This document shows positions 1 through 49,060 of a stretch of DNA of 49,060 nt, one piece after another. Below the pieces are notes generated by a model. The model made no database searches, was not told where the DNA came from, and saw only the letters and a program-made list of their open reading frames with translations. The translations under genes were made by a program, and so were the position numbers. Each line of letters begins with the position of its first letter. Positions within the stretch are counted from its first letter, which is position 1. This DNA comes from Allobosea sp. 12-68-7 (lineage in GTDB: Bacteria > Pseudomonadota > Alphaproteobacteria > Rhizobiales > Beijerinckiaceae), in contig NCCO01000028.1 in NCBI GenBank assembly GCA_002279705.1, positions 1 through 49,060 of the forward strand, written 5' to 3'.

Positions 1-714
1 CGCCTTCTTCGGCCGCAGCGCGAAGGCGATCGAGCCTGCGATCAGCCCGGCGACGATCAGGTCGAAGCCGCCACCGATGAAGCGGTCGCAGATCGGCGCC
101 AGCGCGAGGCCGAGCACGATGGCGGCCACATCGCCGCGATGGCGCAGGCCCGCCGTGAGCGAGGCGAGGAAGAAGATCGGCGTCAGGCAGAGCAGCCCGG
201 CGGCGAAGGGGATCGGCAGGGCCCCGACCAGATAGTAGCCGAGGAAGGTGCCGACCGAACTCGTCGCCATGCAGGTGTTGGCGAAACCGAGGAAATAGGC
301 GACGCGCTGGGACGGCGGGACATGCGGCAGCCGGCGCAGCCCTTCCGTCCAGGCCGTCACCGCCACGTAATGCGCGAGCAGGAGCTGCATGCCGACGCCC
401 TGCCCCGGGCGGCGCAGCAGGGGCAGGATCGCCACCGTCATCGGCAGGAAGCGTAGCGAGGCGAAGCCGACCGCGATCGCGATGGCGCTCCAGGCGGCGC
501 CAGCCGCAATCGAGGCGAAGAAGATGACCTGCGAGGGGCCGGCCCAGACCAGCATGGTCGAGAGCACCGCGACCTCGACGGGATAGCCGACGTCGCGCGC
601 CAGCGAGCCGACGCCGATCAGCCCGAAGCCGACGACCCAGGCCGGCAGCGACAGCGCATCGCGCATGCCGGCCAGCGCGACGCGCCACCAGCTCCAGTCT
701 GCAGATACGGTCAT
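1..714 (-). CDS. azlC: AzlC-family branched-chain amino acid exporter, large subunit (3' end off window)
   Basis: The frame starts at an ATG at 714 and stays open to base 1, giving 238 codons without a stop, so the last few codons lie outside the window. The product starts MTVSADWSWWRVALAGMRDA and has the AzlC pattern: a short amphipathic start, then several hydrophobic helices, with VWAGPSQVIFFASIAAGAAW near residue 57 and a helix around LLAHYVAVTAWTEGL. AzlC proteins work with the small AzlD subunit to export branched-chain amino acids and analogues across the inner membrane; azlD would be expected just past the left edge. A terminator-like hairpin separates it from the clp genes upstream on the same strand. 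The family call is fairly secure; the substrate is inferred from the family. Confidence 0.82.
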   Translation of the reverse strand, partial: MTVSADWSWWRVALAGMRDALSLPAWVVGFGLIGVGSLARDVGYPVEVAVLSTMLVWAGPSQVIFFASIAAGAAWSAIAIAVGFASLRFLPMTVAILPLLRRPGQGVGMQLLLAHYVAVTAWTEGLRRLPHVPPSQRVAYFLGFANTCMATSSVGTFLGYYLVGALPIPFAAGLLCLTPIFFLASLTAGLRHRGDVAAIVLGLALAPICDRFIGGGFDLIVAGLIAGSIAFALRPKKA

Positions 715-747
715 CGGGGGATCAGCACGCGGCCAGTTCGGAGGGCG

Positions 748-780
748 AAAAACCAACCCGGCCCCGCAAGGCGGGTCGGG
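748..780 (-). terminator. Rho-independent terminator after the clpS-clpA-small membrane protein genes
   Basis: Arms CCCG and CCCGC (757-767) pair with GCGGG and CGGG (771-780) around a three-base loop, with a small internal bulge. Read on the minus strand the hairpin is followed by TTGGTTTTT (752-748 side), the T-rich tract of an intrinsic terminator. It lies about 90 bp past the stop of the 92-residue membrane protein and before azlC, so azlC probably has its own promoter. Confidence 0.55.
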
Positions 781-868
781 CCAACCCTTCTAGCCCGCCC
801 GGAGGTGCCGTCGCGATATGCATCGCGCATTGCGCCGGCTGCAGGGACGACCGGCCGCGGCGGCGGTC

Positions 869-1147
869 TCAGCGCCCGCCCTTCATGACGATGCCCAGCA
901 GCTCATTGCCGAAATCGATGATTTCCTTGGGGATACCACCGACCGCCTTCACGCCGAGATAGATCAGGTAGACGAGGGCTGGAACGAGGATCCAGCCCAG
1001 GATCTCCTCGAACAGCTTGCGCCGGCGCCGGCGCCGGTCGCGCTTCTCGAACCAGCTCAGCTTCTGCTTGCGCGCCGGAACAGCCTGTTCCGGCGCGGGC
1101 TCGGCCGCATGGGCGAGCAGCGTATCGGTCTTTCGCCTGAAGAACAC
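869..1147 (-). CDS. Small single-pass membrane protein, unknown function
   Basis: This 92-residue protein starts MFFRRKTDTLLAHAAEPAPE. A very basic segment (KRDRRRRRRK, about residues 35-44) directly precedes one predicted transmembrane helix (ILGWILVPALVYLIYLGVKA, about 51-70), then a short tail. The positive charge before the helix suggests a cytoplasmic N-terminus. It starts 4 bp after the clpA stop on the same strand, so it is probably co-transcribed with clpA. I do not recognise a family; the tight spacing and coding quality make a real gene likely. A structural or regulatory role at the membrane is possible but unsupported. Confidence 0.7.
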   Translation of the reverse strand: MFFRRKTDTLLAHAAEPAPEQAVPARKQKLSWFEKRDRRRRRRKLFEEILGWILVPALVYLIYLGVKAVGGIPKEIIDFGNELLGIVMKGGR

Positions 1148-1151
1148 GGTC

Positions 1152-3701
1152 TCAAGCTTTCGTCAGCGGGACCTTGGGGACGGTGCGGACCGAGCGCGGG
1201 GACTTGGGGGCCTCGGGCCCTTTGCCGCCGTCCCCTTTGCCGCCATCGCCCTTGCCGGCCTTGCCGGGCGGACCACTGCGGCGCGGCGCGGCCGCGGCGG
1301 GCTTCGCGGCGGCCGCCTTCGCGCGCGGCTTGCGCTCGCGCTTCTCGGCCGCGGCGGCGACATCCTTCTCCGGCTTGGGCTTGACCGGGCCATCGGGGAA
1401 TTCGAGGCCGAGCACCTTGATGCCGGTCTCGGACTGGACCACGACGACGCGAACCGCCCCGCCATTCTTCAGACGTCCGAACAGCACCTCGTCGGCGAGC
1501 GGCGTCTTGATCGTCGATTGGATCAGCCGCGCCATCGGGCGGGCGCCCATCGCCTCGTCATAGCCGTTCTCGACCAGCCATTCGCGCGCCTCGTCCGAGA
1601 GCTCGATGGTGACATTGCGATCGGCGAGCTGCGCCTCGAGCTGCAGCACGAACTTGTCGACGACGCGGGCGACGACCGTCTTCGGCAGATGGCCGAAGGA
1701 GATCACCGAATCGAGGCGGTTGCGGAATTCCGGCGCGAACAGCTTGTTGATCGCCTCCGTATCGTCGCCCTCGCGCTTCTGGCGGGTGAAGCCATAGGCG
1801 TTGCGGGCCATGTCGGCGGCGCCGGCATTGGTCGTCATGATCAGGATGACGTTGCGGAAATCGACCTGCTTGCCGTTGTTGTCGGTCAGCTTGCCGTGGT
1901 CCATGACCTGCAGAAGGATGTTGAACAGGTCGGGATGGGCCTTCTCGATCTCGTCGAGCAGCAGCACGCTGTGCGGATGCTGGTCGATCTGGTCGGTCAG
2001 GAGCCCGCCCTGATCGAAGCCTACATAGCCCGGAGGGGCGCCGATCAGCCGCGAGACAGTGTGGCGCTCCATGTATTCCGACATGTCGAAGCGGATCAGC
2101 TCGACGCCGAGCGAGGTGGCGAGCTGGCGGGCGACCTCGGTCTTGCCGACGCCGGTGGGCCCCGCGAAGAGATAGCAGCCGATCGGCTTCTCGCCGTCGC
2201 GCAGGCCGGCCCGGGCGAGTTTGATCGAGGAGGACAGCGCCTCGATCGCCTTTTCCTGCCCGTAGACGGTGCGCTTCAGCGTGGTCTCGAGGTTGCGCAG
2301 CACCTCGGCATCGTTCTTCGAGACGGTCTTGGCGGGGATGCGGGCCATCGTGGCGATCGCCGCCTCGATCTCCTTCACGCCGATCGTCTTCTTGCGCTTG
2401 CTCTCGACCACCAGCATCTGCGAGGCGCCGGTCTCGTCGATCACGTCGATCGCCTTGTCCGGCAGCTTGCGGTCATGGATGTAGCGCGCCGAGAGCTCCA
2501 CCGCCGCCTTGATGGCGTCGTTGGTGTAGCGCAGCTTGTGGAACTCCTCGAAATAGGGCTTCAGCCCCTTGAGGATCTCGATCGTGTCCGGAATCGAGGG
2601 CTCGCTGACGTCGATCTTCTGGAAGCGGCGCACCAGGGCCCGGTCCTTCTCGAAGTACTGGCGGTACTCCTTGTAGGTGGTCGAGCCGATGCAGCGCAGG
2701 CTGCCCGAGGCGAGCGCCGGCTTGAGCAGATTCGAGGCGTCCATGGCGCCGCCCGAGGTCGCACCGGCACCGATCACCGTGTGGATCTCGTCGATGAACA
2801 TGATCGCCTTCGGGTGAGCCTCGATCTCCTTCATCACCTGCTTGAGGCGTTCCTCGAAATCGCCGCGATAGCGGGTGCCGGCCAGCAGGGTGCCCATGTC
2901 GAGCGAGAAGACGGTGGCGTCTTCCAGCACCTCGGGCACCTGGCCGCGGGTGATCTTCAGCGCCAGTCCCTCGGCGATGGCGGTCTTGCCGACGCCGGGA
3001 TCGCCGACCAGCAGCGGGTTGTTCTTCTGCCGCCGGCAGAGGATCTGGATGGTGCGCTGGACCTCGGCCTCGCGGCCGATCAGCGGGTCGATCCGCCCGT
3101 CGCGCGCCTTGCGGTTGAGATTGACGCAATAGGCGTCGAGCGCGCTTTCCTTCTTCTTCTTGTCCTTGTCGGCGTCGTTGACCGGATCGGCGGCGCGCGA
3201 ATCGCGCTGCTGCTCGGGCTCCTCCTCGACGCCGCGGACGGGCCGTGCCTCGCTCGCGCCCGGCCGCTTGGCGATGCCGTGGCTGATGTAGTTGACCGCG
3301 TCGTAACGGGTCATGTCCTGCTCCTGCAGGAAATAGGCGGCGTGGCTCTCGCGCTCGGCGAACATCGCCACCAGCACATTGGCGCCCGTCACCTCTTCCC
3401 GGCCCGAGGACTGGACATGGATGACCGCGCGCTGGATGACGCGCTGGAAGCCGGCGGTCGGCTTCGAATCATCGCGCCCGTCGGTGACGAGATTGGCGAG
3501 TTCGGCGTCGATATAGTCGACGAGATTGCGCCTGAGCGTGTCGAGATCGACGCTGCAGGCGCGCATCACCGCGGCCGCGTCCTGGTCGTCGACCAGCGCC
3601 AGCAGCAGGTGTTCGAGGGTGGCGTATTCGTGATGGCGTTCGTTGGCGAGCGCCAGAGCCCGGTGAAGCGCCTGTTCGAGACTGCGCGAGAAACTCGGCA
3701 C
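1152..3701 (-). CDS. clpA: ClpA, AAA+ unfoldase of the ClpAP protease
   Basis: ClpA unfolds substrates and feeds them to ClpP in the cytoplasm, using ClpS as N-degron adaptor. The 849-residue protein has the Clp N-domain (1-140), a charged linker (about 146-186), D1 with Walker A GDPGVGKTA (233-241) and Walker B IMFIDE (300-305), and D2 with Walker A GPTGVGKTE (514-522) and LLLDEIE (about 580-586). Both ATPase sites look intact. Two oddities: the ClpP-docking loop reads AYGF (635-638) where ClpA proteins usually carry an I/L/V-G-L/F tripeptide, and residues 771-849 are a low-complexity Lys/Ala/Pro/Gly tail, making it about 90 residues longer than E. coli ClpA (758). clpS lies 48 bp upstream. 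Confidence 0.96.
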   Translation of the reverse strand: MPSFSRSLEQALHRALALANERHHEYATLEHLLLALVDDQDAAAVMRACSVDLDTLRRNLVDYIDAELANLVTDGRDDSKPTAGFQRVIQRAVIHVQSSGREEVTGANVLVAMFAERESHAAYFLQEQDMTRYDAVNYISHGIAKRPGASEARPVRGVEEEPEQQRDSRAADPVNDADKDKKKKESALDAYCVNLNRKARDGRIDPLIGREAEVQRTIQILCRRQKNNPLLVGDPGVGKTAIAEGLALKITRGQVPEVLEDATVFSLDMGTLLAGTRYRGDFEERLKQVMKEIEAHPKAIMFIDEIHTVIGAGATSGGAMDASNLLKPALASGSLRCIGSTTYKEYRQYFEKDRALVRRFQKIDVSEPSIPDTIEILKGLKPYFEEFHKLRYTNDAIKAAVELSARYIHDRKLPDKAIDVIDETGASQMLVVESKRKKTIGVKEIEAAIATMARIPAKTVSKNDAEVLRNLETTLKRTVYGQEKAIEALSSSIKLARAGLRDGEKPIGCYLFAGPTGVGKTEVARQLATSLGVELIRFDMSEYMERHTVSRLIGAPPGYVGFDQGGLLTDQIDQHPHSVLLLDEIEKAHPDLFNILLQVMDHGKLTDNNGKQVDFRNVILIMTTNAGAADMARNAYGFTRQKREGDDTEAINKLFAPEFRNRLDSVISFGHLPKTVVARVVDKFVLQLEAQLADRNVTIELSDEAREWLVENGYDEAMGARPMARLIQSTIKTPLADEVLFGRLKNGGAVRVVVVQSETGIKVLGLEFPDGPVKPKPEKDVAAAAEKRERKPRAKAAAAKPAAAAPRRSGPPGKAGKGDGGKGDGGKGPEAPKSPRSVRTVPKVPLTKA

Positions 3702-3749
3702 GGATTGCGCTCCTATTCCGATTTCGAGGGGATGAGCGAACTCAAGAGG

Positions 3750-4091
3750 CTACTTCTTCTCCATCACGCATTGCAGCGGATGCATGTGCTTGCGCGCCAG
3801 ATCCATCACCAGCGTCACCTTGGTCTCGGCGACCTCGTAGGTGAAGACCCCGCATTCGCCGACGCCGTTCTGATGCACATGCATCATGATCTGCGTCGCC
3901 GCCGCGCGGTCCTTCTGGAAAAAGCGCTCGAGCACATGAACGACGAACTCCATGGGGGTGTAGTCGTCGTTCAGAAGCAGGACACGGTAGAGATTGGGCT
4001 TGCGGGTGCGCGTCCGGGTCAGGACGGCCGTGCCGGCGCCCTCGCGCCCGCCATCGGCCGGCGGCCCCGCCCGGCGCGGCCGGTCTGCCAT
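3750..4091 (-). CDS. clpS: ClpS, N-end-rule adaptor for ClpA
   Basis: ClpS binds proteins with bulky hydrophobic N-terminal residues and delivers them to ClpA. The core [20 protein letters not shown], then ERFF, a basic/Met helix with MMHVHQNG and the end [13 protein letters not shown] are diagnostic; the NDDYTPMEF segment forms the N-degron pocket. The frame can be extended to 4217, but the extension is Arg/Ser-rich and atypical. I chose the ATG at 4091 (MADRPRRAG), giving 113 residues, normal for alphaproteobacterial ClpS. It precedes clpA on the same strand with a 48 bp gap, as in many proteobacteria. Confidence 0.93.
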
Positions 4092-4309
4092 GGACGGTCC
4101 GTTCCCGACGCAGGCGGCGCATGAGCCGGCGCTGGCCGCCCTGCTGGTGCCCTCCGCCCGCCTCATGCTCGCAACCGTCGTTCTCAAGATCGATCCCTGT
4201 CGTGGTCCGCCCGACATAATGCTTCGCGATTGAATTTACAGACCTCGCGGCTGCTTCGCCAGTGCGATCGCGCGGCTGATGCATAACTTCGGCGTCGCAG
4301 GAGCGCGGC

Positions 4310-4338
4310 TTGACCCGAGCCCCCCGCCGGCCATAAGC
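4310..4338 (+). promoter_or_regulatory. Possible sigma-70 type promoter for kdsA
   Basis: TTGACC (4310-4315) and ATAAGC (4333-4338) are 17 bp apart, and transcription would begin about 25 nt before the kdsA start. Judged by eye; the -10 match is only moderate. Confidence 0.35.
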
Positions 4339-4369
4339 CCGGCGCCTCAGCAGACGGGAGATGCCGCCC

Positions 4370-5242
4370 ATGACCGCCAATGCCATCGTCACCGTCGGTG
4401 CCGATCTCGCCGCCCCGGTCCGCTTCGGCAACCAGTTGCCACTGGCGCTCATCGCCGGGCCCTGCCAGATGGAAAGCCGCGACCACGCCCTGGAGATGGC
4501 CTTCGCGCTGAAGGAGATCGCCGGGGAGCTCGGGATCGGCCTCGTCTTCAAGACCTCCTTCGACAAGGCCAACCGCACCAGCGTCCATGCGGCGCGCGGC
4601 ATGGGTCTCGCCGCGGCGCTGCCGGTCTTCGCCGAGATCCGCGAGCAGACGGGCCTGCCGGTGCTGACCGACGTGCACGCGGTCGAGCATTGCGCCGCGG
4701 TCGCCGAATGCGTCGATGTGCTGCAGATCCCGGCCTTCCTGTGCCGTCAGACGGACCTGCTGGTCGCCGCCGCCCGGACGGGCCGCGTCGTCAACATCAA
4801 GAAGGGCCAGTTCCTCGCCCCCTGGGACATGGTCAACGTCGCCGCCAAGATCACCGAGAGCGGCAACCCCAATGTGATGCTGACCGAGCGCGGCGCGTCC
4901 TTCGGCTACAACACGCTGATCTCGGACATGCGGGCCCTTCCGATCATGGCGCAGACGATCGGCGCGCCGGTGATCTTCGACGCGACGCATTCCGTGCAGC
5001 AGCCCGGCGGCAAGGGGTCTTCCTCGGGCGGGCAGCGCGAATTCGTCCCGGTTCTGGCGCGGGCGGCGGTCGCCGTCGGCGTCGCCGGCGTCTTCATCGA
5101 GACGCATGAGGACCCCGACAGCGCGCCCAGCGACGGCCCCAACATGGTGCCGCTGTCGGCCTTCCCTGCGCTGATCGCAGAGCTGCAAGGCTTCGATCGA
5201 CTTGCCAAGGCGAGAGCCCAGCCTACGCTGGCGTATGTCTGA
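4370..5242 (+). CDS. kdsA: KdsA, 3-deoxy-D-manno-octulosonate 8-phosphate synthase
   Basis: KdsA condenses phosphoenolpyruvate with arabinose 5-phosphate to give KDO-8-phosphate, the first committed step of the lipopolysaccharide inner core sugar. The 290-residue protein has the family blocks [51 protein letters not shown] and [12 protein letters not shown], and ends in the usual [16 protein letters not shown] segment. An ATG at 4361 directly abuts the ribosome site GGGAG (4356-4360); the ATG at 4370 has proper spacing and was preferred. Its last 8 bp overlap the start of the MFS gene. It implies a Gram-negative, LPS-bearing host. Confidence 0.96.
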
Positions 5243-6449
5243 AACACCGCCTCCGGGACCGGCCGCCGCGCCGGCCCCCACCTCGCTGCGCGCCCTCATC
5301 GTCGTCCTCGGCGCCTGCGGCTTCGCCTCGACCTTCACGATGCGGATCATCGATCCGCTGATTCCGACGCTCGCCGGCGAGTTCGAGCGCAGCGTGCCGC
5401 AGATCGTGATGATGGTGACGGGGTTCTCGCTGGCCTATGCGCTCGGCCAGCCCTTCCTCGGGCCTGTCGCGGACGCCATCGGCAAGATCCGGATGATCCT
5501 GACCTGCCTCATCGCGCTGGCCCTGTTCTCGACGGTGGCCGCGCTCGCGCAGTCCTACGAGATCATGACGGCGGTGCGCGCGGTCACCGGCATCGCCGCG
5601 GGCGGGATCATCCCCATCGCCATGGCCGCGATCGGCGACCGCGCCCCGATGCAGGAACGCCAGATCGCACTCGGGCGTTTCCTCGTCCTGATGATCATCG
5701 GGCAGATGTCGGGCTCGGCCTGTTCCGGGCTGATCGCCACGCATGCCGGCTGGCGAGCCGCCTTCCTCTCGGCGGCCGTCGTCGCCGCGCTGGCGGCGGT
5801 GCTGGTCGCGCTGGTCCTGAAGCCGCGACGCAACGTGACGCGTGCCAGGCTCAGCGTCGCGGGTGCGCTCGCCAACTACCGCATCGTCTTCGCCAACCCG
5901 CGGACCAGGCTGCTCTACGGGCTGGTCGTGATCGAGGGCATCCTGCTTTTCGGCATCCCGGCCTATGTCGCCGCGATCCTGTTCGCGCGATCGGGTGTCG
6001 GTCCGGCCGAGGCCGGTCTCGTCATCGCCGGGATGGGCTTCGGCTGCCTGGTCTACGGGTTGATGACGCGCATCCTGGTCGAGCGGCTCGGCCCCACCTT
6101 GATGACGCGCCTCGGCGGGGTGGTCTGTGCGATCGGCCTCGCCCTCTTCGCCTTCGACTGGGTCTGGTGGAGCGCGATCCCGCTCTTCGCGCTGCAGGGC
6201 TTCGGCTTCTTCCTGCTGCACGGCACATTCCAGGCACAGGCGACGGAGCTCGCTCCTGCCGCCCGCGGATCCGCCATGGCCTTGTTCGCCTGCTGCTTCT
6301 TCCTCGGCCAGGCCACCGGGCCGCTGGCGATGGGCGCGGCGATGAGCGTCCTTGGAACCCCGGTCGCCATCCTCGCCTTCGCGATCGCGATCGCCCTGTT
6401 CGGCTATCTCACGCCGCGCATCCTGCCGGTCCCGCGCAGCCGGACCTGA
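5235..6449 (+). CDS. Major facilitator superfamily transporter
   Basis: The 404-residue protein is a 12-helix MFS permease. It shows the loop 2-3 area [21 protein letters not shown] (a variant of the GxLaDrxGrr motif A), a second helix bundle from about residue 210 and a repeat-like motif at [18 protein letters not shown]. The start [15 protein letters not shown] at 5235 overlaps the kdsA stop by 8 bp, implying translational coupling, though the two functions need not be related. The long proline/alanine N-terminus is probably cytoplasmic. A drug or metabolite efflux pump is the usual annotation for this type; no substrate can be assigned. Confidence 0.85.
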
Positions 6450-6604
6450 CATCCGATAAAATGCAAAACATCGCGGAGTTTCAACGATTGACGGAACGGA
6501 ATCGCAACCTCTCGCCAGCATAACATCCGGCATCGTGAACGGCTTCAGGCGTCCGGCGCTTGCTCGGACAATCCTGGGGCCATCGCCAGAGTTGAGAGGC
6601 TGCG

Positions 6605-8104
6605 ATGCGCCAGTCCTATCGGGATGCTGTCTTCGGGTTTGCCCACCGTTTCCGCCGCGATGAATCCGGCGCAACCGTCACGATGTTCGCATTCGCGGGC
6701 GTCGCGCTGATCTGCATGGCCGGAGCGGTCGTCGACTATGGGCGGCTCAGCAAGGCCTATTCCGGCCTGCAGGCCGCGACCGATTCCGCCGCGCTGGCCG
6801 CCGCCCGGCTGCCCAGCAAGGATGCCGCCACCATGCGTGCGGCGGCCGACAAGTTCTTCGTCGCCAACACGAGCGGCATGGCTGGCCAGAACATCCAGAT
6901 CACCAAGTTCGACTTTCAGGAATCGTCGGGCACCGTGACGATCGAGAGCAGCGGCGTGCTCGACACCTCGCTGATGTCGATTGCCGGCATCAAGACGATG
7001 GGGTTCAGCTCGCGCGCGGCCGCGCTGAAGGAGGTGACCGGTACCGTCGAGATGGCGCTCGTGCTCGACAACACCTGGTCGATGTCAGACAGCGCCGGCG
7101 GCGGCGGCTCCAAGATCACCGTGCTGAAATCGGCCGCGAAAAATCTGGTCAACACGGTTCTCGCCCAGGGCGGCACCAATGTGAAGGTCGGCATCGTGCC
7201 CTTCGCCGACTATGTCAATGTCGGCGTCGGCAACCGCAACCAGGCCTGGATGTCCGTCCCCGCCGACTATTCGACGACGAGCACCACACCCGCCGTTCCC
7301 TATACCTGCAAGACGATCTCGACGAAGCAGGTCTGCACGAAGGGGGCGCCGAAGACCTGTACCAGGACCACCGACGGCGTCGTCTCGAGCTATGACTGCA
7401 CGCCGCAGACCTGCGTCCAGCAGCCGATCACGCCCTACCAGTCCTGCAGCGGCCCCACGCCCGCCAAGACGAACGTGACCAACTACAAGTGGTATGGCTG
7501 CGTCCTGTCGCGCAAGACCGGCGAACTTCGCCTGAACGACAGCGAGCCGACCTCGCCCTATACGGGCTTCCTCGGCACCAGCCAGCGCTGCCTCAACCCG
7601 ATCGTGCCCCTGACCTCCGACAAGGCCGTTCTGACCAGCGCGATCGACAACCTGATCATCAACATCGGCGGCTACAAGCCCTCGACCTATATTCCGGGCG
7701 GGCTGATCTGGGGCGTCAACGTGCTGTCCCCCACCGCGCCCTTCGCGGAGGCCAAGGCCTACGACACCGCCAACAAGCTGCCGCGCAAGGCGCTGGTGCT
7801 GATGACCGACGGGGCGAACACCATGTATTTCCGCGCCTCGGACGGCACCCACCAGAACGCCTCGAACGCCGGCCACGTCACGACCACCAACAATGACACG
7901 ACCAAAATCTGCGACTACGCGAAGTCGAAGAAGATCGAGGTCTTCACGGTCGCCTTCGCCGTCACGGACGTGGCCGCAAAGACCATGCTGCAGGGCTGTG
8001 CGAGCAGTTCCGGTCACTATTACGACGCGACCGACGCCGCCGCCCTGACCGCCGCCTTCCAGTCGATCGGCCAGTCGCTGACCAGCCTGCGCCTGTCGCA
8101 GTGA
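6605..8104 (+). CDS. TadG/TadE-like pilus-assembly protein with von Willebrand A domain
   Basis: The 499-residue protein begins with a basic segment then FRRDESGATVTMFAFAGVAL, the TadE/TadG-type N-terminal membrane anchor (about residues 19-42), and YSGLQAATDSAALAAAR, typical of the pilin-like helix. A von Willebrand A domain starts near 148 with VLDNTWSMSD, a metal-site variant in which Thr replaces the first Ser of DxSxS, and continues to LVLMTDGANT. Between about 235 and 345 there is a Thr/Cys-rich insertion with roughly nine cysteines, which may form disulfides outside the cytoplasm. No tad/flp genes lie nearby, so it is a stand-alone copy. A ribosome site GAGAGG (6594-6599) supports the start. 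Role inferred: surface attachment or envelope function. Confidence 0.78.
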   Translation: MRQSYRDAVFGFAHRFRRDESGATVTMFAFAGVALICMAGAVVDYGRLSKAYSGLQAATDSAALAAARLPSKDAATMRAAADKFFVANTSGMAGQNIQITKFDFQESSGTVTIESSGVLDTSLMSIAGIKTMGFSSRAAALKEVTGTVEMALVLDNTWSMSDSAGGGGSKITVLKSAAKNLVNTVLAQGGTNVKVGIVPFADYVNVGVGNRNQAWMSVPADYSTTSTTPAVPYTCKTISTKQVCTKGAPKTCTRTTDGVVSSYDCTPQTCVQQPITPYQSCSGPTPAKTNVTNYKWYGCVLSRKTGELRLNDSEPTSPYTGFLGTSQRCLNPIVPLTSDKAVLTSAIDNLIINIGGYKPSTYIPGGLIWGVNVLSPTAPFAEAKAYDTANKLPRKALVLMTDGANTMYFRASDGTHQNASNAGHVTTTNNDTTKICDYAKSKKIEVFTVAFAVTDVAAKTMLQGCASSSGHYYDATDAAALTAAFQSIGQSLTSLRLSQ

Positions 8105-8107
8105 GAC

Positions 8108-8139
8108 CTGACGGCCCGGCCGCACGGCCGGGCCGTCAG
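8108..8139. terminator. Strong bidirectional hairpin between convergent tadG-like gene and queF
   Basis: Arms CTGACGGCCCGGCCG (8108-8122) and its exact complement (8125-8139) are separated by only CA. The hairpin begins 3 bp after the stop of the plus-strand gene, and the queF stop codon (8136-8138) lies inside the right arm. There is no obvious T-tract, so it may act as a 3' end stabiliser or a Rho-assisted terminator. Confidence 0.55.
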
Positions 8140-8591
8140 CGCCCGCGATAGGGTGCGACGCCCTGGTCGGGCAGCCAGAGGCCCTTGGGCGGCTCGCCCG
8201 TCTGCCAGAAGACGTCGATCGGGATGCCGCCGCGCGGATACCAGTAGCCGCCGATGCGGAACCATTCCGGCTCCAAAAGCTCGACCAGCGTCTTGCCGAT
8301 GCCGACCGTGCAGTCCTCATGGAAGGCGCCGTGGTTGCGGAAGGCGCCGAGATAGAGTTTCAGCGACTTCGACTCGACCAGCCAGTGCCCCGGCAGATAG
8401 TCGATGACGAGGATGCCGAAATCGGGCTGGCCGGTGACCGGACAGATCGAGGTGAACTCCGGGCAGGTGAAGCGCGCCAGGTAGGGCGTCCCGGCATGGG
8501 GATTGGGGACGCGGTCGAGGCGCGCCTCCTCCGGCGAGGCGGGCAGCCCGGTCTGCTGCCCGAGTTGCAAGGTCGCGGCATCGAGGGACAT
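8136..8591 (-). CDS. queF: QueF, NADPH-dependent 7-cyano-7-deazaguanine reductase
   Basis: QueF reduces preQ0 to preQ1, the base that Tgt inserts into tRNA in queuosine synthesis. The 151-residue protein is the short single-domain type. It contains [19 protein letters not shown] with the nucleophilic Cys in TSICP and the catalytic Asp in GQPD, the QueF motif [20 protein letters not shown], and the C-terminal [20 protein letters not shown]. The frame is open further upstream, but the ATG at 8591 has a GGAG site ahead of it and gives the family length; the extension runs into a palindromic repeat. tgt of the same pathway is 4 kb away. Confidence 0.95.
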
Positions 8592-8614
8592 GGCTAAAGC
8601 TCCAGAACATACCA

Positions 8615-8720
8615 AGCCCTCATCCTGAGGAGCGGACGAAGTCCGCGTCTCGAAGGATGCTCCAGAGCCCCCTGAACCATCCTTCGAGACGCCGCTTCGC
8701 GGCTCCTCAGGATGAGGGCT
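8615..8720. repeat. Cloverleaf-like palindromic repeat, family A copy 1
   Basis: The 19-base ends AGCCCTCATCCTGAGGAGC (8615-8633) and 8702-8720 are perfect inverted copies. An inner pair CGTCTCGAAGGATG (8646-8659) and 8678-8691 is also perfect. Each side holds a small hairpin (CGGAC-GAA-GTCCG and GCCGC-TTC-GCGGC), so one strand would fold as a cloverleaf. It fills the gap between the divergent queF and eno genes. A second copy is at 22,263. Confidence 0.88.
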
Positions 8721-8796
8721 CGCGATTTGGGGCGTTTTAGCTCCGGTGCGCGGCAAATGCCACCCGCCCCTTCCGTTGCGCCCACGCCTTGGCTAG

Positions 8797-10125
<1,329 letters not shown>

Positions 10126-10129
10126 GCCG

Positions 10130-10804
10130 TCACAGGCGCGGCAGCAGGCTGGAGGCGCGCGACAGCGTCCAGAGGCCGGCCGCGCCGACCATGCCGACCG
10201 CCCCGGTCATCGCGTCGCCGACGTGGGCGACCGGGGTGGGCATCGCCATGCCGAGCAGCCGCAGCTGCGGCTGGGATGCCACGCCGCTGTCGACTGCGGC
10301 GGCCTGAACAGCCGGGGCGATCTGGAGCGGCGTGGCCTCCGCGGTCACCACCGCCCGCTCGATGACGGGGCGACGCGGAGGAGACGGCTGCACCGTCGCC
10401 GCGGCCTGCGCCTGCACGAGATGGACCCGCGGCTCGGCGGATATTGGCCGCTCCTGACGCAGGGCGGCGATTTCGGTCGCGGGCGGCTTCCAGTCGAGCG
10501 ACATCGGCATCACGATCGCCGCCGGGCTGATCAGCCCTTGGGCGGCCCGCAGCGGCGGCTCGGCTCCCACCGCATCCTGATGGCGCTCGCGGATCTTGCC
10601 GTCAGACGCCACGGGCGAGACCCAGCGCTCCTGCCGCGCACCCGCCGCGTCCGTCTGGGCGGAGGCATCGAAGAACGGCAGCGGAATGCCCGCGGGCAGG
10701 GCGAGCACGGCCGCCGCCAGCGCGGAGGCCGCGACCGAGACGGTCGCCTGCGCGCCGACGCCCCGCAGGAACCTGGCCGTGGCCGTGAAGACAGAACCCG
10801 TCAT
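10130..10804 (-). CDS. Hypothetical protein with N-terminal hydrophobic anchor
   Basis: The 224-residue protein starts MTGSVFTATARFLRGVGAQA. A hydrophobic stretch (about residues 22-45, SVAASALAAAVLALPAGIPL) could be a signal anchor. The middle is Ala/Pro/Gln-rich and looks disordered, and the C-terminus has another weakly hydrophobic segment (GDAMTGAVGMVGAAGLW). GGAGGG with good spacing precedes the ATG at 10,804, which supports it as real. I recognise no domain. It converges on eno with a 4 bp gap and is divergent from the DMT exporter. An envelope-associated, possibly lineage-specific protein is the most that can be said. Confidence 0.6.
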   Translation of the reverse strand: MTGSVFTATARFLRGVGAQATVSVAASALAAAVLALPAGIPLPFFDASAQTDAAGARQERWVSPVASDGKIRERHQDAVGAEPPLRAAQGLISPAAIVMPMSLDWKPPATEIAALRQERPISAEPRVHLVQAQAAATVQPSPPRRPVIERAVVTAEATPLQIAPAVQAAAVDSGVASQPQLRLLGMAMPTPVAHVGDAMTGAVGMVGAAGLWTLSRASSLLPRL

Positions 10805-10846
10805 GTCCGACTACCCTCCGTGAACGGACTCACAAGAGCGGGCGCG

Positions 10847-10867
10847 TTCGGCCCCGCGAGGGCCGAA
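10847..10867. repeat. Hairpin in the divergent intergenic region
   Basis: TTCGGCCC (10847-10854) and its complement GGGCCGAA (10860-10867) flank the loop CGCGA. It lies between the divergent unknown gene and the DMT exporter, 137 bp before the latter. No T-tract follows, so an operator or leader structure is as likely as a terminator. Confidence 0.45.
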
Positions 10868-11003
10868 GTGCGGAGCCATTGCGGCGTTTCGTCTCGGATT
10901 GTTTCCGACGCCATGCGCCAGAGGCGCGGCAGCGCGGATTTCGCGCGGGGGCCATGCAACCCGGGCGCTAACGCGCCGTCGCCGAAACAGGCGATACCGG
11001 CTG

Positions 11004-11936
11004 ATGCATCAGACCGCGCCCTTGTCGGAAGCCGCCCACCTGCGAGACCGGCGCCTGTGGCGGCTGGCCTTTGCCGGCATGGTGCTGGCGATGCTGATCT
11101 TCGGCTCGAATTTCGTGGTCAGCCGGCATGCCGTGCTCAATGGCCTGACCTCGCATGACCTCCTCGCCTTGCGCTTCGGCATCGCCGGCCTGCTGCTGCT
11201 GCCGGGTTTCATCGCGGGCGGGGTGAAAGGCTGCAACGGCCTCGGCTGGGGCCGCGGCGTGCTGCTCGCCGTGATGAGCGGCTTCCCGATGAGCTATCTG
11301 CTCCTGACCGGCGTGACCTATGCGCCGGCCGCCCATGGCGCGACGATCGGGCCCGGTCTCGTGACCGTCATCTCGATCATCGGCAGCGTGGCGCTGTTCG
11401 GCGCGATCATCACACGGCAGTTGGTGGTCGGCATCGTGGCGGTGCTGCTCGGCCTGGCCTGCCTCGGCATCGCGGGGACGACCCACACGAATCCGTCGAT
11501 CCTGTTCGGCGATCTCTGCTTCGTCGGCGTTGGGCTGATCTGGGGGATGTATCCGCTCTTGGTCCAGCTCTGGCGGCTCGATCCGCTGAAGGCGACCAGC
11601 GTCGTCGCCGTACTGTCGATGGCCTATCTGCCGTTCTACGCGCTGTTCTTCTTCCGCGGCTTCGACGTGGCCCCCTGGTGGGTCATCGTGCTGCACGGCA
11701 TCAATCAGGGCGTGCTGAACGTCATCCTCGGCCTGTGGCTCTGGAGCGTCGCGGCGCGGCGCATGGGGCCGGCGGTGGCCGGCCGCTTCCCCCCGACGAT
11801 CCCGATCATCGGCACGCTGCTCGCCATCCCCGTGCTGGGCGAGATCCCGAGCGGGCTGCAGGTCGCCGGCATCGGCCTGATCATCGCGGGCCTGTTCGTG
11901 GCCTCCTGGCGGCGCTCACCCCGCGCGGCGGCTTAG
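11004..11936 (+). CDS. DMT-superfamily (EamA) metabolite exporter
   Basis: The 310-residue protein has about ten predicted membrane helices in two EamA halves, the first starting LAFAGMVLAMLIFGSNFVVS and the second DLCFVGVGLIWGMYPLLVQL. This is the layout of RhaT/YdcZ/EamA drug-metabolite transporters, which usually export amino acids or related compounds from the cytoplasm. The frame is open from 10,899, but the upstream part is Arg-rich; MHQTAPLSEAAHLRDRRLWR at 11,004 fits the family better. The last 21 bp overlap the 3' end of the convergent membrane protein gene. Substrate unknown. Confidence 0.8.
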   Translation: MHQTAPLSEAAHLRDRRLWRLAFAGMVLAMLIFGSNFVVSRHAVLNGLTSHDLLALRFGIAGLLLLPGFIAGGVKGCNGLGWGRGVLLAVMSGFPMSYLLLTGVTYAPAAHGATIGPGLVTVISIIGSVALFGAIITRQLVVGIVAVLLGLACLGIAGTTHTNPSILFGDLCFVGVGLIWGMYPLLVQLWRLDPLKATSVVAVLSMAYLPFYALFFFRGFDVAPWWVIVLHGINQGVLNVILGLWLWSVAARRMGPAVAGRFPPTIPIIGTLLAIPVLGEIPSGLQVAGIGLIIAGLFVASWRRSPRAAA

Positions 11937-12701
11937 CCGCATCACGCCGAGATTCCAGCCGATCGCTATGGCGAGCGCGAGGCCGAGCGCAGCGGCCGAT
12001 CCCAGCGGCACGGCCGTCAGATGCAATGCCGCCAGCGCGAGGCCGAAGCCGATCAGCGGGAGTGCGCCATTGGCGAGGACCGCGGCCGTCGCGGGGCCGC
12101 CGATGCGGGGCTGCAGCATCGCGATCATGCTGCTGAGCACGACCGGCAGGGCCGCGAGCGAGCCCGACCAGCCCGGCCCGACATGGGCGCTCAGCGTCGT
12201 CACCGCCCCGGCAAGAACCGCGACGAAGCCGGCCCGCATCGGAATGAGATACCACGGCCGGCCGGGCGGCCGGTCGGGGCGCGCCGCGAGGAAGGGGCGG
12301 AACAGCCGATGCAGCCCGCCATAGATCGCGATCGTCGCGACCGTCATCAGGGGGAAGGACGGCTCGATGACGCGCAGGACGAGCAACGTCGCGCACCACG
12401 CCGCCAGCGCAACGGCGAGGCAGAGCACCGTGCCGAAGCGCTGCGCCAGCAGCACATAGGCGCAGCTCAGCCCGGCATTGGCGATGTTGGAGGCCATGGC
12501 CCCGAGCGCGGTCTGGGCGATGAAGGCCGCATCGTGCTCGAGCGCGAGGAAGACCAGGACCGGCCCGGCCGAAATCGGCAGGGTGGCGATCAGGGCTGCG
12601 ATGAGTGGCCCGCTGCGCTCGGCCAGCAGCGAGCAGCCGACGACGATGGCAGCGGCGGTCGCCATCTTCGCCGCCAGCATCAGGAACCAGGGGTCGATCA
12701 C
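11916..12701 (-). CDS. Polytopic membrane protein, unknown function
   Basis: The 261-residue protein is very hydrophobic, with about seven or eight predicted helices beginning [21 protein letters not shown] short polar loop ([18 protein letters not shown], about residues 138-155) divides it in two halves that both carry Gly/Ala-rich helices, suggesting an internal duplication. Its start overlaps the tgt stop by 4 bp (ATGA), so it is translationally coupled to tgt. I do not recognise the family. Co-expression with tgt might hint at transport of a queuosine precursor, but that is speculation. Confidence 0.72.
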
Positions 12702-13864
12702 GGCGTGCCGGGGATGTCACCCCTCGCCCAGCCATCCTTGGTCTGCGCGACGAACTCCTCCAACCTCCCCTCGGCGATGGCGGCACGCAGCCCGGCCATC
12801 AGCTCCTGATAATAGGCCAGGTTGATCCAGGTCAGCAGCATCTTGCCGAGCATCTCCTCGGCCTTGACGAGGTGGTGGAGATAGGCGCGCGACCAGCCGT
12901 TCGCGGCCGGGCAGGACGATCCCGCGTCGACGGGGCGGGGATCGTCGGCATGCTTGGCGTTCTTCAGGTTCATCCGGCCGAAGCGGGTGAAGATCTGGCC
13001 ATGGCGGCCGGCCCGCGTCGGCATCACGCAGTCGAACATGTCGATGCCGCGGCACACCGCCTCGACGATGTCGTCGGGCGTGCCGACGCCCATGAGATAG
13101 CGCGGCTTCTCCACCGGCAGATGCGGCTCGACCGTCTCGATCATCGCCAGCATGATCTCCTGCGGCTCGCCGACCGCCAGCCCCCCGACGGCATAGCCCT
13201 TGAGGTCCATCGCCGCGAGTTCGCGCGCGCTCTCGACGCGCAAATGCGGCACCGCCCCGCCCTGCACGATGCCGAAGAGCGCCCGGCCGGGATGGTGGCC
13301 GAAGGCGTCCTTGCAGCGCTGCGCCCAGCGCAGCGACAGGCGCATCGCCTTCTCGGCGACGGCATCCTCGCAGGGCAGCGAAACGCATTCGTCGAGCTGC
13401 ATGACGATGTCGGAGCCGAGCAGGTTCTGGATCTCGACCGAACGCTCCGGCGACAGCATGTGCCGGGAGCCGTCGATATGGGAGCGAAAGGCGACGCCCT
13501 CCTCCGTCAGCTTGCGCAGATTGGCGAGCGACATCACCTGGAAGCCGCCGGAATCGGTCAGGATCGGGTGCGGCCAGTTCATGAAGCGGTGCAGGCCGCC
13601 GAGCCCCGCGATGCGCTCGGCGCCCGGTCGCAGCATCAGGTGATAGGTGTTGCCGAGCACGACATCGGCGCCGAGCGCCCGCACCTGGTCGGGATACATT
13701 CCCTTGACCGTCGCGGCCGTCCCCACCGGCATGAAGGCCGGCGTGCGGATGACGCCGCGCGGCATGCGGATCTCGCCCGTCCGGGCGGCACCGTCGCGGG
13801 CATGGAGATGGAAGGTGAATTCGGTCGCGGGGGCGGCCGGCACGGACGGGAGCGATGCGGTCAT
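12698..13864 (-). CDS. tgt: Tgt, tRNA-guanine transglycosylase (zinc ligands mostly missing)
   Basis: Tgt exchanges guanine-34 for preQ1 in tRNAs for Asp, Asn, His and Tyr. The 388-residue protein has [28 protein letters not shown] with the general-base Asp104, [25 protein letters not shown] and [15 protein letters not shown] with the nucleophile Asp278. Oddly, the usual zinc site CxCxxC plus a later His reads SSCPAA (316-321) and TWIN (345-348): only Cys318 of the four ligands remains. The fold around it (SRAYLHHL) is intact. Such a pattern may be normal in part of this bacterial order; either way structural zinc looks unlikely. The downstream membrane protein overlaps its stop by 4 bp. Confidence 0.94.
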
Positions 13865-13921
13865 GGCCCGCGAGGTAGAGCAGCAGGCGTGATTAGGGAA
13901 GAGGCTGCACCCGCTGCAATG

Positions 13922-14680
13922 CTACGCCCCGGGCTGCGCGCGGTAGGATTGGCGCAACGCGAAGACGAGGATGCCGACCGTCAGCCAGAGACGCACCGTC
14001 GCGAAGGAGAAGATGAAGACCATCGACAGCAGGCTCTTGACCGACATGGGCAGTTCCGATTGCTGCCACATCTGCATGACGAGGCCGCGCACATAGCCTT
14101 GGATCGGATGCAGCAGGACGGCGAGCGCGGCGACGAGCAGGACACCGGGGACCAGCCAGCGCGCATGCTCCCGGAAGCGACGCATCGCCGTAAACAGGCT
14201 GGGCTTCGTCTCCTCGTCGACCTGCAGCACCATCAAAAGCACGAGCGCGGCGACGAGGGCGCTCCAGAGGCGGCCGGCATGGCTGGCCTGGTCGAAGGCG
14301 ATGCCATCGAAGCCGAGCATGAACTCGCCCGGCCGGCCGGTCAGCCCGGTCACCGCTGCCACCGCCGTCGCTGTCACAAGCAGCCCGAAGATCGGCGGCA
14401 GCACGGCGCGTGCCATCCCGATCTGCTGGCTCAGGCCGAGCAGCCCGAGCCCGCTGCGTCCATCGGTGGCCAGCACCATCCGCCAGGTTACGATCACGAA
14501 GGCGAGCAGGAGCGCGATGTTGGCCAGCATGATGGCGGGCAGCGCGATCAACCCGCCGGCGAAGGCGATAACCCGCATCGTCGCCGCGACCAGCAGCCAG
14601 GGCACCGCCTCCAGCAGGCGAAACGGGCCGAAGGAGACGTTCGGGAAGGCGGGGCGCGTCACGGCAGACGGAGCGGTCAT
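13922..14680 (-). CDS. Polytopic membrane protein, unknown function
   Basis: The protein (252 residues from the ATG at 14,680; 256 if translation begins at 14,692) has about six predicted membrane helices, for example LLEAVPWLLVAATMRVIAFA and IMLANIALLLAFVIVTWRMV. A charged cytoplasmic loop with DEETKPSLFTAMRRFREHAR lies near residues 155-175. It stops 57 bp before the tgt start on the same strand. I do not recognise the family. Neither possible start has a clear ribosome site, so the N-terminus is uncertain. Confidence 0.65.
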   Translation of the reverse strand: MTAPSAVTRPAFPNVSFGPFRLLEAVPWLLVAATMRVIAFAGGLIALPAIMLANIALLLAFVIVTWRMVLATDGRSGLGLLGLSQQIGMARAVLPPIFGLLVTATAVAAVTGLTGRPGEFMLGFDGIAFDQASHAGRLWSALVAALVLLMVLQVDEETKPSLFTAMRRFREHARWLVPGVLLVAALAVLLHPIQGYVRGLVMQMWQQSELPMSVKSLLSMVFIFSFATVRLWLTVGILVFALRQSYRAQPGA

Positions 14681-14762
14681 GCATCGGACCATAACTGCGG
14701 ATTCTCAAGCCCGCGTTGCTCCGAAGCTTCAAATGTCCAACGTTGAGGCCGATCCGACGGCT

Positions 14763-15116
14763 TCACGCCGCCGGTTTCAGCGCCGCCGCATAGATCTCCG
14801 GCTTGAAGCCGACGATCGTGCGGTCGCCGAGGTCAAGCACCGGGCGCTTGATCATCGCGGGCTGGGCCAGCATCAGCGCGATGACCCGGTCGGCGTCGAG
14901 GCCCTGCCTGTCGGCCTCCGGCAGGGCGCGGAAGGTCGTGCCGGCGCGATTCAGCACCGCCTCCCAGCCATGTTCGCCGACCCAGCGCGCGAGCGAGGCC
15001 CGGTCGATGCCGCTCGCCTTGTAGTCATGGAAGGCATGCGCGACGCCCCGCCCCTCGAGCCAGGCGCGCGCCTTCTTCATCGTGTCGCAATTCTTGATGC
15101 CGTAGAGGGTGAACAT
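14763..15116 (-). CDS. ArsC/Spx-family thioredoxin-fold protein (YffB-like)
   Basis: The 117-residue protein starts MFTLYGIKNCDTMKKARAWL, the hallmark of the YffB branch of the ArsC/Spx family, with a single N-terminal Cys10. It continues with VGEHGWEAVLNRAGTTFRAL and MIKRPVLDLGDRTIVGF, covering the region that holds the substrate-contacting Arg in ArsC enzymes. Members of this branch are often called arsenate reductase-like, but without ars genes nearby arsenate reduction should not be assumed; a glutathione-linked thiol role is also possible. GGAG ahead of the ATG supports the start. Confidence 0.82.
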   Translation of the reverse strand: MFTLYGIKNCDTMKKARAWLEGRGVAHAFHDYKASGIDRASLARWVGEHGWEAVLNRAGTTFRALPEADRQGLDADRVIALMLAQPAMIKRPVLDLGDRTIVGFKPEIYAAALKPAA

Positions 15117-15203
15117 GCCAGCTCCGCTTGGTGAGGATTCGTCGGCCAGACGGCCCCGACCGTGCCTTGCCCGGCTCCGGCTCCCGCATCGAGGAGATTT
15201 TGC

Positions 15204-15785
15204 ATGGCGACGCTCGATTGCGCGGATAGCACGGGAGCCCAGGCATCTGGAACAGGACTACCCCACCGGCGCTGGAAGGCTCATCCCCGCCCCGGCATCG
15301 ACTTTCCCGACATCAACACCGTTGTGGAGGATGCGGTGGTGATCCAGCGGGCGGTGAGCGATCTGGCCGGGGCGCTCCACGACGATGTCGTGATCGTCGC
15401 CGGGATCGATCTGGGCGGGGCCGCTCTTGCTGGCGCCGTCGCCAGCGCCCGCGGCCTCGGCTGCATGCATGTCCGGAAGGTCGGCTCACTGCGAACCGAC
15501 ATCGTCCGCAGCGTCGTCGCCAGCCATGACATGGGGCACGGTCTCGCACTCACCAAAGGCCTGAAGGTCGCCGGCCGGCGCATTGCTCTCATCGACGATT
15601 GTCTTCTGAGCGGTGCGACCGTTCTGGCTGCGGCCCGATTGCTGCGCGACCTCGGCGCGCATTGCGACCAGGCGCTGTTCGCCTTCGAGATCGAAGGGCT
15701 CGGTGGCCGGACCTCGCTGGCCCGGGCGGGCATTGCGACCCATGCGGTGGCGACCGTGCCACCGCAGGAGCCTCTGATTTCCTGA
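15204..15785 (+). CDS. Type I phosphoribosyltransferase, Apt-like
   Basis: The 193-residue protein contains the PRPP-binding motif RRIALIDDCLLSGATVLAAA (about residues 132-151), in which paired acidic residues and SGAT match the DDvlaTGgT consensus. An earlier IAGIDLGGAALAGAVASARG resembles the pyrophosphate loop region of adenine phosphoribosyltransferases. The overall length fits Apt. An upstream ATG at 15,162 exists, but MATLDCADST at 15,204 has GAGGAG at good spacing. Purine salvage is the likely role, yet the first 40 residues are atypical, so substrate specificity is open. It converges on the transferase gene at 15,792. Confidence 0.75.
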   Translation: MATLDCADSTGAQASGTGLPHRRWKAHPRPGIDFPDINTVVEDAVVIQRAVSDLAGALHDDVVIVAGIDLGGAALAGAVASARGLGCMHVRKVGSLRTDIVRSVVASHDMGHGLALTKGLKVAGRRIALIDDCLLSGATVLAAARLLRDLGAHCDQALFAFEIEGLGGRTSLARAGIATHAVATVPPQEPLIS

Positions 15786-15791
15786 CCTGAA

Positions 15792-16496
15792 TCAGGGCCG
15801 CTTCGGGATCTCGAGTCCGCGCTGGACGGCCGGCCGCGCCAGGCCGCGCTCGAGCCAGGCCGGCACGGCCTTCAGGCTGGCATAGTCCACCAGATCGCCG
15901 GCGCCATAGAAGCCGATCACGTTGCGAACCCAGCCGAGCAGGGCGATGTCGGCGATGGTGTAGTCGGCGCCCATGATCCAGTCGCGGCCGGTCAGCCGGT
16001 CCTCGAGCACGCCGAGCAGGCGCTTGCTCTCATTGGCGTAGCGGTCGCGCGGGCGCTTGTCCTCGTAGTCCTTGCCGGCGAATGTGTGGAAGAAGCCGAG
16101 CTGGCCGAAGATCGGGCCGACCGCGGCCATCTGGAACATCACCCACTGGATCGTCTCGTAGCGGGCGGCGGGGTCGGCCGGCAGCAGCTTGCCGGTCTTC
16201 TCGGCGAGATAGATCAGGATCGCGCCCGATTCCCACAGGCCGAAGGGCTTTCCGCCCGGCCCGTCGGGATCGATGATCGCGGGGATCTTGCCGTTGGGGT
16301 TGAGCGACAGGAACTCCGGCCCCCAGGTCTCGTTCCGGCCGATATTGATGGTGTGCGGCTCGTAGGGAAGGCCGAGTTCCTCCAGCGCGATCGAGACCTT
16401 CACGCCGTTGGGCGTCGGCAGCGAATAGAGCTGGATGCGGTCGGGGTGCTGGGCCGGCCAGCGCTGCGTGATCTGGAAGGCGGAGAGGTCTGCCAT
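15792..16496 (-). CDS. Glutathione S-transferase, YfcG/Ure2p-like
   Basis: The 234-residue protein has an N-terminal thioredoxin-like domain with IQLYSLPTPNGVKVSIALEE, where TPNG is the YfcG/Ure2p active-site signature. NPNGKIPAIIDPDG and WESGAILIYLAEK follow, the cis-Pro and Glu-Ser glutathione-binding segments. The all-helical C-domain contains DRLTGRDWIMGADYTIADIA, the usual fold-capping motif. The YfcG type typically shows disulfide-bond reductase activity with glutathione. GGAG precedes the ATG at 16,496; a longer open frame to 16,601 was rejected. It lies 118 bp past the GntR regulator stop on the same strand. Confidence 0.9.
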   Translation of the reverse strand: MADLSAFQITQRWPAQHPDRIQLYSLPTPNGVKVSIALEELGLPYEPHTINIGRNETWGPEFLSLNPNGKIPAIIDPDGPGGKPFGLWESGAILIYLAEKTGKLLPADPAARYETIQWVMFQMAAVGPIFGQLGFFHTFAGKDYEDKRPRDRYANESKRLLGVLEDRLTGRDWIMGADYTIADIALLGWVRNVIGFYGAGDLVDYASLKAVPAWLERGLARPAVQRGLEIPKRP

Positions 16497-16614
16497 GGCG
16501 GGCTCCAGGAGGGGGCCGGCACCGCTGATGGGCGCCGGATCAACCGGGAGATCGTCGCCCCGCACCACCGCGCAATCGCGCCCGCGCCGCACGGAGCGCA
16601 TCGAGACCGCGCGC

Positions 16615-17412
16615 TCAGCGCGGGGCCGGCGCCGCGGGCGCCTCGTGGCGCGGGCTCGTGCCTTCGCCCCGCTCCGCCCGGAAAGCGGCGATGGCCTCCG
16701 CCAGCGAGGCCTCGAGCGAGGGTCCGGCGTCGTCGCAGACGATCGGGCGCAGCCGCGTCTCGACCAGCGAGAGATGGCTGCTCATCGCCTTGACCGCCTT
16801 GCCGCGCTCGCGGCCGGCCAGCGCCTTGAAGATCAGCCGGTGCTCCTCGCAGCCGCAGGCCGAGCCGAGCGTCGTCTCGTAGCGTTTCACCAGCATGATC
16901 GTCCGGCCGATCAGCTCATGCGCCTGGCGCTGGACGATCGGGTTGCCGACCATCTCGGCCAGCAGGAAATGGAACTCGGCCGAGAGTTTCAGCCAGGTCG
17001 GCTGGTCGCCGCGCCGCAGCGCCTCGGCCTCGGCGTCGACATGCTCGCGCAACCGCGCGAGCTGCGCCTCGGTCAAATGATCCGCGAGATGGGCGACCAT
17101 GCCGCTTTCGAGGATGCGGCGCGCCTCGTAGACGACCCTGCCCTCGCGCAGGTCCGGCTCGATGGTGAAGGCGCCGCGGTTCTTGACGATCTCCAGCAGC
17201 CGTTCATGGCCGAGCCGGTGCAGCACCTTGCGGACGCGCTCGCGGCTGACACCGAAGATCTCGGCCAGACGATGCTCGCCGAGCTTGGTGCCGCCCGGCA
17301 GCGAGCCCCCCAGCAGCAGGCGCGAGAGGATCGCATGGATCGCCGCTTCGTTCATGCCCACCCGTCTCGACAGCAGAGCCCGCTCAGCCGGAGGCGGCCG
17401 TTCCGTAGCCAT
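16615..17412 (-). CDS. GntR-family transcriptional regulator, FCD subgroup
   Basis: The 265-residue protein has an N-terminal winged helix (about 20-88) with LGEHRLAEIFGVSRERVRKV and HRLGHERLLEIVKNRGAF, and an all-helical FCD effector domain (about 95-230) with FHFLLAEMVGN and the later His in EEHRLIFKAL, the positions that usually bind a metal and carboxylate ligand. It is divergent from the first ABC importer operon across a 249 bp gap, so it probably controls that operon and itself. A perfect palindrome TTGTGCACAA in the gap is a candidate operator. Its effector is likely the imported compound or a breakdown product (inference). Confidence 0.88.
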   Translation of the reverse strand: MATERPPPAERALLSRRVGMNEAAIHAILSRLLLGGSLPGGTKLGEHRLAEIFGVSRERVRKVLHRLGHERLLEIVKNRGAFTIEPDLREGRVVYEARRILESGMVAHLADHLTEAQLARLREHVDAEAEALRRGDQPTWLKLSAEFHFLLAEMVGNPIVQRQAHELIGRTIMLVKRYETTLGSACGCEEHRLIFKALAGRERGKAVKAMSSHLSLVETRLRPIVCDDAGPSLEASLAEAIAAFRAERGEGTSPRHEAPAAPAPR

Positions 17413-17458
17413 ATCCTACCACCGATGGAGCCAATTTTTATGCACATTCAGGAAGCGA

Positions 17459-17468
17459 TTGTGCACAA
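17459..17468. promoter_or_regulatory. Candidate GntR operator palindrome
   Basis: TTGTGCACAA is a perfect 10-base palindrome, 46 bp upstream of the GntR start and about 145 bp upstream of the predicted sigma-54 start site of the importer operon. FCD-type GntR proteins commonly bind short TTGT-ACAA type palindromes. A half-site TGCACA (17441-17446) lies nearby. A second AT-rich palindrome AAAAACGTTTTT is at 17548-17559. Confidence 0.45.
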
Positions 17469-17586
17469 ATTTGACGCCCGAGCCTCTTCAGGCAGCACCA
17501 TGCCCGATGAAGAAACAGAATCCGAAAAACAACCCAAAATACTGTGAAAAAACGTTTTTCTGGTGTCTTCGCACTTGGGCCGCAGA

Positions 17587-17603
17587 TTGGCACGCCGGTT
17601 GCT
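17587..17603 (+). promoter_or_regulatory. Sigma-54 promoter of the first ABC importer operon
   Basis: TTGGCACGCCGGTTGCT matches the RpoN consensus TGGCACG-N4-TTGCW at every fixed position, with GG-N10-GC spacing. Transcription would start near 17,614, leaving a leader of about 48 nt before the binding-protein ATG. Sigma-54 promoters need an enhancer-binding ATPase such as NtrC; none is encoded here. Confidence 0.8.
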
Positions 17604-17661
17604 GACGACAGTTCCCGTCCGCGCCGTTGGAGAGCGCGCCCAATGTTCGAAAGGTCCGACC

Positions 17662-18711
17662 ATGGATAAGCCCTTCGCAGGCATGCCGAGCCGCCGCGCC
17701 CTCCTCAAGGGTGGCGCCGTCGCGACGGCGCTGGTCGCCGCTCCCTCGGTGTTGCGGGCCCAGACGAAGGAACTCGTCGTCGGCGGCGCCGCCGGGCACA
17801 AGCCCTGGGTCGAGCAGACTGTGATGCCGATGTTCGAGAAGAAATACGGCTGCAAGATCATCTTCGAGGGCACGCGCTCGCTGGTGAACCTCGAGAAGAT
17901 GCAGAAGAACAAGGACAAGCCCTACATGTCGGTCGTCCAGATGGACGATCCGGTCATGATCCTGGCGGTCAAGGAGGGCTTGCTGGAGCCGCTCACCGTG
18001 GCCAAGGCGCCGAACATGGCCGACCTCCTGCCGGGTTCGACTCATATGGACGGCATGTGGGCCAATTATCTGCAGCCCTGGCTCGGCGTCGCCTACAGCA
18101 AGACCGCGATGAAGACACCTCCCTCGTCCTGGGCTGAGATGTTCGAGCCGAAATACAAGGGCCGCATCGTCATCCCCTCGCTGCAGAACACGGAAGGCCT
18201 GCCCTCGCTCTTCGTCGCCGGGCTGCTCGCCGGCGGCACGATGGAGAGCGTCCAGAAGGACACCGATGCCGGCTTCAAGAAGCTCGCCTCGCTGAAGCCG
18301 AACCTGCTGACGATCTACACGCAGCAGCCGCAGGCCTTCAATCTGCTCGAGCAGGGCGAGGCCTGGATGATCGGGCCGGCGATGTCGTCCTATGCGCTGG
18401 AGCGCAAGGCGGCCGGTGCGCCGATCGATCTCGCCGCACCGAAGGAGGGCGTCTTCGCCATGCCGTCGGGCATCGCGGTCGTGAAGGGCTCGCCGCAGCA
18501 GGAGCTCGCCTTCGCCTATGTCAACGAGCTGCTCGGCGCCGAACTGCAGAACAAGCTGGCCGGGCCGACCTTCTCGATCGGCACCAACAAGGCGGTGCCG
18601 AAGCCGGCCGGGCTGGGCGCCGATGTGAAGATCCACCAGATCGACTGGGCCAATGTCGCCGCCCAGCGCAATGACTGGATCAAACGCTGGGATCGCGAGA
18701 TGGCGATCTGA
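17662..18711 (+). CDS. Periplasmic binding protein of polyamine/opine-type ABC importer 1
   Basis: The 349-residue protein begins MDKPFAGMPSRRALLKGGAV, with a twin-arginine motif (SRRALLK) and a hydrophobic stretch ending PSVLRAQ, so it is probably exported folded through Tat and cleaved near residue 35. The mature part starts KELVVGGAAGHKPWVEQTVM and is of the PotD/AfuA-like binding-protein class. It heads an operon with its ATPase (2 bp gap) and two permeases. AAGG precedes the ATG at 17,662. The ligand is unknown; downstream enzymes suggest a nitrogen compound. The promoter is sigma-54 type and a GntR regulator diverges from it. Confidence 0.9.
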   Translation: MDKPFAGMPSRRALLKGGAVATALVAAPSVLRAQTKELVVGGAAGHKPWVEQTVMPMFEKKYGCKIIFEGTRSLVNLEKMQKNKDKPYMSVVQMDDPVMILAVKEGLLEPLTVAKAPNMADLLPGSTHMDGMWANYLQPWLGVAYSKTAMKTPPSSWAEMFEPKYKGRIVIPSLQNTEGLPSLFVAGLLAGGTMESVQKDTDAGFKKLASLKPNLLTIYTQQPQAFNLLEQGEAWMIGPAMSSYALERKAAGAPIDLAAPKEGVFAMPSGIAVVKGSPQQELAFAYVNELLGAELQNKLAGPTFSIGTNKAVPKPAGLGADVKIHQIDWANVAAQRNDWIKRWDREMAI

Positions 18712-18713
18712 GG

Positions 18714-19784
18714 ATGAGCCAGGGTTTCCTGTCCGTCGCGGGAGCGGCCAAGACCTTCGGCGCCGCCACCGTGCTCGACGGCGTCGATCTGGCGATGGAC
18801 CGTGGCGAGTTCGTCTCGCTGCTGGGTCCCTCGGGCTGCGGCAAGACCACGCTGCTGCGGATCGTCGCCGGGCTGATGCGGCCCGACCAGGGCCGCGTCG
18901 TTCTCGACGGGCAGGACATCACCCGGCTGCCGCCACACCGGCGCGACGTCAGCGTCGTGTTCCAGAGCTATGCGCTGTTTCCGCATCTCACGGTGGCGGA
19001 GAATGTCGCCTTCGGCTTGAGGGCGCGCGGCGCGCCCTCGGGCGAGATCGCACCAGCGGTGGCGCGGTTTCTCGATCTCGTCCAGATGGGCGCCTATGCC
19101 GAGCGCTCGATCAAGGCGCTCTCCGGCGGGCAGCAGCAGCGCGTGGCGGTCGCGCGCGCGCTCGTCGTCGGGCCCAAGCTCTTGCTGCTCGACGAGCCCT
19201 TCTCGGCGCTCGACCGCAAGCTGCGCGAGACCATGCAGATCGACCTCAAGCGCCTGCTGCGCGAGGTCGGCACCACCGCGATCTTCGTCACCCACGACCA
19301 GGACGAGGCGCTGACCATGTCGGACCGGATCGCGGTGATGCATCGCGGCCGAATCGAGCAGCTCGATACGCCGGCTGCGATCTATGCCAGGCCGGCGACG
19401 CCCTTCGCGCTCGGCTTCGTCGGCCTCTCGACGCGGCTTCCCGGCACCGTGACCGACTCGACCGACGGCATCGTCACGGTGGCGACACAGGCCGGGCCGC
19501 TGCGCGGGCCGGGCCACTTCCTGCCCGGCAGCCCCGTCCTGCTCGGGGTCAGGCCGGAGCGCATCGCGCTCGACCATGGCGGCGCCAACCGGATCGAGGC
19601 CCCGCTCGCGGACGCCGCCTTCCAGGGGGCGCGGGTGCAGCTGCATTTCCAGGCCCCGCCCGACGGGCAGATCCTGGTCGAGACGCCGTCCCTTCCGGCT
19701 GCGGCGGGGCCCGGCACGTCGCTGAAGATGTCCTGGGCGATCGACGACACGCTGGTCTACCCCGCACCGGCAGAAGCGGCATGA
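18714..19784 (+). CDS. ATP-binding subunit of importer 1 (PotA-like)
   Basis: The 356-residue protein energises importer 1 at the inner membrane. It has Walker A GPSGCGKTT (38-46), the Q-loop in VVFQSYALFP (81-90), signature LSGGQQQR (136-143), Walker B LLLLDEP (156-162) and the switch His in FVTHDQDEA. The C-terminal third, from about residue 235, is a TOBE-type regulatory domain with VLLGVRPERIAL. It starts 2 bp after the binding-protein stop and overlaps the first permease by 4 bp (ATGA). All catalytic motifs are intact. Confidence 0.95.
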   Translation: MSQGFLSVAGAAKTFGAATVLDGVDLAMDRGEFVSLLGPSGCGKTTLLRIVAGLMRPDQGRVVLDGQDITRLPPHRRDVSVVFQSYALFPHLTVAENVAFGLRARGAPSGEIAPAVARFLDLVQMGAYAERSIKALSGGQQQRVAVARALVVGPKLLLLDEPFSALDRKLRETMQIDLKRLLREVGTTAIFVTHDQDEALTMSDRIAVMHRGRIEQLDTPAAIYARPATPFALGFVGLSTRLPGTVTDSTDGIVTVATQAGPLRGPGHFLPGSPVLLGVRPERIALDHGGANRIEAPLADAAFQGARVQLHFQAPPDGQILVETPSLPAAAGPGTSLKMSWAIDDTLVYPAPAEAA

Positions 19785-20617
19785 GCGCGTCGCGACGCCT
19801 CGACCCGGTGCTGCTGCTGGCGCTGCCGGCGGTGCTTTATCTCGCCATCGTCTACGGCGTGCCGCTGCTTATGCTGCTCGGCCGCAGCGTGCTCAGTGGC
19901 GGCGCCCCGTCGCTCGCCCCCTTCGCGGCCTTCCTGTCCGACCCCTTCAGCTGGACCGTGATCGGCAACACGCTGCGGATCGCGGTGCTGGTGACGCTGC
20001 TGTGCCTGCTGATCGGCTATCCGACGGCCCTGGCACTGGCGCGGGCGCGCGGCGCGGCGCAGGCGCTGATCCTGGTGGCGATCATCCTGCCGCTTTCGGT
20101 CGGCGTCGTGGTCAAGGCCTTCGCCTGGCAGATCGTGCTGCGGCGCGACGGCGTGGTCTCGCAACTGATGATGGGCCTGGGCCTGTGGAGCGAGCCGCAG
20201 CGCCTGCTCTTCACCGAGGCCGGCCTCGTGATCGGCGCGGCCAATGTCTTCGTGCCCTTCATGATCCTGCCGATCTATTCCGTCCTGAAGCTGGTCGATC
20301 CGCGGCTGGGCGAGGCGGCGGCGACGCTCGGCGCCTCGCCGCTCTACCGCTTCTTCAAGGTCGCCCTGCCCCTCTCGCTGCCGGGCATCGTCACCGGAAT
20401 CGCCTTCGTCTTCTCGATGGCGGCCTCAATGTATGTCATCCCCAATCTGCTGATCGGCGACCGTTTCCAGACGCTGGCGACGCTGACGGGCCGCTCCTTC
20501 CTGTTCATGCGCAACGAGCAGCTGGGATCGACGACGGCGGTCGTCCTGCTCGTGCTGACGGTTGCGGTCGTGGTCGGCAGCGCCGCGCTCTCGAAGCGGC
20601 TGGGCGGCGCGTCGTGA
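19781..20617 (+). CDS. Inner-membrane permease 1 of importer 1 (PotB-like)
   Basis: The 278-residue protein has about six membrane helices, starting PVLLLALPAVLYLAIVYGVP. The cytoplasmic EAA loop that docks the ATPase reads EAAATLGASPLYRFFKVALP (about residues 170-189). The ATG at 19,781 overlaps the ATPase stop by 4 bp, and its own stop overlaps the next permease start by 4 bp. With the following gene it should form the heterodimeric membrane channel of the importer. Confidence 0.92.
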   Translation: MSASRRLDPVLLLALPAVLYLAIVYGVPLLMLLGRSVLSGGAPSLAPFAAFLSDPFSWTVIGNTLRIAVLVTLLCLLIGYPTALALARARGAAQALILVAIILPLSVGVVVKAFAWQIVLRRDGVVSQLMMGLGLWSEPQRLLFTEAGLVIGAANVFVPFMILPIYSVLKLVDPRLGEAAATLGASPLYRFFKVALPLSLPGIVTGIAFVFSMAASMYVIPNLLIGDRFQTLATLTGRSFLFMRNEQLGSTTAVVLLVLTVAVVVGSAALSKRLGGAS

Positions 20618-21414
20618 CGGGAATCGAGCGCATCGCGTCGGCCGTCGTCTGGGCGCTGGCCGCCTTCACGGTGGTCTTCCTGCTGACGCCGCTGGTCGTC
20701 ACCGTCCTGGTGTCGTTCGGATCGAGCGCCGTCTTCACCCTGCCTGCGCCGAGCTGGTCGCTGCGCTGGTACCAGGCGCTGGGCCGTTCGCGCGAGCTCT
20801 GGCCGGTGGTCGCCACCTCGGTCCAGCTCGCGGCGCTGTCCACCGCGATCGCGCTTGGGCTCGGCACGCTCTGCGCCATCGGGCTGCTGCGCGGCCAGTT
20901 CCGCGGCCGCGACGCCATTGTCACCTTCCTGGTCTCGCCCCTGATGCTGCCGGGCCTCGTCATCGGCATCGCGATGCTGGAGAGCTTCCGGGCGGCGGGC
21001 CTGCGCGACGTGTGGGCGAGCCTGATCCTGGCCCATGTCGTGATTACGCTGCCTTACGTGGTACGCACCGTCTATGCGGCGCTCTCGCTGTTCGACTTCA
21101 TGCTGATCGACGCCGCCCGCACGCTCGGGCTGTCCTATCCCAAGGCGGTTCTCAAGGTGCTGGTGCCCTCGCTCGCCCCGGCCTTCCTGACCTCGGGAAT
21201 GTTCGCTTTCCTGGCATCGATGGACAATTATCCGATCTCGATCTTCTTCACCGACGCCTGGACCAAGACCTTGCCCATCCAGATGCTGCAATATGTCGAG
21301 GAAAGCCCCGATCCGACGATCGCGGCGATCTCCGCCCTGCTGATCCTGCTCGCCGCCGCCGTGCTCGTCATCGGCGACCGGCTGGTGGGCCTGCGCCGGA
21401 TGGCCGATCTCTGA
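20614..21414 (+). CDS. Inner-membrane permease 2 of importer 1 (PotC-like)
   Basis: This 266-residue permease uses a GTG start at 20,614 that overlaps the previous stop (GTGA). Six helices are predicted, beginning SAVVWALAAFTVVFLLTPLV. Its EAA loop reads IDAARTLGLSYPKAVLKVLV (about residues 164-183), with Asp in place of the usual Glu. The C-terminal part contains ASMDNYPISIFFTDAW, seen also in the PotC-like permease of importer 2 (SMDNVPVSLF). It overlaps the deacetylase start by a single base, which ties transport to that enzyme. Confidence 0.92.
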   Translation: MTGIERIASAVVWALAAFTVVFLLTPLVVTVLVSFGSSAVFTLPAPSWSLRWYQALGRSRELWPVVATSVQLAALSTAIALGLGTLCAIGLLRGQFRGRDAIVTFLVSPLMLPGLVIGIAMLESFRAAGLRDVWASLILAHVVITLPYVVRTVYAALSLFDFMLIDAARTLGLSYPKAVLKVLVPSLAPAFLTSGMFAFLASMDNYPISIFFTDAWTKTLPIQMLQYVEESPDPTIAAISALLILLAAAVLVIGDRLVGLRRMADL

Positions 21415-22238
21415 TGGCTTCTTCCGTGAGCGACCGTGATTTCCGTGGCTATGGCGACGCCCCGCCCGCGATCCGCTGGCCTGGCGGGGCGAGGCTCGCC
21501 GTGGTCGAGGAGATCACCGGCGTGCGCGATCTCTGCATGGAATCGCATTTCGAATACGGCCCGCGCGCCGGCTGGCCGCGCATCCGCGCGCTGCTCACGC
21601 AATACGGCGTGGCGGCGACGCTGAACGCCAACGGCCGCGCCGTCGCGCTCTCGCCCTGGCTGGTGCAGGAGGCGGTGGCCGACGGGCACGAGATCGCCGC
21701 CCATGGCTGGCGCTGGGAGCGGCACGCCCATATGGACGAGGCGCAGGAGCGCGCGGCGATCGCGCGCGCCGTGGCGGCGATCACGGAGGCCGCCGGCAGG
21801 CCGCCGGTCGGCTGGCACACGCGCTCGGCGACCTCGCTCAACACCCGCCGGCTGCTGTGCGAGCATGGCGGCTTCCTCTATGATTCCAACGCCTACAATG
21901 ATGATCTTCCCTTCCTGGTCGATGTCGCGGGCGGGCAGCATCTGGTGCTGCCCTATGCCTTCGACACCAACGACATGCGCTTCCAGCGCGGCGGCGGCTT
22001 CGTCTTCGGGGACGATTTCGCCCGCTACTGCATCGACGCCTTCGACCGGCTCTACGCAGAAGGCGGCACGGCGCCGCGGATGATGTCGGTGGGCTTGCAC
22101 TTGCGCATCATCGGCCGGCCCGGACGGATCGGCGGGCTCGAGCGCTTCCTGGTGCATGCGGCGTCGAAGCCCGGTGTCTGGTTCGCCCGACGCGACGCGA
22201 TCGCGCGGCACTGGCTGGCGGAGCTGGGGACGAGTTGA
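21414..22238 (+). CDS. PuuE/allantoinase-like polysaccharide-deacetylase protein lacking the first motif
   Basis: The 274-residue protein belongs to the cofactor-light allantoinase branch (PuuE) of the NodB fold, whose members hydrolyse cyclic ureides. It has the branch start DRDFRGYGDAPP and RWPGGARLAV, the motif HGWRWERH (about residues 100-107) and SLNTRRLLCEHGGFLYDSNA. However, between GGARLAV and FEYG there are only 15 residues, against 43-45 in the two sister proteins in this window. The missing part includes the NYEEG strand, the counterpart of the metal motif of NodB enzymes. The loss is in frame. It may be inactive, a subunit, or have a changed substrate. Its start overlaps the permease stop by 1 base. 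Confidence 0.82.
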   Translation: MASSVSDRDFRGYGDAPPAIRWPGGARLAVVEEITGVRDLCMESHFEYGPRAGWPRIRALLTQYGVAATLNANGRAVALSPWLVQEAVADGHEIAAHGWRWERHAHMDEAQERAAIARAVAAITEAAGRPPVGWHTRSATSLNTRRLLCEHGGFLYDSNAYNDDLPFLVDVAGGQHLVLPYAFDTNDMRFQRGGGFVFGDDFARYCIDAFDRLYAEGGTAPRMMSVGLHLRIIGRPGRIGGLERFLVHAASKPGVWFARRDAIARHWLAELGTS

Positions 22239-22262
22239 GTTGTCCTGAAGCGGCCTCCCACC

Positions 22263-22382
22263 AGCCCTCATTCTGAGGAGCGCTCCATAGGAGCGCGTCT
22301 CGAAGGATGGTCCAGGAGGCTCGGGAGACAGCTGGAGCATCCTTCGAGACGCCGCGTGCCGCGGCTCCTCAGGATGAGGGCT
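22263..22382. repeat. Cloverleaf-like palindromic repeat, family A copy 2
   Basis: Outer arms 22263-22281 and 22364-22382 pair with one mismatch, and inner arms 22296-22309 and 22338-22351 (CGTCTCGAAGGATG and complement) are perfect. Side hairpins CGCTCC-ATA-GGAGCG and GCCGCG-TGC-CGCGGC differ in sequence from copy 1 but keep pairing, evidence that the structure is maintained. It lies between two deacetylase genes inside the importer 1 operon. Confidence 0.88.
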
Positions 22383-22416
22383 TGCCAGGTGACGACGGCA
22401 TCGGGGACTTTGAGCC

Positions 22417-23325
22417 ATGACCCAGCGCGACCTCGAAGGCTATGCCGGCAACTGGCCGGACTTCACCTGGCCCAATGGCCGGCGGCTCGCCGTCTCCGTC
22501 GTGATCAATTTCGAGGAGGGCGCGGAGCTTCAGGTTGGTGACGGCGATGCGCGCTCGGAGAGCATGGGCGAGGTGATCAGCGTCGTTCCCGCCGGCAAGC
22601 GCGACCAGGGTCAGGAGCAGATTTTCGGCTATGGCACGCGCGCCGGGCTCTGGCGCATGCTCGACGCGCTCGACGACAGCGCCATCCGCGCGACGATCTT
22701 TTTCTGCGGGCGGGCGGTCGAACGCTCGCCACGGCTGGCGAAGGCGGTGGTGGCGCGCGGCCATGAACCGGCCGTGCATGGCTGGCGCTGGCGGCCCCAT
22801 GCCGATTACGAGACGGCCGCGGCGGAGGCCGCCGACATCGACGCCTGCGTCGCCACCATCACCGCCGCGACCGGTGTCGCGCCTGTCGGCTTCTTCTGCC
22901 GTGGCGGAGAAAGCCCCTGGACGCGGGCGTTGCTGGCGCAACGCGGCTTTCTCTACACCTCCAACGGCTTCGACGACGATCTGCCCTATTGGGATCGCGC
23001 AGCGGGGCGCCCGCCTCTGCTCGTCGTGCCCTATGCACTCGACAGCAACGACATGAAGTTCTTCCACCCGAACGGCTTCGTGCGTGCCCGCGAGATGGTG
23101 GAGTACGTCACCGACGCGCTCGACGTGCTGGAGGCGGAGGCCGCGCGTGGCCTGCCGCGGCTGCTCAATCTCGGCTTCCACCTGAGGATCGTCGGGCGCC
23201 CGGCGCGCTTCGCCGCCTTTCGCGACATCATGAACCTGCTGGCGGCCCGGCGCGACCAACTCTGGATCGCGGGCCGCGCCGAGATTGCGCGCGCCTTCAT
23301 CGCCGCCGTGCCGGAGAGCCCCTGA
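22417..23325 (+). CDS. PuuE/allantoinase-like polysaccharide-deacetylase-family hydrolase
   Basis: The 302-residue protein starts MTQRDLEGYAGNWPDFTWPN and keeps the full motif set of the PuuE branch: VINFEEG (first motif), FGYGTRAGLWRM, HGWRWRPHADYE, GFFCRGGESPWTRALL and the final FHLRIVGRPARF block. It should hydrolyse a cyclic ureide or similar C-N bond in the cytoplasm. It shares family with 21,414 and 26,834 but is clearly diverged, so the three probably handle different substrates or are partner subunits. Its stop overlaps the racemase-like start by 1 base. Confidence 0.86.
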   Translation: MTQRDLEGYAGNWPDFTWPNGRRLAVSVVINFEEGAELQVGDGDARSESMGEVISVVPAGKRDQGQEQIFGYGTRAGLWRMLDALDDSAIRATIFFCGRAVERSPRLAKAVVARGHEPAVHGWRWRPHADYETAAAEAADIDACVATITAATGVAPVGFFCRGGESPWTRALLAQRGFLYTSNGFDDDLPYWDRAAGRPPLLVVPYALDSNDMKFFHPNGFVRAREMVEYVTDALDVLEAEAARGLPRLLNLGFHLRIVGRPARFAAFRDIMNLLAARRDQLWIAGRAEIARAFIAAVPESP

Positions 23326-23981
23326 TGCGCCTGCTGCTGATCAACCCCAATACCAACGCCGCAACCACCAACATGATGCGCGCCATCGCCCAGGCGGCGG
23401 CCCCGGCCGGCACCGTGATCGACGCGATGAGCGCGCCCTATGGCGTGCCGCTGATCACGAATGAGGAGGCGCTGGCCCAGTCAGCCAAGGCGGTGCAGGC
23501 GCTGACGGGCGCGATCACCACGACCCCGCCGGACGGCGTCATCATCGCCGCCTTCGGCGATCCAGGGCTGGCTGCGCTTCGCCTGCGCGTCTCCTGCCCA
23601 GTCACCGGCATCGCCGAGGCCGGCATGGCCGAGGCCGGCGCGGGCCGGCGGCCCTTCGCGGTGGTGACGACGACGCCCGATCTCGTTTCCTCGATCACCG
23701 GGCTGGCACGGGCCTATGGCCATGAGACGACGTTTCGAGGGGTCGCCCTGACCAAGGGCGACGTCCACGCGATCATGGCCGATCACGCCACACTGGTGGA
23801 GGCGCTGGCCGAAGCCTGCGCGGAGGCGATCGAGACGATGGGCGCGCAGGCGCTGGTGATCGGCGGTGGCCCGCTCGGCCAGGCGGCGCAATCGCTCAAT
23901 CTGCGGTTTTCGGTGCCGGTGATCGCGCCGATCCCCGCGGCCGTGCGGCTGGCGCAGAAGCGGGTTTCGCGGGGTCATTGA
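23325..23981 (+). CDS. Asp/Glu/hydantoin-racemase-family protein without catalytic cysteines
   Basis: The 218-residue protein begins MRLLLINPNTNAATTNMMRA, the hydantoin/allantoin racemase signature. The family's two active-site cysteines normally sit in IACFGDPG and VLGCAG-like motifs; here these read IIAAFGDPG (Ala76) and VIGGGPLG (Gly181). The only cysteines are Cys91 and Cys165, away from those sites. The rest of the fold appears intact. Two-base Cys racemisation is therefore unlikely; it may be a hydrolase/decarboxylase variant or a binding protein. It closes the importer 1 operon and overlaps the upstream deacetylase by one base. Confidence 0.82.
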   Translation: MRLLLINPNTNAATTNMMRAIAQAAAPAGTVIDAMSAPYGVPLITNEEALAQSAKAVQALTGAITTTPPDGVIIAAFGDPGLAALRLRVSCPVTGIAEAGMAEAGAGRRPFAVVTTTPDLVSSITGLARAYGHETTFRGVALTKGDVHAIMADHATLVEALAEACAEAIETMGAQALVIGGGPLGQAAQSLNLRFSVPVIAPIPAAVRLAQKRVSRGH

Positions 23982-24011
23982 GCTTCATCCCAGGTGGCGG
24001 CCGAACCTCCA

Positions 24012-24119
24012 CCGTCATCCTGGACCAGCCGCGCAGCGGCGCAGGCCGGGATCCATCATAGGGCACCGACTGCGCTCGATGATGGATCCCGGTCGGCCTT
24101 CGGCCGCCCAGGATGACGG
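24012..24119. repeat. Palindromic repeat, family B copy 1
   Basis: Outer arms CCGTCATCCTGG (24012-24023) and 24108-24119 are perfect complements, and inner arms CCGGGATCCATCAT (24046-24059) and 24079-24092 are also perfect. Side hairpins are present. It fills the gap between the convergent racemase-like and amidohydrolase genes and could serve both transcripts as a 3' structure. Confidence 0.85.
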
Positions 24120-24158
24120 CCGCGATCGCTGAGCCCGGTACCCCGGCAGGTGAGCCCG

Positions 24159-25709
24159 TCAGAAGCGCCCGCTCGGGCGATAGAAGGGCTCGTCGCCCTG
24201 CCCGTCGAGATAGCCGTCATAGAAGCGCCGGACATGTGGCAGCAGCGCCTGCGAGAGGGCGATGCGGTCCTGCTCGGCCGGCGTCTTCGGCTTGCCCAGC
24301 GCCTCGGCGAGGCCGGCCAGAACGGCGTCGCGGTCGAGCCTCGTGAAGCGGCGCTCGCGATAGACGAAGTCTCCGGCGATCATGACGCTGTGGACGGCCT
24401 TCGCCTTGGCGCGCTGGACCAGCACCTCGACGAAGCCGAGGCCATCGTCCTGATAGGGATAGGTCACCGTCGGCCAGTCGAACATCACGAGATCGGCCGC
24501 CATGCCGGGCTCCAGACGGCCGAGGCGGCCGGCGAAGGGCGTGGTCCGCGCCCCGCCCTCGGTGGCCATGCGCAGCACCTGCGCCGGCGAGGGATGGGGG
24601 GCGTCGATACCCGGCTCGCGATGGGCGCGCAAGACGAGCCGCATCTCCTGCAGCATGTCGCGGTCGTCGTTGATGCCGGCCTCATCGATGCCGAGGGCAA
24701 CGGGAAGGCCGCGGGCGAGGAAGCGGTTGACCGGTGCGACGCCGCTCTTGAGGCGGAAGTTCGAGCTGCAATTGTGGCAGATGCAGACGCCGCGCTCGGC
24801 GGCGAGCTCGATATCGGCCTCGCTCATCCAGACGCCATGGCCGATGGTGAAATGCGGGCCGAGCAGGCCGAGCCGGTCGAGATGGGCGAGCGCCGAGCCG
24901 CCCGTGCGCTTGCGGGCATAGGCCTTCTGATAGGGCGTCTCCAGCACATGCATATGGACCGGCAGCCCGGTGCGGCGCTGCAGCTCGCCGGTGACGTCGA
25001 GGGCCTCCTCCGAGAGCCAGTGCAGGTTGGCGGGCGCGATCTGGATGCGGATGCGTCCGGCCTCGCCCTCCCCCTCACCATGGCGCGCCAGCAATTCCTC
25101 GAAAACCGCGACCTGGTCGGAGAGCGGCACGGTGAAGCGCTGGAAGAAGGCGCTGGCCGCCGGCCGCAGTTCCTCGGGCAGGCGGGCGACGAAATCCTGG
25201 TCAGCCTCGTAGACGAGCCGGTTCTGGTCGCGCAGCGCCATCGAATAGGAGGCGCGCATGCCGATGTCCCGATAGGCACCGACAACCTTCTCGGCGGCGG
25301 CGAGGATGTCGGCCGGCGTTCCCGGCGCGCGGCTGTGGAGGTGCTGCACGGTCGTGACGCCGCTCTCGATCATCTCGAAGGCCGAGAACAGCGTGTCGGC
25401 ATAGAGATCGACGTCGCGCAGCGCGATCCGGCTGGCGAACCAGAGTTCCAGCGGGTGGTCGGGCGAGCCGAGCTGCAGCGGCGTCAGGCCGACATGGTGG
25501 TGGGCATTGACGAAGCCCGGCGTGATCGCGAAGTCGCGCCCGCCGGTCACGGTCGCTTCGGGATAGGCCGCCTTCAGATCGGCGAGCGGCCCGTTCGCCA
25601 GGATTGTTCCCGCCTCGCAGGCGACACCGGCATCCTGCAGCAGCACCGGCTCGCCCGCGGCGTCGAAACCGGTGAGGAGCGTCCCGCCCCAGATGATCTG
25701 CGTGGTCAT
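24159..25709 (-). CDS. Amidohydrolase-superfamily deaminase, SsnA/AtzB-like
   Basis: The 516-residue protein is a metal-dependent amidohydrolase. It has the metal motif GFVNAHHHVGLTPL (about residues 64-77), the barrel histidines in VHMHVLETPYQKAY and TIGHGVWMSEADI, and the terminal metal Asp in ALGIDEAGINDDRD. The C-terminal GRLEPGMAADLVMFDWP returns to the composite beta domain. Members remove amino or chloro groups from purine, pyrimidine or triazine rings; the exact ring here cannot be told. It is the last gene of the importer 2 operon, separated from the previous gene by a palindromic repeat. Confidence 0.9.
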   Translation of the reverse strand: MTTQIIWGGTLLTGFDAAGEPVLLQDAGVACEAGTILANGPLADLKAAYPEATVTGGRDFAITPGFVNAHHHVGLTPLQLGSPDHPLELWFASRIALRDVDLYADTLFSAFEMIESGVTTVQHLHSRAPGTPADILAAAEKVVGAYRDIGMRASYSMALRDQNRLVYEADQDFVARLPEELRPAASAFFQRFTVPLSDQVAVFEELLARHGEGEGEAGRIRIQIAPANLHWLSEEALDVTGELQRRTGLPVHMHVLETPYQKAYARKRTGGSALAHLDRLGLLGPHFTIGHGVWMSEADIELAAERGVCICHNCSSNFRLKSGVAPVNRFLARGLPVALGIDEAGINDDRDMLQEMRLVLRAHREPGIDAPHPSPAQVLRMATEGGARTTPFAGRLGRLEPGMAADLVMFDWPTVTYPYQDDGLGFVEVLVQRAKAKAVHSVMIAGDFVYRERRFTRLDRDAVLAGLAEALGKPKTPAEQDRIALSQALLPHVRRFYDGYLDGQGDEPFYRPSGRF

Positions 25710-25742
25710 GGCGTTCCCTGGGCAGTTATCGCACGTCCCTCG

Positions 25743-25852
25743 CCGTCATTCCGGGCAAGCGCAGCGCAGACCCGGAAGCATCATAGGGAACCAACAGCAC
25801 TCTATGGTGGATTCCGGAGCAGCGCCGCTTCGCGGCTTGTCGGGAATGACGG
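25743..25852. repeat. Palindromic repeat, family B copy 2
   Basis: Outer arms CCGTCATTCCGGG (25743-25755) and CGGGAATGACGG (25841-25852) pair with one bulge, and inner arms around 25772-25786 and 25802-25817 (CTATGGTGGATTCCGG) pair imperfectly. GCCGC-TTC-GCGGC forms a side hairpin. It lies between the amidohydrolase and the NHL-repeat gene. Confidence 0.82.
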
Positions 25853-25867
25853 GTCGCTGAGACTGCA

Positions 25868-26719
25868 TCAATCCAGCAACCGCAACCGCGTCAGGCGGCT
25901 CGGATTGCTCTCGGCCAGCAGGATGTCGCCGCCCGGCATGCCGTAGATGCCGTGCGCGCCATTGAGGAAGGGCCGGCAGCGGCCGAGGCGCTCGCCATGG
26001 GGGCCGATCTTCTGCAGGGTCGGCTGGGTGTCGGTGACGTAGGTGTTGCCGTCCTCGTCGCCCCAGATCGCGACCGGGTCGCGGAAATGGCTCCAGGTCG
26101 CGAGATGCTCGCCATTGCGGTCGAAGACCTGGACGCGGTTATGGGTGCGGTCGACGACGACGACGCGGCCATCGGCATGGGTCCAGAGCGCATGCGGCCA
26201 GCCGAACTGGCCCTCGCCGGCGCCATGCTCGCCCCAGCTCTGCAGATGGACGCCATAGGCCGAGAAGCGGTGGATGCGGCTCGCGGCATAGCCATCGGCG
26301 ACATAGATGTCGCCCCAGGCCGAGACATGCACGTCGGTGGGGTGGTTGAAGGGCGAGAGCGGCTCGCCGCGCTGGCCGAGGCCGCCCAGGCGCTCGCCGC
26401 TCGCCGAGCAGATGACGATCTCATGCATGTCGCGGTCGACGCAGAGGAGACGCCCCTGCGCATCGACGGTGAGCATGTGGGAATCGGCGATCAGGTCGCC
26501 GCCCCAGCCGCCGAGATAGTCTCCCTCCGGCGAGAGCTCGACGACGCGCGGATCGTCGGGTTGCGTCAGCGGGTCGTGGCGCAGCATGACGAAGACATGC
26601 CCGCGGGCATCGACCGTCACATCGGTGACGAAGCCGGCATTCTGCGGCCAGGAGCCGAAGGGCCGCTCGATCAGGTAGCGGGCATCGCCGAGGGCGACGA
26701 TCAAATCGGGCTTGGGCAA
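25868..26719 (-). CDS. NHL-repeat beta-propeller protein
   Basis: The 283-residue protein has about five to six NHL-like repeats, such as GHVFVMLRHDPLTQPDDPRV, FNHPTDVHVSAWGDIYVADG, FGWPHALWTHADGRVVVVDR and DGNTYVTDTQPTLQKIG, which build a six-bladed propeller. Related proteins are peptidyl-amidating-lyase-like or SMP-30-like, but no lyase residues can be confirmed by eye. No signal peptide is visible, so it is probably cytoplasmic. The start appears to be TTG at 26,719, since the nearby ATG is out of frame. Its place between a deacetylase and an amidohydrolase suggests a catabolic or substrate-binding role. Confidence 0.75.
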   Translation of the reverse strand: MPKPDLIVALGDARYLIERPFGSWPQNAGFVTDVTVDARGHVFVMLRHDPLTQPDDPRVVELSPEGDYLGGWGGDLIADSHMLTVDAQGRLLCVDRDMHEIVICSASGERLGGLGQRGEPLSPFNHPTDVHVSAWGDIYVADGYAASRIHRFSAYGVHLQSWGEHGAGEGQFGWPHALWTHADGRVVVVDRTHNRVQVFDRNGEHLATWSHFRDPVAIWGDEDGNTYVTDTQPTLQKIGPHGERLGRCRPFLNGAHGIYGMPGGDILLAESNPSRLTRLRLLD

Positions 26720-26751
26720 GGGGGCATCCTATCGTGAAAGGGCTGCGCCCG

Positions 26752-26830
26752 GCGTCATTCTCGGCCGGAGCGCAGCGGAGAGCCGAGAATCTCCGGCAGG
26801 AGATGCTCGGGTCAAGTCCGAGCATGACGC
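26752..26830. repeat. Palindromic repeat, family C (three-hairpin variant)
   Basis: GCGTCAT (26752-26758) and ATGACGC (26824-26830) enclose three successive hairpins: TTCTCGGC/GCCGAGAA (26759-26766, 26782-26789), ATCTCC/GGAGAT and ATGCTCGG/CCGAGCAT. The ends resemble family B, the interior does not. It fills the gap between the NHL gene and the deacetylase. Confidence 0.8.
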
Positions 26831-26833
26831 GCG

Positions 26834-27748
26834 TCAGGCCGGCTGGAAAGGATGCGTCTTGGCCCAGTGCCTGGCAATGTCGAGCCGACCGGTCACCCAG
26901 ACATTCTCATGCTTCTGGACATAGTCGAGGAAGCGCGCGAGGCCGGCGGCGCGGGCGGGGTGGCCGATCAGGCGCATATGCAGGCCGACCGACATCATCT
27001 TGGGCTGGGTCGCGCCCTCGGCATAAAGCATGTCGAAGGCATCCTTGTGCCAGTCGAAATAGTCGTTGGAGGTGGCGAAGAAGCCCGAGCCGAACTTGCC
27101 GTCATTGTTGACGAGCGAATAGGGCACGACGAGATGCGGCTTGCCGTCGACCACCTTCCAATAGGGCAGCTCGTCGTCATAGGCGTCGGAATCATAGAGG
27201 AAGCCGCCCTCCTCCACCACGAGCCGGCGCGTGTTCACGCTCGGCCCATAGCGGCAGTACCACCCCAGCGGACGCTCGCCGACCGTGGCTTCGAGCGATT
27301 TGATCGCCTTGGCGATATGCTCGCGCTCCTCGGCCTCCGTCAGGTCGTAATGCTTGATCCAGCGCCAGCCATGGCAGCAGACGTCGAAGCCGGAAGCCCG
27401 GATCGCGGCCGCGGCGTCCGGATTGCGCTCGATGGCGAGCGCGCAGCCGAACACCGTCATCGGCAGTCCGCGCTCCTGGAACAGCCGCATCAGCCGCCAG
27501 AAGCCGACGCGGCTGCCATAGGCGAACATGCCCTCGCCGGCGAGATCGCGGCCCTTGACCCCGGTCGGCAGGCCGTTCGCCTCGGTCAGGCCGAGTTCGG
27601 TGTAGCCCTCGCCGTCCTGGATGGAGGGCTCGGAGCCCTCCTCGTAGTTCATCACGAAGTTGATCGCGATGCGCGCGCCGCCCGGCCATTGCGGGTTGGG
27701 CGGGTTGGCGCCGTAGCCGATCAGGTCGCGGTCATAGGGGATGGTCAT
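26834..27748 (-). CDS. PuuE/allantoinase-like polysaccharide-deacetylase-family hydrolase
   Basis: The 304-residue protein is the closest of the three paralogues to classic PuuE. It starts MTIPYDRDLIGYGANPPNPQ and carries INFVMNYEEG (about residues 29-38), FAYGSRVGFWRLMRLFQERG, CCHGWRWIKHYDL, WYCRYGPSVNTRRL and MMSVGLHMRLIGHPAR. PuuE enzymes open the hydantoin ring of allantoin; a cyclic ureide or lactam substrate is likely. GGAG precedes the ATG at 27,748; a longer frame runs into a palindromic repeat and was rejected. It follows the permeases of importer 2. Confidence 0.88.
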   Translation of the reverse strand: MTIPYDRDLIGYGANPPNPQWPGGARIAINFVMNYEEGSEPSIQDGEGYTELGLTEANGLPTGVKGRDLAGEGMFAYGSRVGFWRLMRLFQERGLPMTVFGCALAIERNPDAAAAIRASGFDVCCHGWRWIKHYDLTEAEEREHIAKAIKSLEATVGERPLGWYCRYGPSVNTRRLVVEEGGFLYDSDAYDDELPYWKVVDGKPHLVVPYSLVNNDGKFGSGFFATSNDYFDWHKDAFDMLYAEGATQPKMMSVGLHMRLIGHPARAAGLARFLDYVQKHENVWVTGRLDIARHWAKTHPFQPA

Positions 27749-27765
27749 CGAGGAGCTCCCAACAT

Positions 27766-27892
27766 TGTCATTCCGGGGCGGGCCCACAGGCCCGAACCCG
27801 GAACCCACGACCGGGTACGCCCGGCCGTCTCAATCGCGATGCACCCGGTCGTGGGTTCCGGGTTCATCGCTGCGCGATGCCCCGGAATGACA
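27766..27892. repeat. Palindromic repeat, family B copy 3
   Basis: Outer arms TGTCATTCCGGGGC (27766-27779) and 27879-27892 are perfect. The inner pair 27795-27816 and 27843-27864 is a perfect 22-bp stem. Side hairpins CGGGCC-CACA-GGCCCG and ATCGC-TGC-GCGAT complete a cloverleaf. It lies between the PotC-like permease and the deacetylase. Confidence 0.9.
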
Positions 27893-27902
27893 GGGTTATA
27901 CG

Positions 27903-28721
27903 TCACCCGCTCATCCGCCGCGTCAGACCGGTCAGGCGGTCCATCACGATCATCAGGATCAACGTCGCCAGGATCAGCACGCCGGCGATGGCGGCGATGC
28001 GGACGTCGAGCGTCGTCTCCATCATCCCCCACATCCGGATCGGCAGCATGGCCGTGCGCGCGGTCGAGAGGAAGAGCGAGACCGGGACATTGTCCATCGA
28101 GGAGATGAAGGCGAGGAAGCAGCCCGCCGCGATGCCCGGCGCGATCAGCGGCAAGGTGATGCGGCGAAAGCCGTAGAGGCGGCTCGCGCCGAGATTGGCG
28201 GAGGCCTCGAGCAACGCCGGATCGAGCTGCGACAGGCTCGCGAGCGTGGTGCGGAAGACGAAGGGCGCGATGACCACGAGATGGCCCGCGATCAGCAGGT
28301 TGAGCGAGGGCCTGATGCCGAGCACCGAGAAGAACATCAGCGCGGCGAGGCCGTAGGACAGCGTCGGCAGCACCAGCGGCGACAGGAAGCTCGCCTCCAG
28401 CACGCGCGCCGAGGGCCGCGCGACCCGTGAGATCGCCAGCGCCGCGAACACGGCGAGCACGCCGCCGATGGCGGTGGCGAGGCCGGCGACCCAGAGGCTG
28501 TTGAGTGCGGCGGTGTGGATCTGGGCCGAGCGGGCCGTGTCGAACAATTCGCCATACCAGCGCAGCGAGAGGCCGGGCGGCGGGAATTTCAGCGTCTGCG
28601 ACGTCGTGAAGGAGGTCGCGATCACGACCAGCACCGGCCCGATCAGGATGAGGATTCCCAGCCCCGCGAGCAGGCCGATGATCCAGGCATAGGCGACGTC
28701 GCCTGGGGTGGAGCGCTGCAT
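27903..28721 (-). CDS. Inner-membrane permease of importer 2 (PotC-like)
   Basis: The 272-residue permease has six predicted helices, starting AWIIGLLAGLGILILIGPVL. The EAA loop reads LEASANLGASRLYGFRRITL (about residues 168-187), and the PotC-type FISSMDNVPVSLFLSTAR follows. It pairs with the permease at 28,886, from which it is separated by a 127 bp palindromic repeat rather than the overlap seen in importer 1. Confidence 0.92.
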   Translation of the reverse strand: MQRSTPGDVAYAWIIGLLAGLGILILIGPVLVVIATSFTTSQTLKFPPPGLSLRWYGELFDTARSAQIHTAALNSLWVAGLATAIGGVLAVFAALAISRVARPSARVLEASFLSPLVLPTLSYGLAALMFFSVLGIRPSLNLLIAGHLVVIAPFVFRTTLASLSQLDPALLEASANLGASRLYGFRRITLPLIAPGIAAGCFLAFISSMDNVPVSLFLSTARTAMLPIRMWGMMETTLDVRIAAIAGVLILATLILMIVMDRLTGLTRRMSG

Positions 28722-28735
28722 GGCCTATTCCCCCC

Positions 28736-28862
28736 TGTCATTCCGGGGCGCGCCGACAGTCGCGAAGCCGGAACCCACGACTGGGTCAATCGCGCAGGTT
28801 GTCTCTCGGCTCGCCCCGTCGTGGATTCCGGGTTCATCGCTGCGCGATGCCCCGGAAAGACA
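28736..28862. repeat. Palindromic repeat, family B copy 4
   Basis: Outer arms 28736-28749 and 28849-28862 match copy 3 with one mismatch, and the length (127 bp) and right side hairpin (ATCGC-TGC-GCGAT) are the same. The inner stem (CCGGAACCCACGAC side) is partly degenerate. It separates the two permease genes of importer 2. Confidence 0.88.
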
Positions 28863-28885
28863 GCTGTGCAGGATCATCACCGTCA

Positions 28886-29749
28886 TCAGCTCGTCCGGGC
28901 GAAGCGGCCGAGCCAGCCGAGCGCCATGATGCCCGCCAGAACGGTGAAGAGCAGCGTCAGCGAGGCGACCGCCGCGAAGGGCCAGTTGTAGACCACCATG
29001 GACTGCTGCCAGATCAGCGAGGGCAGATAGACCAGCCGCGCGCCGCCGATGACCGATTGCGAGATGAAGGCGGTGGTCGCCGAGGCGAAGACCAGCGTCG
29101 CGCCGGCGATCCAGCCCGGCAGCGTCAGCGGCAGGATCACCCGGAAGAAGGTCCGCCATTTCGAGGCGCCGAGCGCGCGCGACGCATCGACGAGGTTCTG
29201 GTCCATCTGGTTCATGATGGTCAGAAGCGGCAGCAGCATCAGCGGCATCTCGATCTGCGTCAGCGCAATGACGAGGCCGAGTTCGGTCTGGAGCAGGTTG
29301 AGCGGGGTCGCCGTCAGGCCGAGCCCCATCAATGTCTGGTTGAGCACGCCCTCGCGCGCCAGGATGACGATCCAGGCGAAGGTGCGGATCACGACCGAGG
29401 TCAGGAGCGGCATCAGGATGATGAAGATCAGCAGGCGCTGCACGCGCGGGCCCGAGGCCCGGAAGACCAGCGCGAGCGGATAGGCCAGCAGCGTGGTGGC
29501 CAGCACGGCGAAGACGCCGAGCTTGAGCGTGTCGAAGATCACCTTCCGGTAGAAGGCATCGCCATAGAACTTGGTCCAGGAATCGAGCCCCAGCCGCGTC
29601 TGCTCGGCATCGGCATAGAAGCTGATGCCGAGCAGGATCGCGAAGGGGGCCGCGAAGAAGGCGAGATAGGTCAGGCCGAGCGGCGCCGCGAGACGCCAGT
29701 CGACCTTGTCGCCGCCTGCCGGCGCGATGGCTTGCGCGACCACGGCCAT
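28886..29749 (-). CDS. Inner-membrane permease of importer 2 (PotB-like)
   Basis: The 287-residue permease starts MAVVAQAIAPAGGDKVDWRL, with a longer cytoplasmic N-terminus than its counterpart in importer 1, then six helices from LGLTYLAFFAAPFAILLGIS. The EAA loop reads VDASRALGASKWRTFFRVIL (about residues 186-205). It is transcribed after the binding-protein gene, across a palindromic repeat. Confidence 0.92.
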   Translation of the reverse strand: MAVVAQAIAPAGGDKVDWRLAAPLGLTYLAFFAAPFAILLGISFYADAEQTRLGLDSWTKFYGDAFYRKVIFDTLKLGVFAVLATTLLAYPLALVFRASGPRVQRLLIFIILMPLLTSVVIRTFAWIVILAREGVLNQTLMGLGLTATPLNLLQTELGLVIALTQIEMPLMLLPLLTIMNQMDQNLVDASRALGASKWRTFFRVILPLTLPGWIAGATLVFASATTAFISQSVIGGARLVYLPSLIWQQSMVVYNWPFAAVASLTLLFTVLAGIMALGWLGRFARTS

Positions 29750-29776
29750 TAGCCAAGGCTCCGAACATGACCACGC

Positions 29777-29883
29777 GCGTCATTCCGGGCGACCGAAGGG
29801 AGGCCCGGAATCCATCGTAAGGGACATTGCCTCGGGATGGATTCCGGCGCGGCGCCGCTGACGCGGCTTGGCCGGAATGACGC
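29777..29883. repeat. Palindromic repeat, family B copy 5
   Basis: Outer arms GCGTCATTCCGG (29777-29788) and 29872-29883 are perfect, as are the inner arms CCGGAATCCATC (29805-29816) and 29836-29847. It lies between the binding-protein gene and the first permease of importer 2, the place where many ABC operons carry an RNA structure that lowers permease expression. Confidence 0.87.
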
Positions 29884-29918
29884 TGTGGCGTTGCCCGTTT
29901 GGAGCACGATAACGAGCC

Positions 29919-30953
29919 CTACTTGGTGATTTCCTTGTTGAAGCGCTCGATCCAGGCGGCACGCTGCGGGTTGATCACCGTCCAGTCATGCGTGACCATC
30001 TTGGCCAGTTCGTCGAGCGACTTGATGTCGAGCGTCTCGACCAGCTTCACGTCCGTGTTGATCGGGACCATGTTGTAGGGCTGCTTCTGCAGCGCGGCCT
30101 GGACCTCGGACGAGATGGCGGTGTCGATGTATTTGTAGGCGTTGGCGACGTTGTCGGCGCCCTTCACGATGTGCAGCGTGGTCTGGAAGGTGATCGCGCC
30201 GGTCTCGGGCTTGATGAACTCGATATCGACGCCACGACCCTTCAGCGTCGCGACCGTGTTGGTGTTGGTGTACATGATGTCGATCTGCCCCTGCTGGAAC
30301 AGGCCGGGCATGGCGGCGGGCGCGGCGACCGCAGCCGCCTTCGAGACGGCCTTCTTCAGCTCGGCGAAGACTGGCTCGACATTGGTGGCGGAGCCGCCGA
30401 AGACCTTCGCCATCTCGATGATCGAGACCGTGCCGAAGGTGGTCTGGAAACCGGTGAGGCCCAGCCGCTCGACATAAGGGCTCTTGAACAGATCGGCCCA
30501 GCCCTTGGGAGGCGTGGCGAACTTCTTCGGGTTGTAGGCGATGCCGACGACCTGGGCGTTGCAGGTCACGCCATGCGACTTGATCAGGCCCGTCGGGATC
30601 TTCGCGGCATTGGTCAGCTTCGACGCATCGATCGGCTCGAACAGGCCGGCGGCCTGCGCCGCCGCAGCCGGGCCGGGATCCAGAACGAAGCAATCGAAGG
30701 GCGGCACGCCGCGCGCGGCGCGCACCTTGGCGACCTGGTCGACGGCAAACAGCGCGTCGAAGGCGACGTCGACACCGGCATTCTTCTTGAGCGCAGGCGC
30801 GACGACGCCGCGATAGGCCTCCTCCCAGGTGCCGGGATAGATCGCGGCGGTGAGGCTGCCGGAGGCGCTGGCGCGCAGCGGCAGGAGCGACGCCAGGCCG
30901 AGCGCGCCGGCGCCGGCCAGGAGATCTCGACGGTTCATCTGTGTCATCGGCAT
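29919..30953 (-). CDS. Periplasmic binding protein of importer 2
   Basis: The 344-residue protein begins MPMTQMNRRDLLAGAGALGL, with a twin-arginine motif NRRDLL and a hydrophobic core ending RASAS, so Tat export is likely. The mature domain reads LTAAIYPGTWEEAYRGVVAP and is of the PotD/AfuA-like class, with the hinge segment VVGIAYNPKKFATPPKGWAD. It lies 10 bp after the ATPase gene. GGAG is too close to the ATG at 30,953; the in-frame ATG at 30,947 has better spacing and may be the true start. Only modest similarity to the importer 1 binding protein suggests a different ligand. Confidence 0.9.
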   Translation of the reverse strand: MPMTQMNRRDLLAGAGALGLASLLPLRASASGSLTAAIYPGTWEEAYRGVVAPALKKNAGVDVAFDALFAVDQVAKVRAARGVPPFDCFVLDPGPAAAAQAAGLFEPIDASKLTNAAKIPTGLIKSHGVTCNAQVVGIAYNPKKFATPPKGWADLFKSPYVERLGLTGFQTTFGTVSIIEMAKVFGGSATNVEPVFAELKKAVSKAAAVAAPAAMPGLFQQGQIDIMYTNTNTVATLKGRGVDIEFIKPETGAITFQTTLHIVKGADNVANAYKYIDTAISSEVQAALQKQPYNMVPINTDVKLVETLDIKSLDELAKMVTHDWTVINPQRAAWIERFNKEITK

Positions 30954-30963
30954 GGGCTCCGGA

Positions 30964-32073
30964 TCAGGGTTGAGAGGTGGGAAAGAGAACGGGGCGGGCG
31001 TTGTCGGCGAGCCCGCAATAGGCGGTGCCCGAGCGGCCCGAGGCCATGCCGGGACGGCGCGACATGGCGATCTTCAGCGAGCCGCCATCGGCACTGGTCA
31101 CGTCATGGATCAGTTCGCCGCCGATCGGCAGGCTCAGCTTGAGCGCGACCGGGAAGCGGCCCTCGCCGGTTTCGTCGGCGAGCCGCATCTGCTCGGGGCG
31201 GACCGAGACGAGAACCGGCTGGCCGGGTGCGAAACGAGCGGCGGAGGGCACGGTCCAGGCGGCACCGTTGCCCAGCGTCACCGCGTAGCCGCCCTCGACC
31301 TGCGCCTCGATGCGTCCGCTCAGGAGGTTGCTGGAGCCGATGAAGCTGTTGACGAACAGCGTCGCCGGCTCGTCATAGACCTGAACCGGCGTGCCAAGCT
31401 GCTCGATCCGGCCCTGGCTCATCACGGCGATGCGGTCGGCGATCGCCATCGCCTCGTCCTGGTCGTGCGTGACCATGATCGCGGTCAGGGCGAACTGGCG
31501 CTGCAGTCGCTTGATCTCGATCTGCATGTCCAGCCGGAGGTTCTTGTCGAGCGCGGCGAAGGGCTCGTCGAGCAGCAGGATGCGCGGCCGCATGGCGAGC
31601 GCCCGCGCCAGCGCGACGCGCTGCTGCTGCCCGCCGGAGAGCTGCTTGGGCTTGCGGTCGGCGAAGCCCGCCATCTGGACGGTGGCGAGCATCTCCTCGA
31701 CGCGCTCGGCCTGAACGCTGCGGCTCTCGCCGCGGGCCGCCAGCCCATAGGCGATGTTCTCCGCCACCGTCATGTGCGGGAACAGCGCGTAGTTCTGGAA
31801 GACGATGCCGATCTCGCGGCGGTTGGGCGGCAGGGTGTCGATCGGAAGGCCGTCGATCAGGACCTTGCCGTTGCCCTGCTGGATGAAGCCGGCGACGATC
31901 CGCAGCAGCGTGGTCTTGCCGCAACCGGAGGGGCCGAGCAGCGCGACGAGTTCGCCGCCCTTGACCTCGAGCGTGACATTGTCGACCGCCAGTCCGCCGC
32001 CATAGCTGTGCGTGATGCCGTCGAGCGTCAGCGGCTGGGCGGACATGGTCGCGGAAGGGGCAGGCGCAGCCAT
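30964..32073 (-). CDS. ATP-binding subunit of importer 2 (PotA-like)
   Basis: The protein (369 residues from the ATG at 32,073) has Walker A GPSGCGKTT, Q-loop IVFQNYALFP, signature LSGGQQQR, Walker B ILLLDEPFAALD and the switch His in MVTHDQDEA, followed by a TOBE-type domain with VLVSVRPEQMRL. The frame is open to 32,181, but a sigma-54 promoter whose start site falls near 32,103 lies inside that extension, so the ATG at 32,073 (or 32,046) is the start. It is the first gene of a seven-gene minus-strand operon: ATPase, binding protein, two permeases, deacetylase, NHL protein, amidohydrolase. Confidence 0.93.
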   Translation of the reverse strand: MAAPAPSATMSAQPLTLDGITHSYGGGLAVDNVTLEVKGGELVALLGPSGCGKTTLLRIVAGFIQQGNGKVLIDGLPIDTLPPNRREIGIVFQNYALFPHMTVAENIAYGLAARGESRSVQAERVEEMLATVQMAGFADRKPKQLSGGQQQRVALARALAMRPRILLLDEPFAALDKNLRLDMQIEIKRLQRQFALTAIMVTHDQDEAMAIADRIAVMSQGRIEQLGTPVQVYDEPATLFVNSFIGSSNLLSGRIEAQVEGGYAVTLGNGAAWTVPSAARFAPGQPVLVSVRPEQMRLADETGEGRFPVALKLSLPIGGELIHDVTSADGGSLKIAMSRRPGMASGRSGTAYCGLADNARPVLFPTSQP

Positions 32074-32113
32074 CTGAATGACGTCAATCCTCGGCCGGTG
32101 GGCGCCGCAGGCC

Positions 32114-32130
32114 AGCAACTGCCGTGCCAA
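32114..32130 (-). promoter_or_regulatory. Sigma-54 promoter of the importer 2 operon
   Basis: On the minus strand the sequence is TTGGCACGGCAGTTGCT, a full match to TGGCACG-N4-TTGCW with GG-N10-GC spacing. The start site would be near 32,103, about 30 nt before the ATPase ATG at 32,073. Confidence 0.8.
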
Positions 32131-32190
32131 CCGCTTTCCGAGGGACACAATGGCCGGCGAAGGGCCGAAGGTTTTGAGCAAAGCCGCTCA

Positions 32191-32206
32191 GGCGCAGGCC
32201 TGCGCC
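32191..32206. repeat. Perfect 16-bp palindrome, candidate activator site
   Basis: GGCGCAGGCCTGCGCC is its own complement over all 16 bases. It is about 90-100 bp upstream of the predicted sigma-54 start site of the importer 2 operon, a normal place for an enhancer-binding protein or repressor. Confidence 0.45.
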
Positions 32207-32314
32207 GCACCGTGACGCATCGTAAGGCACCTCAGCCCGCTCGCTCGGCATCTGCCTATTTATGCACCAGAACACCGGTTCGATCCGGGATCGCACGTGC
32301 AACCCACGCACAGC

Positions 32315-32344
32315 GCCAGCCCTCTCCCACGGGCGAGGGCTGGC
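32315..32344. repeat. Inverted repeat in the divergent gap
   Basis: GCCAGCCCTC (32315-32324) and GAGGGCTGGC (32335-32344) pair perfectly; three more pairs (CCC/GGG) are possible inside. No T-tract. Probably a dispersed palindromic element rather than a terminator. Confidence 0.55.
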
Positions 32345-32548
32345 TCGATCGGGCGCAACGGCGAGGAAGGCCGGGCATGCTGGCGTGAGGGGCGGACCGC
32401 GCTCCCAGGGGCATGGCGCTATCACCGCTGCGAATAGAGCGTCTCCATAAATCATAGCGGCGCATGCGCCGGCCGGCTCGCCGGGCCCGCGCGCCTTGCT
32501 ATCCTCGTTCCGTGAGGCGCGGTTCGCCTCGCGCGAAGAGAGGTTCCG

Positions 32549-33451
32549 ATGACGCCCGTCTTCCCGATGCGGATCGCCAATCCCGCCGACCCGGCGCCGG
32601 ACTATCCCTGGCCCGCAGGCAAGAGCTGCGCGCTGTTTCCGGCCTTCGACGTCGATGGCGAGACCGCCTGGCTGCAGCACGACGCCGCCAACACCGACCG
32701 GCTGGTGACGCTCTCCTTCGGCGGCTATGAGGAGCGCGTCGGCGTGCCGAAGATTCTCGGCCATCTGCGATCGGTCGAGATCAAGGCGACCTTCTTCATC
32801 CCCGGCTGGATCGTCGATGTGCATCCGGCGATGTGCGAGGCGATCGTCCGCGATGGCCACGAGATCGGCCATCACGGCTATCTGCACAAGCGCCCCGACC
32901 CAGCCGATGTCGACGAGGACGTCGAGGAGTTCGAGAAGGGCATGGAGGCGCTGAAGCGCGTGCTCGGCGTGGTCCCGGTCGGCTACCGGGCGGCCGGCGG
33001 CGAGAACCACGATGCGCTCCTGACCTATCTGCGCGAACGCGGCATCCTCTATTCCTCCTCGTTCCGCGACGACATCCGGCCCTACCGGCACCGGCAGCGC
33101 GACGGGTCGGCCGGGGTGGTGGAACTGCCGATCAACGCCTCCTTCGACGACTGGCTGTACGGGCTGTCGCAGCGCTTCAGCCCGCGCCCGATGTTCCCCA
33201 GCGAGCATGTGCTCTCGATCTGGAACGGCGAACTCGACCAGACGCGCGAATGGGGCGGGCTGGTCAGCATGGTGATGCATCCGCAGGTCTCGGGGAGGCC
33301 GATGCGCTTCGGCATCATGCGCGACTTCCTGGCGCGGGCACGCGGCTTCGGCGATGTCTGGATCGCGACGGGACGCGAGATCGCCGAGCATTTCGTGGCC
33401 CAGGAGCGGGCAGCGACGGCCGGTTCTTCCAACCCGCGGACGCCGTCATGA
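32549..33451 (+). CDS. NodB-type polysaccharide deacetylase family protein (PgdA-like branch)
   Basis: The 300-residue protein differs from the three PuuE-like proteins. It carries LFPAFDVDGE (first motif, with the catalytic Asp), FFIPGWIVDVHPAM, GHEIGHHGYLHKRP with the paired metal His, GYRAAGGENH and VMHPQVSGRP. This branch resembles the Helicobacter PgdA group, whose members act on small cyclic amides or ureides as well as glycans; no signal peptide is visible, so a cytoplasmic small-molecule substrate is likely. A ribosome site AGAGAGG precedes the ATG, and its stop overlaps the following amidohydrolase start by 4 bp. Confidence 0.86.
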   Translation: MTPVFPMRIANPADPAPDYPWPAGKSCALFPAFDVDGETAWLQHDAANTDRLVTLSFGGYEERVGVPKILGHLRSVEIKATFFIPGWIVDVHPAMCEAIVRDGHEIGHHGYLHKRPDPADVDEDVEEFEKGMEALKRVLGVVPVGYRAAGGENHDALLTYLRERGILYSSSFRDDIRPYRHRQRDGSAGVVELPINASFDDWLYGLSQRFSPRPMFPSEHVLSIWNGELDQTREWGGLVSMVMHPQVSGRPMRFGIMRDFLARARGFGDVWIATGREIAEHFVAQERAATAGSSNPRTPS

Positions 33452-34793
33452 ACCTGCTCATCACCGGCGCGACGATCGTCACCTGCGACGAGGAGCGGCG
33501 CATCCTGCAGGACGCCGCGATCGCGATCACCGGCGACCGGATCGCCGCCATCGGCGAGACCGCCACGCTGGAGCGGGAGTTTCCAGCGCATGAGCGGATG
33601 GCGGGGCGCGGCCTCGCCGTTCTGCCCGGCTTCGTCAACGCGCATACGCACACGGTGCTGACGGCGCTGCGCGGCACGGTCGAGGACTGGGACGGCGAGA
33701 TCATCTACCGCTACATGTCGCCGATCTCCTACACGATGAGCGACCATGAGCGCGCGGTGATGGCCGCGCTCGGCTGCCTGGAGGCGATCCGCAGCGGCAC
33801 GACCACGCTGGTCGACCCGTTCCGCCATGTCCCCTCCTATGCCGGCGCGATGGCCGATACCGGCCTGCGGCTCTGGCTCTCGGAAAGCTGCGCCGACATC
33901 GACACGCGCAAGATCCGCTTCGGCGAATACGGGATCGACGAGGCCTTCGGGCGGCAGTTCCTGGAGCGCACGCAGGAGTTGATCGAGAGCTGGCATGGCG
34001 CGCGCGACGGCCGGGTGAGCTGCCAGGTCGCGGCGCATGCCCCCGACAACTGCTCGCCCGCGATGCTGGCGGAGATCATGGACCTCGCCGCCCGCCATGG
34101 CCTGACGCGCACCTGCCACCTCGCCCAGAGCCCCGGCGAGGTCGCGGCGGTCAAGGCGGCGCATGGGCTGACGCCGGCCGGCTATCTGGAGCGCGAGGGT
34201 TTCCTCGGGCCGGACCTGACCTGCGCGCACTGGACCTTCTGTACCCGCGAGGACATCGCCATGCTGGCGCAGCGCGGCGTCCACATGGCGCACAACCCGG
34301 CGCCCTCCTCCCGCAAGGGCCCGCATCGCGTGCTGATCGGGCCGATCCGGGACGCCGGGGTCAATATTGCGCTCGGCACCGACAACATGACCGAGGACAT
34401 GTTCCAGGCGATGAAGATCGGCATGATCGTGCACCGCGCCGGCTTCGGCCGCGCGCAGGAGGGCGGCGTCGATCCGCAGCCGCAAGCCGTGCTCGACATG
34501 GCCACGCGCAACGGCGCCCAAACGCTCGGCGCGCTGGACCGGATCGGCTCGCTCGACGTCGGCAAGAAGGCCGACCTCACCCTAACATCGTGAACTACGC
34601 CCATCCCGGCGTCGTCCATTCGGTGATGGTCGACGGCGCCTTCGTCATGCGCGACCGCAAGGTGCTGACCGTGGACGAGCCGGCGCTGCTGGCGGAGGCG
34701 CAGGCGGTGACGGAAGCGGTCTGGCGACGGATGGTCGAGGCGAATGCCGACATCGCGCCGCCGCGGGGCGAGATGCCCTTTCTCGACGCCTGA
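33448..34793 (+). pseudogene. Frameshifted amidohydrolase (SsnA/AtzB-like)
   Basis: From the ATG at 33,448 the frame encodes 381 residues with the metal motif FVNAHTHTVL, CHLAQSPGE, CAHWTF and GTDNMTEDMF, then hits TGA at 34,591-34,593 just after GKKADLTL. The reading frame shifted by one resumes at about 34,581 (PNIVNYAHPGVVHSVMVDG) and runs to 34,793. In relatives about 14 residues, typically including a D-x-x-RPH segment, join these two blocks. This indicates an out-of-frame deletion of roughly 40 bases. All active-site residues lie before the break, so a truncated enzyme might fold, but loss of the C-terminal beta domain makes that doubtful. A sequencing error cannot explain the missing residues. 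Confidence 0.8.
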
Positions 34794-34823
34794 GCGAGAG
34801 GCCGCTTGCGGACGGCTCTTCGC

Positions 34824-34839
34824 TGGCACATGATTTGCT
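34824..34839 (+). promoter_or_regulatory. Sigma-54 promoter of the lysR gene
   Basis: TGGCACATGATTTGCT matches TGGCAC-N5-TTGCW, with GG-N10-GC spacing. The start site would be near 34,850, about 30 nt before the lysR ATG. Confidence 0.75.
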
Positions 34840-34844
34840 GACGA

Positions 34845-34867
34845 AATAGGGAATACCCCACCCTATT
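34845..34867. repeat. Inverted repeat at the lysR transcription start
   Basis: AATAGGG (34845-34851) and CCCTATT (34861-34867) are perfect complements 9 bases apart. The repeat covers the predicted start site and ends just before the ribosome site GGAGG, so it could be an autoregulatory operator or an mRNA hairpin that limits translation. Confidence 0.55.
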
Positions 34868-34879
34868 CGGAGGCGTGAT

Positions 34880-35773
34880 ATGAACCTGCGCCAAATCGAG
34901 CTGCTGAGAGCGGTCGTCCGCTGCGAGACGACGGTGCGCGCGGCGCATGAACTCGGCCTGTCGCAGCCCGCCGTCAGCAATGCGATCAAGCATCTCGAGA
35001 GCCAGATCGGCTTTCCGCTGTTCGAGCGCGTCAACAACCGGCTGTTCCCGACCGCCGAGGCGCGCGAGCTCTGCCTCGATTCCGATCCGATCTTCAGCAT
35101 GCACGCGGCCTTCGAGGCGAAGGTGCAGGATCTGAAGGAGAACCGCACCGGGCATATCCGCATCCTCGCGACGCCGCCTCTGGGCTACAGCGTGATCCCG
35201 ATCGCGCTGCGCAACTTTCTCGAGAAACGCCCCAACACGCGCGTCTCCTTCGACATCCGCCGCTTCGAGAACGTGGTCGAGAGCGTCGACAACGGGCTGG
35301 CCGAACTCGGCTTCGTGCTGGGGTTGAACGACTATCGCGGTGTCGAGAGCGAGTGCTTCTTCTCCGAGCGCATGGTCTGCGTGATGCGCCCCGATCATCC
35401 GCTGGCGGCGAGGGAGACGATCACGCCCGATGATCTGCGCTCCACCGCCTTCATCGCGCTGGAACGCGGCACGCGGATGGGGACGATCGTGCGCCAGGCC
35501 TTCGCGGAGGTCGGCGTGCCGTTCCGCTCCTCGGTCGAGGTCCGCTACTGCAACACCGCCTGCATCCTCGCCGAGACCGGCATCGGCGTGGCGGTGGTCG
35601 ATCCGCTCTCGCCGCTCTCCTCGCACAACCTCGCGGTCCGGCGCTTCGAGCCGGCCTCGCCGGTCTCGGCCTCCGTCGTGTCTTCGCGCAAGCGGCCGCT
35701 GTCGCGGGCCGCGCAGGCCTTCCTGCGGGAGGTGCGCGTCGTGGCGGGCGAGACGGTGCCGCGCCTCTCCTGA
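34880..35773 (+). CDS. LysR-family transcriptional regulator
   Basis: The 297-residue protein begins MNLRQIELLRAVVRCETTVR and has the LysR winged helix (1-60: AHELGLSQPAVSNAIKHLES, FERVNNRLFPT) and a two-lobed effector domain from about residue 90 (GHIRILATPPLGYSVIPIAL). It resembles the amino-acid/opine branch of LysR proteins, but the effector is unknown. GGAGG precedes the ATG. Its own promoter looks sigma-54 dependent, which is unusual for this family. It lies upstream of the ureohydrolase operon on the same strand, and a T-N11-A box sits in the gap, so it probably activates that operon. Confidence 0.9.
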   Translation: MNLRQIELLRAVVRCETTVRAAHELGLSQPAVSNAIKHLESQIGFPLFERVNNRLFPTAEARELCLDSDPIFSMHAAFEAKVQDLKENRTGHIRILATPPLGYSVIPIALRNFLEKRPNTRVSFDIRRFENVVESVDNGLAELGFVLGLNDYRGVESECFFSERMVCVMRPDHPLAARETITPDDLRSTAFIALERGTRMGTIVRQAFAEVGVPFRSSVEVRYCNTACILAETGIGVAVVDPLSPLSSHNLAVRRFEPASPVSASVVSSRKRPLSRAAQAFLREVRVVAGETVPRLS

Positions 35774-35783
35774 CGGGCTGAGT

Positions 35784-35798
35784 ATTCGCCGGACGAAT
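35784..35798 (+). promoter_or_regulatory. Candidate LysR-type binding box
   Basis: ATTCG-CCGGA-CGAAT is a perfect interrupted palindrome that fits the T-N11-A rule of LysR regulators (T35785, A35797). It is 11 bp past the lysR stop and about 130 bp before the ureohydrolase start. Confidence 0.5.
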
Positions 35799-35900
35799 GC
35801 CACCCGCGGATTCCTGATAAGCGCCTCCATTGCCTGTGCTCCCCCCCTCCAGCAGTGTCGGCGCGAGGTCGGCGCCCCCTCTCTCGGCGAGGGTGGAGAA

Positions 35901-35915
35901 CCGGCTAACAGCCGG
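35901..35915 (+). repeat. Leader hairpin before the ureohydrolase gene
   Basis: CCGGCT-AAC-AGCCGG folds into a 6-bp stem with a 3-base loop, directly before the ribosome site GAGG (35917-35920). It could modulate translation. Confidence 0.4.
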
Positions 35916-35928
35916 CGAGGATGGCTCC

Positions 35929-36888
35929 ATGTCGTTGACGACCGCCCCCAAGACGGGCCACGCGACCTTTCTGTATTCCGAACTGGCGACCGATCTCGAC
36001 CATCTCCAGGCCGACATCGCCTTTCTCGGCATCCCCTATGGCGATGCCTACAGCTTCGCCGAGATCGTCAACGACCAGACCAACATGCCCGCCGCGATGC
36101 GTCGCGCCACGGACCGGATCGTCCGCTCGATCGAGCGCTACGATTTCGATCTCGGCGGGCCGCTCTATGACGGCCGGCCGATCCGCACCGTCGATTGCGG
36201 CGACATCATCGGCGATTTCCGCGACCTCACCGCCCATTACGTCAAGGCCGAAGCCGCGATCCGCAAGATCCGGGCGGCGGGCGCGATGCCGATCGTGCTC
36301 GGCGGCGACCATGGCGTGCCGATCCCGGTCCTGCGCGCGCTCGACGGCGACGGGCCGATCACGCTGATCCAGATCGACCAGCATCTCGACTGGCGCCAGG
36401 AGGTCAACGGCGTCGCGACCGGCTATTCCAGCCCGATCCGGCGCGCCTCCGAGATGGCGCATGTCGGCGAGATCTTCCAGATCGGCCTGCACGGCACCGG
36501 CAGCGCCCGGATCGAGGAGGTCGAGGCGGCGCGGGCCTATGGCGCCCAGCTGGTGACCTCCTACGACGTCCATGAGCGCGGCATGCAGGCCGTGCTCGAC
36601 CAGATTCCGGCGGGCGGACGCTACTACCTGACGATCGATCTCGACGGCATCGATCCCGCCATCGCGCCCGGTGTCGCCGGTCCCTGCCCGGGCGGGCTGA
36701 CCTTCCCGCAGGTGCGGACCCTGATCCACGGCCTCGTCAGCAAGGGCCGCGTCGTCGGCATGGACGTGGTCGAGATCACCCCGCGCAGCGACGTCAACCA
36801 GATCACCTGCATCACGGCGGGGCGCTTCGTCGTCAACATGATCGGTGCGGCCGTCCGGGCGGGCTATTTCGACAAGGCCACCTCGTGA
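35929..36888 (+). CDS. Agmatinase/guanidinobutyrase-family ureohydrolase
   Basis: The 319-residue protein belongs to the binuclear metal ureohydrolases, which release urea from guanidino compounds. It shows GGDHGVP (His128), IDQHLD (Asp150, His152, Asp154) in place of the usual DAHxD, and TIDLDGIDPAIAPG (Asp237, Asp239), so all six metal ligands are present. The Ala-to-Gln change next to the metal site and the loop after it (WRQEVNGVATGYS) suggest a non-classical substrate. The ATG at 35,929 has GAGG at good spacing; an upstream in-frame ATG does not. It overlaps the following amidase gene by 4 bp (GTGA). Confidence 0.9.
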   Translation: MSLTTAPKTGHATFLYSELATDLDHLQADIAFLGIPYGDAYSFAEIVNDQTNMPAAMRRATDRIVRSIERYDFDLGGPLYDGRPIRTVDCGDIIGDFRDLTAHYVKAEAAIRKIRAAGAMPIVLGGDHGVPIPVLRALDGDGPITLIQIDQHLDWRQEVNGVATGYSSPIRRASEMAHVGEIFQIGLHGTGSARIEEVEAARAYGAQLVTSYDVHERGMQAVLDQIPAGGRYYLTIDLDGIDPAIAPGVAGPCPGGLTFPQVRTLIHGLVSKGRVVGMDVVEITPRSDVNQITCITAGRFVVNMIGAAVRAGYFDKATS

Positions 36889-38165
36889 TCGCCCCGGAGC
36901 GGTTGGCGGCGGCGGTCGCGAGCCAACGCGGCCTGGCCGAGCGGCTGTTCGCCACGCTGGCCGAGGGCAGCCAGGGCAACCCCGGCATCATGCGCGACAC
37001 CTATGGCGCGGGCGAGGATTTCGGCCATCGCGTCTTCGCGGAGGCGGCCGCCGCGGCCGGCCTCACCATCATCACCGACGCCTCGCTGAACACCTATGCG
37101 ACCTGGCGCGGCAGCGATCCGGCCGCACCGGCGATCCTGATGGGCTCGCATCTCGACAGCGTCCCCCATGGCGGCAATTTCGACGGCGCGGCCGGCGTGA
37201 TCGCGGGTCTCGTCACCCTCGCGGCGCTACGCGAGCTCGGCGTGGCGCCGCGTTGCGACCTGACGGTGATGGGCGTCCGGGCCGAGGAGAGCGTCTGGTT
37301 CCAGGTCTCCTATATCGGCAGCCGCGGGGCGCTAGGGACCCTGCCCGAGGGCGCGCTGGAGGCCCGGCGGATCGACACCGGCCGCGCCCTCGCCGACCAT
37401 ATCCGCGATTGCGGCGGCGATCCCGAGGCGCTGCGGCGCGGCGAACGGAGCCTGGATCCTGCGCGCATCAGGGCCTTCCTGGAGGTTCATATCGAGCAGG
37501 CGCCGAGCCTGGTCGAGGCCGGTTTCCCGATCGCCGTCTGCACCGGCATCCCCGGGAATTTCCGCTATCCGGGGGCACGTATCCTCGGCCGCTACGACCA
37601 TGTCGGCACGCCTCGGCGCTTCCGCCGCGACGCCGCCATGGCCGGCATGGCGCTGGCCGCCGAACTGGACGCGATCTGGGCCGAGCACGAGGCGCGCGGC
37701 GAAGGCATGGCCGTGACCTTCGGGCGCTTCCACACCGATGCCGACAAGCACGGCATGACCACCGTGCCGGGCGAGTTCCGTTTCAGCCTCGACGTTCGCG
37801 CCTATGACGAGGCGGTGCTCGCCGGCGTCGAGGCGCGGATGCACGCCGCAATCGCGCGGATCGAGGCCGAGCGCAGCGTCGTGTTCGAACTCGGTGCGCG
37901 CGCCTCGGCTGCGGTCGGGCCAGTCGATCCCGGCATCAGGACGGCCCTGACGCAGGTGGCGGAGCGGCTCGGCATCCCCGCCATGCCGCTGGGCAGCCCG
38001 GCCTCGCATGATTCCGCCGCGTTTGCGGCCGCGGGCGTGCCCGTGGCGATGCTGTTCGTGCGCAACGAGCATGGCAGCCACAACCCGCGCGAGGCGATGG
38101 CGATCGACGACTTCATGGCGGCCGCCACCGTGCTCGCGCAATGGGTCGCCGACAACGCCGGCTGA
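36885..38165 (+). CDS. M20-family amidase (allantoate amidohydrolase / N-carbamoyl-amino-acid hydrolase type)
   Basis: The 426-residue protein starts with GTG, overlapping the ureohydrolase stop. It has the di-zinc ligands in GSHLDSVPHGG (His89, Asp91), NFDGAAGV (Asp100), RAEES (Glu134-Glu135), LEVHIEQAPSLVEAG and HGSHNPRE, and the dimerisation-domain motif YDHVGTPRRFRRDAA. Members hydrolyse ureido or carbamoyl groups (AllC, HyuC, UAH). Coupling with a ureohydrolase suggests consecutive removal of guanidino and ureido nitrogen, though the order and substrates are inference. Confidence 0.9.
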   Translation: MIAPERLAAAVASQRGLAERLFATLAEGSQGNPGIMRDTYGAGEDFGHRVFAEAAAAAGLTIITDASLNTYATWRGSDPAAPAILMGSHLDSVPHGGNFDGAAGVIAGLVTLAALRELGVAPRCDLTVMGVRAEESVWFQVSYIGSRGALGTLPEGALEARRIDTGRALADHIRDCGGDPEALRRGERSLDPARIRAFLEVHIEQAPSLVEAGFPIAVCTGIPGNFRYPGARILGRYDHVGTPRRFRRDAAMAGMALAAELDAIWAEHEARGEGMAVTFGRFHTDADKHGMTTVPGEFRFSLDVRAYDEAVLAGVEARMHAAIARIEAERSVVFELGARASAAVGPVDPGIRTALTQVAERLGIPAMPLGSPASHDSAAFAAAGVPVAMLFVRNEHGSHNPREAMAIDDFMAAATVLAQWVADNAG

Positions 38166-38297
38166 AGGGCGTCGAGGATCCTAAAGGCGGGCTATAAGCG
38201 CGGCGAATAATGCGGGCCGGTTTTTAATTCGATCCCGGCGCCGGTTCCGGCCTAGCCTCTGCGATGTGCCGGGATGCTGTTCGGAAACCGCCGCCGC

Positions 38298-38313
38298 GGG
38301 CTCCGTTCTTGCA
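38298..38313 (+). promoter_or_regulatory. Weak candidate sigma-54 promoter of the RidA operon
   Basis: GGGCTC and TTGCA have correct GG-N10-GC spacing; the -12 part is a full match and the -24 part only partial. The start would be near 38,324, about 50 nt before the RidA fusion start. Confidence 0.35.
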
Positions 38314-38317
38314 TCGC

Positions 38318-38339
38318 CGGCACGGCCTGAGACGTGCCG
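38318..38339. repeat. Inverted repeat upstream of the RidA fusion gene
   Basis: CGGCACG (38318-38324) and CGTGCCG (38333-38339) are perfect complements with 8 bases between. It overlaps the start site predicted from the weak sigma-54 element and may be an operator. Confidence 0.4.
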
Positions 38340-38374
38340 ATGCCGCGAGGCGGGGCGCGAGCCGCGGAGACCCC

Positions 38375-39610
38375 ATGCAACGCCACGCCATCGCTCCAGC
38401 CGCCCTCCCCGGCCTCGCTGGCACGCCCATCGCCGGGGCGGTGCGCGCCGGCGAACGCGTCTTCCTCAGCGGCGCGAGCGCCCTCAACCCCGATGGCAGC
38501 ATCACCGGCATCGGCGACCCGACAGCCCAGACCCATGCTGCGCTCGACCGGCTCGAGGCGGCGCTGAAGGAGGCCGGCGGCTCGCTCGCCAGCCTGACCA
38601 AGCTCACCACCTGCATCGTCGACCGCGGCTACCGTGCCGAGGTCTATGCCGTGATCGCACAGCGGCTCCCCGAGGTCCGCGCGGTCAGCACCGGGCTGGT
38701 CGTCGCCGGGCTGGCGCTGCCGGAGCTGATCGTCCAGATCGACGCGGAGGCCGCGATCCCGTCCTCGCCGCCGCGACATACGAGGCCCTACACCTTCGAG
38801 AGCTGGCACGGCCAGGGCTTCCCCTGGCAGGGGGCGATGGTGCTCGCCACCGACGAGGAGTTCTTCCTGCGCGGCCAGACCGGCGCGGGGCTCGACCATA
38901 GCGGCGTCACCGCCAAGGGCCGCGGCGTTGCGGACTCGGCCGCCCAGGCCGACCTCGCCATGGCGAATCTCAGGACGCTGCTCGACGAGGCCGGCGCCTG
39001 CGTCGAGGACATCTGCAAGATCACGGTCTACATCTGCGACCGCGCCTATCGCGCCGGCGTCTACCCGATGATCGGCAAGCATCTGGCCGGGGTCCGGCCG
39101 GTCTCGACCGGCATCGTCACCACCAGCTTCGCCCGGCCCGACATCCTGTTCGAGATCGACGTCACGCTCGTCCGCAAGCAGGGCGGCAAGCCGCATGAGC
39201 GGCTGCGGACCTATCACTCGAGCGCGGCGCGTTACGGCACCGAGCAGCAGCCGCTCGACTGCGAGTTCTGCATGGCGGTGGTGTCGGGCGACCGTGTCAC
39301 GCTCCGCGGCCAGACCGGGATGGGGCTCGACGAGGTGCTCTACGGGGCCGGCGACGCGAAGGCGCAGGCGCAGGTCGCGATGGACAATGTCGCCACGCTG
39401 CTGGCCGAGGCCGGAGCCGGGCTCGACGACGTCGCCAAGGCGACCGTCTACGTCACCGACCGGGCCTTCCTCGCGGACGTCAACGCGGTCGTCCGCGAGC
39501 GTCTGGGCGACAATGCGAGCGCCTTCACCAGCGTCATCATCAAGGGGCTCGCCAGCCCCGAGCTGCTGATGGAGGTCGATATCGTGGCCATCCGGAAGGG
39601 CGCGCGATGA
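38375..39610 (+). CDS. Triple RidA/YjgF-domain fusion protein
   Basis: RidA proteins are normally 130-residue homotrimers that hydrolyse reactive enamine/imine intermediates. This 411-residue protein holds three RidA domains in tandem: about 1-130, 140-268 and 283-409. Each repeats the pattern of a beta strand (VFLSGASALNPDGS, FFLRGQTGAGLD, VTLRGQTGMGLDE), a helix (LDRLEAALKEAG, NLRTLLDEAG, NVATLLAEAG) and an acidic last strand. It could fold as a single-chain trimer. The Arg that binds the substrate carboxylate in classical RidA appears to be Ser105, Ser244 and a Phe/Thr near 384, so deaminase activity is doubtful. GGAG precedes the ATG; the stop overlaps DUF1028 by 4 bp. Confidence 0.88.
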   Translation: MQRHAIAPAALPGLAGTPIAGAVRAGERVFLSGASALNPDGSITGIGDPTAQTHAALDRLEAALKEAGGSLASLTKLTTCIVDRGYRAEVYAVIAQRLPEVRAVSTGLVVAGLALPELIVQIDAEAAIPSSPPRHTRPYTFESWHGQGFPWQGAMVLATDEEFFLRGQTGAGLDHSGVTAKGRGVADSAAQADLAMANLRTLLDEAGACVEDICKITVYICDRAYRAGVYPMIGKHLAGVRPVSTGIVTTSFARPDILFEIDVTLVRKQGGKPHERLRTYHSSAARYGTEQQPLDCEFCMAVVSGDRVTLRGQTGMGLDEVLYGAGDAKAQAQVAMDNVATLLAEAGAGLDDVAKATVYVTDRAFLADVNAVVRERLGDNASAFTSVIIKGLASPELLMEVDIVAIRKGAR

Positions 39611-40275
39611 CCTTCTCGCTTGCTGGTCGCTGTGCCCGCACGGGCATGCTCGGGGCCGTGGTCACCACCTCCTCCATCGCGGTGGGCTCGCGCTGCCAGC
39701 ATGCCGCGGCCGGCGTGGGCGCGGCGCTGACGCAGCACATGACCGACCCGCGGCTCGGCCCGCTGATGCTGGACCTGCTCCGGCGCGGCTACTCCGCACA
39801 GCAGGCGGTCGATGCCGCGGCGGCCGCCACGCCGCGCAGCGACTGGCGCCAGCTCGCCGTCATCGACAGCGCGGGGCGCACCGCGAGCTTCAGCGGTGGC
39901 AACGTCCAGCCCGAGCTCGCCGAAGTCCATGGCCGCGACTGCGTGGCGCTCGGCAATATCGTGCGCTCCAAGGAGGTGCCGGCCGCCATGGTCAGCGCCT
40001 TCGAGGCCGATCCGGCGGCGCCGCTCGCCGCCCGGCTGATCGCGGCGTTGAAAGCCGGCGACGAGGCCGGCGGCGAGTTCAAGCCACTGGTGTCGACCGC
40101 GCTGATCGTCGCGCATGAGCAGGCCTTTGCCTATGTCGACCTGCGCGTCGACGGCGATGCAGACCCGATCGCGACGCTCGCGCGCCTCTGGCGCGACTAC
40201 GAGCCGGTCGCCGATCTCTACGTGACGCGGGCGGTCGATCCGGACACCGCCATCGCGAACCGGCCGATGAGCTGA
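39607..40275 (+). CDS. DUF1028-family protein
   Basis: The 222-residue protein starts MTFSLAGRCARTGMLGAVVT and contains IAVGSRCQHAAAGVGAALTQ and FSGGNVQPELAEVHG, matching DUF1028 proteins, which are thought to have an Ntn-hydrolase-like fold. Family members often sit beside amino-acid or ureide catabolic genes. Function is not established. It overlaps the RidA fusion stop by 4 bp, and the dipeptide-type binding-protein gene starts 23 bp later, so all are likely one operon. Confidence 0.8.
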   Translation: MTFSLAGRCARTGMLGAVVTTSSIAVGSRCQHAAAGVGAALTQHMTDPRLGPLMLDLLRRGYSAQQAVDAAAAATPRSDWRQLAVIDSAGRTASFSGGNVQPELAEVHGRDCVALGNIVRSKEVPAAMVSAFEADPAAPLAARLIAALKAGDEAGGEFKPLVSTALIVAHEQAFAYVDLRVDGDADPIATLARLWRDYEPVADLYVTRAVDPDTAIANRPMS

Positions 40276-40298
40276 CCAACGACAACGAGGGGATCACC

Positions 40299-41801
40299 AT
40301 GCGACGACATCTTGCGACACTGGCCGTCACGATCGGCCTTTCGACGGCGCTGACGGCGCTGCCCGCCGCCGCTCAGGGCACCGTGCGCGTCGCGCTCGGG
40401 ACGACGCTGAGCCAGCTCGACCCGGCCAAGACGACGATCGGCGACGAGTACGTCTACGTCCATCTGCTGTTCAACGGGCTGTCGCGTATCGACGCCGACA
40501 TGACGGTGAAGCCGGATCTCGCCGAGAGCTGGACGGCCTCCGCCGACCTGAAGACCTGGACCTTCAAGCTGCGCCAGGGCGTCAAGTTCCACCATGGCCG
40601 GGTGATGGACGCCGAGGATGTCGTCGCCACGATGAAGCGGATCCTCGACCCGGCGACCGGCTCGCGCGCCCGCACCAGCCTGTCGATGGTCGAGGGCGTC
40701 TCGGCGAGCGACCCGACGACGGTCGAGTTCAAACTCAACATCTCCTATGCCGGCTTCGCCGACATCTTCGCCGACCGGCAACTGCGCATCGTCGCCAAGG
40801 ACAAGCTCGCCGAGCTCTCAACCCAGCCGATCGGCACCGGCCCGTTCATGTTCAAGTCCTGGTCGCCCGGCGACCGGCTCGAGTTGGTCAAGAACCCCGA
40901 CTATTTCGAGAAGGGCCTGCCGAAGCTCGACGGCGCGACGCTGCGCATCATTCCGGAATCCGCGGCCCGCATGGCGGCGCTGGAGTCGGGTGCGATCGAT
41001 ATCGTCTGGAGCATGCCCTATGAGGCGGTCGACAAGCTCAAGACCAGCGCGACCGCACGAGCCGACAGCGTCTCGACGCCGACCTGGGACGGCGTCATCC
41101 TCAACAACGACCGCCCGCCCTTCAACGACGTGCGCGTCCGCAAGGCGCTGGCGCTGACGATCGACAAGGCGGCCATCGTCGAACTGGCGCTGTTCGGCCA
41201 GGGCGAGCCGACCTTCAGCCCGATCCCGCCCAGCCACCCCTATTTCAACAAGGCACTCAAGGTCGGCGCCCCCGACATCGCCCAGGCCAAGAAGCTCCTG
41301 GCCGAAGCGGGCTTCCCCAACGGTTTCGACGTGCCGATGCAGGTTCCCCAGGAGCGCGAGCAGCGCGTGCGCGTCGGCGTGGCCGTGCGCGACATGGCCC
41401 GGGCCGCGGGTATCCGCATCAATGTGGAGCGGGTGCCCTTCGCCTCCTATACCGCCAATGTCGCGGGCAAGGCGCAGATCTATGTCGACGGCTATTTCGC
41501 CCGGCCGACGATCGATACGGCGATCTATCCGTTCTACCATTCGAGCGGAAGCTGGAACAAGCAGCTCTGGATCTACAAGGACGCCCGTGTCGACCAGTTG
41601 CTCGACGATGCCCGCAAGACCAATGACGAGGCGGCGCGCAAGGCGATCTTCGAGAAGTTCCAGGCGATCGCCGAGGAGACCGTGCCCGGCATCATCGCCT
41701 ATTCGGCGGCGCATGTGAACGGCGTCAGCAAGAAGGTCGAGGGCTTCAAGTCGACCCCGATGCAGTGGCTTGAACTGAAGAGCGTCTCGATCAAGCCCTG
41801 A
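40299..41801 (+). CDS. Dipeptide/oligopeptide-type ABC binding protein (family 5)
   Basis: The 500-residue protein has a Sec signal peptide, MRRHLATLAVTIGLSTALTA ending PAAAQG. The mature part has the family-5 features PDLAESWTASADLKTWTFKL, RQGVKFHHG, PIGTGPFMFKSWSPGDRLEL and NNDRPPFNDVRVRKALALTI. These proteins bind peptides, but also opines, nickel or sugars. GAGGGG precedes the ATG. A strong hairpin (41,811) separates it from the permease genes, probably giving more binding protein than channel. Confidence 0.92.
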   Translation: MRRHLATLAVTIGLSTALTALPAAAQGTVRVALGTTLSQLDPAKTTIGDEYVYVHLLFNGLSRIDADMTVKPDLAESWTASADLKTWTFKLRQGVKFHHGRVMDAEDVVATMKRILDPATGSRARTSLSMVEGVSASDPTTVEFKLNISYAGFADIFADRQLRIVAKDKLAELSTQPIGTGPFMFKSWSPGDRLELVKNPDYFEKGLPKLDGATLRIIPESAARMAALESGAIDIVWSMPYEAVDKLKTSATARADSVSTPTWDGVILNNDRPPFNDVRVRKALALTIDKAAIVELALFGQGEPTFSPIPPSHPYFNKALKVGAPDIAQAKKLLAEAGFPNGFDVPMQVPQEREQRVRVGVAVRDMARAAGIRINVERVPFASYTANVAGKAQIYVDGYFARPTIDTAIYPFYHSSGSWNKQLWIYKDARVDQLLDDARKTNDEAARKAIFEKFQAIAEETVPGIIAYSAAHVNGVSKKVEGFKSTPMQWLELKSVSIKP

Positions 41802-41810
41802 TCCAAGCCT

Positions 41811-41851
41811 CTGCGCCCGCCCTCCCCGCGCTGCGGCGCGGGCGGGCGCAG
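41811..41851 (+). repeat. Strong intra-operon hairpin between binding protein and permease genes
   Basis: CTGCGCCCGCCC (41811-41822) and GGGCGGGCGCAG (41840-41851) are perfect 12-base complements. It begins 9 bp after the binding-protein stop. Without a T-tract it probably acts as an mRNA stabiliser or partial attenuator. Confidence 0.7.
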
Positions 41852-41877
41852 CCCCGGCGCGCTGGAACCCGTTCCCG

Positions 41878-42834
41878 ATGGCAGCCTACATCACCCGACG
41901 CCTGGCCCTTGTGGTCCTCGTCCTCGTGGCGGTGTCGATGCTCGTCTTCGGCGTCACCACGCTGCTGCCGGCCAATGTCGCCTATCTGATCCTGGGCGCC
42001 TTCGCGACGCCCGAGCAGGTCCGCGCGCTCGAACTCAAGCTCGGCCTGACCGACCCGGTCTGGCAGCAATATCTGCGCTGGGCGGGCGGCTTCGTCACCG
42101 GTGATCTCGGCGTCTCGACGCTGATGAACCGGCCGGTCGGGCCGATGCTGCTGGAAGCGCTGCAGCGCTCGCTGATGCTGACGGGCCTCTCCTTCGTGCT
42201 GATCGCCGTCATCGGCGTCGGGCTCGGCATCGTCGCGGCGCTGCGCCATGGCAGGCCGCTCGACCACGGCGTCTCGGTCGCGACCTATCTCGGCATCGCC
42301 GTGCCCGAGTTTTTCTGGGCGATCGTCGTCATCATCGTCTTCGCCGCCTGGCTCGGCTGGCTGCCGGCCTCGGGCTACGAGCCGCTCTCGGCCGGCGTCT
42401 GGGAATGGGCCAAGCACCTGATCGCGCCCACCATGACGCTGGTCTTCGGCCATCTCGCCCATGTCTCGCGCCTGACGCGGTCGAGCATGATCGAGGTGAT
42501 GCAGAGCCCCTACATCACCGCCGCCCGCGCCAAGGGCCTGCCCGAGCGGGTGATCGTGCTCCGCCATGCGCTGCGCAACGCCCTCCTGCCGACGATCACG
42601 GTGCTGGCGCTGGATTTCGGCCGGTTGATGGGCGGCATCGTGGTGATCGAGACCGTCTTCGCCTATCCCGGCCTCGGCCGCCTCGTCGTCTTCTCGATCC
42701 AGAACCGCGATCTGCCGACGCTGCAGGCCGCGATCCTGGTGGTCGCCGCGATCTACGCGCTCGCCAACCTCTTGGCCGACCTGCTCTATGCCCGTCTCAA
42801 CCCAAAAATCCGGTTCGGCCGCCATGTCGCCTGA
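41878..42834 (+). CDS. Dipeptide-type ABC permease (DppB-like)
   Basis: The 318-residue permease starts MAAYITRRLALVVLVLVAVS, with the typical DppB N-terminal helix and VSMLVFGVTTLLPANVAY. Six helices are predicted; the EAA-type loop is near YITAARAKGLPERVIVLRHA, and the family ending is DLLYARLNPKIRFG. It starts 27 bp after the hairpin and overlaps the next gene by 11 bp. Confidence 0.94.
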   Translation: MAAYITRRLALVVLVLVAVSMLVFGVTTLLPANVAYLILGAFATPEQVRALELKLGLTDPVWQQYLRWAGGFVTGDLGVSTLMNRPVGPMLLEALQRSLMLTGLSFVLIAVIGVGLGIVAALRHGRPLDHGVSVATYLGIAVPEFFWAIVVIIVFAAWLGWLPASGYEPLSAGVWEWAKHLIAPTMTLVFGHLAHVSRLTRSSMIEVMQSPYITAARAKGLPERVIVLRHALRNALLPTITVLALDFGRLMGGIVVIETVFAYPGLGRLVVFSIQNRDLPTLQAAILVVAAIYALANLLADLLYARLNPKIRFGRHVA

Positions 42835-43708
42835 ACGCATGTCGCCTGAGCCAGCCGCCGCCACGCCCGCAAAGCCGCCGCACAAGCCGATGCCGCTGCA
42901 GCTCAAGGCCGGGCTCGCCATCACCGGCACCATCCTGCTGCTCGGGCTGCTGGCGCCGTGGATCGCGCCCCACCCCTGGGACACGATCTCGATGCGCACG
43001 CGCTTCCTGGCGCCGAACGCGACCTATTGGCTCGGCACCGACGAGTATGGCCGCGACGTGCTCAGCCGCCTGCTGATGGGGGCGCGGCTCTCGATCGGCA
43101 TGGGCGTGGCGGCGACCCTGTTCAGCCTCGCTATCGGCGTGCCGATGGGGTTGGCGGCCGGCTATTTCCGCGGCTGGGTCGACGAGGCGCTGATGCGGCT
43201 GGCCGATGTGCTGATGGCGATCCCGCCGATCATGCTCGGCCTGCTCGTGCTGGCGGTGACGCCGCCGGCGCTGTGGAAGACCGCGCTCGCCGTCGGCTTC
43301 GTCTACATCCCGCCGATCGCGCGGCTGGCGCGGAGCGTGACGCTGACGCTGGCCAATGAGGAGTTCGTACAGGCCGCCAAGGCGCGGGCCGAGAGCACGT
43401 CCTACATCCTGTTTCGCGAGATCCTGCCCAATGCCTGGCCGCCACTGATCGTCGAGGCCAGCCTGCGCGTGACCTATGCGATCCTGCTCGGCTCGGCCCT
43501 GTCCTTCCTCGGGCTCGGCGCCCAGCCGCCCAGTTCCGACTGGGGGCTGATGATCTCGGAGGCGCGCTCCTTCCTCGACCGTGCGCCCTGGATCGCGCTG
43601 GCTCCGGGGCTGGCCATGTGCCTGCTGGTGATCGGCATCAACCTGCTCGGCGACGGCGCCCGCGAGCGCCTCGATCCGCGCCTCAAGGCGCGGCTGGGGA
43701 AGGCCTGA
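42824..43708 (+). CDS. Dipeptide-type ABC permease (DppC-like)
   Basis: The protein (294 residues from the ATG at 42,824) has a Pro/Ala-rich cytoplasmic start and LKAGLAITGTILLLGLLAPW as first helix, followed by the DppC block YWLGTDEYGRDVLSRLLMGA. The EAA loop reads FVQAAKARAESTSYILFREI, and FLGLGAQPPSSDWGLMISEA is a family signature. A start at 42,839 is also possible. It ends exactly where the ATPase gene begins (1-base overlap). Confidence 0.93.
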   Translation: MSPERMSPEPAAATPAKPPHKPMPLQLKAGLAITGTILLLGLLAPWIAPHPWDTISMRTRFLAPNATYWLGTDEYGRDVLSRLLMGARLSIGMGVAATLFSLAIGVPMGLAAGYFRGWVDEALMRLADVLMAIPPIMLGLLVLAVTPPALWKTALAVGFVYIPPIARLARSVTLTLANEEFVQAAKARAESTSYILFREILPNAWPPLIVEASLRVTYAILLGSALSFLGLGAQPPSSDWGLMISEARSFLDRAPWIALAPGLAMCLLVIGINLLGDGARERLDPRLKARLGKA

Positions 43709-45534
43709 TGCTGATCATCGACGACCTGACCGTCCGCTACCGCACCGCCGGCGGCGAGATCGAGGCGCTGTCCTCGGTCAGCCTCCAGGCCCGCAGGGGC
43801 TCGACGCTGGCGCTCGTCGGCGAATCCGGTTCCGGCAAGAGCACGATCGCGCTGGCCGCCATGGGGCTCTTGCCGGCAGAGGCCTCGGTGCCCTCCGGCC
43901 GCATCCTGTTCGACGGCGCCGACATCCTGACGATGGGGGCGGAGGCGCGCCGGCAATTGCGCGGCTCGCGCATCGGGCTGGTCTTCCAGGACCCGTTCTC
44001 GGTGCTGAATCCCAGCTTGCGGATCGGCGACCAGGTCGGCGAAGGCCTCGTCCATCATCGCGGCTTCACGCCGGAGGCCGCCTTCGAGCGGGCCATCGCG
44101 CTGCTCGACGAGGTCGGCATCGTCAACCCCGAGGCCGTCGCGAAGGCCTATCCGCACGAACTCTCGGGCGGCATGCGGCAACGCGCTCTGATCGCCGGGG
44201 CGCTCGCCTCCGAGCCCGAGCTGCTGATCCTAGACGAGCCGACCACGGCGCTGGACGTCACCATCGAGGCGCAGATCCTCGACCTTCTCGAAGATCTGCG
44301 GGCCCGGCGCGGCCTGACGATGCTCTTCATCAGCCACAATCTCGGCGTCGTCAGGCGGATCGCCGACGAGGTCGCCGTGCTCTATGCCGGGCAGATCGTC
44401 GAGCAGGGCGCGACGGAGGATGTGCTGCAGCGGCCGGCCCATCCCTACAGCAAGGGGCTGCTCGCCGCGATCCCGCGGATCGGCCGCAAGACCGCGCGGC
44501 TCGCCGCCATTCCGGGCCGTTTGCCCGATCTGCGCCAGCCGCCGACGGGCTGCCGCTTCGCGCCGCGCTGCCCCTTCGCGACTTCCGCCGAGACGCTGCG
44601 GGAGACGCCCTGGCCGGTCCAGGCGGATGCCGACGTCGTCAAATCCCCCTCGCCCGCCACACAGGCGGCGACGGCCGAACCGGTCGTGGCCGTGGAGCAT
44701 CTCACCAAGAGCTTCGTGCTCGGCCGCGGCACGCTGCGTTTCGAGGGCTGGCGCCCGGTTCGCGACGCCACCCGCATCCGGCCGGTCGACGACATCTCGC
44801 TGACGATCGCGCCGGGCGAGGTCGTCGGGCTCGTCGGCGAATCCGGTTCGGGCAAGACGACGCTGGGGCGCACGATCCTGCGGCTGGTCGAAGCGGATTC
44901 CGGCGTCATCCGGATCGGCGGCGAGACCGTCTCCGGCAAGCCGCAGAGTGCGCTCAAGGTGATGCGGCGCACCGCGCAGATCGTCTTCCAGAACCCGGAT
45001 TCCTCGCTCAACCCGCGCAAGACCATCCGCGAGCTGCTGGGCCGGCCGATCGCCCGCTTCAGCCTCGCGCCGGCGGGGGAGATCCCCAGGCGCGTCGACG
45101 AACTGCTCGATCTGGTGCGCCTGCCGGTCCATTACGCCGACCGCTACCCGCACCAGATGAGCGGCGGCGAGAAGCAGCGCGTCGGTATCGCGCGGGCGCT
45201 GGCGACGCAGCCGCGCTTCATCGTCTGCGACGAGCCGGTCTCGGCGCTCGACGTCTCCGTGCAGGCGGCGATCGTCAACCTGCTGGCAGATCTGAAGGAC
45301 CGGCTCGGCGTCGCCTATCTCTTCATCTCGCACGACATCTCGGTCGTCGCCCATCTCGCCGACCGGGTGGCGGTGATGCATCACGGCAAGATCGTCGAGG
45401 TCGGACAGGCCGACGCGATCATGAGCGCGCCGAGCCACCCCTACACGATCAGGCTGCTCTCGGCGGTGCCGCGCGTCGACGGGCCACCGCATGTGCAGCC
45501 GAAGGCGGGCCGCGCGGCTGCGGTGCCGGCCTGA
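43708..45534 (+). CDS. Fused dual ATP-binding protein (DppD-DppF type)
   Basis: The 608-residue protein joins two complete ATPase modules that are separate genes in E. coli. The first has Walker A GESGSGKST (38-46), signature LSGGMRQR (152-159) and LLILDEPTTALD (about 172-183); the second has GESGSGKTT (377-385), MSGGEKQR and VCDEPVSALD. Between them lies the peptide-importer tail GCRFAPRCPF (281-290), which often carries metal-binding cysteines. All catalytic motifs are present in both halves. It energises the permeases encoded just upstream. Confidence 0.94.
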   Translation: MLIIDDLTVRYRTAGGEIEALSSVSLQARRGSTLALVGESGSGKSTIALAAMGLLPAEASVPSGRILFDGADILTMGAEARRQLRGSRIGLVFQDPFSVLNPSLRIGDQVGEGLVHHRGFTPEAAFERAIALLDEVGIVNPEAVAKAYPHELSGGMRQRALIAGALASEPELLILDEPTTALDVTIEAQILDLLEDLRARRGLTMLFISHNLGVVRRIADEVAVLYAGQIVEQGATEDVLQRPAHPYSKGLLAAIPRIGRKTARLAAIPGRLPDLRQPPTGCRFAPRCPFATSAETLRETPWPVQADADVVKSPSPATQAATAEPVVAVEHLTKSFVLGRGTLRFEGWRPVRDATRIRPVDDISLTIAPGEVVGLVGESGSGKTTLGRTILRLVEADSGVIRIGGETVSGKPQSALKVMRRTAQIVFQNPDSSLNPRKTIRELLGRPIARFSLAPAGEIPRRVDELLDLVRLPVHYADRYPHQMSGGEKQRVGIARALATQPRFIVCDEPVSALDVSVQAAIVNLLADLKDRLGVAYLFISHDISVVAHLADRVAVMHHGKIVEVGQADAIMSAPSHPYTIRLLSAVPRVDGPPHVQPKAGRAAAVPA

Positions 45535-45591
45535 GCGGCCCGGGTGCCCAGTGCCGGGGGGCCGGATGGCCACCGGACCGATGTCGGCCGC

Positions 45592-46509
45592 CTACTTACC
45601 CCAGCGCAGGGCGAGCGGATCGAGTTCGCGAGCGAGTTCGATCAGCCCCTCGCGGGTCTTGGGATGCAGCGACGTCAGCGGATGGCGCACGGCTTCCGAC
45701 TTGATGACACCGCCCTCCTTCATCACCGCCTTGGCCGAGCGCAGGCCGCATTGGCGGTTCTCGTAATTGATGATCGGCAGCACCCTCGCATAGAGGGCCG
45801 CCGCGTGCTTGCGGTCTCCCGCCGCGTGGGCGGCGAGGATCGGCTTGATCAGATCGGGGATCATGGCCGACGTCATCGTACCGGTCGCGCCGGCGTCGAG
45901 ATCGGCCATCAGGGTGATCGCCTCCTCGCCGTCGAAAGGACCGACGACCGCCTCGCCGCCGGCCTCGATCAGCGCGCGCAGCTTGTTGGCCGTGCCCGGC
46001 ACCTCGATCTTGAAGTAGCGGACGAGCGGCACCTCCTTCGCCAGCCGGACCATGAAGGGCACGGTGAGCGTGACGCCCGACAGCGGCGCATCCTGCAGGA
46101 TGATCGGAATGCCGCAGGCGTCTGCCACCTGCTTGAAGTGCTCGACCATGCCCTGCTCGTCGGCCTTCAGGAGCGCGCCATGATAGGGCGGCATCATCAT
46201 CAGCAGCTTGGCGCCGGCATCGGCGGCGGCCTTGGCGCGCTGGGCGGCGATCCGGGTCGAGAAATGCGAGGTGGTGACGATCACCGGCACGCGCCCGGCG
46301 ACCTGCTCCAGCGAGAGGTGCATCACCTGCTCGCGCTCGGCGTCGGTGAGCAGGAACTGCTCGGAGAAGTTCGCGAGAATGCAGATGCCGTCGACGCCCT
46401 GGTCGACCATCAGATCCATCACGCGGCGGTTGCCGTCGAGATCGAGGTCGCCATTGTCGTGGAAGATGGTGGGGGCGATCGGCAGGATGCCCTTGTAGGG
46501 TTCGGTCAT
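45592..46509 (-). CDS. DapA-family aldolase/dehydratase
   Basis: The 305-residue protein is a Schiff-base aldolase of the dihydrodipicolinate synthase family. It has the Tyr in MMPPYHG, the Schiff-base Lys in RYFKIE and a TIM-barrel layout. The usual GTTGE phosphate/carboxylate motif reads ANFSEQ (about residues 46-51), so it is not a true DapA; keto-acid aldolase or 2-keto-3-deoxy-sugar-acid dehydratase activity is more likely. It is 17 bp after tctA on the same strand, so its substrate is probably linked to a carboxylate taken up by a TctABC-type system. Confidence 0.88.
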   Translation of the reverse strand: MTEPYKGILPIAPTIFHDNGDLDLDGNRRVMDLMVDQGVDGICILANFSEQFLLTDAEREQVMHLSLEQVAGRVPVIVTTSHFSTRIAAQRAKAAADAGAKLLMMMPPYHGALLKADEQGMVEHFKQVADACGIPIILQDAPLSGVTLTVPFMVRLAKEVPLVRYFKIEVPGTANKLRALIEAGGEAVVGPFDGEEAITLMADLDAGATGTMTSAMIPDLIKPILAAHAAGDRKHAAALYARVLPIINYENRQCGLRSAKAVMKEGGVIKSEAVRHPLTSLHPKTREGLIELARELDPLALRWGK

Positions 46510-46526
46510 GGTGATGCCTCGTTGGG

Positions 46527-48041
46527 TCAGGCGGCAGGAGCCAGGGTTTTGCGGCCGAAGAGCCGACGCAGAAGGGAGCCGATCAGCGGCAGCAGCAGCA
46601 GGGCCAGCCCGATGCCCATCAGCGTCGAGACCAGCGCATTCGACCAGAAGATCGAGAGCGAGCCCTGGCTGAAGATCATCGACTGGCGGAAGGCGTCTTC
46701 GGCCTTGTCGCCGATGACCATGGCCAGGATCAGCGGCGCGATCGGATAGTCGAGCTTCTTGAAGACGTAGCCGACGATGCCGAAGGCGAGCGCGACCCAG
46801 ATGTCGAACTCCTTGCTGGCGACCGTATAGGCGCCGATGAAGCAGATCATCACGATCAGCGGGCCGACGATCGAGAACGGAATCCGCAGGATCGAGGCGA
46901 AGAGCGGGACCGTGGCCAGCACGACGACCACCGCGACGACGTTGCCGAGATACATCGAGGCGATCAGCCCCCAGACGAAGTCGGGGCGCTCGATGAAGAG
47001 CATCGGGCCGGGGTTGAGGCCCCAGATCATCAGGCCGCCCATCATGACCGCCGCGGTCGCCGAGCCCGGGATGCCGAGCGCCAGCATCGGCAGCATCGCC
47101 GCGGAGCCGGCGGCATGGTCGGCCGTCTCGGGCGCGATCACGCCCTCGGGCTCGCCCTTGCCGAATTTGCCAGGATTGCGCGAGGAGCGCTTGGCCATGG
47201 CGTAGCTCATGAAGGACGCCGCCGTCGGCCCGCCCGGCGTGATGCCCATCCAGATGCCGATGGCGCTCGAGCGCAGCAGGGCGACCCAGTAGCGCGGCAG
47301 CTTCGCCGCGGTCTGCAGGACATCGCGGACGCGAACCTTGGCGGCGACGCCCTCGAAGCGCAGCCCCTCCTCCATCGTCAGCAGCAGTTCGCCGATGCCG
47401 AACAGGCCGATCACCGCGATCAGGAAGGAGATGCCGCCGAGCAGGATGTCGAACTCATAGGTCAGGCGGATATTGCCGGAGACCGAATCCATGCCGACCG
47501 AGGCCAGCGCGAATCCGACGCCCATGGAAACGACCGCCTTGAAGGGCGAGGCGCCGCCGAGCCCGATGAAGCTCGCGAAGGTCATGAAATAGACCGCGAA
47601 GAACTCCGGAGACGAGAAGCGCAGCGCGAAGTTCGCGACCCAGCCGGAGAGCAGCGTGATCAGGATGACACCGGCCAGCGCCCCGATCCCGGCCGAGAGG
47701 AAGGCGAAGGAGAGGGCTTCCGTCGCCCTGCCCTGCTTGGCCATGGGGTGGCCGTCGAAGGTCGTCGCCACCGAAGAGGGTTCGCCGGGAATGTTGAACA
47801 GGATCGAGGTGGTCGAGCCGCCGAACAGCGCGCCCCAGTAGAGCGAGGTGAGCAGGATGATGGCCGAGACCGGGTCCATGGTGAAGGTCAGCGGCAGCAT
47901 CAGCGAGACGCCGTTGGGCGCGCCGAGCCCCGGCAGGACACCGACGAGGATGCCCAGCAGCACGCCCCCCATCATCAGCAGAACATGGTGGGTCGTGAGC
48001 GCGACCGAGAAGCCGTGCATCAGCGAGGCGATGTTGTCCAT
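46527..48041 (-). CDS. tctA: TctA-type large permease of a tripartite tricarboxylate transporter
   Basis: The 504-residue protein starts MDNIASLMHGFSVALTTHHV and carries the TctA blocks GVLLGILVGVLPGLGAPNGV, LYWGALFGGSTTSILFNIPG and LGIPGSATAAVMMGGLMIWG, with about eleven or twelve helices. TctA works with the small TctB and a periplasmic TctC binding protein to import carboxylates with a cation gradient. Here tctB is only a fragment and tctC is absent from the window, so the transporter is probably not functional as it stands. An in-frame upstream extension reads as Arg/Ser-rich and was rejected. Confidence 0.94.
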   Translation of the reverse strand: MDNIASLMHGFSVALTTHHVLLMMGGVLLGILVGVLPGLGAPNGVSLMLPLTFTMDPVSAIILLTSLYWGALFGGSTTSILFNIPGEPSSVATTFDGHPMAKQGRATEALSFAFLSAGIGALAGVILITLLSGWVANFALRFSSPEFFAVYFMTFASFIGLGGASPFKAVVSMGVGFALASVGMDSVSGNIRLTYEFDILLGGISFLIAVIGLFGIGELLLTMEEGLRFEGVAAKVRVRDVLQTAAKLPRYWVALLRSSAIGIWMGITPGGPTAASFMSYAMAKRSSRNPGKFGKGEPEGVIAPETADHAAGSAAMLPMLALGIPGSATAAVMMGGLMIWGLNPGPMLFIERPDFVWGLIASMYLGNVVAVVVVLATVPLFASILRIPFSIVGPLIVMICFIGAYTVASKEFDIWVALAFGIVGYVFKKLDYPIAPLILAMVIGDKAEDAFRQSMIFSQGSLSIFWSNALVSTLMGIGLALLLLPLIGSLLRRLFGRKTLAPAA

Positions 48042-48070
48042 GGCGGCGTCCTCGTTGGGAACGGCGGGCC

Positions 48071-48247
48071 TCAAAGCCCAAGCAGGCGCTCGACCGGGCC
48101 TTTCAGCAGGCCGATCTGGAAGAAGCGCTCGAACACGACATAGAACACGAACGCCGCGCCCAGCGCGCCGGCGACCGAGACCAGCCAGCCATAGCCGCCC
48201 TGGAAACGCATTGCGTAGACAAGGTAGGTGACGGTGGCGACGTACAT
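48071..48247 (-). pseudogene. C-terminal remnant of tctB
   Basis: The frame from the ATG at 48,247 encodes 58 residues, MYVATVTYLVYAMRFQGGYG to LLKGPVERLLGL, which resemble the last helices of TctB; full TctB proteins have about 150-180 residues. The frame stays open to 48,325, but that part (Gly/Pro/Cys) does not look like TctB. The N-terminal helices are missing, replaced by the end of an AI-2E-type gene. It lies 29 bp upstream of tctA, the usual tctB position. The break lies between about 48,247 and 48,322. Confidence 0.7.
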
Positions 48248-48292
48248 GCTGCAGGGCCAGGGCGGAGTCCCGCAGCCCGGCCAGTGACCGGC

Positions 48293-48313
48293 GCTCCCGC
48301 CGAGGGCGGGAGC
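48293..48313 (-). terminator. Hairpin at the 3' end of the AI-2E-type gene
   Basis: GCTCCCGCC (48293-48301) and GGCGGGAGC (48305-48313) pair perfectly around GAG, 8 bp past the stop codon. No T-tract follows, so it may be a Rho-assisted or stabilising 3' structure. It lies in the stretch that replaces the front of tctB. Confidence 0.5.
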
Positions 48314-48321
48314 AGCTTTCC

Positions 48322-49060
48322 TCACGTGCCCTCTTTGCCTGCCGACTCCTGCTCCCGGCGTTGCGCGCGTTCCTCAAGAAACACCTTCGCCATCGCCAGC
48401 ACCGAGTCGGCGAGGAACAGTCCCAATATCCCGAACAGCGTGCCGAACAGGATCTGCGCCGCGAGCACGAGTGCGGGCGGCAGATCGACCGCGCGCCGCG
48501 CGACCATCGGTACGATGAGATAGCCATCGATCATCTGCACCGCCAGATAGACGACGATCGCGTATATGCCGATCTCGGTGCCCGCCGAAAAGCCGACGAG
48601 GATGATCAGCGCGCCTGATATGATCGCGCCGATGTTGGGCAGAAACGCCAATATCCCGGTCAGCACCCCGAGCAGCGCCGCCATCGGCACGCCGCCGACG
48701 AGCAGCAGCAGCCAGGTGCCGACGCCCTCGACCGCCATGCCGAGCAGCCGCCCGGCCATCAGCCGCCGCAGCGCCGACCCCATCTTGTCGAGCAGCGACA
48801 GCGCCGCCTCACGCTTGCCAATGGGCAGCAGCCAGGCCGATCCACGCGCATAGGTGCCGGGTTCGGCGGCGAGGAAGATCGCGAGCACGAGCATCAGGAC
48901 CAGGCTGGAGAAGACGCCGATTGCCGATCCGACGGCCGCCGTCACGCGCCCGATCGATCCCATCAGCTGCTGCGCCGCCGACCGGAGATCCGACATGCCC
49001 AGATTGACGCCATGCGCTTCGAGCCAGGTGCTGACCCGGTCGACCTGGACCTGAACGAGG
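48322..49060 (-). CDS. AI-2E/PerM-family transporter (5' end off window)
   Basis: The frame is open from the right edge to a TGA at 48,322-48,324, giving about 245 residues of the C-terminal part of a PerM/AI-2E membrane protein. It reads ...VQVDRVSTWLEAHGVNLGMS, then LVLMLVLAIFLAAEPGTYAR, VPMAALLGVLTGILAFLPNI and MIDGYLIVPMVARRAVDLPP, the family's conserved end blocks, and a charged tail. Members export small molecules or Na+; the specific role is unknown. Codon use differs from the rest of the window: ATA for Ile appears at least four times (also TCA, GGA, TTT), hinting at transfer from another genome. Confidence 0.85.
   Translation of the reverse strand, partial: LVQVQVDRVSTWLEAHGVNLGMSDLRSAAQQLMGSIGRVTAAVGSAIGVFSSLVLMLVLAIFLAAEPGTYARGSAWLLPIGKREAALSLLDKMGSALRRLMAGRLLGMAVEGVGTWLLLLVGGVPMAALLGVLTGILAFLPNIGAIISGALIILVGFSAGTEIGIYAIVVYLAVQMIDGYLIVPMVARRAVDLPPALVLAAQILFGTLFGILGLFLADSVLAMAKVFLEERAQRREQESAGKEGT

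Follow-up and report, generated by a model that had tools for sequence, protein, structure and literature searches.

Gene clusters that combine several importers with many hydrolases raise the question of whether they encode one pathway or several, and for which compounds. We addressed this question for positions 16615 to 46509 of a 49,060-nucleotide stretch (the window) of Allobosea sp. 12-68-7, whose genome assembly comprises 312 contigs. Gene calling with Pfam and NCBIfam profile searches recovered every gene class named in an earlier sequence-only reading of this block, though its inventory was incomplete, having overlooked an NHL-propeller gene (25868-26719, Pfam). The stretch holds what look like two separate conserved gene sets, which probably serve to import ring-shaped compounds of the hydantoin or allantoin type and cleave them for nitrogen. 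Unit A (16615-32046) comprises a GntR regulator, two Pot-type importers, three PuuE-like hydrolases, a racemase-fold protein, an ATZ-type amidohydrolase and the NHL propeller, while unit B (32549-45534) comprises a NodB-like protein, an amidohydrolase, a LysR regulator, a ureohydrolase, an M20 amidase, a triple RidA protein, DUF1028 and a Dpp importer. A few enzymes of unclear role sit among both sets, and a DHDPS-family protein ends the block.

Gene content and promoter sites

16615..17355, -: GntR/FCD regulator (Pfam FCD 82.7 bits, GntR 42.6)
17588..17603, +: sigma-54 (-24/-12) site, importer 1 operon (0 mismatches, 59 bp before SBP1)
17662..18711, +: importer 1 binding protein, SBP1 (SBP_bac_6 98.2 bits)
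18714..19784, +: importer 1 ATPase (ABC_tran 129.6 bits, TOBE_2)
19781..20617, +: importer 1 permease (BPD_transp_1 46.5 bits)
20614..21414, +: importer 1 permease (BPD_transp_1 52.6 bits)
21414..22238, +: PuuEa, PuuE-like ring hydrolase (TIGR03212 282.8 bits)
22417..23325, +: PuuEb, PuuE-like ring hydrolase (TIGR03212 264.6 bits, NFEEG motif)
23325..23981, +: racemase-fold protein, g25 (Asp/Glu racemase family PF01177 130.8 bits)
24159..25709, -: AmhA, ATZ/8-oxoguanine-deaminase-type amidohydrolase (Amidohydro_1 153.2 bits)
25868..26719, -: NHL beta-propeller, PAL-like, g27 (NHL 45.7 bits)
26834..27748, -: PuuEc, of the three the one most like PuuE allantoinase (TIGR03212 400.5 bits)
27903..28721, -: importer 2 permease (BPD_transp_1 42.7 bits)
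28886..29749, -: importer 2 permease (BPD_transp_1 53.5 bits)
29919..30947, -: importer 2 binding protein (SBP_bac_8 69.5 bits)
30964..32046, -: importer 2 ATPase, operon head (ABC_tran 137.5 bits)
32114..32129, -: sigma-54 site, importer 2 operon (0 mismatches, 68 bp before the ATPase gene)
32549..33451, +: NodB-like hydrolase, g33 (PF01522 58.5 bits; FDVDGE and HHGYLH metal motifs)
33448..34793, +: AmhB, ATZ-type amidohydrolase, frame broken near the 3' end (Amidohydro_1 165.1 bits)
34824..34839, +: sigma-54 site before LysR (0 mismatches, 41 bp before LysR)
34880..35773, +: LysR regulator (LysR_substrate 128.9, HTH_1 66.3 bits)
35929..36888, +: ureohydrolase (arginase family 184.6 bits; GGDH, DQHLD and DLDGIDP motifs)
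36885..38165, +: M20 hydantoinase/carbamoylase-family amidase (TIGR01879 230.8 bits)
38375..39610, +: triple RidA protein (three PF01042 stretches, the third lacking the R-x-VSTG motif)
39604..40275, +: DUF1028 (PF06267 182.4 bits over 39646-40275; 2imh 66.8 bits over 39604-40275)
40299..41801, +: Dpp-type binding protein (SBP_bac_5 325.1 bits)
41878..42834, +: Dpp-type permease B (BPD_transp_1 141.2 bits)
42890..43708, +: Dpp-type permease C (BPD_transp_1 114.5 bits)
43708..45534, +: fused Dpp-type ATPase D-F (two ABC_tran and two oligo_HPY stretches)

Perfect matches to the sigma-54 consensus TGGCACN5TTGCW numbered three against 0.02 expected, with none of 100 shuffles reaching three, and an operon head closely follows each of them. 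Relatives have similar sites: at one mismatch or fewer they precede 10/10 importer-2 heads (the window's included), 4/5 importer-1 heads, 5/9 LysR genes and 5/6 PuuEb heads, the sixth being the operon-internal PuuEb of the window, compared with 24 of 787 control genes. The 16-mer before LysR is identical in three other loci (L044, L045 and L046). At the same threshold, no site preceded AmhA (0/9), AmhB (0/5), NodB (0/4), hydantoinase (0/4), RidA (0/7) or ureohydrolase (0/11) genes, one of nine NHL genes had one, and the hydantoinase-type unit-B loci except L047 had none before LysR or AmhB where checked. Sites with the -24 GG and -12 GC are thus conserved before importer-2, importer-1, PuuEb and LysR heads and not before the other genes examined, and the RpoN link proposed for the block is well supported. 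Promoters of this kind would depend on RpoN together with an activator such as NtrC. These sites also support the proposal that the block scavenges cyclic-ureide, hydantoin or guanidino-type compounds under nitrogen control, as do a single operon of hydantoinase, racemase and carbamoylase-family genes in relatives and the HIU hydrolase and ureidoglycolate lyase genes that adjoin relatives of unit-A genes. None of our results pointed to an opine, which had also been suggested as a substrate.

Unit A: ring hydrolases, a racemase fold and a propeller

No importer binding protein in the block exceeded any curated NCBIfam cut-off; the best such match of SBP1, to PhnS, scored 84.3 bits, far below the cut-off of 395.3. 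Likewise, none of the three PuuE-like proteins passed the TIGR03212 (PuuE) equivalog cut-off of 424.6 bits, with PuuEc just under it. PuuEc aligned over residues 1-302 to the PuuE allantoinase of P. fluorescens (PDB 3CL6; 371.4 bits) and has an NYEEG motif, but it differs in scoring below the cut-off, in sitting with a propeller and an importer, and in being present besides a PuuE-UraD fusion, which forms part of an ordinary urate-route set (with HIUase) on another contig of the host genome (C282). In PuuEa, about 27 residues including the NVEEG motif (motif-1 stretch) are missing in frame relative to the L090 and L097 orthologs, and AmhB of unit B is split by a frame-shifting deletion of ~60 bp relative to the unbroken 464-aa ortholog in L045; both the gap and the frame break may reflect decay or assembly error. 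The histidine and aspartate motifs of AmhA are preserved in 24/24 aligned sequences.

The racemase-fold protein g25 shares its fold family and a full-length alignment with allantoin/hydantoin racemases (3QVJ, 5LFD), whereas g25 and its close branch have both catalytic cysteines replaced, in g25 by Ala and Gly at the positions of the two in 3qvj. Neither cysteine was present in 30 of 35 racemase-fold sequences (g25 included), one was present in a single sequence and both in four. In one of the 30, L093:16451, a cysteine occupies an adjacent column. That this close branch lacks the catalytic cysteines is a new point.

The NHL propeller g27 resembles peptidyl-alpha-hydroxyglycine alpha-amidating lyase (PAL, 3FVZ), with a query-normalised TM-score of 0.84 that was the highest among the 50 matches listed, and a Foldseek E-value of 1.5e-18 that ranked third, NHL propellers with different roles (Thin, TRIM) matching better by E-value. 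Five residues are invariant in the g27 family (R47, H81, Y144, H176 and H256) and, standing in the same order along the chain, are candidate counterparts of the PAL active-site residues (R533, H585, Y654, H690 and H786; zinc-binding histidines with Tyr and Arg). Unlike PAL, g27 is a bacterial, free-standing protein encoded beside ureide-type enzymes. NHL genes lay near PuuE or hydantoinase genes in 23/31 loci compared with 0/14 control loci, the ring hydrolase being absent from the other eight. Across 149 genomes, ureidoglycolate lyase (PF04115) and NHL did not alternate, PF04115 occurring in 6/13 genomes with NHL and 44/136 without. Both the PAL resemblance and the nearness to ring hydrolases are new points.

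The second half of unit A (PuuEc, NHL and importer 2) was found together in ten other genomes (L092, L096-L098, L125-L128, L130 and L131). Unit-A relatives were also adjoined by HIUase (L096 and L098 by Pfam; L131 and L140 by tblastn), by PF04115, there together with NHL (L100, L107 and L108, Pfam), and by hydantoinase, over cut-off in L093 and L140 and by similarity in L095, L097, L132, L136, L137 and L139. A 60% relative of the GntR/FCD regulator adjoins the importer-1 operon in L162.

Unit B: a proposed hydantoin-type operon with a NodB-like protein

Unit B recurs in 12 loci of relatives. A D-hydantoinase is present and a g33 ortholog absent in six of them, while four others carry a g33 ortholog (at least 71% identity) that never stands beside a D-hydantoinase (Fisher p 0.02 with the window counted). 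The D-hydantoinase of L047 scored 554 bits against a cut-off of 393, and the others are at least 69% identical to it. Since these relatives have a D-hydantoinase and no NodB ortholog, unit B would represent a hydantoin-type pathway with additions. Hyu operons combine hydantoinase, hydantoin racemase and N-carbamoyl amino acid hydrolase, and 5/12 unit-B relatives likewise combine hydantoinase, racemase and M20 amidase genes; both catalytic cysteines were present in all four of the racemases examined (L047, L048, L053 and L054). The window's unit B differs from a hyu operon in having the NodB-like protein and no hydantoin racemase, no hydantoinase being detected when the genes between 15792 and 49059 were scanned with Pfam and NCBIfam, and in adding a ureohydrolase (itself missing from unit B of L044 and L046), an ATZ amidohydrolase, triple RidA, DUF1028 and a Dpp importer. 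Its M20 amidase passed the TIGR01879 cut-off of 204 and matched the L-carbamoylase 3n5f at 173.6 bits, so that, judged by sequence, unit B appears to retain the N-carbamoylase-family amidase of hyu operons. The view that no textbook pathway contains this set holds for the exact gene list, but the hydantoinase/racemase/N-carbamoylase combination carried by unit B of relatives is a known one, and allantoinase-family proteins form the core of unit A.

One pathway or two

We suggest, with somewhat better than even confidence, that the block consists of two catabolic units, both with sigma-54 (nitrogen-type) promoter sites, adjoining each other in a region that differs among related genomes, A for one or two small ureides and B for a hydantoin-type pathway. 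The analysis shows the gene content, the conserved sets, the promoter sites, the active-site motifs and the fact that NodB and hydantoinase genes exclude each other; from these we infer all substrates and reaction steps, that of the propeller most tentatively. Counting against this reading are the better E-values of other NHL propellers, the eight NHL loci that lack a ring hydrolase, the absence of alternation between PF04115 and NHL, the binding proteins that stay below curated cut-offs, the inactivity of HP0310 (see below), the restriction of sigma-54 sites to some of the genes, the damaged look of PuuEa and AmhB, and the missing ureohydrolase of L044 and L046. In unit A, two ABC importers may take up one or two small ureides, AmhA would deaminate or hydrolyse a heterocycle, the PuuE-like enzymes would produce ureido acids by opening hydantoin-type rings, and the PAL-like propeller might cleave an alpha-hydroxyglycine with an N-carbamoyl (or N-acyl) group, giving glyoxylate together with urea or an amide. 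In unit B, Dpp import would be followed by deamination by AmhB and ring opening by the NodB-like protein, replacing the D-hydantoinase of relatives; the M20 amidase would then take off the carbamoyl group, the ureohydrolase could free urea from a guanidino form and the triple RidA protein may clear imine intermediates.

The single pathway originally proposed, running from GntR to the Dpp importer for one guanidino or cyclic-ureide compound, would fit the adjoining units and the perfect sites before operon heads of both, but we consider it quite unlikely. The 12 unit-B loci contained no unit-A marker with an identity of at least 45%, and markers of both units occurred in only 2/91 fetched loci above 8 kb, which span at most ~21 kb, so that units wider apart would escape this joint count. 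Of these two, L129 has PuuEc, NHL and Rac next to a NodB-like gene (59%), whereas L162 has a GntR/importer-1/PuuEa operon ~10 kb from relatives of RidA (46%) and DUF1028 (39%). Genome G340 has unit B on contig C19 and NHL genes on C8 and C13. A similarly low probability attaches to the region having gathered unrelated nitrogen-scavenging operons, with unit A itself a loose collection. In a genome of the same genus (G302), the interval from the flanking gene g16 to the DHDPS gene is 4,127 bp versus 29,807 bp in the window, relatives of PuuEa and Rac remaining there and an NHL gene lying ~51 kb off; against this stand the ten other genomes in which PuuEc, NHL and importer 2 remain neighbours and the promoter sites at 9/9 importer-2 heads outside the window.

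That unit A simply duplicates the ordinary allantoin route, with its allantoinase, allantoin racemase and further enzymes, seems rather unlikely. The match of PuuEc to P. fluorescens PuuE (371 bits) and the nearest PDB entries of g25, Klebsiella-type hydantoin/allantoin racemases, favour it, but the equivalog cut-off, the PuuE-UraD fusion elsewhere and the cysteines missing from g25, as from most sequences examined, argue otherwise. Least of all do we expect the NodB-type and PuuE-type proteins to deacylate cell-wall fragments or acetylated amines that polyamine-type importers have taken up. A Pot-type importer adjoins the g33 ortholog in L049, and one report places homologs of HP0310 (HpPgdA), an atypical NodB protein with Asp and His metal motifs like those of g33, near polyamine importers (PMC3084791). 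However, the same report describes HP0310 as inactive on N-acetyl polyamines, acetyl dipeptides, GlcNAc compounds, allantoin and every other compound assayed (PMC3084791), and g33 differs from HP0310 in belonging to an operon that holds a D-hydantoinase in other genomes.

Within the two-unit reading, an unlikely but specific possibility is that unit A handles oxidised or modified purine ureides with three ring-openers, a propeller that is a new, unrelated ureidoglycolate-type lyase and a cysteine-free racemase-fold enzyme of new activity. Example substrates would be 5-hydroxyhydantoin, iminoallantoin and guanidinohydantoin from damaged guanine, with the three PuuE-type enzymes opening several rings, the propeller acting on the ring-opened product and the racemase-fold enzyme on the same route.

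Implications

The two units give a concrete, testable setting to three protein groups whose role is unclear: bacterial PAL-like propellers, which may be ureide lyases, cysteine-free racemase-fold proteins, and HP0310-type NodB proteins, which may be cyclic ureide hydrolases and one of which replaces a D-hydantoinase in an operon. If the two-unit reading is true, ureide import under sigma-54 control would be a further way in which Bosea-like bacteria and their relatives obtain nitrogen.

Gene content of the region

Contig C178, one of 312 in this 4.57-Mb genome, is the window in full. A purpose-written codon-model caller placed 48 genes in it, and Pfam and NCBIfam scans of the genes from 15792 on recovered every gene class that the sequence-only reading had named, together with one that it had overlooked, an NHL propeller; Rfam and tRNA scans over the window gave no match. 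The main features are:

16615-32046: unit A, with GntR, Pot-type importers 1 and 2, PuuEa, PuuEb and PuuEc, the racemase-fold protein Rac (g25), AmhA and the NHL propeller
25868-26719: NHL propeller gene, in unit A
32549-45534: unit B, with the NodB-like protein, AmhB, LysR, a ureohydrolase, an M20 amidase, a triple RidA protein, DUF1028 and a Dpp importer
38375-39610: triple RidA protein, in unit B

Two window genes carry deletions relative to their relatives, at 21414-22238 (in frame) and 33448-34793 (frame-shifting); intact copies exist elsewhere, and the deletions may reflect decay or assembly error. Beyond unit B, the minus strand holds a DHDPS-family gene and a TctA-type transporter gene (45592-48041), and in the same-genus genome G302 a DHDPS ortholog (94%) likewise lies at the border of the region.

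The proposal of an opine substrate fell away, as an opine-oxidase-type gene was absent from the window genes scanned from 15792 on. The best NCBIfam matches of the binding proteins, the importer-1 ATPase and GntR were to 2-aminoethylphosphonate or phosphonate families, a reading we rejected because all of these matches were below cut-off. This kind of system is already known; within the open-licence literature, we found no match for the gene combination or for the context in which three of its proteins occur, and no paper on DUF1028, joining ureidoglycolate lyase with NHL or with peptidyl-alpha-hydroxyglycine, or joining hydantoinase, RidA and a transporter. Single papers came up for a gene cluster with ureohydrolase and hydantoinase (on metformin, PMC9699525), for ureide import (PMC9611204) and for amidating lyase with ureidoglycolate (a coral annotation paper), and neither cyclic imide hydrolase nor guanidinohydantoin appeared among the papers listed for them.

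Two conserved units

Two conserved ureide/hydantoin units replace the single pathway first proposed for the whole block. A search with the triple RidA protein, taking one genome per species, yielded 12 unit-B loci from Bosea, a Bradyrhizobium, a Microvirga bin and other bins; they were located by exact peptide patterns, a method that passes over distant ones, and two (L046 and L051) are truncated where their contigs stop. RidA is present in all 12 by selection, DUF1028 and Dpp genes in 10 each, the ureohydrolase and M20 amidase in nine each, and AmhB and LysR in eight each, while a unit-A marker at 45% identity was found in none of the 12. Unit A was traced through the NHL protein, the racemase-fold protein and AmhA, and PuuEc, NHL and importer 2 occur together in ten genomes (L092, L096, L097, L098, L125, L126, L127, L128, L130 and L131); in genomes G286, G210 and G065 importer 1 adjoins them, as in the window. 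Markers of both units occurred in 2 of 91 loci longer than 8 kb: L129 (NodB-like, 59%) and L162 (RidA, 46%; DUF1028, 39%). The distance from the flank gene g16 to DHDPS is 29,807 bp in the window versus 4,127 bp in G302, where the interval contains a PuuEa relative, a racemase-fold relative and two other genes, and the NHL gene lies about 51 kb off. Units A and B are best read, on these gene-order comparisons, as neighbours within a variable region.

The AmhA-centred loci comprised 20 of 42 non-own search rows. AmhA relatives in L150 (3910-19071), L147 and L145 stand beside SIS-, PfkB- and BtpA-family and molybdenum-hydroxylase-type genes, families that were tested in L150 only; this hints at a sugar-bearing heterocycle as the AmhA substrate in those genomes.

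Ureide context of unit A

Several genes of ureide metabolism accompany relatives of unit-A genes in other genomes. HIU hydrolase lies beside them in L096 and L098, and by tblastn in L131 and L140; ureidoglycolate lyase in L100, L107 and L108; and dihydropyrimidinase/hydantoinase in L093 and L140 with scores over the cut-off, and elsewhere by similarity. These neighbours point to purine- or hydantoin-type ureides. We rejected the ordinary allantoin route for it: PuuEc is the closest of the three PuuE-like proteins to true allantoinase, yet falls just below the family cut-off; the genome carries HIU hydrolase together with a PuuE-UraD fusion, its frame broken, on another contig (C282); and g25 is cysteine-free. 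An allantoicase search of the genome gave no match, with its controls equally silent. Beside that HIU hydrolase (locus L118) is a 411-aa membrane protein that matched no NCBIfam model at 1e-10 and, judged by eye, may be a PuuD-type urate enzyme.

The NHL propeller was modelled at a pLDDT of 95.7, and among the 50 structure hits shown the peptidyl-alpha-hydroxyglycine alpha-amidating lyase (PAL) 3fvz had the highest query-normalised TM-score (0.84), with two Thin structures ahead of it on E-value. Residues R47, H81, Y144, H176 and H256 are invariant in 18 aligned sequences, in what we take to be the order of the PAL active-site residues. PAL splits N-acyl alpha-hydroxyglycine into an amide and glyoxylate, the same chemistry that ureidoglycolate lyase performs. 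Of the 31 NHL-centred loci, which represent 20 of 27 non-own rows in one search and 11 of 13 in another, 23 carry a PuuE or hydantoinase gene within a fetched stretch no longer than 20 kb, versus 0 of 14 control loci picked from ureohydrolase relatives. The ureidoglycolate lyase family PF04115 had no match in the window's genome (92% complete), and within the genus the three genomes with NHL all lack it and the four without NHL all have it (p 0.029, which overstates, like the other Fisher values here, because related genomes are non-independent events). Across 149 genomes this pattern is absent, PF04115 being present in 6 of 13 with NHL versus 44 of 136 without (p 0.36, with the same relatedness), so we rejected NHL as a simple substitute for ureidoglycolate lyase, and the lack of alternation counts against a role of the ureidoglycolate lyase type.

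At the cysteine positions of 3qvj, g25 has Ala and Gly. Among 35 racemase-fold sequences, 27 have Ala/Gly, three have other cysteine-free pairs (one of which has a cysteine in the adjacent column), one has a single cysteine and four have both; these four are unit-B racemases from three genomes. L056 and L054, both in this count, are the same genome. The cysteine-free branch retains a [GA]G[GA]PL motif at the position occupied by GCAGM in the two-cysteine racemases of unit B, and it is thus probably conserved for a function other than two-cysteine racemisation.

A probable hydantoin-type route in unit B

D-hydantoinase and racemase genes lie in the operon region of L047, L048, L050, L053 and L054, and L051 has the hydantoinase. 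The four of these racemases examined have both cysteines. The L047 enzyme scores 554 bits (cut-off 393), with a PDB match to 1nfg; across both units the name hydantoinase is based on family models in the case of L047, L093 and L140 and otherwise on similarity, here to L047. In L044, L045, L046 and L049, as in the window, a NodB-like ortholog (71-93%) stands in place of the hydantoinase; L045 comes from B. vaviloviae SD260. The two never share a locus among the 12 (Fisher p 0.02 with the window included, again overstated by relatedness), and L052 and L055 have neither; L053, of the hydantoinase type, has a remote NodB relative (30%). The simplest reading of this pattern is that one ring-opening hydrolase may have been replaced by an unrelated one. 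Counting against the replacement, HP0310, a relative of the NodB-like protein g33, reportedly showed no activity on allantoin or on any other substrate assayed (PMC3084791). With the M20 amidase, which scores over the cut-off of the hydantoinase/carbamoylase family (NCBIfam), the replacement pattern makes unit B look like a hydantoin-type route.

The ureohydrolase metal motifs are intact in all of the 20 aligned sequences except L026, where the last one deviates, and a guanidino substrate alongside the ureide is therefore plausible. Relatives of this enzyme occur in 62 of 199 genomes of the order, the set from which the 14 control loci came; we rejected it as an order-wide marker, since L029 alone among 14 loci examined has NodB-like and Dpp genes above 45% identity nearby. 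The triple RidA protein has the R/K/H-x-VSTG motif in domains one and two, and domain three is without it in 14 of 14 aligned sequences. In L048 (from 4673), L050 (4893-6245), L054 (from 4916) and L055 (from 5844), unit B contains or adjoins an MmgE/PrpD-family gene and another M20 gene.

Sigma-54 promoter sites

The description of the block as RpoN-linked held up well: the window contains three perfect TGGCACN5TTGCW matches versus 0.02 expected, with at least three in 0 of 100 shuffles. They lie 59 bp upstream of the importer-1 binding protein, 68 bp upstream of the importer-2 ATPase and 41 bp upstream of LysR. The regulatory link is strong at the sequence level, and the original observation of the gene block is confirmed. 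Perfect sites number 11 across the 1.82 Mb of the window and the fetched loci longer than 8 kb; each lies no more than 400 bp upstream of the start of a called gene, and eight of them precede importer-1, importer-2 or LysR heads.

We also applied a relaxed test that tolerated one mismatch provided GG and GC were preserved, excluded genes whose upstream stretch was shorter than 60 bp and counted identical head proteins once, with controls unthinned; a called gene was required, hence the importer-2 head of L131 was left out. Sites preceded 10 of 10 importer-2 heads, 4 of 5 importer-1 heads, 5 of 9 LysR genes and 5 of 6 PuuEb genes, and 24 of 787 control genes. None preceded AmhA (0/9), AmhB (0/5), NodB (0/4), hydantoinase (0/4), RidA (0/7), ureohydrolase (0/11), GntR (0/2) or Rac (0/1), and NHL (1/9) and DppA (2/4) had some. 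Unit-B sites were present in the window, L044, L045, L046 and L047 and absent from the remaining loci tested. The recurrence of sites at the importer heads of relatives argues that the sigma-54 link of unit A is old.
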